Shown here piece after piece: positions 1-64,000 of a stretch of DNA of 64,000 nucleotides. How positions within the stretch are numbered: position 1 is the stretch's first letter; each line of letters starts with the position of its first letter. The translations under genes were made by a program, and so were the position numbers. A model generated the notes under the pieces. That model saw only the letters and a list, made by a program, of their open reading frames with translations, did not search any database and was not told the DNA's origin. Source of the DNA: Gordius sp. MW1 (taxonomy: Eukaryota > Nematomorpha > Gordioida > Gordea > Gordiidae); NCBI GenBank assembly GCA_964036665.1, contig OZ038532.1:15084537-15148536 (forward strand), given 5' to 3'.

Positions 1-2542
1 TGAACAAAAAAATTGAAAAAATTTTGAGGTCGAAAAAAATATTTTTTTTCATATTCTTTTAAAAGGGGGTTGAAAAAATCTTTAAAAGTTAGTAAATATT
101 CTTAGCATTATGTCCTTGATAGAATATCGATAAGAATTTTGCACGGGGAGTTTTAGATTGAGAGAAATTAAAATTTACGTGTTGCGTTTGGATTGTTTCA
201 ATATCGCTTTTTAAGCGTGTCTCCAGTTTTTGTGAAACAAGCTCATGCAATCGTGATTTAAAGTTAAAAATTTCTCAAAATTTTTTTATTTCGAAATTCA
301 CTCTGATATCGAAAACTTTCACGAGGGGTTTATGGTTAAAATAATTTCTGATAAATGATCAAAAAAAATATGGAAAAAATTTTGAATCGAAAAAATAATT
401 TTTTTTCATATTCTTTTGAAAGGGGGCTAAAATTTTTTTTGAAAGTTAGTAAATAATCTTAGCATTATATCCTTGTTAGAATCTCGATAAGACTTTTTGC
501 ACGGGGGGAAATTTTAGATTGAGAGAAATTAAAATTTACGTGTTATGTTTAGATTGTTTCAATATCGCTTTTTAAGCCTGTTTCTAGTTTTTGTGAAACA
601 AGCTCATGCGATCCTGATTTAAAATTAATAAATTTTGATGACTGATCAAAAAATATTTTTTTTTTGTAATTCACCTGTGATATCGAAAACTTTCATGAGG
701 GGTTTATGGTTGAACAAAAAAATTGAAAAAATTTTGAGGCCGAAAAAAATATTTTTTTTCATATTCTCTCAAAAGGGGGCTGAAAAAATCTTTGAAAGTT
801 AGTAAATATTCTTAGCATTATGTCCTTGTTAGAATCTCGATAAGAACTTTTGCACGGGGGGAAGTTTTAGAGTGAGAGAAATTAAAATTTTCGTGTTGCG
901 TTTAGATTGTTTCAATATCGCTTTTTAAGCGTGTCTCTAGTTTTTGCGAAACAAGCTCTATGCGATCGTGATTTAAGTTAAGAATTTTTGATGAAAAAAT
1001 ATTTTTTACGGAATTCACCTCTGATATAGAAAACTTTCATGGGGGCGATATGGTTGAACGAAAAAAGTGAAAAAATTTTGAGGTCGAAAAAATAATTATT
1101 TTTCATATTCTTTCGAAAGGGGGCTGAAAAAATCTTTAAAAGCTTGTAAATATTCTTAGCATTAATTATGTCCTTGTTAGAATCTCGATAAGAATTTTTG
1201 CACGAGGCGAAGTTTTAGATTGAGAGAAATTAAGATTTTCGTGTTGCGTTTAGATTATTTCAATATCGCTTTCTAAGCGTGTCTCTAGTTTTTGTGAAAC
1301 AAGCTCTATGCGATCGTGATTTAAAGTTACTAATTTTTTTGAAAAAATTTTTTTTACGGAATCACCTCTGATATCGAAAACTTTCATGGGGGCGATATGA
1401 TTGAACGAAAAAATTGAAAAAATTTTGAGGTCGAAACAAATATTATTTTTCATATTCTTTCGAAAGGAGGCTGAAAAAATCTTTAAAAGTCAGTAAATAT
1501 TCTTAGCATTATATCCTTGTTAGAATCTCGATAAGAATTTTTGCATGAGGCGAAGTTTTAGATTGAGAGAAATTAAAAATTTTATGTTGCGTTTAGATAG
1601 TTTCAATATCGCTTTCTAAGCGTGTCTCTAGTTTTTGTGAAACAAGCTCTATGCGATCGTGATTTAAAGTTAATAATTTTTGATGACTGATCAAAAAATA
1701 TTTTTTTTCGGAATTCACCTGTGATATCGTCGATAACTTTCATGAGGGGTTTTTTGTTGAACAAAAAGTTGAAAAATTTTGAATCGAAAAAAGTATTTTT
1801 TTTTATATTCTTTCGAAATTATGCTGAAAATCTTTGAAAGTTAGTAAATATTCTTAGCATTATGTCCTTGTTAGAATATCGATAAGAATTTTGCACGGGG
1901 GAAGTTTTAGATTGAGAGAAATTAAAATTTACGTGTTGTGTTTAGATTGTATCGCTTTTTAAGCGTGTCTCCAGTTTTTTGAAACAAGCTCATGCGATCA
2001 TGAAGTTAATAATTTTTGATGACTGAGCAAAAAATATTTTTTTTCGGAATTCACCTCTGATATCGATAACTTTCATGAGATGTTTATGGTTGAACAAAAA
2101 ATTAAAAAATTTTGAATCGAAAAAAGTATTTTTTTCATATTTTTTCGAAAGGGGGCTGAAAATCTTTGAAAGTTAGTAAATATTCTTAGCATTATGTCCT
2201 TGTTAGAATATCGATAAGAATTTTGCACGGGGGGAAGTTTTAGATTGGGAGAAATTAAAATTTACGTGTTGCGTTTAGATTGTTTCAATATCGCTTTAAG
2301 CGTGTCTCCAGTTTTTGTGAAACAAGCTCATGCGATCGTGATTTAAAGTTAAAAATTTCTGATAACGGATCAAAATTTTTTTTTTCGGAATTCACCTCTG
2401 ATATCGAAAATTCTCATGAGGGGTTTATGGTTAAACAAAAAAATTGAAAAAATTTTGAATCGAAAAAAGTATTTTTTTCACATTCTTTCGAAAGGGAGCT
2501 GAAAAAATCTTTGAAAGTTAGTAAACATTCTTAGCATTATGT

Positions 2543-2890
2543 CCTTGTTAGAATCTCGATAAGAATTTTTGCAGGGGGGAAGTTTTAGATTGCGAGAAAT
2601 TAAAATTTTTGCGTTGCGTTTATATTGTTTCAATATCGCTTTTTAATCGTGTCTCTAGGTTTTGTGAAACAAGCTCTATGCGATCGTGATTTATAGTTAA
2701 TAATTTTTGATGACTGATCAAAAAATATTTTTGTTTCGGAATTCACCTCTTATATCGATAACTTTCATGAGTGGTTTAAGGTTGAACAAAAAATTGAAAA
2801 ATTTTGAGGTCGAAAAAATCTTTTTTTCATATTTTTTCGAAAGGGGCTGAAAAAATCTTTGAAATTTAGTAAATATTCTTAGCATTATGT
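2543..2890 (+). repeat. Representative family A monomer
   Basis: A 348-bp unit from one 'ccttg' anchor to the next, usable as a reference monomer. It contains the GAATTC box, the A/T blocks and the 'cgaaagg' box described for the array. Its dyad arm is altered ('cgctttttaatcg'), showing that the hairpin is not invariant. Confidence 0.85.
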
Positions 2891-3329
2891 CCTTGTTAAA
2901 ATCTCGATAAGAATTTTTGCACGGGGGGAAGTTTTAGATTGAGAGAAATTAAAATTTTCGCGATGCGTTTAGATTCTTTCAATATCGCTTTTTAAGCGTG
3001 TCTCCAGTTTTTGTGAAACAAGCTCATGCGATCGTGATTTAAAGTTAATAATTTTTGATGAATGATCAAAATTTTTTGGAATTCACATCTGATATCGAAA
3101 ACTTTCATGAGGGGTTTATGGTTGACCAAAAAAAAATGAAAAAATTTGAGGTCGAAAAAAAATCTTTTTTTCATATTCTTTCGAAAGGGGGTTGAAAAAA
3201 TCTTTGAAAGTTAGTAAATATTCTTAGCATTATGTCCTTTTAGAATCTCGATAAGAATTTTTGCACGGGGGGAAGTTTTAGATTGCGAGAAATTAAAATT
3301 GTCGTGTTGCGTTTAGACTGTTTCAATAT

Positions 3330-3342
3330 GGCTTTTCAAGCC
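3330..3342. repeat. Family A dyad with both arms changed
   Basis: Most family A monomers have a small inverted repeat, cgctt-ttt-aagcg (for example 205-217). Here both arms differ together, ggctt-ttc-aagcc, and again at 3683-3695 (ggctt-ttt-aagcc) and one HOR later at ~7835 and ~8188. Pairing is preserved although the bases changed. A one-arm intermediate (cgctt...aagcc) is present at 566-578. Confidence 0.6.
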
Positions 3343-4509
3343 TGTCTCTAGTTTTTGTGAAACAAGCTCTATGCGATCGTGATTTAAAGTTAATAATTTT
3401 TGATGACTGATCAAAAAATTTTTTTTTTTCGGAATTCACCTCTGATATCGCAAACTTTCATGAGGGGTTTATGGTTGAACAAAAAAATTGAAAAAATTTT
3501 GAATCGAAAAAAGTATTTTTTTTCACATTCTTTCGAAAGGGAGCTGAAAAGATCTTTGAAAGTTAGAAAATATTCTTAGCATTATCTCCTTGTTAGAATC
3601 TCGATAAGAATTTTTGCACGAAAGGAAGTTTTAGATTGAGAGAAATTAAAATTTTCGTGTTCCATTTAGATTGTTTCAATATGGCTTTTTAAGCCTGTCT
3701 CTAGTTTTTGTGAAACAAGCTCTATGCGATCGTGATTTAAAGTTAATAATTTTTGATGACTGATCAAAAAATATTTTTGTTTCGGAATTCACCTCTGATA
3801 TCGCAAACTTTCATGAGGGGTTTATAGTTGAACAAAAAAATTGAAAAATGAATCGAAAAAAGTATTTTTTTCACATTCTTTCGAAAGGGAGCTAAAAAAT
3901 CTTTGAAAGTTGGTAAATATTCTTAGCATTACGTCCTTGATAGAATATCGATAAGAATTTTGGACGGGGGGACGTTTTAGATTGAGAGAAATTAAAATTT
4001 CCGCGATGCGTTTAGATTCTTTCAATATCGCTTTTTAAGCGTGTCTCCAGTTTTTGTGAAACAAGCTCATGCGATCGTGATTTAAAGTTAATAATTTTAG
4101 ATGACTGATCAAAAATTTTTTTTTTCGGAATTCACATCTGATATCGAAAACTTTCATGAGGGGTTTATGGTTGAAAAAAAAAAATTTTGAGGTCGAAAAA
4201 AATATTTTTTCCATATTCTTTCGAAAGGGGGCTGAAAAAATCTTTGAAAGTTAGTAAATATTCTTAGCATTATGTCCTTGTTAGAATCTCGATAAGAATT
4301 TTTGAACGAGGCGAAGTTTTAGATTGAGAGAAATTAAGATTTTCGTGTTGCGTTTAGATAGTTTCAATATCGCTTTATAAGCGTGTCTCTAGTTTTTGTG
4401 AAACTAGCTCGATCGTGATTTAAAGTTAATAATTTTTGATGACTGATCAAAAAATTTTTTTTACGGTATTTACCTCTGATATCGAAAACTTTTATGAGGG
4501 GTTTATGGT

Positions 4510-7500
4510 TGAACAAAAAATTGAAAAAATTTTGAGGTCGAAAAAAATATTTTTTTTCATATTCTTTCAAAAGGTTGCTGAAAAAATCTTTAAAAGTTAG
4601 TAAATATTCTTAGCATTATGTCCTTGATAGAATATCGATAAGAATTTTGCACGGGGAGTTTTAGATTGAGAGAAATTAAAATTTACGTGTTGCGTTTGGA
4701 TTGTTTCAATATCGCTTTTTAAGCGTGTCTCCAGTTTTTGTGAAACAAGCTCATGCAATCGTGATTTAAAGTTAAAAATTTCTCAAAATTTTTTTATTTC
4801 GAAATTCACCTCTGATATCGAAAACTTTCACGAGGGGTTTATGGTTAAAATAATTTCTGATAAATGATCAAAAAAAATATGGAAAAAATTTTGAATCGAA
4901 AAAATAATTTTTTTCATATTCTTTCGAAAGGGGGCTAAATTTTTTTTTGAAAGTTAGTAAATAATCTTAGCATTATGTCCTTGTTAGAATCTCGATAAGA
5001 ATTTTTGCACGGGGGGAAATTTTAGATTGAGAGAAATTAAAATTTACGTGTTATGTTTAGATTGTTTCAATATCGCTTTTTAAGCCTGTTTCTAGTTTTT
5101 GTGAAACAAGCTCATGCGATCGTGATTTAAAATTAATAAATTTTAATGACTGATCAAAAAATATTTTTTTTTGTAATTCACCTGTGATATCGAAAACTTT
5201 CATGGGTTTTATGGTTGAAATAAAAAATTGAAAAAATTTTGAGGCCGAAAAAAATATTTTTTTTCATATTCTTTCAAAAGGGGGCTGAAAAAATCTTTGA
5301 AAGTTAGTAAATATTCTTAGCATTATGTCCTTGTTAGAATCTCGATAAGAACTTTTGCACGGGGGGAAGTTTTAGAGTGAGAGAAATTAAAATTTTCGTC
5401 TTGCGTTTAGATTGTTTCAATATCGCTTTTTAAGCGTGTCTATAGTTTTTGCGAAACAAGCTCTATGCGATCGTGATTTAAGTTAAGAATTTTTGATGAA
5501 AAAATATTTTTTACGGAATTCACCTCTGATATAGAAAACTTTCATGGGGGCGATATGGTTGAACGAAAAAAGTGAAAAAATTTTGAGGTCGAAAAAATAA
5601 TTATTTTTCATATTCTTTCGAAAGGGGGCTGAAAAAATCTTTAAAAGCTTGTAAATATTCTTAGCATTAATTATGTCCTTGTTAGAATCTCGATAAGAAT
5701 TTTTGCACGAGGCGAAGTTTTAGATTGAGAGAAATTAAGATTTTCGTGTTGCGTTTAGATTGTTTCAATATCGCTTTCTAAGCGTGTCTCTAGTTTTTGT
5801 GAAACAAGCTCTATGCGATCGTGATTTAAAGTTACTAATTTTTTTGAAAAATTTTTTTTTACGGAATCACCTCTGATATCGAAAACTTTCATGGGGGCGA
5901 TATGATTGAACGAAAAAATTGAAAAAATTTTGAGGTCGAAAAAAATATTATTTTTCATATTCTTTCGAAAGGAGGCTGAAAAAATATTTAAAAGTCAGTA
6001 AATATTCTTAGCATTATATCCTTGTTAGAATCTCGATAAGAATTTTTGCATGAGGCGAAGTTTTAGATTGAGAGAAATTAAAAATTTTATGTTGCGTTTA
6101 GATAGTTTCAATATCGCTTTCTAAGCGTGTCTCTAGTTTTTGTGAAACAAGCTCTATGCGATCGTGATTTAAAGTTAATAATTTTTGATGACTGATCAAA
6201 AAATATTTTTTTTCGGAATTCACCTGTTATATCGTCGATAACTTTCATGAGGGGTTTATTGTTGAACAAAAAGTTGAAAAATTTTGAATCGAAAAAAGTA
6301 TTTTTTTTTATATTCTTTCGAAATTATGCTGAAAATCTTTGAAAGTTAGTAAATATTCTTAGCATTATGTCCTTGTTAGAATATCGATAAGAATTTTGCA
6401 CGGGGGAAGTTTTAGATTGAGAGAAATTAAAATTTACGTGTTGTGTTTAGATTGTATCGCTTTTTAAGCGTGTCTCCAGTTTTTTGAAACAAGCTCATGC
6501 GATCATGAAGTTAATAATTTTTGATGACTGAGCAAAAAATATTTTTTTTCGGAATTCACCTCTGATATCGATAACTTTCATGAGATGTTTATGGTTGAAC
6601 AAAAAATTAAAAAATTTTGAATCGAAAAAAGTATTTTTTTCATATTTTTTCGAAAGGGGGCTGAAAATCTTTGAAAGTTAGTAAATATTCTTAGCATTAT
6701 GTCCTTGTTAGAATATCGATAAGAATTTTGCACGGGGGGAAGTTTTAGATTGGGAGAAATTAAAATTTACGTGTTGCGTTTAGATTGTTTCAATATCGCT
6801 TTAAGCGTGTCTCCAGTTTTTGTGAAACAAGCTCATGCGATCGTGATTTAAAGTTAAAAATTTCTGATAACGGATCAAAATTTTTTTTTTCGGAATTCAC
6901 CTCTGATATCGAAAATTCTCATGAGGGGTTTATGGTTAAACAAAAAAATTGAAAAAATTTTGAATCGAAAAAAGTATTTTTTTCACATTCTTTCGAAAGG
7001 GAGCTGAAAAAATCTTTGAAAGTTAGTAAACATTCTTAGCATTATGTCCTTGTTAGAATCTCGATAAGAATTTTTGCAGGGGGGAAGTTTTAGATTGCGA
7101 GAAATTAAAATTTTTGCGTTGCGTTTATATTGTTTCAATATCGCTTTTTAATCGTGTCTCTAGGTTTTGTGAAACAAGCTCTATGCGATCGTGATTTATA
7201 GTTAATAATTTTTGATGACTGATCAAAAAATATTTTTGTTTCGGAATTCACCTCTTATATCGATAACTTTCATGAGTGGTTTAAGGTTGAACAAAAAATT
7301 GAAAAATTTTGAGGTCGAAAAAATCTTTTTTTCATATTTTTTCGAAAGGGGCTGAAAAAATCTTTGAAATTTAGTAAATATTCTTAGCATTATGTCCTTG
7401 TTAAAATCTCGATAAGAATTTTTGCACGGGGGGAAGTTTTAGATTGAGAGAAATTAAAATTTTCGCGATGCGTTTAGATTCTTTCAATATCGCTTTTTAA

Positions 7501-9014
7501 GCGTGTCTCCAGTTTTTGTGAAACAAGCTCATGCGATCGTGATTTAAAGTTAATAATTTTTGATGAATGATCAAAATTTTTTGGAATTCACATCTGATAT
7601 CGAAAACTTTCATGAGGGGTTTATGGTTGACCAAAAAAAAATGAAAAAATTTGAGGTCGAAAAAAAATCTTTTTTTCATATTCTTTCGAAAGGGGGTTGA
7701 AAAAATCTTTGAAAGTTAGTAAATATTCTTAGCATTATGTCCTTTTAGAATCTCGATAAGAATTTTTGCACGGGGGGAAGTTTTAGATTGCGAGAAATTA
7801 AAATTGTCGTGTTGCGTTTAGACTGTTTCAATATGGCTTTTCAAGCCTGTCTCTAGTTTTTGTGAAACAAGCTCTATGCGATCGTGATTTAAAGTTAATA
7901 ATTTTTGATGACTGATCAAAAAATTTTTTTTTTTCGGAATTCACCTCTGATATCGCAAACTTTCATGAGGGGTTTATGGTTGAACAAAAAAATTGAAAAA
8001 ATTTTGAATCGAAAAAAGTATTTTTTTTCACATTCTTTCGAAAGGGAGCTGAAAAGATCTTTGAAAGTTAGAAAATATTCTTAGCATTATCTCCTTGTTA
8101 GAATCTCGATAAGAATTTTTGCACGAAAGGAAGTTTTAGATTGAGAGAAATTAAAATTTTCGTGTTCCATTTAGATTGTTTCAATATGGCTTTTTAAGCC
8201 TGTCTCTAGTTTTTGTGAAACAAGCTCTATGCGATCGTGATTTAAAGTTAATAATTTTTGATGACTGATCAAAAAATATTTTTGTTTCGGAATTCACCTC
8301 TGATATCGCAAACTTTCATGAGGGGTTTATAGTTGAACAAAAAAATTGAAAAATGAATCGAAAAAAGTATTTTTTTCACATTCTTTCGAAAGGGAGCTAA
8401 AAAATCTTTGAAAGTTGGTAAATATTCTTAGCATTACGTCCTTGATAGAATATCGATAAGAATTTTGGACGGGGGGACGTTTTAGATTGAGAGAAATTAA
8501 AATTTCCGCGATGCGTTTAGATTCTTTCAATATCGCTTTTTAAGCGTGTCTCCAGTTTTTGTGAAACAAGCTCATGCGATCGTGATTTAAAGTTAATAAT
8601 TTTAGATGACTGATCAAAAAATTTTTTTTTCGGAATTCACATCTGATATCGAAAACTTTCATGAGGGGTTTATGGTTGAAAAAAAAAAATTTTGAGGTCG
8701 AAAAAAATATTTTTTCCATATTCTTTCGAAAGGGGGCTGAAAAAATCTTTGAAAGTTAGTAAATATTCTTAGCATTATGTCCTTGTTAGAATCTCGATAA
8801 GAATTTTTGAACGAGGCGAAGTTTTAGATTGAGAGAAATTAAGATTTTCGTGTTGCGTTTAGATAGTTTCAATATCGCTTTATAAGCGTGTCTCTAGTTT
8901 TTGTGAAACTAGCTCGATCGTGATTTAAAGTTAATAATTTTTGATGACTGATCAAAAAATTTTTTTTACGGTATTTACCTCTGATATCGAAAACTTTTAT
9001 GAGGGGTTTATGGT
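4510..9014 (+). repeat. Family A 13-monomer HOR, copy 2
   Basis: Collinear with copy 1 at an offset of 4,505-4,509 bp. The same monomer order and diagnostic variants reappear, for example the two 'ggctt...aagcc' monomers at ~7835 and ~8188. Line-by-line reading shows only scattered substitutions and homopolymer changes relative to copy 1, far fewer than between neighbouring monomers. That contrast defines a higher-order repeat. Confidence 0.93.
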
Positions 9015-11662
9015 TGAACAAAAAATTGAAAAAATTTTGAGGTCGAAAAAAATATTTTTTTTCATATTCTTTCAAAAGGGGGCTGAAAAAATCTTTAAAA
9101 GTTAGTAAATATTCTTAGCATTATGTCCTTGATAGAATATCGATAAGAATTTTGCACGGGGAGTTTTAGATTGAGAGAAATTAAAATTTACGTGTTGCGT
9201 TTGGATTGTTTCAATATCGCTTTTTAAGCGTGTCTCCAGTTTTTGTGAAACAAGCTCATGCAATCGTGATTTAAAGTTAAAAATTTCTCAAAATTTTTTT
9301 ATTTCGAAATTCACCTCTGATATCGAAAACTTTCACGAGGGGTTTATGGTTAAAATAATTTCTGATAAATGATCAAAAAAAATATGGAAAAAATTTTGAA
9401 TCGAAAAAATAATTTTTTTCATATTCTTTCGAAAGGGGGCTAAATTTTTTTTTGAAAGTTAGTAAATAATCTTAGCATTATGTCCTTGTTAGAATCTCGA
9501 TAAGAATTTTTGCACGGGGGGAAATTTTAGATTGAGAGAAATTAAAATTTACGTGTTATGTTTAGATTGTTTCAATATCGCTTTTTAAGCCTGTTTCTAG
9601 TTTTTGTGAAACAAGCTCATGCGATCGTGATTTAAAATTAATAAATTTTAATGACTGATCAAAAAATATTTTTTTTTTGTAATTCACCTGTGATATCGAA
9701 AACTTTCATGGGTTTTATGGTTGAAATAAAAAATTGAAAAAATTTTGAGGCCGAAAAAAATATTTTTTTTCATATTCTTTCAAAAGGGGGCTGAAAAAAT
9801 CTTTGAAAGTTAGTAAATATTCTTAGCATTATGTCCTTGTTAGAATCTCGATAAGAACTTTTGCACGGGGGGAAGTTTTAGAGTGAGAGAAATTAAAATT
9901 TTCGTCTTGCGTTTAGATTGTTTCAATATCGCTTTTTAAGCGTGTCTATAGTTTTTGCGAAACAAGCTCTATGCGATCGTGATTTAAGTTAAGAATTTTT
10001 GATGAAAAAATATTTTTTACGGAATTCACCTCTGATATAGAAAACTTTCATGGGGGCGATATGGTTGAACGAAAAAAGTGAAAAAATTTTGAGGTCGAAA
10101 AAATAATTATTTTTCATATTCTTTCGAAAGGGGGCTGAAAAAATCTTTAAAAGCTTGTAAATATTCTTAGCATTAATTATGTCCTTGTTAGAATCTCGAT
10201 AAGAATTTTTGCACGAGGCGAAGTTTTAGATTGAGAGAAATTAAGATTTTCGTGTTGCGTTTAGATTGTTTCAATATCGCTTTCTAAGCGTGTCTCTAGT
10301 TTTTGTGAAACAAGCTCTATGCGATCGTGATTTAAAGTTACTAATTTTTTTGAAAAATTTTTTTTTACGGAATCACCTCTGATATCGAAAACTTTCATGG
10401 GGGCGATATGATTGAACGAAAAAATTGAAAAAATTTTGAGGTCGAAAAAAATATTATTTTTCATATTCTTTCGAAAGGAGGCTGAAAAAATATTTAAAAG
10501 TCAGTAAATATTCTTAGCATTATATCCTTGTTAGAATCTCGATAAGAATTTTTGCATGAGGCGAAGTTTTAGATTGAGAGAAATTAAAAATTTTATGTTG
10601 CGTTTAGATAGTTTCAATATCGCTTTCTAAGCGTGTCTCTAGTTTTTGTGAAACAAGCTCTATGCGATCGTGATTTAAAGTTAATAATTTTTGATGACTG
10701 ATCAAAAAATATTTTTTTTCGGAATTCACCTGTTATATCGTCGATAACTTTCATGAGGGGTTTATTGTTGAACAAAAAGTTGAAAAATTTTGAATCGAAA
10801 AAAGTATTTTTTTTATATTCTTTCGAAATCAGGCTGAAAATCTTTGAAAGTTAGTAAATATTCTTAGCATTATGTCCTTGTTAGAATATCGATAAGAATT
10901 TTGCACGGGGGAAGTTTTAGATTGAGAGAAATTAAAATTTACGTGTTGTGTTAGATTGTATCGCTTTTTAAGCGTGTCTCCAGTTTTTGTGAAACAAGCT
11001 AATGCGATCGTGATTTAAAGTTAATAATTTTTGATGACTGAGCAAAAAATATTTTTTTTCGGAATTCACCTCTGATATCGATAACTTTCATGAGATGTTT
11101 ATGGTTGAACAAAAAATTAAAAAATTTTGAATCGAAAAAAGTATTTTTTTTCATATTCTTTCGAAAGGGGGCTGAAAAAATCTTTGAAAGTTAGTAAATA
11201 TTCTTAGCATTATGTCCTTGTTAGAATCTCGATAAGAATTTTTGCACGGGGGGAAGTTTTAGATTGAGAGAAATTAAAATTTTCGCGTTGCGTTTAGATT
11301 GTTTCAATATCGCTTTAAGCGTGTCTCCAGTTTTTGTGAAACAAGCTCATGCGATCGTGATTTAAAGTTAAAAATTTCTGATAACTGATCAAAATTTTTT
11401 TTTCGGAATTCACCTCTGATATCGAAAATTCTCATGAGGGGTTTATGGTTAAACAAAAAAATTGAAAAAATTTTGAATCGAAAAAAATATTTTTTTTCAT
11501 ATTCTTTCGAAAGGGGGCTGAAAAAATCTTTGAAAGTTAGTAAATATTCTTAGCATTATGTCCTTGTTAGAATCTCGATAAGAATTTTTGCACGGGGGGA
11601 AGTTTTAGATTGAGAGAAATTAAAATTTTCGCGTTGCGTTTAGATTGTTTCAATATCGCTTT
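9015..11662 (+). repeat. Family A HOR, partial and diverging copy 3
   Basis: Begins 4,505 bp after copy 2 and matches it closely to about 10,825. From there to the array edge the monomer order is kept but the sequence departs from copies 1 and 2. The monomer that is contracted in copies 1 and 2 (around 'gcgatcatgaagttaa') retains the full 'gcgatcgtgatttaaagtt' here, so its anchor interval is 340 bp (10,876 to 11,216) instead of 332. The last two monomers before 11,662 resemble the family consensus and each other. Confidence 0.85.
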
Positions 11663-11672
11663 ATCGTTTTAT
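11655..11672. other. A/B satellite junction
   Basis: Family A runs up to '...caatatcgcttt' (to about 11,662), then family B starts with 'cgttttattgttgcgatt' from about 11,665. The switch is not at the homologous position. A has already passed the part equivalent to B's 'ttgcgattag', so about 30 bp is represented twice in diverged form. The A break lies inside its cgctt-ttt-aagcg dyad. Confidence 0.75.
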
Positions 11673-12206
11673 TGTTGCGATTAGTTGGTTGTATCGCAGG
11701 GTGAGTGCTTAATTTTTAAAAACTGTTCTATGCGATCATGATTTTAAAGAAATACTTTTATGATTTTGATAAATTTTTATTTTTTATCATATAAATCACG
11801 TCTGAAAACGACAACTTTCATCGGTGTTGAAAAAAATGTGAAAAGTTTTAAGGTAAAAAATTTATTTTTTGTTATTTTATGTGAAAGAGCTTGAAAAAAT
11901 ATATAGAAGTAGCCAATTTGAGAATATCCTCGATTGACTCTCGAAAAGAACTATTAAGCAGCGAAAACTCTCATTTCGACAAAAGACAACGTTTAATTGT
12001 AGCCATTAGATTGTTGTATCTCATCGTGAGTGCTTAATTTTTAAAACATGCTCTATGCAATCATGATTTCAAAGAAATAGTTTTCTGCTCCTGATAAATT
12101 TTTACTTATTATCATGGAAATCACGTCTAAAAACGACAACTTTCACCGGATGAATACGGTTGAAACAAAAAAGTCAAAATTTTCTAAGGAAAAAAATATT
12201 TTTTTG
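11663..12206 (+). repeat. Irregular family B monomers at the left edge
   Basis: About one and a half B monomers that precede the ordered 12-mer. They carry private variants such as 'cgcagggtgagtg', 'ctattaagcagcg' and a shortened 'agtagccaatttgagaatatcctc'. They lie between the A/B junction and the first HOR copy and fit a poorly homogenised array edge. Confidence 0.75.
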
Positions 12207-15200
12207 TTATTTTATGTGAAAGAGCTTGAAAAAATATATAGATGTAAGTTAATTTGACAATTCTATTATCCTCGATTGACTCCCGAAAAGAACTTTTAAG
12301 CAGCGAAAACTCTCATTTTGACAAAAGACAACGTTTTATTGTTGCGATTAGTTGGTTGTATCGCAGCGTGAGTGCTTAATTTTTGAAAACTGCTCTATGC
12401 GATCATGATTTTAAAGAAATAGTTTTATGATTCTGATAAATTTTTACTTTTTATCATGGAAATCACGTCTGAAAACGACAACTTTCATCGGTTGAAAAAA
12501 ATGTGAAAAATTTTGAGGTAAAAAAATTTATTTTTTTGTTATTTTATGTGAAAGAGCTTGAAAAAATATATAGAAGTAAGCCAATTTGAGAATCCTATTA
12601 TCCTCGATTGACTCCCGAAAAGAACTTGTAAGCAGCGAAAACTCTCATTTTGACAAAAGACAACGTTTTATTTTTGCGATTAGTTGGTTGTATCGCAGCG
12701 TGAGTGCTTAATTTTTGAAAACTGCTCTATGCGATCATGATTTTAAAGAAATAGTTTTATGATTCTGATAAATTTTTAGTTTTTATCATGTAAATCACGT
12801 CTGAAAACGACAACTTTCATCGGTTGAAAAAAATGTGAAAAATTTTGAGGTAAAAAAATTTATTTTTTGTTATTTTATGTGAAAGAGCTTGAAAAAATAT
12901 ATAGAAGTAAGCCAATTTGAGAATCCTTTTATCCTCGATTGACTCCCGAAAAGAACTTTTAAGCAGCGAAAACTCTCATTTTGGCAAAAGACAACGTTTT
13001 ATTGTTGCGATTAGTTGGTTGTATCGCAACGTGAGTGCTTAATTTTTGAAAACTGCTCTATGCGATCATGATTTTAAAGAAACAGTTTTATGATTCTGAT
13101 AAATTTTTACTTTTTATCATGTAAATCACGTCTGAAAACGACAACTTTCATCGGTTGAAAAAAATGTGAAAAATTTTCAGGTAAAAAAATTTATTTTTTG
13201 TTATTTTATGTGAAAGAGATTGAAAAAATATATAGAAGTAAGCCAATTTGAGATTCCTTTTATCCTCGATTGACTCCCGAAAAGAACTTTTAAGCAGCGA
13301 AAATTCTCATTTTGACAAAAGACAACGTTTTATTGTTGCGATTAGTTGGTTGTATCGTAGCGTGAGTGCTTAATTTTTGAAAACTGCTCCATGCAATCAT
13401 GATTTTAAAAAAATAGTTTTCTGATTCTCATAAATTTTTACTTTTTATCATTGAAATCACGTCTGAAAACGACAACTTTCATCGGTTGAATACGGCTGAA
13501 ACAAAAAAATGTCAAAATTCTAAGAAAAGAAATATTTTTCTGTTATTTCAAATGAAAGAGCTTGAAAAAATATATAGAAGTAAGCCAATTTGAGAATCCT
13601 TTTATCCTCGATTGACTCCCGAAAAGAACTTTTAAGCAGCGAAAACTCTCATTTTGGCAAAAGACAACGTTTTATTGTTGCGATTAGTTGGTTGTATCGC
13701 AACGTGAGTGCTTAATTTTTGAAAACTGCTCTATGCGATCATGATTTTAAAGAAACAGTTTTATGATTCTGATAAATTTTTACTTTTTATCATGTAAATC
13801 ACGTCTGAAAACGACAACTTTCATCGGTTGAAAAAAATGTGAAAAATTTTCAGGTAAAAAAATTTATTTTTTGTTATTTTATGTGAAAGAGCTTGAAAAA
13901 ATATATAGAAGTAAGCCAATTTGAAAATTCTTTTATCCTCGAATGACTCCCGAAAGATATTTTAAGCAGCGAAAACTCTCATTTTGACAAAAGACAACGT
14001 ATTATTGTTGCGATTAGTTGGTTGTATCGTAGCGTGAGTGCTTAATTTTTGAAAACTCCTCTATGCAACAATGATTTTAAAGAAATAGTTTTCTGATTCT
14101 GATAAATTTTTACTTTTTATCATGGAAATCACGTCTGAAATCGACAACTTTCACCGGATGAATACTGTTGAAACAAAAAAATGTCAAAATTTTCAAATGA
14201 AAAAAATATTTTTTTGTTATTTTATGTGAAAGACCTTGAAAAAATATATAGAAGTAAGTTTATTTGACAATCCTATTATCCTCGATTGACTCCCGAAAAG
14301 AACTTTTAAGCAGCGAAAACTCTCATTTTGACAAAAGACAACGTTTAATTGTTGTTATTAGTTTGTTGTGTCTCATAGTGAGTGCTTAATTTTTAAAACA
14401 TGCTCTATGCAATCATGATTTTAAAGAAATAGTTTTCTGCTCCTGATATATTTTTACTTTTTATCATGGAAATCACGTCTGAAAACGACAACTTTCACGG
14501 ATGAATACGGTTGAAACAAAAAAATGTCAAAATTTTCTAAGAAAAAAAATTTATTTTTTGTTATTTTATGTGGAAGAGCAACTTTCATCGGTTGAAAAAA
14601 ATGTGAAAAATTTTCAGGTAAGAAAATTTATTTTTTGTTATTTTATGTAAAAGAGCTTGAAAAAATATATAGAAGTAAGCCAATTTGAGAATCCTTTTAT
14701 CCTCGAATCACTCCCGAAAAGTACTTTTAAGCAGCGAAAACTCTCATTTTGGCAAAAGACAACGTTTTATGGTTGCGATTAGTTGGTTGTATCGCAACGT
14801 GAGTGCTTAATTTTTGAAAACTGCTCTATGCAATCATGATTTTAAAGAAATAGTTTTCATTCTGATAAACTTTTACTTTTATCATGGAAATCACGTCTGA
14901 AAACGACAACTTTCATCGGTTGAAAAAAATGTGAAAAATTTTGAGGTAAAAAATTTTATTTTTTGTTATTTTATTTGAAAGAGATTGAAAAAATATATAG
15001 AAGTAAGCCAATTTGAGAATCCTTTTATCCTCGAATGACTCCCGAAAAGAACTTTTAAGCAGCGAAAACTCTCATTTTGACAAACAACGTTTAATAGTTG
15101 CCATTAGTTTGTTGTATCGCGTCGTAGTGCTTAATTTTTGAAACATGCTCTATGCAATCATGATTTAAAAAAAAAAATCTGCTCCTAATAAATTTTTACT

Positions 15201-16298
15201 TTTTATCATGGAAATCACGTCTGAAAACGACAACTTTCATCGCATGAATACGGTTGAAACCAAAAAATGTCAAAACTTTCTAAGAAAAACAATATTTTTT
15301 TGTTATTTTATGTGAAAGAGCTTGAAAAAATATATAGAAGTAAGTTAATTTGACAATCCTATTATCCTCGATTGACTCCCGAAAAGAACTTTTAAGCAGC
15401 GGAAACTCACATTTTGACAAAAGACAACGTTTTATTGTTGCGATTAGTTGGTTGTATCGCAGCGTGAGTGCTTAATTTTTGAAAACTGCTCTATGCAATC
15501 ATGATTTTAAAGAAATAGTTTTATGATTCTGATAAATTTTTACTTTTTATCATGTAAATCACGTCTGAAAACGACAACTATCATCGGTTGAAAAAAATGT
15601 GAAAAATTTTCAGGTAAAAAAATTTATTTTTTGTTATTTTATGTGAAAGAGCTTGAAAAAATATATAGAAGTAAGCCAATTTGAGAATCCTTTTATCCTC
15701 GATTGACTCCCGAAAAGTACTTTTAAGCAGCGAAAACTCTCATTTTGGCAAAAGACAACGTTTTATTGTTGCGATTAGTTGGTTGTATCGCAACGTGAGT
15801 GCTTAATTTTTGAAAACTGCTCTATGCAATCATGATTTTAAAGAAATAGTTTTCATTCTGATAAATTTTTACTTTTATCATGGAAATCACGTCTGAAAAC
15901 GACAACTTTCATCGGTTGATAAAAAGTGTGAAAAATTTTGAGGTAAAAAAATTTATTTTTTGTTATTTTATTTGAAAGAGATTGAAAAAATATATAGAAG
16001 TAAGCCAATTTGAGAATCCTTTTATCCTCGAATGACTCCCGAAAAGAACTTTTAAGCAGCGAAAACTCTCATTTTGACAAACAACGTTTAATAGTTGCCA
16101 TTAGTTTGTTGTATCGCATCGTAGTGCTTAATTTTTGAAACATGCTCTATGCAATCATGATTTAAAAAAAAAATCTGCTCCTAATAAATTTTTACTTTTT
16201 ATCATGGAAATCACGTCTGAAAACGACAACTTTCATCGCATGAATACGGTTGAAACAAAAAAATGTCAAAATTTTCTAAGAAAAAAAATATTTTTTGG
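12207..16298 (+). repeat. Family B 12-monomer HOR (4,092 bp), copy 1
   Basis: The anchor 'cagcg' occurs at 12301, 12633, 12964, 13295, 13637, 13967, 14311, 14732, 15060, 15397, 15728, 16057 and 16393, which is 12 intervals totalling 4,092 bp. Diagnostic variants that recur exactly 4,092 bp later include 'gaacttgtaagc' (12,622 and 16,714), 'aacgttttatggttgcg' (14,761 and 18,853) and 'tagatgtaagttaattt' (12,240 and 16,332). One interval is 421 bp; it is annotated separately. Confidence 0.92.
14311..14731 (+). repeat. 421-bp fused monomer with deletion junction (12-mer copy 1)
   Basis: The sequence runs 'tatgtggaagagca', then jumps back within the monomer register to 'actttcatcggttgaa' at 14,580/14,581, so the middle of a monomer appears twice. 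The 20-register HOR keeps an uninterrupted version. Its 25,123 and 26,184 positions are joined here, both flanks ending in 'ca'. The missing piece is 1,061 bp, and 1,482 bp (24,854 to 26,336) minus 1,061 equals 421, exactly the interval here. The same structure lies at 18,403-18,823. Confidence 0.82.
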
Positions 16299-19200
16299 TT
16301 ATTTTATGTGAAAGAGCTTGAAAAAATATATAGATGTAAGTTAATTTGACAATTCTATTATCCTCGATTGACTCCCGAAAAGAACTTTTAAGCAGCGAAA
16401 ACTCTCATTTTGACAAAAGACAACGTTTTATTGTTGCGATTAGTTGGTTGTATCGCAGCGTGAGTGCTTAATTTTTGAAAACTGCTCTATGCGATCATGA
16501 TTTTAAAGAAATAGTTTTATGATTCTGATAAATTTTTACTTTTTATCATGGAAATCACGTCTGAAAACGACAACTTTCATCGGTTGAAAAAAATGTGAAA
16601 AATTTTGAGGTAAAAAAATTTATTTTTTTGTTATTTTATGTGAAAGAGCTTGAAAAAATATATAGAAGTAAGCCAATTTGAGAATCCTATTATCCTCGAT
16701 TGACTCCCGAAAAGAACTTGTAAGCAGCGAAAACTCTCATTTTGACAAAAGACAACGTTTTATTTTTGCGATTAGTTGGTTGTATCGCAGCGTGAGTGCT
16801 TAATTTTTGAAAACTGCTCTATGCGATCATGATTTTAAAGAAATAGTTTTATGATTCTGATAAATTTTTAGTTTTTATCATGTAAATCACGTCTGAAAAC
16901 GACAACTTTCATCGGTTGAAAAAAATGGGAAAAATTTAGAGGTAAAAAAATTTATTTTTTGTTATTTTATGTGAAAGAGCTTGAAAAAATATATAGAAGT
17001 AAGCCAATTTGAGAATCCTTTTATCCTCGATTGACTCCCGAAAAGAACTTTTAAGCAGCGAAAACTCTCATTTTGGCAAAAGACAACGTTTTATTGTTGC
17101 GATTAGTTGGTTGTATCGCAACGTGAGTGCTTAATTTTTGAAAACTGCTCTATGCGATCATGATTTTAAAGAAACAGTTTTATGATTCTGATAAATTTTT
17201 ACTTTTTATCATGTAAATCACGTCTGAAAACGACAACTTTCATCGGTTGAAAAAAATGTGAAAAATTTTCAGGTAAAAAAATTTATTTTTTGTTATTTTA
17301 TGTGAAAGAGCTTGAAAAAATATATAGAAGTAAGCCAATTTGAGATTCCTTTTATCCTCGATTGACTCCCGAAAAGAACTTTTAAGCAGCGAAAATTCTC
17401 ATTTTGACAAAAGACAACGTTTTATTGTTGCGATTAGTTGGTTGTATCGTAGCGTGAGTGCTTAATTTTTGAAAACTGCTCCATGCAATCATGATTTTAA
17501 AAAAATAGTTTTCTGATTCTCATAAATTTTTACTTTTTATCATTGAAATCACGTCTGAAAACGACAACTTTCATCGGTTGAATACGGCTGAAACAAAAAA
17601 ATGTCAAAATTCTAAGAAAAGAAATATTTTTCTGTTATTTCAAATGAAAGAGCTTGAAAAAATATATAGAAGTAAGCCAATTTGAGAATCCTTTTATCCT
17701 CGATTGACTCCCGAAAAGAACTTTTAAGCAGCGAAAACTCTCATTTTGGCAAAAGACAACGTTTTATTGTTGCGATTAGTTGGTTGTATCGCAACGTGAG
17801 TGCTTAATTTTTGAAAACTGCTCTATGCGATCATGATTTTAAAGAAACAGTTTTATGATTCTGATAAATTTTTACTTTTTATCATGTAAATCACGTCTGA
17901 AAACGACAACTTTCATCGGTTGAAAAAAATGTGAAAAATTTTCAGGTAAAAAAATTTATTTTTTGTTATTTTATGTGAAAGAGCTTGAAAAAATATATAG
18001 AAGTAAGCCAATTTGAGAATCCTTTTATCCTCGAATGAGTCCCGAAAGATATTTTAAGCAGCGAAAACTCTCATTTTGACAAAAGACAACGTATTATTGT
18101 TGCGATTAGTTGGTTGTATCGTAGCGTGAGTGCTTAATTTTTGAAAACTCCTCTATGCAACAATGATTTTAAAGAAATAGTTTTCTGATTCTGATAAATT
18201 TTTACTTTTTATCATGGAAATCACGTCTGAAATCGACAACTTTCACCGGATGAATACGGTTGAAACAAAAAAATGTCAAAATTTTCAAATGAAAAAAATA
18301 TTTTTTTGTTATTTTATGTGAAAGACCTTGAAAAAATATATAGAAGTAAGTTTATTTGACAATCCTATTATCCTCGATTGACTCCCGAAAAGAACTTTTA
18401 AGCAGCGAAAACTCTCATTTTGACAAAAGACAACGTTTAATTGTTGTTATTAGTTTGTTGTGTCTCATAGTGAGTGCTTAATTTTTAAAACATGCTCTAT
18501 GCAATCATGATTTTAAAGAAATAGTTTTCTGCTCCTGATATATTTTTACTTTTTATCATGGAAATCACGTCTGAAAACGACAACTTTCACGGATGAATAC
18601 GGTTGAAACAAAAAAATGTCAAAATTTTCTAAGAAAAAAAATTTATTTTTTGTTATTTTATGTGGAAGAGCAACTTTCATCGGTTGAAAAAAATGTGAAA
18701 AATTTTCAGGTAAAAAAATTTATTTTTTGTTATTTTATGTAAAAGAGCTTGAAAAAATATATAGAAGTAAGCCAATTTGAGAATCCTTTTATCCTCGAAT
18801 CACTCCCGAAAAGTACTTTTAAGCAGCGAAAACTCTCATTTTGGCAAAAGACAACGTTTTATGGTTGCGATTAGTTGGTTGTATCGCAACGTGAGTGCTT
18901 AATTTTTGAAAACTGCTCTATGCAATCGTGATTTTAAAGAAATAGTTTTCATTCTGATAAACTTTTACTTTTATCATGGAAATCACGTCTGAAAACGACA
19001 ACTTTCATCGGTTGAAAAAAATGTGAAAAATTTTGAGGTAAAAAATTTTATTTTTTGTTATTTTATTTGAAAGAGATTGAAAAAATATATAGAAGTAAGC
19101 CAATTTGAGAATCCTTTTATCCTCGAATGACTCCCGAAAAGAACTTTTAAGCAGCGAAAACTCTCATTTTGACAAACAACGTTTAATAGTTGCCATTAGT

Positions 19201-20389
19201 TTGTTGTATCGCATCGTAGTGCTTAATTTTTGAAACATGCTCTATGCAATCATGATTTAAAAAAAAAAATCTGCTCCTAATAAATTTTTACTTTTTATCA
19301 TGGAAATCACGTCTGAAAACGACAACTTTCATCGCATGAATACGGTTGAAACCAAAAAATGTCAAAACTTTCTAAGAAAAAAAATATTTTTTTGTTATTT
19401 TATGTGAAAGAGCTTGAAAAAATATATAGAAGTAAGTTAATTTGACAATCCTATTATCCTCGATTGACTCCCGAAAAGAACTTTTAAGCAGCGGAAACTC
19501 TCATTTTGACAAAAGACAACGTTTTATTGTTGCGATTAGTTGGTTGTATCGCAGCGTGAGTGCTTAATTTTTGAAAACTGCTCTATGCAATCATGATTTT
19601 AAAGAAATAGTTTTATGATTCTGATAAATTTTTACTTTTTATCATGTAAATCACGTCTGAAAACGACAACTATCATCGGTTGAAAAAAATGTGAAAAATT
19701 TTCAGGTAAAAAAATTTATTTTTTGTTATTTTATGTGAAAGAGCTTGAAAAAATATATAGAAGTAAGCCAATTTGAGAATCCTTTTATCCTCGATTGACT
19801 CCCGAAAAGTACTTTTAAGCAGCGAAAACTCTCATTTTGGCAAAAGACAACGTTTTATTGTTGCGATTAGTTGGTTGTATCGCAACGTGAGTGCTTAATT
19901 TTTGAAAACTGCTCTATGCAATCATGATTTTAAAGAAATAGTTTTCATTCTGATAAATTTTTACTTTTATCATGGAAATCACGTCTGAAAACGACAACTT
20001 TCATCGGTTGAAAAAAATGTGAAAAATTTTGAGGTAAAAAAATTTATTTTTTGTTATTTTATTTGAAAGAGATTGAAAAAATATATAGAAGTAAGCCAAT
20101 TTGAGAATCCTTTTATCCTCGAATGACTCCCGAAAAGAACTTTTAAGCAGCGAAAACTCTCATTTTGACAAACAACGTTTAATAGTTGCCATTAGTTTGT
20201 TGTATCGCATCGTAGTGCTTAATTTTTGAAACATGCTCTATGCAATCATGATTTAAAAAAAAAATCTGCTCCTAATAAATTTTTACTTTTTATCATGGAA
20301 ATCACGTCTGAAAACGACAACTTTCATCGCATGAATACGGTTGAAACAAAAAAATGTCAAAATTTTCTAAGAAAAAAAATATTTTTTGG
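16299..20389 (+). repeat. Family B 12-monomer HOR, copy 2
   Basis: Second copy, 4,091-4,092 bp after the first and nearly identical on reading. It ends where the expected 'tatatagatgtaagttaa' is replaced by 'tatataaaagtaagttaa' near 20,420, after which the order breaks down. Confidence 0.9.
18403..18823 (+). repeat. 421-bp fused monomer (12-mer copy 2)
   Basis: Same fused monomer as at 14,311-14,731, 4,092 bp later, with the identical 'gaagagca|actttcatcgg' join. The fusion therefore predates duplication of the 12-mer. Confidence 0.85.
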
Positions 20390-20894
20390 TTATTTTATGT
20401 GAAAGAGCTTGAAAAAATATATAAAAGTAAGTTAATTTGACAATCCTATTATCCTCGATTGACTCCCGAAAAGAACTTTTAAGCAGCGGAAACTCTCATT
20501 TTGACAAAAGACAACGTTTTATTGTTGCGATTAGTTGGTTAAACTGCTATATGCGATCATGATTTTAAAGAAATAGTTTTATGATTCTGATAAATTTTTA
20601 CTTTTTATCATGGAAATCACGTCTGAAAACGACAACTTTCACCGGATGAATACGGTTGAAACAAAAAAATGTCAAAATTTTCTAAGGAAAAAAATATTTT
20701 TTTGTTATTTTATTTGAAAGAGCTTGAAAAAATATATAGAAGTAAGCCAATTTGAGATTCCTTTTATCCTCGATTGACTCCCGAAAAGTACTTTTAAGCA
20801 GCGAAAACTCTTATTTTGACAAAAGACAACGTTTTATTGTTGCGATTAGTTGGTTGTATCGTAACGTGAGTGCTTAATTTTTGAAAACTGCTCC
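20390..20894 (+). repeat. Mosaic family B segment with truncated monomer
   Basis: Short transition between the 12-mer and 20-register HORs. At 20,540/20,541 the sequence jumps from 'attagttggtt' to 'aaactgctatatgcg', removing the 29 bp normally between them, including the 'gtatcgc' half of the dyad and the 'gtgagtgctt' box. The following monomers resemble parts of the 20-register HOR but not in its order. Confidence 0.75.
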
Positions 20895-23800
20895 ATGCAA
20901 TCATGATTTTAAAAAAATAGTTTTCTGATTCTCATAAATTTTTACTTTTTATCATGGAAATCACGTCTGAAAACTACAACTTTCATCGGTTGAATACGGT
21001 TGAAACAAAAAAATGTCAAAATTCTAAGGAAAAGAAATATTTTTTTGTTATTTCAAATGAAAGAGCTTGAAAAAATATATAGAAGTAAGCCAATTTAAGA
21101 ATCCTATTATACTCGATTGACTCCCGAAAAGAACTTTTAAGCAGCGAAAAGTCTCATTTTGACAAAAGACAACGTTTTATTATTGCGATTAGTTGGTTGT
21201 ATCGCACGTGAGTGCTTAATTTTTGAAAACTGCTCTATGCGATCATGATTTTAAAGAAATAGTTTTATGATTCTCATAAATTTTTACTTTTTATCATTGA
21301 AATCACGTCTGAAAACGACAACTTTCATCGGTTGAATACGGCTGAAACAAAAAAATGTCAAAATTCTAAGAAAAGAAATATTTTTTGTTATTTCAAATGA
21401 AAGAGCTTGAAAAAATATATAGAAGTAAGCCAATTTAAGAATCCTATTATACTCGATTGACTCCCGAAAAGAACTTTTAAGCAGCGAAAAGTCTCATTTT
21501 GACAAAAGACAACGTTTTATTGTTGCGATTAGTTGGTTGTATCGCACGTGAGTGCTTAATTTTTGAAAACTGCTCTATGCGATCATGATTTTAAAGAAAC
21601 AGTTTTCAGCTTCTGATAAATTTTTACTTTTTATCATGGAAATCAGGTCTGAAAACGATAACTTTCATCGTATGAAAACGGTTGAAACAAAAAAATGTCA
21701 AAACTTTCTAAGGAAAAAAATACTTTTTTGTTATTTTATGTGAGAGCTTGAAAAAATATATAGAAGTAAGCCAATTTGAGATTCCTTTTATCCTCGATTG
21801 ACTCCCGAAAAGAACTTTTAAGCAGCGAAAATTCTCATTTTGACAAAAGACAACGTTTTATTGTTGCGATTAGTTGGTTGTATCGTAGCGTGAGTGCTTA
21901 ATTTTTGAAAACTGCTCCATGCAATCATGATTTTAAAAAAATAGTTTTCTGATTCTCATAAATTTTTACTTTTTATCATTGAAATCACGTCTGAAAACGA
22001 CAACTTTCATCGGTTGAATACGGCTGAAACAAAAAAATGTCAAAATTCTAAGAAAAGAAATATTTTTTGTTATTTCAAATGAAAGAGCTTGAAAAAATAT
22101 ATAGAAGTAAGCCAATTTAAGAATCCTATTATACTCGATTGACTCCCGAAAAGAACTTTTAAGCAGCGAAAAGTCTCATTTTGACAAAAGACAACGTTTT
22201 ATTGTTGCGATTAGTTGGTTGTATCGCACGTGAGTGCTTAATTTTTGAAAACTGCTCTATGCGATCATGATTTTAAAGAAACAGTTTTCAGCTTCTGATA
22301 AATTTTTACTTTTTATTATATAAATCACGTCTGAAAACGACAACTTTCATCGGGGTTGAAAAAAATGTGAAAAATTTTAAGGTAAAAAAATTTATTTTAT
22401 GTTATTTTATGAGAAAGAGCTTGAAAAAATATATAGAAGTAAGCCAATTTGAGATTCCTTTTATCCTCGATTGACTCCCGAAAAGTACTTTTAAGCAGCG
22501 AAAACTCTTATTTTGACAAAAGACAACGTTTTATTGTTGCGATTAGTTGGTTGTATCGCAACGTGAGTGCTTAATTTTTGAAAACTGCTCTATGCGATCA
22601 TGATTTTAAAGAAATAGTTTTCTGATTCTGATAAATTTTTACTTTTTATCATGGAAATCACGTCTGAAAACGACAACTGTCACCGGATGAATACGGTTGA
22701 AACAAAAAAATGTCAAAACTTTCTAAGGAAAAAAATACTTTTTTGTTATTTTATGTGAAAGAGCTTGAAAAAATATATAGAAGTAAGCCAATTTGAGATT
22801 CCTTTTATCCTCGATTGACTCCCGAAAAGAACTTTTAAGCAGCGAAAATTCTCATTTTGACAAAAGACAACGTTTTATTGTTGCGATTAGTTGGTTGTAT
22901 CGTAGCGTGAGTGCTTAATTTTTGAAAACTGCTCGATGCAATCATGATTTTAAAAAAATAGTTTTCTGATTCTCATAAATTTTTACTTTTTATCATTGAA
23001 ATCACGTCTGAAAACGACAACTTTCATCGGTTGAATACGGCTGAAACAAAAAAATGTCAAAATTCTAAGAAAAGAAATATTTTTTGTTATTTCAAATGAA
23101 AGAGCTTGAAAAAATATATAGAAGTAAGCCAATTTAAGAATCCTATTATACTCGATTGACTCCCGAAAAGAACTTTTAAGCAGCGAAAAGTCTCATTTTG
23201 ACAAGACAACGTTTTATTGTTGCGATTAGTTGGTTGTATCGCACGTGAGTGCTTAATTTTTGAAAACTGCTCTATGCGATCATGATTTTAAAGAAACAGT
23301 TTTCAGCTTCTGATAAATTTTTACTTTTTATCATGGAAATCAGGTCTGAAAACGATAACTTTCATCGTATGAAAACGGTTGAAACAAAAAAATGTCAAAA
23401 TTTTTTGTGTAAAAAAATATTTTTTTGTTATTTTACGTGAAAGAGCTTAAAAAATATATAAAAGTAAGCCAATTTGAGAATCCTTTTATCCTCGATTGAC
23501 TCCCGAAAAGTACTTTTAAGCAGCGAAAACTCTCATTTTGGCAAAAGACAACGTTTTATTGTTGCGATTAGTTGGTTGTATCGCAACGTGAGTGCTTAAT
23601 TTTTGAAAACTGCTCTATGCAATCATGATTTTAAAGAAATAGTTTTCATTTTGATAAATTTTTAGTTTTATCATGGAAACACGTCTGAAAACGACAACTT
23701 TCATCGGTTGAAAAAAATGTGAAAAATTTTGAGGTAAAAAAATTTATTTTTTTGTTATTTTATGTGAAAGAGCTTGAAAAAATATATAGAAGTAAGCCAA

Positions 23801-26800
23801 TTTGAGAATCCTATTATCCTCGATTGACTCCCGAAAAGAACTTGTAAGCAGCGAAAACTCTCATTTTGACAAAAGACAACCTTTTATTTTTGCGATTAGT
23901 TGGTTGTATCGCAGCGTGAGTGCTTAATTTTTGAAAACTGCTCTATGCGATCATGATTTTAAAGAAATAGTTTTATGATTCTGATAAATTTTTACTTTTT
24001 ATCATGTAAATCACGTCTGAAAACGACAACTTTCATCGGTTGAAAAAAATGTGAAAAATTTTGAGGTAAAAAAATTTATTTTTTGTTATTTTATGTGAAA
24101 GAGCTTGAAAAAATATATAGAAGTAAGCCAATTTGAGAATCCTTTTATCCTCGATTGACTCCCGAAAAGAACTTTTAAGCAGCGAAAACTCTCATTTTGG
24201 CAAAAGACAACGTTTTATTGTTGCGATTAGTTGGTTGTATCGCAACGTGAGTGCTTAATTTTTGAAAACTGCTCTATGCGATCATGATTTTAAAGAAATA
24301 GTTTTATGATTCTGATAAATTTTTACTTTTTATCATGTAAATCACGTCTGAAAACGACAACTTTCATCGGTTGAAAAAAATGTGAAAAATTTTCAGGTAA
24401 AAAAATTTATTTTTTGTTATTTTATGTGAAAGAGCTTGAAAAAATATATAGAAGTAAGCCAATTTGAGAATCCTTTTATCCTCGAATGACTCCCGAAAGA
24501 TATTTTAAGCAGCGAAAACTCTCATTTTGACAAAAGACAACGTATTATTGTTGCGATTAGTTGGTTGTATCGTAGCGTGAGTGCTTAATTTTTGAAAACT
24601 CCTCTATGCAATAATGATTTTAAAGAAATAGTTTTCTGATTCTGATAAATTTTTACTTTTTATCATGGAAATCACGTCTGAAATCGACAACTTTCACCGG
24701 ATGAATACGGTTGAAACAAAAAAATGTCAAAATTTTCAAATGAAAAAAATATTTTTTTGTTATTTTATGTGAAAGACCTTGAAAAAATATATAGAAGTAA
24801 GTTTATTTGACAATCCTATTATCCTCGATTGACTCCCGAAAAGAACTTTTAAGCAGCGAAAACTCTCATTTTGACAAAAGACAACGTTTAATTGTTGTTA
24901 TTAGTTTGTTGTGTCTCATAGTGAGTGCTTAATTTTTAAAACATGCTCTATGCAATCATGATTTTAAAGAAATAGTTTTCTGCTCCTGATATATTTTTAC
25001 TTTTTATCATGGAAATCACGTCTGAAAACGAAAACTTTCACGGATGAATACGGTTGAAACAAAAAAATTTCAAAATTTTCTAAGAAAAAAAATTTATTTT
25101 TTGTTATTTTATGTGGAAGAGCATGAAAAAATATATAGAAGTAAGCCAATTTGAGAATCTTATTATCTTCGATTGACTCCCGAAAAGAACTTTTAAGCAG
25201 CGAAAACACTCATTTTGACAAAAGACAACGTTTTATTGTTGCGATTAGTTGGTTGTATCGCAACGTGAGTGCTTAATTTTCGAAACCACGTCTGAAAACG
25301 ACAACTTTCATCGGATGAATACGGTTCAAAGAAAAATATGTGAAAAATTTTGAGGTAAAAATATTTCTTTTTTTCGATTCTATGTGAAAGAGCGTAAAAA
25401 AATATATAAAAGTAAGCCAATTTGAGAAACTGCTCTATGCGATCATGATTTTAAAGAAATAGTTTTCTGATTCTGATAAATTTTTACTTTTTATCATGGA
25501 AATCACGTCTGAAAACGACAACTTTCATCGGTTGAAAAAAATGTGAAAAATTTTGAGGTAAAAATTTTTTTTTTTGTTATTTTATTTGAAAGAGCTTAAA
25601 AAAATATATAGAAGTAAGCCAATTTGAGAATCCTTTTATCCTCGAATGACTCCCGAAAAGAACTTTTAAGCAGCGAAAACTCTCATTTTGACAACAACGT
25701 TTAATAGTTGCCATTAGTTTGTTGTATCGCATCGTAGTGCTTAATTTTTTAAACATGCTCTATGCAATCATGATTTAAAAAAAAATCTGCTCCTAATAAA
25801 TTTTTACTTTTTATCATGGAAATCACGTCTGAAAACGACAACTTTCATCGCATGAATACGGTTGAAACAAAAAAATGTCAAAATTTTCTAAGAAAAAAAA
25901 TATTTTTTTGTTATTTTATGTGAAAGAGCTTGAAAAAATATATAGAAGTAAGTTAATTTGACAATCCTATTATCCTCGATTGACTCCCGAAAAGAACTTT
26001 TAAGCAGCGGAAACTCTCATTTTGACAAAAGACAACGTTTTATTGTTGCGATTAGTTGGTTGTATCGCAGCGTGAGTGCTTAATTTTTGAAAACTGCTCT
26101 ATGCAATCATGATTTTAAAGAAATAGTTTTATGATTCTGATAAATTTTTACTTTTTATCATGTAAATCACGTCTGAAAACGACAACTTTCATCGGTTGAA
26201 AAAAATGTGAAAAATTTTCAGGTAAAAAAATTTATTTTTTGTTATTTTATGTAAAAGAGCTTGAAAAAATATATAGAAGTAAGCCAATTTGAGAATCCTT
26301 TTATCCTCGAATCACTCCCGAAAAGTACTTATAAGCAGCGAAAACTCTCATTTTGGCAAAAGACAACGTTTTATGGTTGCGATTAGTTGGTTGTATCGCA
26401 ACGTGAGTGCTTAATTTTTGAAAACTGCTCTATGCAATCATGATTTTAAAGAAATAGTTTTCATTCTGATAAACTTTTACTTTTATCATGGAAATCACGT
26501 CTGAAAACGACAACTTTCATCGGTTGAAAAAAATGTGAAAAATTTTGAGGTAAAAAAATTTATTTTTTGTTATTTTATTTGAAAGAGATTGAAAAAATAT
26601 ATAGAAGTAAGCCAATTTGAGAATCCTTTTATCCTCGAATGACTCCCGAAAAGAACTTAGCAGCGAAAACTCTCATTTTGACAAACAACGTTTAATAGTT
26701 GCCATTAGTTTGTTGTATCGCATCGTAGTGCTTAATTTTTGAAACATGCTCTATGCAATCATGATTTAAAAAAAAAAATCTGCTCCTAATAAATTTTTAC

Positions 26801-27767
26801 TTTTTATCATGGAAATCACGTCTAAAAACGACAACTTTCATCGCATGAATACGGTTGAAACCAAAAAATGTCAAAACTTTCTAAGAAAAAAAATATTTTT
26901 TTGTTATTTTATGTGAAAGAGCTTGAAAAAATATATAGAAGTAAGTTAATTTGACAATCCTATTATCCTCGATTGACTCCCGAAAAGAACTTTTAAGCAG
27001 CGGAAACTCTCATTTTGACAAAAGACAACGTTTTATTGTTGCGATTAGTTGGTTGTATCGCAGCGTGAGTGCTTAATTTTTGAAAACTGCTCTATGCGAT
27101 CATGATTTTAAAGAAATAGTTTTATGATTCTGATAAATTTTTACTTTTTATCATGTAAATCACGTCTGAAAACGACAACTTTCATCGGTTGAAAAAAATG
27201 TGAAAAATTTTCAGGTAAAAAAATTTATTTTTTGTTATTTTATGTGAAAGAGCTTGAAAAAATATATAGAAGTAAGCCAATTTGAGAATCCTTTTATCCT
27301 CGAATGACTCCCGAAAGATATTTTAAGCAGCGAAAACTCTCATTTTGACAAAAGACAACGTATTATTGTTGCGATTAGTTGGTTGTATCGTAGCGTGAGT
27401 GCTTAATTTTTGAAAACTCCTCTATGCAATAATGATTTTAAAGAAATAGTTTTCTGATTCTGATAAATTTTTACTTTTTATCATGGAAATCACGTCTGAA
27501 ATCGACAACTTTCACCGGATGAATACGGTTGAAACAAAAAAATGTCAAAATTTTCAAATGAAAAAAATATTTTTTTGTTATTTTATGTGAAAGACCTTGA
27601 AAAAATATATAGAAGTAAGTTTATTTGACAATCCTATTATCCTCGATTGACTCCCGAAAAGAACTTTTAAGCAGCGAAAACTCTCATTTTGACAAAAGAC
27701 AACGTTTAATTGTTGTTATTAGTTTGTTGTGTCTCATAGTGAGTGCTTAATTTTTAAAACATGCTCT
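20895..27767 (+). repeat. Family B 20-register HOR (~6,872 bp), copy 1
   Basis: The anchor 'cagcg' occurs at 21142, 21482, 21823, 22164, 22496, 22840, 23181, 23521, 23849, 24180, 24510, 24854, 25198, 25671, 26005, 26336, 26661, 26998, 27328, 27672 and then 28015: 20 intervals, one of them 473 bp because of an inserted C-type segment. The copy boundary is placed at 'atgcaatcatgatttta' (20,895 and 27,768), where the sequence returns to the start of the unit. The last part shares monomer types with the 12-mer HOR. Confidence 0.92.
25281..25428 (+). repeat. C-type segment embedded in family B HOR (copy 1)
   Basis: B sequence 'gtgagtgcttaatttt' is interrupted by 148 bp of family C sequence, from 'cgaaaccacgtctg' through 'atgaatacggttcaaag', 'aaaaatatgtg' and 'tttttcgattctatg' to 'agcgtaaaaaaatatataa' and 'ccaatttgagaa'. 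B then resumes with 'actgctctatgcg'. These variants are otherwise typical of C (compare 42,260-42,400). The host B monomer is essentially continuous across the insert. The right join has short homology (gaaa/gaa). Confidence 0.85.
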
Positions 27768-30700
27768 ATGCAATCATGATTTTAAAAAAATAGTTTTCTG
27801 ATTCTCATAAATTTTTACTTTTTATCATGGAAATCACGTCTGAAAACTACAACTTTCATCGGTTGAATACGGTTGAAACAAAAAAATGTCAAAATTCTAA
27901 GGAAAAGAAATATTTTTTTGTTATTTCAAATGAAAGAGCTTGAAAAAATATATAGAAGTAAGCCAATTTAAGAATCCTATTATACTCGATTGACTCCCGA
28001 AAAGAACTTTTAAGCAGCGAAAAGTCTCATTTTGACAAAAGACAACGTTTTATTATTGCGATTAGTTGGTTGTATCGCACGTGAGTGCTTAATTTTTGAA
28101 AACTGCTCTATGCGATCATGATTTTAAAGAAATAGTTTTATGATTCTCATAAATTTTTACTTTTTATCATTGAAATCACGTCTGAAAACGACAACTTTCA
28201 TCGGTTGAATACGGCTGAAACAAAAAAATGTCAAAATTCTAAGAAAAGAAATATTTTTTGTTATTTCAAATGAAAAGCTTGAAAAAATATATAGAAGTAA
28301 GCCAATTTAAGAATCCTATTATACTCGATTGACTCCCGAAAAGAACTTTTAAGCAGCGAAAAGTCTCATTTTGACAAAAGACAACGTTTTATTGTTGCGA
28401 TTAGTTGGTTGTATCGCACGTGAGTGCTTAATTTTTGAAAACTGCTCTATGCGATCATGATTTTAAAGAAACAGTTTTCAGCTTCTGATAAATTTTTACT
28501 TTTTATCATGGAAATCAGGTCTGAAAACGATAACTTTCATCGTATGAAAACGGTTGAGACAAAAAAATGTCAAAACTTTCTAAGGAAAAAAATACTTTTT
28601 TGTTATTTTATGTGAGAGCTTGAAAAAATATATAGAAGTAAGCCAATTTGAGATTCCTTTTATCCTCGATTGACTCCCGAAAAGAACTTTTAAGCAGCGA
28701 AAATTCTCATTTTGACAAAAGACAACGTTTTATTGTTGCGATTAGTTGGTTGTATCGTAGCGTGAGTGCTTAATTTTTGAAAACTGCTCCATGCAATCAT
28801 GATTTTAAAAAAATAGTTTTCTGATTCTCATAAATTTTTACTTTTTATCATTGAAATCACGTCTGAAAACGACAACTTTCATCGGTTGAATACGGCTGAA
28901 ACAAAAAAATGTCAAAATTCTAAGAAAAGAAATATTTTTTGTTATTTCAAATGAAAGAGCTTGAAAAAATATATAGAAGTAAGCCAATTTAAGAATCCTA
29001 TTATACTCGATTGACTCCCGAAAAGAACTTTTAAGCAGCGAAAAGTCTCATTTTGACAAAAGACAACGTTTTATTGTTGCGATTAGTTGGTTGTATCGCA
29101 CGTGAGTGCTTAATTTTTGAAAACTGCTCTATGCGATCATGATTTTAAAGAAACAGTTTTCAGCTTCTGATAAATTTTTACTTTTTATTATATAAATCAC
29201 GTCTGAAAACGACAACTTTCATCGGGGTTGAAAAAAATGTGAAAAATTTTAAGGTAAAAAAATTTATTTTATGTTATTTTATGAGAAAGAGCTTGAAAAA
29301 ATATATAGAAGTAAGCCAATTTGAGATTCCTTTTATCCTCGATTGACTCCCGAAAAGTACTTTTAAGCAGCGAAAACTCTTATTTTGACAAAAGACAACG
29401 TTTTATTGTTGCGATTAGTTGGTTGTATCGCAACGTGAGTGCTTAATTTTTGAAAACTGCTCTATGCGATCATGATTTTAAAGAAATAGTTTTCTGATTC
29501 TGATAAATTTTTACTTTTTATCATGGAAATCACGTCTGAAAACGACAACTGTCACCGGATGAATACGGTTGAAACAAAAAAATGTCAAAACTTTCTAAGG
29601 AAAAAAATACTTTTTTGTTATTTTATGTGAAAGAGCTTGAAAAAATATATAGAAGTAAGCCAATTTGAGATTCCTTTTATCCTCGATTGACTCCCGAAAA
29701 GAACTTTTAAGCAGCGAAAATTCTCATTTTGACAAAAGACAACGTTTTATTGTTGCGATTAGTTGGTTGTATCGTAGCGTGAGTGCTTAATTTTTGAAAA
29801 CTGCTCCATGCAATCATGATTTTAAAAAAATAGTTTTCTGATTCTCATAAATTTTTACTTTTTATCATTGAAATCACGTCTGAAAACGACAACTTTCATC
29901 GGTTGAATACGGCTGAAACAAAAAAATGTCAAAATTCTAAGAAAAGAAATATTTTTTGTTATTTCAAATGAAAGAGCTTGAAAAAATATATAGAAGTAAG
30001 CCAATTTAAGAATCCTATTATACTCGATTGACTCCCGAAAAGAACTTTTAAGCAGCGAAAAGTCTCATTTTGACAAGACAACGTTTTATTGTTGCGATTA
30101 GTTGGTTGTATCGCACGTGAGTGCTTAATTTTTGAAAACTGCTCTATGCGATCATGATTTTAAAGAAACAGTTTTCAGCTTCTGATAAATTTTTACTTTT
30201 TATCATGGAAATCAGGTCTGAAAACGATAACTTTCATCGTATGAAAACGGTTGAAACAAAAAAATGTCAAAATTTTTTGTGTAAAAAAATATTTTTTTGT
30301 TATTTTACGTGAAAGAGCTTAAAAAATATATAAAAGTAAGCCAATTTGAGAATCCTTTTATCCTCGATTGACTCCCGAAAAGTACTTTTAAGCAGCGAAA
30401 ACTCTCATTTTGGCAAAAGACAACGTTTTATTGTTGCGATTAGTTGGTTGTATCGCAACGTGAGTGCTTAATTTTTGAAAACTGCTCTATGCAATCATGA
30501 TTTTAAAGAAATAGTTTTCATTTTGATAAATTTTTAGTTTTATCATGGAAACACGTCTGAAAACGACAACTTTCATCGGTTGAAAAAAATGTGAAAAATT
30601 TTGAGGTAAAAAAATTTATTTTTTTGTTATTTTATGTGAAAGAGCTTGAAAAAATATATAGAAGTAAGCCAATTTGAGAATCCTATTATCCTCGATTGAC

Positions 30701-33700
30701 TCCCGAAAAGAACTTGTAAGCAGCGAAAACTCTCATTTTGACAAAAGACAACCTTTTATTTTTGCGATTAGTTGGTTGTATCGCAGCGTGAGTGCTTAAT
30801 TTTTGAAAACTGCTCTATGCGATCATGATTTTAAAGAAATAGTTTTATGATTCTGATAAATTTTTACTTTTTATCATGTAAATCACGTCTGAAAACGACA
30901 ACTTTCATCGGTTGAAAAAAATGTGAAAAATTTTGAGGTAAAAAAATTTATTTTTTGTTATTTTATGTGAAAGAGCTTGAAAAAATATATAGAAGTAAGC
31001 CAATTTGAGAATCCTTTTATCCTCGATTGACTCCCGAAAAGAACTTTTAAGCAGCGAAAACTCTCATTTTGGCAAAAGACAACGTTTTATTGTTGCGATT
31101 AGTTGGTTGTATCGCAACGTGAGTGCTTAATTTTTGAAAACTGCTCTATGCGATCATGATTTTAAAGAAATAGTTTTATGATTCTGATAAATTTTTACTT
31201 TTTATCATGTAAATCACGTCTGAAAACGACAACTTTCATCGGTTGAAAAAAATGTGAAAAATTTTCAGGTAAAAAAATTTATTTTTTGTTATTTTATGTG
31301 AAAGAGCTTGAAAAAATATATAGAAGTAAGCCAATTTGAGAATCCTTTTATCCTCGAATGACTCCCGAAAGATATTTTAAGCAGCGAAAACTCTCATTTT
31401 GACAAAAGACAACGTATTATTGTTGCGATTAGTTGGTTGTATCGTAGCGTGAGTGCTTAATTTTTGAAAACTCCTCTATGCAATAATGATTTTAAAGAAA
31501 TAGTTTTCTGATTCTGATAAATTTTTACTTTTTATCATGGAAATCACGTCTGAAATCGACAACTTTCACCGGATGAATACGGTTGAAACAAAAAAATGTC
31601 AAAATTTTCAAATGAAAAAAATATTTTTTTGTTATTTTATGTGAAAGACCTTGAAAAAATATATAGAAGTAAGTTTATTTGACAATCCTATTATCCTCGA
31701 TTGACTCCCGAAAAGAACTTTTAAGCAGCGAAAACTCTCATTTTGACAAAAGACAACGTTTAATTGTTGTTATTAGTTTGTTGTGTCTCATAGTGAGTGC
31801 TTAATTTTTAAAACATGCTCTATGCAATCATGATTTTAAAGAAATAGTTTTCTGCTCCTGATATATTTTTACTTTTTATCATGGAAATCACGTCTGAAAA
31901 CGAAAACTTTCACGGATGAATACGGTTGAAACAAAAAAATTTCAAAATTTTCTAAGAAAAAAAATTTATTTTTTGTTATTTTATGTGGAAGAGCATGAAA
32001 AAATATATAGAAGTAAGCCAATTTGAGAATCTTATTATCTTCGATTGACTCCCGAAAAGAACTTTTAAGCAGCGAAAACACTCATTTTGACAAAAGACAA
32101 CGTTTTATTGTTGCGATTAGTTGGTTGTATCGCAACGTGAGTGCTTAATTTTCGAAACCACGTCTGAAAACGACAACTTTCATCGGATGAATACGGTTCA
32201 AAGAAAAATATGTGAAAAATTTTGAGGTAAAAATATTTCTTTTTTTCGATTCTATGTGAAAGAGCGTAAAAAAATATATAAAAGTAAGCCAATTTGAGAA
32301 ACTGCTCTATGCGATCATGATTTTAAAGAAATAGTTTTCTGATTCTGATAAATTTTTACTTTTTATCATGGAAATCACGTCTGAAAACGACAACTTTCAT
32401 CGGTTGAAAAAAATGTGAAAAATTTTGAGGTAAAAATTTTTTTTTTTGTTATTTTATTTGAAAGAGCTTAAAAAAATATATAGAAGTAAGCCAATTTGAG
32501 AATCCTTTTATCCTCGAATGACTCCCGAAAAGAACTTTTAAGCAGCGAAAACTCTCATTTTGACAACAACGTTTAATAGTTGCCATTAGTTTGTTGTATC
32601 GCATCGTAGTGCTTAATTTTTTAAACATGCTCTATGCAATCATGATTTAAAAAAAAATCTGCTCCTAATAAATTTTTACTTTTTATCATGGAAATCACGT
32701 CTGAAAACGACAACTTTCATCGCATGAATACGGTTGAAACAAAAAAATGTCAAAATTTTCTAAGAAAAAAAATATTTTTTTGTTATTTTATGTGAAAGAG
32801 CTTGAAAAAATATATAGAAGTAAGTTAATTTGACAATCCTATTATCCTCGATTGACTCCCGAAAAGAACTTTTAAGCAGCGGAAACTCTCATTTTGACAA
32901 AAGACAACGTTTTATTGTTGCGATTAGTTGGTTGTATCGCAGCGTGAGTGCTTAATTTTTGAAAACTGCTCTATGCAATCATGATTTTAAAGAAATAGTT
33001 TTATGATTCTGATAAATTTTTACTTTTTATCATGTAAATCACGTCTGAAAACGACAACTTTCATCGGTTGAAAAAAATGTGAAAAATTTTCAGGTAAAAA
33101 AATTTATTTTTTGTTATTTTATGTAAAAGAGCTTGAAAAAATATATAGAAGTAAGCCAATTTGAGAATCCTTTTATCCTCGAATCACTCCCGAAAAGTAC
33201 TTATAAGCAGCGAAAACTCTCATTTTGGCAAAAGACAACGTTTTATGGTTGCGATTAGTTGGTTGTATCGCAACGTGAGTGCTTAATTTTTGAAAACTGC
33301 TCTATGCAATCATGATTTTAAAGAAATAGTTTTCATTCTGATAAACTTTTACTTTTATCATGGAAATCACGTCTGAAAACGACAACTTTCATCGGTTGAA
33401 AAAAATGTGAAAAATTTTGAGGTAAAAAAATTTATTTTTTGTTATTTTATTTGAAAGAGATTGAAAAAATATATAGAAGTAAGCCAATTTGAGAATCCTT
33501 TTATCCTCGAATGACTCCCGAAAAGAACTTAGCAGCGAAAACTCTCATTTTGACAAACAACGTTTAATAGTTGCCATTAGTTTGTTGTATCGCATCGTAG
33601 TGCTTAATTTTTGAAACATGCTCTATGCAATCATGATTTAAAAAAAAAAATCTGCTCCTAATAAATTTTTACTTTTTATCATGGAAATCACGTCTAAAAA

Positions 33701-34639
33701 CGACAACTTTCATCGCATGAATACGGTTGAAACCAAAAAATGTCAAAACTTTCTAAGAAAAAAAATATTTTTTTGTTATTTTATGTGAAAGAGCTTGAAA
33801 AAATATATAGAAGTAAGTTAATTTGACAATCCTATTATCCTCGATTGACTCCCGAAAAGAACTTTTAAGCAGCGGAAACTCTCATTTTGACAAAAGACAA
33901 CGTTTTATTGTTGCGATTAGTTGGTTGTATCGCAGCGTGAGTGCTTAATTTTTGAAAACTGCTCTATGCGATCATGATTTTAAAGAAATAGTTTTATGAT
34001 TCTGATAAATTTTTACTTTTTATCATGTAAATCACGTCTGAAAACGACAACTTTCATCGGTTGAAAAAAATGTGAAAAATTTTCAGGTAAAAAAATTTAT
34101 TTTTTGTTATTTTATGTGAAAGAGCTTGAAAAAATATATAGAAGTAAGCCAATTTGAGAATCCTTTTATCCTCGAATGACTCCCGAAAGATATTTTAAGC
34201 AGCGAAAACTCTCATTTTGACAAAAGACAACGTATTATTGTTGCGATTAGTTGGTTGTATCGTAGCGTGAGTGCTTAATTTTTGAAAACTCCTCTATGCA
34301 ATAATGATTTTAAAGAAATAGTTTTCTGATTCTGATAAATTTTTACTTTTTATCATGGAAATCACGTCTGAAATCGACAACTTTCACCGGATGAATACGG
34401 TTGAAACAAAAAAATGTCAAAATTTTCAAATGAAAAAAATATTTTTTTGTTATTTTATGTGAAAGACCTTGAAAAAATATATAGAAGTAAGTTTATTTGA
34501 CAATCCTATTATCCTCGATTGACTCCCGAAAAGAACTTTTAAGCAGCGAAAACTCTCATTTTGACAAAAGACAACGTTTAATTGTTGTTATTAGTTTGTT
34601 GTGTCTCATAGTGAGTGCTTAATTTTTAAAACATGCTCT
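27768..34639 (+). repeat. Family B 20-register HOR, copy 2
   Basis: 6,872 bp after copy 1 with every diagnostic monomer in the same order, including the 148-bp C-type segment and the 'aacttagcagcg' contraction. Differences seen by eye are few, for example 'tgaaaagcttg' near 28,272 where copy 1 has 'tgaaagagcttg'. Confidence 0.92.
32153..32300 (+). repeat. C-type segment embedded in family B HOR (copy 2)
   Basis: Same 148-bp C-type block with the same two joins, 6,872 bp after the first. It was amplified together with the HOR. Confidence 0.85.
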
Positions 34640-37600
34640 ATGCAATCATGATTTTAAAAAAATAGTTTTCTGATTCTCATAAATTTTTACTTTTTATCAT
34701 GGAAATCACGTCTGAAAACTACAACTTTCATCGGTTGAATACGGTTGAAACAAAAAAATGTCAAAATTCTAAGGAAAAGAAATATTTTTTTGTTATTTCA
34801 AATGAAAGAGCTTGAAAAAATATATAGAAGTAAGCCAATTTAAGAATCCTATTATACTCGATTGACTCCCGAAAAGAACTTTTAAGCAGCGAAAAGTCTC
34901 ATTTTGACAAAAGACAACGTTTTATTATTGCGATTAGTTGGTTGTATCGCACGTGAGTGCTTAATTTTTGAAAACTGCTCTATGCGATCATGATTTTAAA
35001 GAAATAGTTTTATGATTCTCATAAATTTTTACTTTTTATCATTGAAATCACGTCTGAAAACGACAACTTTCATCGGTTGAATACGGCTGAAACAAAAAAA
35101 TGTCAAAATTCTAAGAAAAGAAATATTTTTTGTTATTTCAAATGAAAAACTTGAAAAAATATATAGAAGTAAGCCAATTTAAGAATCCTATTATACTCGA
35201 TTGACTCCCGAAAAGAACTTTTAAGCAGCGAAAAGTCTCATTTTGACAAAAGACAACGTTTTATTGTTGCGATTAGTTGGTTGTATCGCACGTGAGTGCT
35301 TAATTTTTGAAAACTGCTCTATGCGATCATGATTTTAAAGAAACAGTTTTCAGCTTCTGATAAATTTTTACTTTTTATCATGGAAATCAGGTCTGAAAAC
35401 GATAACTTTCATCGTATGAAAACGGTTGAAACAAAAAAATGTCAAAACTTTCTAAGGAAAAAAATACTTTTTTGTTATTTTATGTGAGAGCTTGAAAAAA
35501 TATATAGAAGTAAGCCAATTTGAGATTCCTTTTATCCTCGATTGACTCCCGAAAAGAACTTTTAAGCAGCGAAAATTCTCATTTTGACAAAAGACAACGT
35601 TTTATTGTTGCGATTAGTTGGTTGTATCGTAGCGTGAGTGCTTAATTTTTGAAAACTGCTCCATGCAATCATGATTTTAAAAAAATAGTTTTCTGATTCT
35701 CATAAATTTTTACTTTTTATCATTGAAATCACGTCTGAAAACGACAACTTTCATCGGTTGAATACGGCTGAAACAAAAAAATGTCAAAATTCTAAGAAAA
35801 GAAATATTTTTTGTTATTTCAAATGAAAGAGCTTGAAAAAATATATAGAAGTAAGCCAATTTAAGAATCCTATTATACTCGATTGACTCCCGAAAAGAAC
35901 TTTTAAGCAGCGAAAAGTCTCATTTTGACAAAAGACAACGTTTTATTGTTGCGATTAGTTGGTTGTATCGCACGTGAGTGCTTAATTTTTGAAAACTGCT
36001 CTATGCGATCATGATTTTAAAGAAACAGTTTTCAGCTTCTGATAAATTTTTACTTTTTATTATATAAATCACGTCTGAAAACGACAACTTTCATCGGGGT
36101 TGAAAAAAATGTGAAAAATTTTAAGGTAAAAAAATTTATTTTATGTTATTTTATGAGAAAGAGCTTGAAAAAATATATAGAAGTAAGCCAATTTGAGATT
36201 CCTTTTATCCTCGATTGACTCCCGAAAAGTACTTTTAAGCAGCGAAAACTCTTATTTTGACAAAAGACAACGTTTTATTGTTGCGATTAGTTGGTTGTAT
36301 CGCAACGTGAGTGCTTAATTTTTGAAAACTGCTCTATGCGATCATGATTTTAAAGAAATAGTTTTCTGATTCTGATAAATTTTTACTTTTTATCATGGAA
36401 ATCACGTCTGAAAACGACAACTGTCACCGGATGAATACGGTTGAAACAAAAAAATGTCAAAACTTTCTAAGGAAAAAAATACTTTTTTGTTATTTTATGT
36501 GAAAGAGCTTGAAAAAATATATAGAAGTAAGCCAATTTGAGATTCCTTTTATCCTCGATTGACTCCCGAAAAGAACTTTTAAGCAGCGAAAATTCTCATT
36601 TTGACAAAAGACAACGTTTTATTGTTGCGATTAGTTGGTTGTATCGTAGCGTGAGTGCTTAATTTTTGAAAACTGCTCCATGCAATCATGATTTTAAAAA
36701 AATAGTTTTCTGATTCTCATAAATTTTTACTTTTTATCATTGAAATCACGTCTGAAAACGACAACTTTCATCGGTTGAATACGGCTGAAACAAAAAAATG
36801 TCAAAATTCTAAGAAAAGAAATATTTTTTGTTATTTAAATGAAAGAGCTTGAAAAAATATATAGAAGTAAGCCAATTTAAGAATCCTATTATACTCGATT
36901 GACTCCCGAAAAGAACTTTTAAGCAGCGAAAAGTCTCATTTTGACAAGACAACGTTTTATTGTTGCGATTAGTTGGTTGTATCGCACGTGAGTGCTTAAT
37001 TTTTGAAAACTGCTCTATGCGATCATGATTTTAAAGAAACAGTTTTCAGCTTCTGATAAATTTTTACTTTTTATCATGGAAATCAGGTCTGAAAACGATA
37101 ACTTTCATCGTATGAAAACGGTTGAAACAAAAAAATGTCAAAATTTTTTGTGTAAAAAAATATTTTTTTGTTATTTTACGTGAAAGAGCTTAAAAAATAT
37201 ATAAAAGTAAGCCAATTTGAGAATCCTTTTATCCTCGATTGACTCCCGAAAAGTACTTTTAAGCAGCGAAAACTCTCATTTTGGCAAAAGACAACGTTTT
37301 ATTGTTGCGATTAGTTGGTTGTATCGCAACGTGAGTGCTTAATTTTTGAAAACTGCTCTATGCAATCATGATTTTAAAGAAATAGTTTTCATTTTGATAA
37401 ATTTTTAGTTTTATCATGGAAACACGTCTGAAAACGACAACTTTCATCGGTTGAAAAAAATGTGAAAAATTTTGAGGTAAAAAAATTTATTTTTTTGTTA
37501 TTTTATGTGAAAGAGCTTGAAAAAATATATAGAAGTAAGCCAATTTGAGAATCCTATTATCCTCGATTGACTCCCGAAAAGAACTTGTAAGCAGCGAAAA

Positions 37601-40600
37601 CTCTCATTTTGACAAAAGACAACCTTTTATTTTTGCGATTAGTTGGTTGTATCGCAGCGTGAGTGCTTAATTTTTGAAAACTGCTCTATGCGATCATGAT
37701 TTTAAAGAAATAGTTTTATGATTCTGATAAATTTTTACTTTTTATCATGTAAATCACGTCTGAAAACGACAACTTTCATCGGTTGAAAAAAATGTGAAAA
37801 ATTTTGAGGTAAAAAAATTTATTTTTTGTTATTTTATGTGAAAGAGCTTGAAAAAATATATAGAAGTAAGCCAATTTGAGAATCCTTTTATCCTCGATTG
37901 ACTCCCGAAAAGAACTTTTAAGCAGCGAAAACTCTCATTTTGGCAAAAGACAACGTTTTATTGTTGCGATTAGTTGGTTGTATCGCAACGTGAGTGCTTA
38001 ATTTTTGAAAACTGCTCTATGCGATCATGATTTTAAAGAAATAGTTTTATGATTCTGATAAATTTTTACTTTTTATCATGTAAATCACGTCTGAAAACGA
38101 CAACTTTCATCGGTTGAAAAAAATGTGAAAAATTTTCAGGTAAAAAAATTTATTTTTTGTTATTTTATGTGAAAGAGCTTGAAAAAATATATAGAAGTAA
38201 GCCAATTTGAGAATCCTTTTATCCTCGAATGACTCCCGAAAGATATTTTAAGCAGCGAAAACTCTCATTTTGACAAAAGACAACGTATTATTGTTGCGAT
38301 TAGTTGGTTGTATCGTAGCGTGAGTGCTTAATTTTTGAAAACTCCTCTATGCAATAATGATTTTAAAGAAATAGTTTTCTGATTCTGATAAATTTTTACT
38401 TTTTATCATGGAAATCACGTCTGAAATCGACAACTTTCACCGGATGAATACGGTTGAAACAAAAAAATGTCAAAATTTTCAAATGAAAAAAATATTTTTT
38501 TGTTATTTTATGTGAAAGACCTTGAAAAAATATATAGAAGTAAGTTTATTTGACAATCCTATTATCCTCGATTGACTCCCTAAAAGAACTTTTAAGCAGC
38601 GAAAACTCTCATTTTGACAAAAGACAACGTTTAATTGTTGTTATTAGTTTGTTGTGTCTCATAGTGAGTGCTTAATTTTTAAAACATGCTCTATGCAATC
38701 ATGATTTTAAAGAAATAGTTTTCTGCTCCTGATATATTTTTACTTTTTATCATGGAAATCACGTCTGAAAACGAAAACTTTCACGGATGAATACGGTTGA
38801 AACAAAAAAATTTCAAAATTTTCTAAGAAAAAAAATTTATTTTTTGTTATTTTATGTGGAAGAGCATGAAAAAATATATAGAAGTAAGCCAATTTGAGAA
38901 TCTTATTATCTTCGATTGACTCCCGAAAAGAACTTTTAAGCAGCGAAAACACTCATTTTGACAAAAGACAACGTTTTATTGTTGCGATTAGTTGGTTGTA
39001 TCGCAACGTGAGTGCTTAATTTTCGAAACCACGTCTGAAAACGACAACTTTCATCGGATGAATACGGTTCAAAGAAAAATATGTGAAAAATTTTGAGGTA
39101 AAAATATTTCTTTTTTTCGATTCTATGTGAAAGAGCGTAAAAAAATATATAAAAGTAAGCCAATTTGAGAAACTGCTCTATGCGATCATGATTTTAAAGA
39201 AATAGTTTTCTGATTCTGATAAATTTTTACTTTTTATCATGGAAATCACGTCTGAAAACGACAACTTTCATCGGTTGAAAAAAATGTGAAAAATTTTGAG
39301 GTAAAAATTTTTTTTTTTGTTATTTTATTTGAAAGAGCTTAAAAAAATATATAGAAGTAAGCCAATTTGAGAATCCTTTTATCCTCGAATGACTCCCGAA
39401 AAGAACTTTTAAGCAGCGAAAACTCTCATTTTGACAACAACGTTTAATAGTTGCCATTAGTTTGTTGTATCGCATCGTAGTGCTTAATTTTTTAAACATG
39501 CTCTATGCAATCATGATTTAAAAAAAAATCTGCTCCTAATAAATTTTTACTTTTTATCATGGAAATCACGTCTGAAAACGACAACTTTCATCGCATGAAT
39601 ACGGTTGAAACAAAAAAATGTCAAAATTTTCTAAGAAAAAAAATATTTTTTTGTTATTTTATGTGAAAGAGCTTGAAAAAATATATAGAAGTAAGTTAAT
39701 TTGACAATCCTATTATCCTCGATTGACTCCCGAAAAGAACTTTTAAGCAGCGGAAACTCTCATTTTGACAAAAGACAACGTTTTATTGTTGCGATTAGTT
39801 GGTTGTATCGCAGCGTGAGTGCTTAATTTTTGAAAACTGCTCTATGCAATCATGATTTTAAAGAAATAGTTTTATGATTCTGATAAATTTTTACTTTTTA
39901 TCATGTAAATCACGTCTGAAAACGACAACTTTCATCGGTTGAAAAAAATGTGAAAAATTTTCAGGTAAAAAAATTTATTTTTTGTTATTTTATGTAAAAG
40001 AGCTTGAAAAAATATATAGAAGTAAGCCAATTTGAGAATCCTTTTATCCTCGAATCACTCCCGAAAAGTACTTATAAGCAGCGAAAACTCTCATTTTGGC
40101 AAAAGACAACGTTTTATGGTTGCGATTAGTTGGTTGTATCGCAACGTGAGTGCTTAATTTTTGAAAACTGCTCTATGCAATCATGATTTTAAAGAAATAG
40201 TTTTCATTCTGATAAACTTTTACTTTTATCATGGAAATCACGTCTGAAAACGACAACTTTCATCGGTTGAAAAAAATGTGAAAAATTTTGAGGTAAAAAA
40301 ATTTATTTTTTGTTATTTTATTTGAAAGAGATTGAAAAAATATATAGAAGTAAGCCAATTTGAGAATCCTTTTATCCTCGAATGACTCCCGAAAAGAACT
40401 TAGCAGCGAAAACTCTCATTTTGACAAACAACGTTTAATAGTTGCCATTAGTTTGTTGTATCGCATCGTAGTGCTTAATTTTTGAAACATGCTCTATGCA
40501 ATCATGATTTAAAAAAAAAAATCTGCTCCTAATAAATTTTTACTTTTTATCATGGAAATCACGTCTAAAAACGACAACTTTCATCGCATGAATACGGTTG

Positions 40601-40850
40601 AAACCAAAAAATGTCAAAACTTTCTAAGAAAAAAAATATTTTTTTGTTATTTTATGTGAAAGAGCTTGAAAAAATATATAGAAGTAAGTTAATTTGACAA
40701 TCCTATTATCCTCGATTGACTCCCGAAAAGAACTTTTAAGCAGCGGAAACTCTCATTTTGACAAAAGACAACGTTTTATTGTTGCGATTAGTTGGTTGTA
40801 TCGCAGCGTGAGTGCTTAATTTTTGAAAACTGCTCTATGCAATCATGATT
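34640..40850 (+). repeat. Family B 20-register HOR, partial copy 3
   Basis: About 90% of a third copy, again nearly identical to copies 1 and 2. Small private changes include 'tgaaaaacttg' near 35,145, 'ttatttaaatg' near 36,831 and 'ctccctaaaag' near 38,577. It leaves the HOR between ~40,840 and 41,043: the expected 'cgaatgactcccgaaagatat' is replaced by 'cgattgactcccgaaaag'. Confidence 0.88.
39024..39171 (+). repeat. C-type segment embedded in family B HOR (copy 3)
   Basis: Same block and joins, 6,871 bp after the second copy. Confidence 0.85.
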
Positions 40851-42065
40851 TTAAAGAATTAGTTTTATGATTCTGATAAATTTTTACTTTTTATCATGTA
40901 AATCACGTCTGAAAACGACAACTTTCATCGGTTGAAAAAAATGTGAAAAATTTTCAGGTAAAAAAATTTATTTTTTGTTATTTTATGTGAAAGAGCTTGA
41001 AAAAATATATAGAAGTAAGCCAATTTGAGAATCCTTTTATCCTCGATTGACTCCCGAAAAGTACTTTTAAGCAGCGAAAACTCTCATTTTGGCAAAAGAC
41101 AACGTTTTATTGTTGCGATTAGTTGGTTGTATCGCAACGTGAGTGCTTAATTTTTGAAAACTGCTCTATGCAATCATGATTTTAAAGAAATAGTTTTCAT
41201 TCTGATAAATTTTTACTTTTTACATGGAAATCACGTCTGAAAACGACAACTGTCACCGGATGAATACGGTTGAAACAAAAAAATGTCAAAACTTTCTAAG
41301 GAAAAAAATATTTTTTTGTTATTTTATGTGAAAGAGCTTGAAAAATATATAGAAGTAAGCCAATTTGAGATTCCTTTTATCCTCGATTGACTCCCGAAAA
41401 GAACTTTTAAGCAGCGAAAATTCTCATTTTGACAAAAGACAACGTTTTATTGTTGCGATTAGTTGGTTGTATCGTAGCGTGAGTGCTTAATTTTTGAAAA
41501 CTGCTCCATGCAATCATGATTTTAAAAAAATAGTTTTCTGATTCTCATAAATTTTTACTTTTATCGTTGAAATCACGTCTGAAAACGACAACTTTCATCG
41601 GTTGAATACGGCTGAAACAAAAAAATGTCAAAATTCTAAGAAAAGAAATATTTTTATGTTATTTCAAATGAAAGAGCTTGAAAAAATATATAGAAGTAAG
41701 CCAATTTAAGAATCCTATTATACTCGATTGACTCCCGAAAAGAACTTTTAAGCAGCGAAAAGTCTCATTTTGACAAAAGACAACGTTTTATTGTTGCGAT
41801 TAGTTGGTTGTATCGCACGTGAGTGCTTAATTTTTGAAAACTGCTCTATGCGATCATGATTTTAAAGAAACAGTTTTCAGCTTCTGATAAATTTTTACTT
41901 TTTATCATGGAAATCAGGTCTGAAAACGACAACTTTCATCGTATGAAAACGGTTGAAACAAAAAATGTCAAAATTTTTTGAGAAAAAAAATATTTTTTTG
42001 TTATTTTACGTGAAAGAGCTTAAAAAATATATAAAAGTAAGCCAATTTGAGAATCCTATTATCCT
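40851..42065 (+). repeat. Rearranged family B tail leading into C
   Basis: After leaving the HOR, about one monomer resembles the 12-mer (around 15,700). From about 41,225 to 42,060 the sequence then follows 20-register HOR positions ~22,650-23,480 at a constant offset of 18,573 bp. Diagnostic shared variants are 'gacaactgtcaccgg', 'ctccatgcaatc', 'tcgtatgaaaacggttg' and 'ttttacgtgaaagagctta'. The final monomer already contains the C-like 'aatatataaaagtaagcc'. Confidence 0.78.
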
Positions 42066-45000
42066 CGATTTACTTCCGAAAAGAGGTTTTAAGCTGCCAG
42101 AACTATTCATTTAGACATAAGACAACGTTTTATTGTTGCGATTAGTTTGTTGTATCGCAACGTGAGTGCTTAATTTTTGAAAATGGCTCTATGCGATCAT
42201 GATTTCAAAGTAATAGTTTTCAGATTCTGATAAATTTTTACTTGGGATCATAGAAACCACGTCTGAAAACGACAACTTTCATCGGATGAATACGGTTCAA
42301 AGAAAAATATGTGAAAAATTTTAAGGTAAAAATATTTATTTTTTTCGATTCTATGTGAAAGAGCGTAAAAAATATATAAAAGTAAGCCAATTTGAGAATC
42401 CTATTACCCTCGATTGACTTCCGCAAAGAGGTTTTAAGCTGCGAGATCTATCATTTTGACAAAAGACAACGTTTTATTATTGCGATTAGTTTGTTGTATC
42501 GCAACGTGAGTGCTTAATTTTTCAAAAATGCACTATGCGATCATGATTTCAAAGTAATAGTTTTCTGATTCTGATAAATTTTTACTTTTTATCATGGAAA
42601 CCACGTCTGAAAACGACAACTTTCATCGGATGCATACGGTTGAAAGAAAAATATGTGAAAAATTTTGAGGTAAAAATATTCCTTTTTCGATTCTATGTGA
42701 AAGAGCATGAAAAAATATATAAAAGTAAGCCAATTTGAGAATCCTATTATCCTCGATTGACTTCCGAAAAGAGGTTTTAAGCTGCGAGAACTATCATTGT
42801 GACAAAAGACAACGTTTAATTGTTGCGATTAGTTTGTTGTATCGCAACGTGAGTGCTTAATTTTTCAAAAATGCACTATGCGATCATGATTTCAAAGTAA
42901 TAGTTTTCTGATTCTGATAAATTTTTACTTTTTATCATGGAAACCACGTCTGAAAACGACAACTTTCATCGGATGCATACGGTTGAAAGAAAAATATGTG
43001 AAAAATTTTGAGGTAAAAATATTCATTTTTTTCGATTCTATGTGCAAGAGCATGAAAAAATATATAAAAGTAAGCCAATTTGAGAATCTAATTATCCTCG
43101 ATTTACTTCCGAAAAGAGGTTTTAAGCTGCCAGAACTATCATTTTGACAAAAGACAACGTTTTATTGTTGCGATTAGTTTGTTGTATCGCAACGTGAGTG
43201 CTTAATTTTTCAAAAATGCACTATGCGATCATGATTTTAAAGTAATAGTTTTCTCATTCTGATAAATTTTTACTTGGGATCATAGAAACCACGTCTGAAA
43301 ACGACAACTTTCATCGGATGCATACGGTTGAAAGAAAAATACGTGAAAAATTTTGAGGTAAAAATATTTATTTTTTTCGATTCTATGTGAAAGAGCATGA
43401 AAAAATATATAAAAGTAAGCCAATTTGAGAATCCTATTATCCTCGATTTACTTCCGAAAAGAGGTTTTAAGCTGCGAGAACTATCATTTTGACAAAAGAC
43501 AACGTTTTATTGTTGCGATTAGTTTGTTGTATCGCAACGTGAGTGCTTAATTTTTGAAAATGGCTCTATGATCATGATTTCAAAGTAATAGTTTTCAGTT
43601 CTGATAAATTTTTACTTGGGATCATAGAAACCACGTCTGAAAACGACATCTTTCATCGGATGAATACGGTTCAAAGAAAAATATGTGAAAAATTTTTAGG
43701 TAAAAATATTTATTTTTTTCGATTCAATGTGAAAGAGCGTAAAAAAATATATAAAAGTAAGCCAATTTGAGAATCCTATTACCCTCGATTGACTTCCGCA
43801 AAGAGGTTTTAAGCTGCGAGAACTATCATTTTGACAAAAGACAACGTTTTATTGTTGCGATTAGTTTGTTGTATCGCAACGTGAGTGCTTAATTTTTCAA
43901 AAATGCACTATGCGATCATGATTTCAAAGTAATAGTTTTCTAATTCTGATAAATTTTTACTTTTTATCATCGAAACCACGTCTGAAAACGACAACTTTCA
44001 TCGGATGCATACGGTTCAAAGAAAAATATGTGAAAAATTTTGAGGTAAAAATATTTATTTTTTTCGATTCTATGTGAAAGAGCGTAAAAAAATATATAAA
44101 AGTAAGCCAATTTAAGAATTCTATTACCCTCGATTGACTTCCGCAAAGAGGTTTTAAGCTGCGAGAACTATCATTTTGACAAAAGACAACGTTTTATTGT
44201 TGGGATTAGTTTGTTGTATCGCAACGTGAGTCCTTAATTTTCAAAAATGCACTATGCGATCATGATTTCAAAGTAATAGTTTTCTGATTCTGATAAATTT
44301 TTACTTTTTATCATCGAAACCACGTCTGAAAACGACAACTTTCATCGGATGCATACGGTTCAAAAAAAAATATGTGAAAAATTTTGAGGTAAAAATATTT
44401 ATTTTTTTCGATTCTATGTGAAAGAGCATGAAAAAATATATAAAAGTAAGCCAATTTGAGAATCCTATTACCCTCAATTGACTTCCGCAAAGAGGTTTTA
44501 AGCTGCAAGAACTATCATTTTGACAAAAGACAACGTTTTGTTGTTGCGATTAGTTTGTTGTATCGCAACGTGAGTGCTTAATTTTTCAAAAATGCACTAT
44601 GCGATCATGATTTCAAAGTAATAGTTTTCTGATTCTGATAAATTTTTACTTTTCATCATGGAAACCACGTCTGAAATCGACAACTTTCATCGGATCCATA
44701 CGGTTGAAAGAAAAATATGTGAAAAATTTTGAGGTAAAAATAATTATTTTTTTCGATTCTATGTGAAGGAGCATGAAAAAATATATAAAAGTAAGCCAAT
44801 TTGAGAATCCTATTATCCTCGATTGACTTCCGAAAAGAGGTTTTAAGCTGCGAAAACTATCATTGTGACAAAAGACAACGTTTAATTGTTGCGATTAGTT
44901 TGTTGTATCGCAACGTGAGTGCTTAATTTTTCAAAAATGCACTATGCGATCATGATTTCAAAGTAATAGTTTTCTGATTCTGATAAATTTTTACTTTTTA

Positions 45001-45246
45001 TCATGGAAACCACGTCTGAAAACGACAACTTTCATCGGATGCATACGGTTGAAAGAAAAATATGTGAAAAATTTTGAGGTAAAAATATTGATTTTTTTCG
45101 ATTCTATGTGCAAGAGCATGAAAAAATATATAAAAGTAAGCCAATTTGAGAATCCTATTATCCTCGATTTACTTCCGAAAAGAGGTTTTAAGCTGCCAGA
45201 ACTATCATTTTGACAAAAGACAACGTTTTATTGTTGCGATTAGTTT
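42066..45246 (+). repeat. Family C, loosely ordered leading monomers
   Basis: About nine monomers without a clear HOR period. Subtypes alternate: 'acttgggatcatag' against 'actttttatcat', 'ggatgaatacggttcaaag' against 'ggatgcatacggttgaaag', and 'ctgccagaac' against 'ctgcgagaac'. Some variants are private, such as 'aactattcatttagacata' at ~42,101. Confidence 0.75.
42135..42161. repeat. Family C 8-bp dyad (representative)
   Basis: GTTGCGAT at 42,135-42,142 and ATCGCAAC at 42,154-42,161 are perfect reverse complements separated by 11 nt. The pair is present in most C monomers and in many B monomers ('ttgcgattagttggttgtatcgcaac'). Broken versions exist ('gttgggat' at ~46,268; 'atcgtagc' and 'atcgcacg' in B). 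At 55,654-55,675 the loop is only 6 nt but both arms are intact. Confidence 0.75.
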
Positions 45247-47655
45247 GTTGTATCGCAACGTGAGTGCTTAATTTTTCAAAAATGCACTATGCGATCATGA
45301 TTTCAAAGTAATAGTTTTCTGATTCTGATAAATTTTTACTTTTCATCATGGAAACCACGTCTGAAATCGACAACTTTCATCGGATGCATACGGTTGAAAG
45401 AAAAATATGTGAAAAATTTTGAGGTAAAAATAATTATTTTTTTCGATTCTATGTGAAAGAGCATGAAAAAATATATAAAAGTAAGCCAATTTGAGAATCC
45501 TATTATCCTCGATTCACTTCCGAAAATAGGTTTTAAGAAGCGAGAACTATTAATTTTGACATAAGACAACGTTTTATTGTTGCGATTAGTTTGTTGTATC
45601 GCAACGTGAGTGCTTAATTTTTAAAAATGGCTCTATGATCATGATTTCAAAGTAATAGTTTTCAGATTCTGATAAATTTTTACTTGCGATCATAGAAACC
45701 ACGTCTGAAAACGACAACTTTCATCGGATGCATACGGTTGAAAGAAAAATATGTGAAAAATTTTGGTGTGAAAATATTTATTTTTTTCGATTCTATGTGA
45801 AAGAGCGTAAAAAAATATATAAAAGTAAGCCAATTTGAGAATCCTATTACCCTCGATTGACTTCCGCAAAGAGGTTTTAAGCTGCGAGAACTATCATTTT
45901 GACAAAAGACAACGTTTTATTGTTGCGATTAGTTTGTTGTATCGCAACGTGAGTGCTTAATTTTTCAAAAATGCACTATGCGATCATGATTTCAAAGTAA
46001 TAGTTTTCTAATTCTGATAAATTTTTACTTTTTATCATCGAAACCACGTCTGAAAACGACAACTTTCATCGGATGCATACGGTTCAAAGAAAAATATGTG
46101 AAAAATTTTGAGGTAAAAATATTTATTTTTTTCGATTCTATGTGAAAGAGCGTAAAAAAATATATAAAAGTAAGCCAATTTAAGAATTCTATTACCCTCG
46201 ATTGACTTCCGCAAAGAGGTTTTAAGCTGCGAGAACTATCATTTTGACAAAAGACAACGTTTTATTGTTGGGATTAGTTTGTTGTATCGCAACGTGAGTG
46301 CTTAATTTTCAAAAATGCACTATGCGATCATGATTTCAAAGTAATAGTTTTCTGATTCTGATAAATTTTTACTTTTTATCATCGAAACCACGTCTGAAAA
46401 CGACAACTTTCATCGGATGCATACGGTTCAAAAAAAAATATGTGAAAAATTTTGAGGTAAAAATATTTATTTTTTTCGATTCTATGTGAAAGAGCATGAA
46501 AAAATATATAAAAGTAAGCCAATTTGAGAATCCTATTACCCTCGATTGACTTCCGCAAAGAGGTTTTAAGCTGCAAGAACTATCATTTTGACAAAAGACA
46601 ACGTTTTGTTGTTGCGATTAGTTTGTTGTATCGCAACGTGAGTGCTTAATTTTTCAAAAATACAATATGCGATCATGATTTTAAAGTAATAGTTTTCTGA
46701 TTCTGATAAATTTTTACTTTTTATCATGGAAACCACGTCTGAAAACGACAACTTTCATCGGATGCATACGGTTCAAAAAAAAATATGTGAAAAATATTGA
46801 GGTAAAAATATTTATTTTTTTCGATTCTATGTGAAAGAGCATGAAAAAATATATAAAAGTAAGCCAATTTAAGAATCCTATTACCCTCGATTTACTTCCG
46901 AAAAGAGGTTTTAAGCTGCGAGAACTATCATTTTGACAAAAGACAACGTTTTATTGTTGCGATTAGTTTGTTGTATCGCAACGTGAGTGCTTAATTTTTG
47001 AAAATGGCTCTATGATCATGATTTCAAAGTAATAGTTTTCAGATTCTGATAAATTTTTACTTGGGATCATAGAAACCACGTCTGAAAACGACAACTTTCA
47101 TCGGATGCATACGGTTGAAAGAAAAATATGTGAAAAATTTTGAGGTAAAAATATTTATTTTTTTCGATTCTATGTGAAAGAGCATGAAAAAATATATAAA
47201 ACTAAGCCAATTTGAGAATCCTATTATCCTCGATTTACTTCCGAAAAGAGGTTTTAAGCTGCGAGAACTATCATTTTGACAAAAGACAACGTTTTATTGT
47301 TGCGATTAGTTTGTTGTATCGCAACGTGAGTGCTTAATTTTTGAAAATGGCTCTATGCGATCATGATTTCAAAGTAATAGTTTTCAGATTCTGATAAATT
47401 TTTACTTGGGATCATAGAAACCACGTCTGAAAACGACATCTTTCATCGGATGAATACGGTTCAAAGAAAAATATGTGAAAAATTTTTAGGTAAAAATATT
47501 TATTTTTTTCGATTCAATGTGAAAGAGCGTAAAAAAATATATAAAAGTAAGCCAATTTGAGAATCCTATTACCCTCGATTGACTTCCGCAAAGAGGTTTT
47601 AAGCTGCGAGAACTATCATTTTGACAAAAGACAACGTTTTATTGTTGCGATTAGA
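45247..47655 (+). repeat. Family C 7-monomer HOR (2,409 bp), copy 1
   Basis: The rare 'ttttaagaagcgagaac' variant occurs at 45,536, 47,945 and 50,354, exactly 2,409 bp apart. Anchors between are 45880, 46225, 46569, 46914, 47257 and 47602, so there are seven monomers. The diagnostic order includes 'ttggtgtgaaaat', 'ttgttgggattag', 'gctgcaagaac' and 'aaaatacaatatgcg' monomers. Phase chosen from where similarity to copy 2 begins. Confidence 0.9.
46225..46568 (+). repeat. Representative family C monomer
   Basis: A 344-bp unit from one 'agctgc' anchor to the next, usable as a reference monomer. It includes the dyad region (here with one broken arm, 'gttgggat'), the 'atcatgat' palindrome and the 'tatataaaag' box. 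Confidence 0.85.
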
Positions 47656-50064
47656 TTGTTGTATCGCAACGTGAGTGCTTAATTTTTCAAAAATGCACTA
47701 TGCGATCATGATTTCAAAGTAATAGTTTTCTGATTCTGATAAATTTTTACTTCATCATGGAAACCACGTCTGAAATCGACAACTTTCATCGGATGCATAC
47801 GGTTGAAAGAAAAATATGTGAAAAATTTTGAGGTAAAAATAATTATTTTTTTCGATTCTATGTGAAAGAGCATGAAAAAATATATAAAAGTAAGCCAATT
47901 TGAGAATCCTATTATCCTCGATTCACTTCCGAAAATATGTTTTAAGAAGCGAGAACTATTAATTTTGACATAAGACAACGTTTTATTGTTGCGATTAGTT
48001 TGTTGTATCGCAACGTGAGTGCTTAATTTTTAAAAATGGCTCTATGATCATGATTTCAAAGTAATAGTTTTTAGATTCTGATAAATTTTTACTTGCGATC
48101 ATAGAAACCACGTCTGAAAACGACAACTTTCATCGGATGCATACGGTTGAAAGAAAAATATGTGAAAAATTTTGGTGTGAAAATATTTATTTTTTTCGAT
48201 TCTATGTGAAAGAGCGTAAAAAAATATATAAAAGTAAGCCAATTTGAGAATCCTATTACCCTCGATTGACTTCCGCAAAGAGGTTTTAAGCTGCGAGAAC
48301 TATCATTTTGACAAAAGACAACGTTTTATTGTTGCGATTAGTTTGTTGTATCGCAACGTGAGTGCTTAATTTTTCAAAAATGCACTATGCGATCATGATT
48401 TCAAAGTAATAGTTTTCTAATTCTGATAAATTTTTACTTTTTATCATCGAAACCACGTCTGAAAACGACAACTTTCATCGGATGCATACGGTTCAAAGAA
48501 AAATATGTGAAAAATATTGAGGTAAAAATATTTATTTTTTTCGATTCTATGTGAAAGAGCGTAAAAAAATATATAAAAGTAAGCCAATTTAAGAATTCTA
48601 TTACCCTCGATTGACTTCCGCAAAGAGGTTTTAAGCTGCGAGAACTATCATTTTGACAAAAGACAACGTTTTATTGTTGGGATTAGTTTGTTGTATCGCA
48701 ACGTGAGTGCTTAATTTTCAAAAATGCACTATGCGATCATGATTTCAAAGTAATAGTTTTCTGATTCTGATAAATTTTTACTTTTTATCATCGAAACCAC
48801 GTCTGAAAACGACAACTTTCATCGGATGCATACGGTTCAAAAAAAAATATGTGAAAAATTTTGAGGTAAAAATATTTATTTTTTTCGATTCTATGTGAAA
48901 GAGCATGAAAAAATATATAAAAGTAAGCCAATTTGAGAATCCTATTACCCTCGATTGACTTCCGCAAAGAGGTTTTAAGCTGCAAGAACTATCATTTTGA
49001 CAAAAGACAACGTTTTGTTGTTGCGATTAGTTTGTTGTATCGCAACGTGAGTGCTTAATTTTTCAAAAATACAATATGCGATCATGATTTTAAAGTAATA
49101 GTTTTCTGATTCTGATAAATTTTTACTTTTTATCATGGAAACCACGTCTGAAAACGACAACTTTCATCGGATGCATACGGTTCAAAAAAAAATATGTGAA
49201 AAATTTTGAGGTAAAAATGTTTATTTTTTTCGATTCTATGTGAAAGAGCATGAAAAAATATATAAAAGTAAGCCAATTTAAGAATCCTATTACCCTCGAT
49301 TTACTTCCGAAAAGAGGTTTTAAGCTGCGAGAACTATCATTTTGACAAAAGACAACGTTTTATTGTTGCGATTAGTTTGTTGTATCGCAACGTGAGTGCT
49401 TAATTTTTGAAAATGGCTCTATGATCATGATTTCAAAGTAATAGTTTTCAGATTCTGATAAATTTTTACTTGGGATCATAGAAACCACGTCTGAAAACGA
49501 CAACTTTCATCGGATGCATACGGTTGAAAGAAAAATATGTGAAAAATTTTGAGGTAAAAATATTTATTTTTTTCGATTCTATGTGAAAGAGCATGAAAAA
49601 ATATATAAAACTAAGCCAATTTGAGAATCCTATTATCCTCGATTTACTTCCGAAAAGAGGTTTTAAGCTGCGAGAACTATCATTTTGACAAAAGACAACG
49701 TTTTATTGTTGCGATTAGTTTGTTGTATCGCAACGTGAGTGCTTAATTTTTGAAAATGGCTCTATGCGATCATGATTTCAAAGTAATAGTTTTCAGATTC
49801 TGATAAATTTTTACTTGGGATCATAGAAACCACGTCTGAAAACGACATCTTTCATCGGATGAATACGGTTCAAAGAAAAATATGTGAAAAATTTTTAGGT
49901 AAAAATATTTATTTTTTTCGATTCAATGTGAAAGAGCGTAAAAAAATATATAAAAGTAAGCCAATTTGAGAATCCTATTACCCTCGATTGACTTCCGCAA
50001 AGAGGTTTTAAGCTGCGAGAACTATCATTTTGACAAAAGACAACGTTTTATTGTTGCGATTAGA
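47656..50064 (+). repeat. Family C 7-monomer HOR, copy 2
   Basis: 2,409 bp after copy 1 with the same seven subtypes in the same order. A small deletion ('tttttacttcatcatgg' where copy 1 has 'tttttacttttcatcatgg') is shared with copy 3 only, so copies 2 and 3 are more recent relatives. Confidence 0.9.
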
Positions 50065-52156
50065 TTGTTGTATCGCAACGTGAGTGCTTAATTTTTCAAA
50101 AATGCACTATGCGATCATGATTTCAAAGTAATAGTTTTCTGATTCTGATAAATTTTTACTTCATCATGGAAACCACGTCTGAAATCGACAACTTTCATCG
50201 GATGCATACGGTTGAAAGAAAAATATGTGAAAAATTTTGAGGTAAAAATAATTATTTTTTTCGATTCTATGTGAAAGAGCATGAAAAAATATATAAAAGT
50301 AAGCCAATTTGAGAATCCTATTATCCTCGATTCACTTCCGAAAATAGGTTTTAAGAAGCGAGAACTATTAATTTTGACATAAGACAACGTTTTATTGTTG
50401 CGATTAGTTTGTTGTATCGCAACGTGAGTGCTTAATTTTTAAAAATGGCTCTATGATCATGATTTCAAAGTAATAGTTTTTAGATTCTGATAAATTTTTA
50501 CTTGCGATCATAGAAACCACGTCTGAAAACGACAACTTTCATCGGATGCATACGGTTGAAAGAAAAATATGTGAAAAATTTTGGTGTGAAAATATTTATT
50601 TTTTTCGATTCTATGTGAAAGAGCGTAAAAAAATATATAAAAGTAAGCCAATTTGAGAATCCTATTACCCTCGATTGACTTCCGCAAAGAGGTTTTAAGC
50701 TGCGAGAACTATCATTTTGACAAAAGACAACGTTTTATTGTTGCGATTAGTTTGTTGTATCGCAACGTGAGTGCTTAATTTTTCAAAAATGCACTATGCG
50801 ATCATGATTTCAAAGTAATAGTTTTCTAATTCTGATAAATTTTTACTTTTTATCATCGAAACCACGTCTGAAAACGACAACTTTCATCGGATGCATACGG
50901 TTCAAAGAAAAATATGTGAAAAATATTGAGGTAAAAATATTTATTTTTTTCGATTCTATGTGAAAGAGCGTAAAAAAATATATAAAAGTAAGCCAATTTA
51001 AGAATTCTATTACCCTCGATTGACTTCCGCAAAGAGGTTTTAAGCTGCGAGAACTATCATTTTGACAAAAGACAACGTTTTATTGTTGGGATTAGTTTGT
51101 TGTATCGCAACGTGAGTGCTTAATTTTCAAAAATGCACTATGCGATCATGATTTCAAAGTAATAGTTTTCTGATTCTGATAAATTTTTACTTTTTATCAT
51201 CGAAACCACGTCTGAAAACGACAACTTTCATCGGATGCATACGGTTCAAAAAAAAATATGTGAAAAATTTTGAGGTAAAAATATTTATTTTTTTCGATTC
51301 TATGTGAAAGAGCATGAAAAAATATATAAAAGTAAGCCAATTTGAGAATCCTATTACCCTCGATTGACTTCCGCAAAGAGGTTTTAAGCTGCAAGAACTA
51401 TCATTTTGACAAAAGACAACGTTTTGTTGTTGCGATTAGTTTGTTGTATCGCAACGTGAGTGCTTAATTTTTCAAAAATACAATATGCGATCATGATTTT
51501 AAAGTAATAGTTTTCTGATTCTGATAAATTTTTACTTTTTATCATGGAAACCACGTCTGAAAACGACAACTTTCATCGGATGCATACGGTTCAAAAAAAA
51601 ATATGTGAAAAATTTTGAGGTAAAAATATTTATTTTTTTCGATTCTATGTGAAAGAGCATGAAAAAATATATAAAAGTAAGCCAATTTAAGAATCCTATT
51701 ACCCTCGATTTACTTCCGAAAAGAGGTTTTAAGCTGCGAGAACTATCATTTTGACAAAAGACAACGTTTTATTGTTGCGATTAGTTTGTTGTATCGCAAC
51801 GTGAGTGCTTAATTTTTGAAAATGGCTCTATGATCATGATTTCAAAGTAATAGTTTTCAGATTCTGATAAATTTTTACTTGGGATCATAGAAACCACGTC
51901 TGAAAACGACAACTTTCATCGGATGCATACGGTTGAAAGAAAAATATGTGAAAAATTTTGAGGTAAAAATATTTATTTTTTTCGATTCTATGTGAAAGAG
52001 CATGAAAAAATATATAAAAGTAAGCCAATTTGAGAATCCTATTATCCTCGATTTACTTCCGAAAAGAGGTTTTAAGCTGCGAGAACTATCATTTTGACAA
52101 AAGACAACGTTTTATTGTTGCGATTAGTTTGTTGTATCGCAACGTGAGTGCTTAAT
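50065..52156 (+). repeat. Family C 7-monomer HOR, partial copy 3
   Basis: About six monomers collinear with copy 2 at +2,409 bp. It departs at about 52,156, where 'cttaatttttgaaaatggc' is replaced by 'cttaatttttcaaaaatgc'. That is roughly 280 bp before the hAT insertion. Confidence 0.87.
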
Positions 52157-52423
52157 TTTTCAAAAATGCACTATGCGATCATGATTTCAAAGTAATAGTT
52201 TTCTGATTCTGATAAATTTTTACTTTTTATCATCGAAACCACGTCTGAAAACGACAACTTTCCTCGGATGCATACGGTTCAAAAAAAAATATGTGAAAAA
52301 TTTTGAGGTAAAAATATTTATTTTTTTCGATTCTATGTGAAAGAGCGTAAAAAAATATATAAAAGTAAGCCAATTTGAGAATCCTATTACCCTCGATTGA
52401 CTTCCGCAAAGAGGTTTTAAGCT

Positions 52424-52431
52424 GCGAGAAC
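52424..52431 (+). repeat. hAT target-site duplication, left copy
   Basis: The 8-bp sequence GCGAGAAC immediately precedes the transposon and is repeated exactly at 53,544-53,551. Uninterrupted C monomers read 'gctgcgagaactatc', so the empty site is known. Eight-base duplications are characteristic of the hAT superfamily. Confidence 0.95.
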
Positions 52432-52443
52432 TAGAGCCCTGCA
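52432..52443 (+). repeat. hAT left terminal inverted repeat
   Basis: TAGAGCCCTGCA, the perfect reverse complement of 53,532-53,543. It directly abuts the target-site duplication. Confidence 0.93.
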
Positions 52444-52471
52444 CGGGTGACCCGTAACCCGACCCGACCCG

Positions 52472-52506
52472 ACCCGACCCGACCCGAGCGTCGGGTCGGG
52501 TCGGGT
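52472..52506. repeat. GC-rich perfect hairpin near the left end
   Basis: A 16-nt arm at 52,472-52,487 (acccgacccgacccga) is the perfect reverse complement of 52,491-52,506, separated by a 3-nt loop (gcg). Further ACCCG units extend upstream with imperfect pairing. It stands out against the surrounding AT-rich satellite. Confidence 0.85.
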
Positions 52507-52640
52507 TCGGGTTGAAAATTTAAAAACGCTTTCGGGTCGGGTCGGGTTCGGGTTGAAAAATTGAAAACGCTTTCGGGTCGGGTCGGGTTCGGGTTAAAAA
52601 ATTGAAAACGCTTTCGGGTCGGGTCGGATTCGGGTTGAAA
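52491..52640 (+). repeat. Left subterminal repeats (~41 bp) with G-tract motifs
   Basis: Four repeats. The 'acgcttt' mark between units is at 52,526, 52,567 and 52,608 (41-bp spacing). Each repeat carries G3 runs in the pattern gggtcgggtcgggttcggg (first at 52,493-52,511), which fits the G3N1-7 quadruplex consensus. The last copy is altered to 'gggtcggattcggg'. In hAT elements, subterminal repeats are commonly transposase-binding sites; that role is inferred here. Confidence 0.82.
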
Positions 52641-52663
52641 AAAAGTGACTTTGCAGGGCTCTG

Positions 52664-52798
52664 ATGCAGCCTGAAGAGCTTAATGAGCTCTATGATGAGA
52701 TTAGGTTAATAATGAATGATAAAAGCTATGAAAGTCTAAAGGAAAACACAGTGGTTGAAAGTGAGCCACCAAAGGAAATTAATCAGCTAGGTATTTAA
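52664..52798 (+). pseudogene. Possible upstream transposase remnant
   Basis: A 44-codon open frame (MQPEELNELY...NQLGI, then TAA) begins just after the internal terminus. It is in a different frame (-1) from the hAT dimerisation fragment that follows. It is acidic and could be the stretch that preceded the dimerisation domain in the parent transposase, separated by a frameshift, but it has no motif I can name. The ATG may be accidental. Confidence 0.3.
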
Positions 52799-52809
52799 CA
52801 TATAAATTC

Positions 52810-53169
52810 ATGTTAACGTATATTTTAGAAAAGAATGCTAACATGTCTTTTATGGATTTTTCTGGTTGGGAGGAATGTGCGGATGAAAATGTCCAAGAAA
52901 AAGATGAACTTGATGAATATATTCATTATAAACTTACAAAAAAGGATGAAGCATACGACTCATTAGAATGGTGGAGGATATATTCTTATAAATATCCTGT
53001 TTTAGGGTTATTGGCTCGTAAATTTCTGGCCATACCTGCATCCTCTGCGTCCAGCGAGAGATCTTTTTCTACAGCTGGACGAATTTTAGAAGATAGGAGG
53101 TCGAGTTTACGGCCTGAAATTGTAGACGCTATTATATTTATACATAATTATAATAATTCTCTCAAATAA
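52810..53169 (+). pseudogene. hAT transposase C-terminal dimerisation-domain fragment
   Basis: 119 codons; the frame is open without a start codon from 52,783. Visible motifs: acidic 'DELDEY' (residues 32-37), 'LEWWR' (52-56), 'YPVLGLLARKFLAIPASSAS' (62-81), 'SERSFSTAG' (82-90), 'DRRSSLRP' (95-102) and a closing hydrophobic helix (103-112). This order is the signature of the hAT C-terminal dimerisation domain (Dimer_Tnp_hAT, hATC). Full hAT transposases are usually several hundred residues; the BED-type DNA-binding finger and most of the catalytic core are missing. The 3' part is intact and in frame, so a truncated protein is possible, but it would not be expected to catalyse transposition. 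The ATG at 52,810 is the first in frame and its use is unproven. Confidence 0.85.
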
Positions 53170-53170
53170 A
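53165..53170 (+). promoter_or_regulatory. Candidate polyadenylation signal
   Basis: AATAAA overlaps the TAA stop of the transposase fragment and lies in an AT-rich stretch before the right subterminal repeats. It is a plausible relic of the parental transposase 3' end, but in AT-rich sequence the hexamer can arise by chance. Confidence 0.35.
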
Positions 53171-53250
53171 TTTATTATTCAAATTCTTGGCGTCAAATTG
53201 TTTCTGAAAGCTGCCTATTTATTTTGGCAAATCAATTTAAAATATTTAAA

Positions 53251-53531
53251 ACGCTTTCCTATCTGGGCGTTTTTGGGTTGAAAATTTTTTAAACGCTTTC
53301 GGGTCGGGTTCGGGTTGAAATTTTAAAAACGCTTTCGGGTCGGGTTCGGGTTGAAACATTGAAAACGCTTTCGGGTCGGGTCGGGTTCGGGTTGAAAATT
53401 TAAAAACGCTTTCGGGTCGGGTCGGGTTCAGGTTGAAAAATTGAAAACGCTTTCGGGTCGGGTCGGGTTCGGGTTGAAAAATTGAAAACGCTTTCGGGTC
53501 GGGTCGGGTTCGGGTTGAAAAAAAGTGACTT
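53251..53531 (+). repeat. Right subterminal repeats (~41 bp) with G-tract motifs
   Basis: Seven repeats with 'acgcttt' at 53251, 53293, 53329, 53365, 53406, 53447 and 53488 (spacings 42, 36, 36, 41, 41, 41). The 36-bp units have lost one 'gggtc'. The innermost is degenerate ('cctatctgggcgtttttggg'). They are in the same orientation as the left-end repeats, not inverted, although the terminal repeats themselves are inverted. The last is followed by 'aaaaaaagtgac' and the right terminus. Confidence 0.85.
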
Positions 53532-53543
53532 TGCAGGGCTCTA
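53532..53543 (-). repeat. hAT right terminal inverted repeat
   Basis: TGCAGGGCTCTA, the perfect reverse complement of 52,432-52,443. Confidence 0.93.
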
Positions 53544-53551
53544 GCGAGAAC
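53544..53551 (+). repeat. hAT target-site duplication, right copy
   Basis: GCGAGAAC, identical to 52,424-52,431. The C monomer resumes directly with 'tatcattttgac'. Confidence 0.95.
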
Positions 53552-53989
53552 TATCATTTTGACAAAAGACAACGTTTTATTGTTGCGATTAGTTTGTTGT
53601 ATCGCAACGTGAGTGCTTAATTTTTCAAAAATGCACTATGCGATCATGATTTCAAAGTAATAGTTTTCTGATTCTGATAAATTTTTACTTTTTATCATCG
53701 AAACCACGTCTGAAAACGACAACTTTCATCGGATGCATACGGTTGAAAAAAAAATATGTGAAAATTTGAGGTAAAAATATTTATTTTTTTATTTTTTTCG
53801 ATTCTATGTGAAAGAGCATGAAAAAATATATAAAAGTAAGCCAATTTGAGAATCCTATTATCCTCGATTTACTTCCGAAAAGAGGTTTTAAGCTGCGAGA
53901 ACTATCATTTTGACAAAAGACAACGTTTTATTGTTGCGATTAGTTTGTTGTATCGCAACGTGAGTGCTTAATTTTCAAAAATGCACTAT
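53552..53989 (+). repeat. Family C monomers between the hAT element and the long repeats
   Basis: Rest of the interrupted monomer and part of the next. After subtracting the element and one target duplication, the interrupted monomer measures 351 bp. It is slightly long because its T-run is expanded ('tttattttttt' then 'atttttttcg' near 53,781-53,800). Confidence 0.8.
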
Positions 53990-56900
53990 GCGATCATGAT
54001 TTCAAAGTAATAGTTTTCTGATTCTGATAAATTTTTACTTTTTATCATCGAAACCACGTCTGAAAACGACAACTTTCCTCGGATGCATACGGTTCAAAAA
54101 AAAATATGTGAAAAATTTTGAGGTAAAAATATTTATTTTTTTCGATTCTATGTGAAAGAGCGTAAAAAAATATATAAAAGTAAGCCAATTTGAGAATCCT
54201 ATTACCCTCGATTGACTTCCGCAAAGAGGTTTTAAGCTGCGAGAACTATCATTTTGACAAAAGACAACGTTTTATTGTTGCGATTAGTTTGTTGTATCGC
54301 AACGTGAGTGCTTAATTTTTCAAAAATGCACTATGCGATCATGATTTCAAAGTAATAGTTTTCTGATTCTGATAAATTTTTACTTTTTATCATCGAAACC
54401 ACGTCTGAAAACGACAACTTTCATCGGATGCATACGGTTCAAAAAAAAATATGTGAAAAATTTTGAGGTAAAAATATTTATTTTTTTCGATTCTATGTGA
54501 AAGAGCATGAAAAAATATATAAAAGTAAGCCAATTTGAGAATCCTATTACCCTCGATTGACTTCCGCAAAGAGGTTTTAAGCTGCAAGAACTATCATTTT
54601 GACAAAAGACAACGTTTTATTGTTGCGATTATTTTGTTGTATCGCAACGTGAGTGCTTAATTTTTCAAAAATACAATATTATATCATGATTTTAAAGTAA
54701 TTGTTTTCTAATTCTGATAAATTTTTACTTTTTATCATGGAAACCACGTCTGAAAACGACAACTTTCATCGGATGCATACGGTTGAAAGAAAAATATGTG
54801 AAAAATTTTGAGGTAAAAATATTTATTTTTTCGATTTTATGTGAAAGAGCATGAAAAAATATATAAAAGTAAGCCAATTTGAGAATCCTATTATCCTCGA
54901 TTTACTTCCGAAAAGAGGTTTTAAGCTGCGAGAACTATCATTTTGACAAAAGACAACGTTTTATTGTTGCGATTAGTTTGTTGTATCGCAACGTGAGTGC
55001 TTAATTTTTGAAAATGGCTCTATGATCATGATTTCAAAGTAATAGTTTTCAGATTCTGATAAATTTTTACTTGGGATCATAGAAACCACGTCTGAAAACG
55101 ACAACTTTCATCGGATGCATACGGTTGAAAGAAAAATATGTGAAAAATTTTGAGGTAAAAATATTTATTTTTTTCGATTCTATGTGAAAGAGCATGAAAT
55201 AATATATAAAACTAAGTCAATTTGAGAATCCTATTATCCTCGATTTACTTCCGAAAAGAGGTTTTAAGCTGCGAGAACTATCATTTTGACAAAAGACAAC
55301 GTTTTATTGTTGCGATTAGTTTGTTGTATCGCAACGTGAGTGCTTAATTTTTGAAAATGGCTCTATGCGATCATGATTTCAAAGTAATAGTTTTCAGATT
55401 CTGATAAATTTTTACTTGGGATCATAGAAACCACGTCTGAAAACGACATCTTTCATCGGATGAATACGGTTCAAAGAAAAATATGTGAAAAATTTTTAGG
55501 TAAAAATATTTATTTTTTTCGATTCAATGTGAAAGAGCGTAAAAAAATATATAAAAGTAAGCCAATTTGAGAATCCTATTACCCTCGATTGACTTCCGCA
55601 AAGAGGTTTTAAGCTGCGAGAACTATCATTTTGACAAAAGACAACGTTTTATTGTTGCGATTAGATTATCGCAACGTGAGTGCTTAATTTTTCAAAAATG
55701 CACTATGCGATCATGATTTCAAAGTAATAGTTTTCTGATTCTGATAAATTTTTACTTTTCATCATGGAAACCACGTCTGAAATCGACAACTTTCATCGGA
55801 TGCATACGGTTGAAAGAAAAATATGTGAAAAATTTTGAGGTAAAAATAATTATTTTTTTCGATTCTATGTGAAAGAGCATGAAAAAATATATAAAAGTAA
55901 GCCAATTTGAGAATCCTATTATCCTCGATTCACTTCCGAAAATAGGTTTTAAGAAGCGAGAACTATTAATTTTGACATAAGACAACGTTTTATTGTTGCG
56001 ATTAGTTTGTTGTATCGCAACGTGAGTGCTTAATTTTTAAAAATGGCTCTATGATCATGATTTCAAAGTAATAGTTTTCAGATTCTGATAAATTTTTACT
56101 TGCGATCATAGAAACCACGTCTGAAAACGACAACTTTCATAGGATGCATACGGTTGAAAGAAAAATATGTGAAAAATTTTGGTGTAAAAATATTTATTTT
56201 TTTCGATTCTATGTGAAAGAGCGTAAAAAAATATATAAAAGTAAGCCAATTTGAGAATCCTATTACCCTCGATTGACTTCCGCAAAGAGGTTTTAAGCTG
56301 CGAGAACTATCATTTTGACAAAAGACAACGTTTTATTGTTGCGATTAGTTTGTTGTATCGCAACGTGAGTGCTTAATTTTTCAAAAATGCACTATGCGAT
56401 CATGATTTCAAAGTAATAGTTTTCTAATTCTGATAAATTTTTACTTTTTATCATCGAAACCACGTCTGAAAACGACAACTTTCATCGGATGCATACGGTT
56501 CAAAGAAAAATATGTGAAAAATTTTGAGGTAAAAATATTTATTTTTTTCGATTCTATGTGAAAGAGCGTAAAAAAATATATAAAAGTAAGCCAATTTAAC
56601 AATTCTATTACCCTCGATTGACTTCCGCAAAGAGGTTTTAAGCTGCGGGAACTATCATTTTGACAAAAGACAACGTTTTATTGTTGGGATTAGTTTGTTG
56701 TATCGCAACGTGAGTGCTTAATTTTCAAAAATGCACTATGCGATCATGATTTCAAAGTAATAGTTTTCTGATTCTGATAAATTTTTACTTTTTATCATCG
56801 AAACCACGTCTGAAAACGACAACTTTCATCGGATGCATACGGTTCAAAAAAAAATATGTGAAAAATTTTGAGGTAAAAATATTTATTTTTTTCGATTCTA

Positions 56901-58459
56901 TGTGAAAGAGCATGAAAAAATATATAAAAGTAAGCCAATTTGAGAATCCTATTACCCTCGATTGACTTCCGCAAAGAGGTTTTAAGCTGCAAGAACTATC
57001 ATTTTGACAAAAGACAACGTTTTGTTGTTGCGATTAGTTTGTTGTATCGCAACGTGAGTGCTTAATTTTTCAAAAATACAATATGCGATCATGATTTTAA
57101 AGTAATAGTTTTCTGATTCTGATAAATTTTTACTTTTTATCATGGAAACCACGTCTGAAAACGACAACTTTCATCGGATGCATACGGTTCAAAAAAAAAT
57201 ATGTGAAAAATTTTGAGGTAAAAATATTTATTTTTTTCGATTCTATGTGAAAGAGCATGAAAAAATATATAAAAGTAAGCCAATTTAAGAATCCTATTAC
57301 CCTCGATTTACTTCCGAAAAGAGGTTTTAAGCTGCGAGAACTATCATTTTGACAAAAGACAACGTTTTATTGTTGCGATTAGTTTGTTGTATCGCAACGT
57401 GAGTGCTTAATTTTTGAAAATGGCTCTATGATCATAATTTCAAAGTAATAGTTTTCAGATTCTGATAAATTTTTACTTGGGATCATAGAAACCACGTCTG
57501 AAAACCACAACTTTCATCGGATGCATAGGGTTGAAAGAAAAATATGTAAAAAATTTTGAGGTAAAAATATTTATTTTTTTCGATTCTATGTGAAAGAGCG
57601 TGAAAAAATATATAAAAGTAAGCCAATTTGAGAATCCTATTATCCTCGATTTACTTCCGAAAAGAGGTTTTAAGCTGCGAGAACTATCATTTTGACAAAA
57701 GACAACGTTTTATTGCTGCGATTAGTTTGTTGTATCGCAACGTGAGTGCTTAATTTTTGAAAATGGCTCTATGATCATGATTTCAAAGTAATAGTTTTCA
57801 GATTCTGATAAATTTTTACTTGGGATCATAGAAACCACGTCTGAAAACGACAACTTTCATCGGATGCATACGGTTGAAAGAAAAATATGTGAAAAATTTA
57901 GAGGTAAAAATATTTATTTTTTTCGATTCTATGTGAAAGAGCATGAAAAAATATATAAAAGTAAGCCAATTTGAGAATCCTATTATCCTCGATTTACTTC
58001 CGAAAAGAGGTTTTAAGCTGCGAGAACTATCATTTTGACAAAAGACAACGTTCTATTGTTGCGATTAGTTTGTTGTATCGCAACGTGAGTGCTTAATTTT
58101 TGAAAATGTCTCTATGCGATCATGATTTCAAAGTAATAGTTTTCAGATTCTGATAAATTTTTACTTGGGATCATAGAAACCACGTCTGAAAACGACAACT
58201 TTCATCGGATGAATACGGTTCAAAGAAAAATATGTGAAAAATTTTTAGGTAAAAATATTTATTTTTTTCGATTCTATGTGAAAGAGCGTAAAAAAATATA
58301 TAAAAGTAAGCCAATTTGAGAATCCTATTACCCTCGATTGACTTCCGCAAAGAGGTTTTAAGCTGCGAGAACTATCATTTTGACAAAAGACAACGTTTTA
58401 TTGTTGCGATTAGTTTGTTGTATCGCAACGTGAGTGCTTAATTTTTCAAAAATGCACTA
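53990..58459 (+). repeat. Family C long repeat (~4.47 kb, 13 monomers), copy 1
   Basis: Diagnostic variants recur ~4,470 bp later: 'tttcctcgg' (54,074 and 58,544), 'tacaatattatatcatg' (54,672 and 59,142) and the 'ttaagaagcgag' monomer (55,952 and 60,425). It overlaps partly with the 7-mer order but includes additional monomers. One monomer here has a 5-bp loss at ~55,665 inside the dyad loop. Boundaries are approximate. Confidence 0.72.
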
Positions 58460-61400
58460 TGCGATCATGATTTCAAAGAATAGTTTTCTGATTCTGATAA
58501 ATTTTTACTTTTTATCATCGAAACCACGTCTGAAAACGACAACTTTCCTCGGATGCATACGGTTCAAAAAAAAATATGTGAAAAATTTTGAGGTAAAAAT
58601 ATTTATTTTTTTCGATTCTATGTGAAAGAGCGTAAAAAAATATATAAAAGTAAGCCAATTTGAGAATTTTATTACCCTCGATTGACTTCCGCAAAGAGGT
58701 TTTAAGCTGCGAGAACTATCATTTTGACAAAAGACAACGTTTTATTGTTGCGATTAGTTTGTTGTATCGCAACGTGAGTGCTTAATTTTTCAAAAATGCA
58801 CTATGCGATCATGATTTCAAAGTAATAGTTTTCTGATTCTGATAAATTTTTACTTTTTATCATCGAAACCACGTCTGAAAACGACAACTTTCACCGGATG
58901 CATACGGTTCAAAAAAAAATATGTGAAAAATTTTGAGGTAAAAATATTTATTTTTTTCGATTCTATGTGAAAGAGCATGAAAAAATATATAAAAGTAAGC
59001 CAATTTGAGAATCCTATTACCCTCGATTGACTTCCGCAAAGAGATTTTAAGCTGAGAGAACTATCATTTTGACAAAAGACAACGTTTTATTGTTGCGATT
59101 ATTTTGTTGTATCGCAACGTGAGTGCTTATTTTTTCAAAAATACAATATTATATCATGATTTTAAAGTAATAGTTTTCTGATTCTGATAAATTTTTACTT
59201 TTTATCATGGAAACCACGTCTGAAAACGACAACTTTCATCGGATGCATACGGTTGAAAGAAAAATATGTGAAAAATTTTGAGGTAAAAATATTTATTTTT
59301 TTCGATTTTATGTGAAAGAGCATGAAAAAATATATAAAAGTAAGCCAATTTGAGAATCCTATTATCCTCGATTTACTTCCGAAAAGAGGTTTTAAGCTGC
59401 GAGAACTATCATTTTGACAAAAGACAACGTTTTATTGTTGCGATTTGTTTGTTGTATCGCAAAGTGAGTGCTTAATTTTTGAAAATGGCTCTATGATCAT
59501 GATTTCAAAGTAATAGTTTTCAGATTCTGATAAATTTTTACTTGGGATCATAGAAACCACGTCTGAAAACGACAACTTTCATCGGATGCATACGGTTGAA
59601 AGAAAAATATGTGAAAAATTTTGAGGTAAAAATATTTATTTTTTTCGATTCTATGTGAAAGAGCATGAAAAAATATATAAAAGTAAGCCAATTTGAGAAT
59701 CCTATTATCCTCGATTTACTTCCGAAAAGAGGTTTTAAGCTGCGAGAACTATCATTTTGACAAAAGACAACGTTTTATTGTTGCGATTAGTTTGTTGTAT
59801 CGCAACGTGAGTGCTTAATTTTTGAAAATGGCTCTATGCGATCATGATTTCAAAGTAATAGTTTTCAGATTCTGATAAATTTTTACTTGGGATCATAGAA
59901 ACCACGTCTGAAAACGACATCTTTCATCGGATGAATACGGTTCAAAGAAAAATATGTGAAAAATTTTTAGGTAAAAATATTTATTTTTTTCGATTCAATG
60001 TGAAAGAGCGTAAAAAAATATATAAAAGTAAGCCAATTTGAGAATCCTATTACCCTCGATTGACCGCAAAGAGGTTTTAAGCTGCGAGAACTATCATTTT
60101 GACAAAAGACAACGTTTTATTGTTCCGATTAGATTGTTGTATCGCAACGTGTGTGCTTAATTTTTCAAAAATGCACTATGCGATCATGATTTCAAAGTAA
60201 TAGTTTTCTGATTCTGATAAATTTTTACTTTTCATCATGGAAACCACGTCTGAAATCGACAACTTTCATCGGATGCATACGGTTGAAAGAAAAATATGTG
60301 AAAAATTTTGAGGTAAAAATAATTATTTTTTTCGATTCTATGTGAAAGAGCATGGAAAAATATATAAAAGTAAGCCAATTTGAGAATCCTATTATCCTCG
60401 ATTCACTTCCGAAAATAGGTTTTAAGAAGCGAGAACTATTAATTTTGACATAAGACAACGTTTTATTGTTGCGATTAGTTTGTTGTATCGCAACGTGAGT
60501 GCTTAATTTTTAAAAATGGCTCTATGATCATGATTTCAAAGTAATAGTTTTCAGATTCTGATAAATTTTTACTTGCGATCATAGAAACCACGTCTGAAAA
60601 CGACAACTTTCATCGGATGCATACGGTTGAAAGAAAAATATGTGAAAAATTTTGGTGTAAAAATATTTATTTTTTTCGATTCTATGTGAAAGAGCGTAAA
60701 AAAATATATAAAAGTAAGCCAATTTGAGAATCCTATTACCCTCGATTGACTTCCGCAAAGAGGTTTTAAGCTGCGAGAACTATCATTTTGACAAAAGACA
60801 ACGTTTTATTGTTGGGATTAGTTTGTTGTATCGCAACGTGAGTGCTTAATTTTCAAAAATGCACTATGCGATCATGATTTCAAAGTAATAGTTTTCTGAT
60901 TCTGATAAATTTTTACTTTTTATCATCGAAACCACGTCTGAAAACGACAACTTTCATCGGATGCATACGGTTCAAAAAAAAATATGTGAAAAATTTTGAG
61001 GTAAAAATATTTATTTTTTTAGATTCTATGTGAAAGAGCATAAAAAAATATATAAAAGTAAGCCAATTTGAGAATCCTATTACCCTCGATTGACTTCCGC
61101 AAAGAGGTTTTAAGCTGCAAGAACTATCATTTTGACAAAAGACAACGTTTTGTTGTTGCGATTAGTTTGTTGTATCGCAACGTGAGTGCTTAATTTTTCA
61201 AAAATACAATATGCGATCATGATTTTAAAGTAATAGTTTTCTGATTCTGATAAATTTTTACTTTTTATCATGGAAACCACGTCTGAAAACGACAACTTTC
61301 ATCGGATGCATACGGTTCAAAAAAAAATATGTGAAAAATTTTGAGGTAAACATATTTATTTTTTTTGATTCTATGTGAAAGAGCATGAAAAAATATATAA

Positions 61401-62235
61401 AAGTAAGCCAATTTAAGAATCCTATTACCCTCGATTTACTTCCGAAAAGAGGTTTTAAGCTGCGAGAACTATCATTTTGACAAAAGACAACGTTTTATTG
61501 TTGCGATTAGTTTGTTGTATCGCAACGTGAGTGCTTAATTTTTGAAAATGGCTCTATGATCATAATTTCAAAGTAATAGTTTTCAGATTCTGATAAATTT
61601 TTACTTGGAATCATAGAAACCACGTCTGAAAACCACAACTTTCATCGGATGCATAGGGTTGAAAGAAAAATATGTGAAAAATTTTGAGCTAAAAATATTT
61701 ATTTTTTTCGATTCTATATGAAAGAGCGTGAAAAAATATATAAAAGTAAGCCAATTTGAGAATCCTATTATCCTCGATTTACTTCCGAAAAGAGGTTTTA
61801 AGCTGCGAGAACTATCATTTTGACAAAAGACAACGTTTTATTGCTGCGATTAGTTTGTTGTATCGCAACGTGAGTGCTTAATTTTTAAAAATGTCTCTAT
61901 GCGATCATGATTTCAAAGTAATAGTTTTCAGATTCTGATAAATTTTTACTTGGGATCATAGAAACCACGTCTGAAAACGACAACTTTCATCGGATGAATA
62001 CGGTTCAAAGAAAAATATGTGAAAAATTTTTAGGTAAAAATATTTATTTTTTTCGATTCTATGTGAAAGAGCGTAAAAAAATATATAAAAGTAAGCCAAT
62101 TTGAGAATCCTATTACCCTCGATTGACTTCCGCAAAGAGGTTTTAAGCTGCGAGAACTATCATTTTGACAAAAGACAACGTTTTATTGTTGCGATTAGAT
62201 TGTTGTATCGCAACGTGAGTGCTTAATTTTTCAAA
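58460..62235 (+). repeat. Family C long repeat, copy 2, two monomers shorter
   Basis: Collinear with copy 1, but the offset steps from ~4,473 to 4,128 and then to 3,785 bp. Two separate losses of about one monomer explain this. The first falls near 60,770, where the 'ggtgtaaaaat' monomer is followed directly by the 'gttgggatt' monomer. The second falls between ~61,841 and ~61,891. Small private deletions include 'gattgaccgcaaag' at ~60,059. Confidence 0.72.
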
Positions 62236-62910
62236 AACTATGCGATCATGATTTCAAAGTAATAGTTTTCTGATTCTGATAAATTTTTACTTTTTATCAT
62301 GGAAACCACGTCTGAAATCGACAACTTTCATCGGATGCATACGGTTGAAAGAAAAATATGTCAAAAATTTTGAGGTAAAAATAATTATTTTTTTCGATTC
62401 TATGTGAAAGAGCATGAAAAAATATATAAAAGTAAGCCAATTTGAGAATCCTATTATCCTCGATTCACTTCCGAAAATAGGTTTTAAGAAGCGAGAACTA
62501 TTAATTTTGACATAAGACAACGTTTTATTGTTGCGATTAGTTTGTTGTATCGCAACGTGAGTGCTTAATTTTTAAAAATGGCTCTATGATCATGATTTCA
62601 AAGTAATAGTTTTCAGATTCTGATAAATTTTTACTTGCGATCATAGAAACCACGTCTGAAAACGACAACTTTCATCGGATGCATACGGTTGAAAGAAAAA
62701 TATGTGAAAAATTTTGAGGTAAAAATATTTATTTTTTTCGATTCTATGTGAAAGAGCATGAAAAAATATATAAAAGTAAGCCAATTTGAGAATCCTATTA
62801 TCCTCGATTTAATTACGAAAAGAGGTTTTAAGCTGCGAGAACTATCATTTTGACAAAAGACAACGTTTTATTGTTGCGATTAGTTTGTTGTATCGCAACG
62901 TGAGTGCTTA
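62236..62910 (+). repeat. Family C monomers resembling the 55.7-56.1 kb part
   Basis: About two monomers beginning with the 'aaaaactatgcg' contraction at ~62,235 and containing the 'ttaagaagcgag' variant at 62,487. They match monomers at 55.7-56.1 kb and 60.2-60.6 kb and probably start another partial copy. Confidence 0.7.
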
Positions 62911-63255
62911 ATTTTTGAAAATGGCTCTATGCGATCATGATTTCAAAGTAATAGTTTTCAGATTCTGATAAATTTTTACTTGGAATCATAGAAACCACGT
63001 CTGAAAACGACAACTTTCATCGGATGAATACGGTTCAAAGAAAAATATGTGAAAAATTTTGAGGTAAAAAATATTTATTTTTTTCGATTCTATGTGAAAG
63101 AGCGTAAAAAAATATATAAAAGTAAGCCAATTTGAGAATCCTATTACCCTCGATTGACTTCCGCAAAGAGGTTTTAAGCTGCGAGAACTATCATTTTGAC
63201 AAAAGACAACGTTTTATTGTTGCGATTAGTTTGTTGTATCGCAACGTGAGTGCTT
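62911..63255 (+). repeat. Identical adjacent C monomer, copy 1
   Basis: A 345-bp monomer with 'acttggaatcatag' and 'gaggtaaaaaatattta'. On reading it is identical base for base to the next monomer. Confidence 0.88.
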
Positions 63256-63600
63256 AATTTTTGAAAATGGCTCTATGCGATCATGATTTCAAAGTAATAG
63301 TTTTCAGATTCTGATAAATTTTTACTTGGAATCATAGAAACCACGTCTGAAAACGACAACTTTCATCGGATGAATACGGTTCAAAGAAAAATATGTGAAA
63401 AATTTTGAGGTAAAAAATATTTATTTTTTTCGATTCTATGTGAAAGAGCGTAAAAAAATATATAAAAGTAAGCCAATTTGAGAATCCTATTACCCTCGAT
63501 TGACTTCCGCAAAGAGGTTTTAAGCTGCGAGAACTATCATTTTGACAAAAGACAACGTTTTATTGTTGCGATTAGTTTGTTGTATCGCAACGTGAGTGCT
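63256..63600 (+). repeat. Identical adjacent C monomer, copy 2
   Basis: Second copy of the preceding 345-bp monomer, offset exactly 345 bp, with no difference seen. This is the only place in the C array where direct neighbours look identical. Confidence 0.88.
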
Positions 63601-64000
63601 TAATTTTTCAAAAATGCACTATGCGATCATGATTTTAAAGTAATAGTTTTCTGATTCTGATAAATTTTTACTTTTTATCATCGAAACAACGTCTGAAAAC
63701 GACAACTTTCATCGGATGAATACGGTTCAAAGAAAAATGTGTGAAAAATTTTGAGGTAAAAACATTTATTTTTTTCGATTCTATGTGAAAGAGCGTAAAA
63801 AAATATATAAAAGTAAGCCAATTTGAGCTATTATCCTCGATTGACTTCCGAAAAGAGGTTTTAAGCTGCGAGAACTATCACTTTGACAAAAGACAACGTT
63901 TTATTGTTGCGATTAGTTTGTTGTATCGCAAGGTGAGTGCTGAATTTTTGAAAACTGCTCTATGCGATCATTATTTCAAAGTAATAGTTTTCAGATTCTG
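63601..64000 (+). repeat. Irregular C monomers at the right edge of the window
   Basis: One monomer plus a partial one with unusual variants: 'gaaacaacgtctg', 'atttgagctattatcc' (a 5-bp loss), 'atcactttgac', 'gcaaggtgagtgctgaat' and a B-like 'ttgaaaactgctctatgcg' near 63,948. This resembles the loosely ordered leading end of the C array. Confidence 0.7.

Follow-up and report, generated by a model that had tools for sequence, protein, structure and literature searches.

The window, a stretch of 64,000 nucleotides at C6:15,084,537-15,148,536, is part of a satellite zone that spans several megabases of a 23-Mb contig. It was composed of non-coding satellite monomers of about 345 bp and one hAT-type transposon remnant, and the GC content was 28-31% in 2-kb steps, except for one step of 37% which held an insertion. 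Tandem Repeats Finder (TRF) placed an array with a 348-bp unit at 1-11,662 and one with a 345-bp unit at 20,541-64,000, and the sequence between them was the same kind of repeat. The monomers belonged to families A, B and C, and blocks of monomers were repeated as higher-order repeats (HORs), designated below by family and number of monomers. Forward and reversed A were termed A+ and A-, the C arrays within the window C1+C2, and the C array to its right C3. The features of the window were as follows.

1..11662, + strand: A-family array, monomer about 348 bp (TRF, lag tables, copy alignments)
960-11,348, + strand: core of the 13-mer HOR (A13), 4,505-bp period (lag tables, copy alignments)
11651..11690, + strand: A/B junction at about 11,663, where an A-type monomer stops mid-monomer and B-type sequence starts (sequence reading)
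12397..20239, + strand: B 12-mer HOR (B12), 4,092-bp period, two copies (lag tables, types, alignments)
20895..41171, + strand: B 20-mer HOR (B20), 6,872-bp period, three copies, the third not full length
25281..25424, + strand: C-like partial monomer of 144 bp embedded in B20 (96.5% to C consensus, 86.2% to B)
41848..42190, + strand: B/C switch, in register, with one intermediate monomer (best B 0.939, best C 0.899)
45289..52431, + strand: C 7-mer HOR (C7), 2,409-bp period, some three copies, of which the last is broken by the transposon
52432..53543, + strand: hAT-type transposon remnant, 1,112 bp (inverted repeats, target duplication, hAT domain)
52783..53166, + strand: remains of an ORF coding for PF05699, the hAT C-terminal dimerisation domain (82.4 bits at a cut-off of 21.4, Pfam E=2e-23)
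54333..61207, + strand: claimed C 13-mer (C13), one pair of partly matching, 7-mer-related blocks (lags, types, alignments)

A total of 751 monomers were cut from 264 kb (the window plus 100 kb per side), two of them were dropped for holding insertions, and the remaining 749 were compared with gaps scored as differences. In the same register, the consensus identity was 69% between A and B and 89% between B and C. The alignment score of A with B was 119.5, compared with a best score of 37.5 among 40 dinucleotide shuffles, while the reverse strand stayed at shuffle level. The score far above the shuffles indicated that A, B and C form one homologous superfamily, with B and C as the closer pair. 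The identity of monomers that were not HOR partners, gaps counted, was 0.894 in A-, 0.851 in A+, 0.861 in B, 0.942 in C1+C2 and 0.937 in C3, and the non-partner difference within a block was 14-15% in A+ and B and about 6% in C. A dimeric origin of the 345-bp monomer was rejected, as the half-versus-half scores of 10.5-16.5 were near the 20-shuffle means of 9.7-13.3. Within the window, no 20-mer was common to the sequence and its reverse complement, so inverted copies were not found. For the CENP-B-box pattern, three of the four consensus monomers had no site at up to two substitutions, and the A+ consensus had one site with two substitutions.

The left 100-kb flank consisted of family A in reverse orientation, and the switch from reverse to forward A, at C6:15,081,962, was located 2.6 kb before the window begins. 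The right 100-kb flank was family C throughout, bar one insertion. Satellite was present in 18 of 18 spot samples of C6 between 13.0 and 15.7 Mb, with an orientation that varied along the contig (C minus, A plus, A minus, window, C plus, C minus), and absent from all seven C6 samples at 3, 6, 9, 11, 16.5, 17.5 and 19 Mb and from the contig start. The assembly comprised 211.8 Mb in 12 contigs, eight of which were chromosome-sized (21-37 Mb), and the satellite family was found on all eight large contigs among the matches listed, some lists having used rare variants. Family A was seen in four of four samples of contig C5 (12.55-12.95 Mb), and among the matches listed contig C1 had pattern matches at 11.2-12.05 and 17.79 Mb; outside C6 and the four C5 points, the zones rest on such pattern matches, which indicate presence rather than full extent. 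A 46-mer of the B/C family had 54,570 assembly matches with at most three mismatches, and at one match per 345 bp the B/C-type satellite would amount to about 19 Mb, or 9% of the assembly. The satellite zone is probably centromeric or pericentromeric. The assembly also contained CCCTAA telomere repeats at the start of 6 of 11 nuclear contigs. Its contig C12 was the mitochondrial genome (14,798 bp), in which the COX1 codons TGA, ATA and AGA stood for Trp, Met and Ser, respectively, giving the invertebrate code; with genes named by eye from translations, nad1 and nad2 were on the minus strand and nad4L, nad4, nad5 and nad3 on the plus strand. In the centipede Strigamia maritima the latter four genes are on minus (PMC4368715) and the short chromosomes are described as telocentric, and S. 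maritima itself, though not its relatives, was rejected as the source; polydesmid millipedes, with every mitochondrial gene on a single strand (PMC8948135), did not agree either.

An earlier note on this DNA had claimed five higher-order periods, and four of the five were real and sharp. The mean partner identity at each lag was compared with the same-lag mean of monomer orders shuffled 2000 times, over intervals picked after the lags were seen. For the A 13-mer of 4,505 bp it was 0.994 at 960-11,348 against a permuted 0.853, a level reached at any lag in 0 of 2000 permutations. For the B 12-mer of 4,092 bp (12,397-20,239) and the B 20-mer of 6,872 bp (20,895-40,836), the values were 0.996 against 0.873 and 0.9995 against 0.868, each with 0 of 2000, and for the C 7-mer of 2,409 bp (45,289-52,172) 0.997 against 0.947, with 1 of 2000. 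To the left of 960, the lag-13 partners of A had identities of 0.96-0.98 back to 245 and 0.76-0.97 further left. The fifth period, a C 13-mer of 4,470 bp, stood in part: about half of it matched well, but the signal was weak and did not amount to an HOR array of its own. Its best interval (54,333-62,239) gave 0.970 against 0.941, a level that 43 of 2000 permutations attained at any lag; over 54,333-66,024 the identity was 0.954, which 689 of 2000 attained, with lag 19 about equally high.

The spacing of exact 24-mers agreed with this division, with peaks at 4505, 4092, 6872 and 2409 but none dominant in the last C segment, where spacings of 345, 4128, 2408, 4473 and others were recorded. The expectation that a partner one period away exceeds the best neighbouring monomer was borne out in 22 of 27 cases for A, 12 of 13 for B12, 39 of 45 for B20 and 13 of 21 for C7, but in only 6 of 21 for C13. 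Similarly, the description of diverged monomers in nearly unchanged blocks was correct for A13, B12, B20 and C7 (0.03-1.1%) and did not extend to the full C 13-mer (2.78%). The end of the claimed interval at 62,235 was not a boundary, and the C array continued past it.

The copies were then aligned block by block. A13 copies 1 and 2 differed by 9 substitutions in 4,504 positions, copies 2 and 3 by 9 in 1,368, and copies 1 and 3 by 15 in 1,368; over the stretch used for copies 2 and 3, copies 1 and 2 differed by 6 in 1,378. The two B12 copies differed by 13 substitutions in 3,751 in the core, or 23 in 4,082 with the decayed last monomer, and each contained a 421-bp monomer variant. For B20, only 2 substitutions in 6,872 (0.03%) separated copies 1 and 2, with 13 in 6,531 between copies 2 and 3 and 12 in 6,504 between copies 1 and 3. 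The C7 copies showed 5 in 2,407 (copies 1 and 2), 18 in 2,321 or 0.78% (copies 2 and 3) and 19 in 2,310 (copies 1 and 3). The 20-mer was clearly the youngest block. Since the divergence of B20 copies 1 and 2 (0.03%) stood apart and those of A13, B12 and C7 (0.2-1.1%) overlapped in range, at least two ages were clear, not five.

The monomer types of B12 were ABCDEFGHIBH plus one unclustered monomer, and those of B20 were JKLKMNKOPBEFQRISHIEF. A single HOR covering all of B was rejected, as the 12-mer and the 20-mer differed in composition. Types B, E, F, H and I were nevertheless common to both, which showed that the two blocks were drawn from one ancestral array and that their rounds of amplification were not fully independent. 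The pair EF occurred twice in B20, 2,818 bp apart, so an older duplication lies inside the 20-mer. Moreover, pieces identical to the 144-bp C-like piece were located at 32,153 and 39,024, and its presence in identical form in every B20 copy indicated that C-type sequence was spliced in before the block was copied.

In family C, the types from 45,289 read DEBCFGH DEBCFGH DEBCF(.), the transposon, and then CIG.DEBCF.GH..IG.DECF. The better-matching half of C13 (54,333-56,737 against 58,803-61,207) showed 28 substitutions in 2,398 (1.17%), and the whole pair showed 124 in 4,456 (2.78%). With its type string DEBCF.GH..IG.DECF, a decayed repeat of DEBCFGH, the 4,470-bp period is most readily understood as the distance that separates two decayed and altered 7-mer copies. 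The stretch 55,022-57,430, to the right of the transposon, differed from a 7-mer unit by 8 substitutions in 2,404 (0.33%), which is less than the 0.78% between C7 copies 2 and 3. This indicated that gene conversion or later exchange also acted and that the history was not purely stepwise.

The element which interrupts the third C7 copy was bounded by perfect 12-bp terminal inverted repeats (TAGAGCCCTGCA) and an 8-bp target duplication (GCGAGAAC), and contained 41-bp tandem repeats; its end motif GACTTTGCAGGGCTCTA had 189 exact matches in the assembly. A complete hAT transposase was not found in 52,432-53,543, where the C-terminal dimerisation domain occurred alone, and the longest open frames overlapping the element were 128-129 codons. 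The single domain and the short frames identified it as a non-autonomous remnant. As only the third C7 copy was interrupted, the 7-mer duplications predate the insertion, or the interrupted copy has not been duplicated since.

Given that the markers of the blocks had been picked for rarity in the 264 kb, only the rest of the genome served as a test of where they occur. The B20 marker, which is the right junction of the C-like piece, had three genome-wide matches with at most two mismatches, all in the window, and both genome-wide matches of the B12 marker at the same threshold were in the window as well. All three exact assembly matches of the A13 marker lay in the window, and nine two-mismatch relatives were on contig C4. 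The privacy of the B20 and B12 markers and of the exact A13 marker showed that the A and B blocks originated here. The C7 marker variant matched exactly at 40 sites, spread over six contigs, and only 2 of the 40 were inside the HOR; as it is common to several chromosomes, the C7 variants are not local. By these markers, the A and B blocks were formed on the spot and the C variants circulate widely. A B-type 52-mer matched exactly at 28 sites, of which 21 lay in this B block and 7 on contig C1, and at 10,118 when at most one mismatch was allowed, so B does not stand apart from the wider family. Repeated and local amplification was thus upheld, but "five" and "independent", as the earlier note had put it, were too strong.

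Block duplication was common in the region, and the window samples it. The reversed A flank contained 40 runs, each of four or more near-identical monomers at a fixed lag, with lags from 4 to 78, the longest run being a 6-mer in about four copies. Of the 27 such runs in C, 7 lay in the window, 3 straddled its right end and 17 were farther to the right. The lags were whole numbers of monomers, and the copies aligned with few small indels. Blocks of 7-20 diverged satellite monomers were duplicated here in tandem and in register, recently and repeatedly, very probably through misaligned recombination, and B20 and B12 were built partly from common older monomer types. In the proposed course of events, misaligned homologous recombination within the array would duplicate a block, whether by unequal sister-chromatid exchange, out-of-register break-induced replication or gene conversion. 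The copies would later decay by mutation or be replaced, which would keep the HORs at 2-3 copies and without array-wide spread. Exchange, gene conversion and break-induced replication are indistinguishable from one haplotype. Recombination-type mechanisms for HOR duplication are discussed in PMC8122249, and for human arrays PMC11062924 argues that simple unequal crossover is insufficient.

The divergence between successive copies was graded (copies 1 and 2 against copies 2 and 3), clearly in B20 and C7 and weakly in A13 (6 against 9), and graded divergence fits stepwise duplication better than one burst. A burst would be expected if a block had been excised as a circle, copied by rolling-circle replication and reinserted as tandem units. 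The B blocks private to the locus, the near identity of B20 copies 1 and 2 (2 in 6,872) and the weak grading of the A copies would all suit such an origin; however, one burst usually gives more than the 2-3 copies seen here and predicts equal divergence, against the clear grading in two of the three three-copy HORs, and we considered it improbable. In all three of these HORs the left pair was the closer one, though so small a number of cases is no firm basis.

The differences of 0.03-0.20% among B20 copies are within reach of heterozygosity, as they would be if the assembly had introduced false tandem duplications, for example by placing both haplotypes in series (6.9-kb, 4.5-kb and 2.4-kb). 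Such an artefact is very unlikely, since three copies and not two are present, the blocks come in four different sizes that all keep the register, and duplicated blocks of many sizes also occur over 200 kb of flank. Least probable of all was functional selection of the kind known from human alpha satellite, where a block with a protein-binding box spreads as a better centromere: the block structure, the locus-private A and B markers and the location in a multi-megabase zone agree with it, but the blocks have only 2-3 copies and are not dominant in the array, the CENP-B-box pattern was without a match at up to two substitutions in three of the four consensus monomers, and the C3 array had no leading lag.

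The window offers a clean test case of how HORs start before spreading and whether they do so at satellite-family boundaries, with several duplication rounds side by side and private junction markers. The zone in which two diverged families meet, A on the left and C on the right, could be a cradle of new HORs, where the more diverged A+ and B monomers would be amplified anew in blocks of unusual length, but we regarded this as rather unlikely. Long, recent blocks took up most of the zone around the A/B boundary and far less of the arrays next to it: runs of at least 10 near-identical monomers included 80 of the 89 B monomers and 28 of the 40 A+ monomers, and in the neighbouring arrays 86 of 282 (A-), 20 of 57 (C1+C2) and 26 of 281 (C3). 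For runs of at least four the figures were 80 of 89, 28 of 40, 188 of 282, 31 of 57 and 126 of 281, respectively. The contrast was much smaller at the lower threshold and came from a single locus, which counts against the cradle. If it held on other chromosomes, new centromere variants would originate where families adjoin rather than in the cores of arrays, and birth at the boundary would be the reverse of the layered human pattern. A weak literature search, made without the species name, found no description of HORs of this animal satellite.

The centromeres of Arabidopsis, built of the CEN178 satellite, carry many small, recent and local block duplications, which vary in size and are set in a homogeneous array, together with some transposons. 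The window resembled them in its small, recent, local block duplications of varied size. It differed in that it comes from an animal, that the monomer is about twice as long, that two strongly diverged families meet at one boundary, and that the inserted element is a hAT-type remnant and not an LTR retrotransposon. In human HORs, according to PMC8122249, monomers are about 70% identical to one another, and adjacent HOR blocks reach identities of up to 97-100%; PMC11062924 states that HOR units may extend over megabases. The likeness lies in a block of diverged monomers whose copies are far more alike than the monomers; the difference lies in the 2-3 copies, the several block sizes in 64 kb, the monomer of about 345 bp and the lack of a dominant HOR in the array found here. 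An array-wide HOR of the human type, with a single unit uniform across hundreds of kilobases, was not found in C3 (281 monomers), where the best lag gave 0.944 against a background median of 0.942. The TCAST major satellite of Tribolium castaneum, with a 361-bp monomer, 17% of the genome and a (peri)centromeric location (PMC10218199), is likened to the present one by monomer size and probable location, and was set beside it by description, not by sequence; the mitochondrial gene order and the CCCTAA telomeres of the present assembly do not point to a beetle. The leaf beetle Chrysolina carnifex, for which PMC8122249 gives pericentromeric dimer and trimer HORs, likewise has an invertebrate satellite with higher-order forms, though with units of 2-3 monomers against 7-20 here. 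The window leaves the known picture of satellite turnover unchanged: locally generated satellite HORs are a known phenomenon, of which it is a fresh and well-preserved example.

To the left of the window, more than 97 kb of family A (the satellite with monomers of about 348 bp) lay on the minus strand and abutted forward A at C6:15,081,962 (roughly -2,574 in window coordinates), where the strand switched inside one monomer and out of register. To the right, where family C satellite otherwise occupied the flanking 100 kb, one insertion was found:

C6:15,210,068-15,211,575 (L029:1,532-3,039), non-satellite insertion of about 1.5 kb

The ends of this insertion were rich in CTCGT/CGAGA and its middle was AT-rich. 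The first 600 bp of contigs C4 and C9 (C4:1-600 and C9:1-600) started with GC-rich GTCCGTTGTCCG-like short repeats, which were on opposite strands at the two starts and stood in place of CCCTAA telomere repeats.

A total of 24 COX1 matches were detected in the whole assembly, including 23 on nuclear contigs, and 20 of these 23 were above the cut-off. The nuclear matches were located at C8:2829490-2830827 and at places on C1, C3, C4, C5 and C8. One C8 match covered profile positions 1-435; it and the mitochondrial COX1 gene each contained seven in-frame TGA codons. The nuclear matches are probably copies of mitochondrial DNA.

On the mitochondrial contig C12, repeats and gene order were called by eye on translations. 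One repeat preceded cox1:

L035:3,690-4,010 (C12), short tandem repeat immediately ahead of cox1

Repeated pieces were also observed within or adjoining the nad5 and nad6 frames. The gene order was unusual, with nad1 and nad2 on the minus strand and the remaining recognised protein genes on the plus strand. Codon 10 of mitochondrial COX1 (L035:4079-5608) was AGG, at which the two best solved COX1 chains carry lysine; AGG is possibly decoded as Lys, on the evidence of one site.
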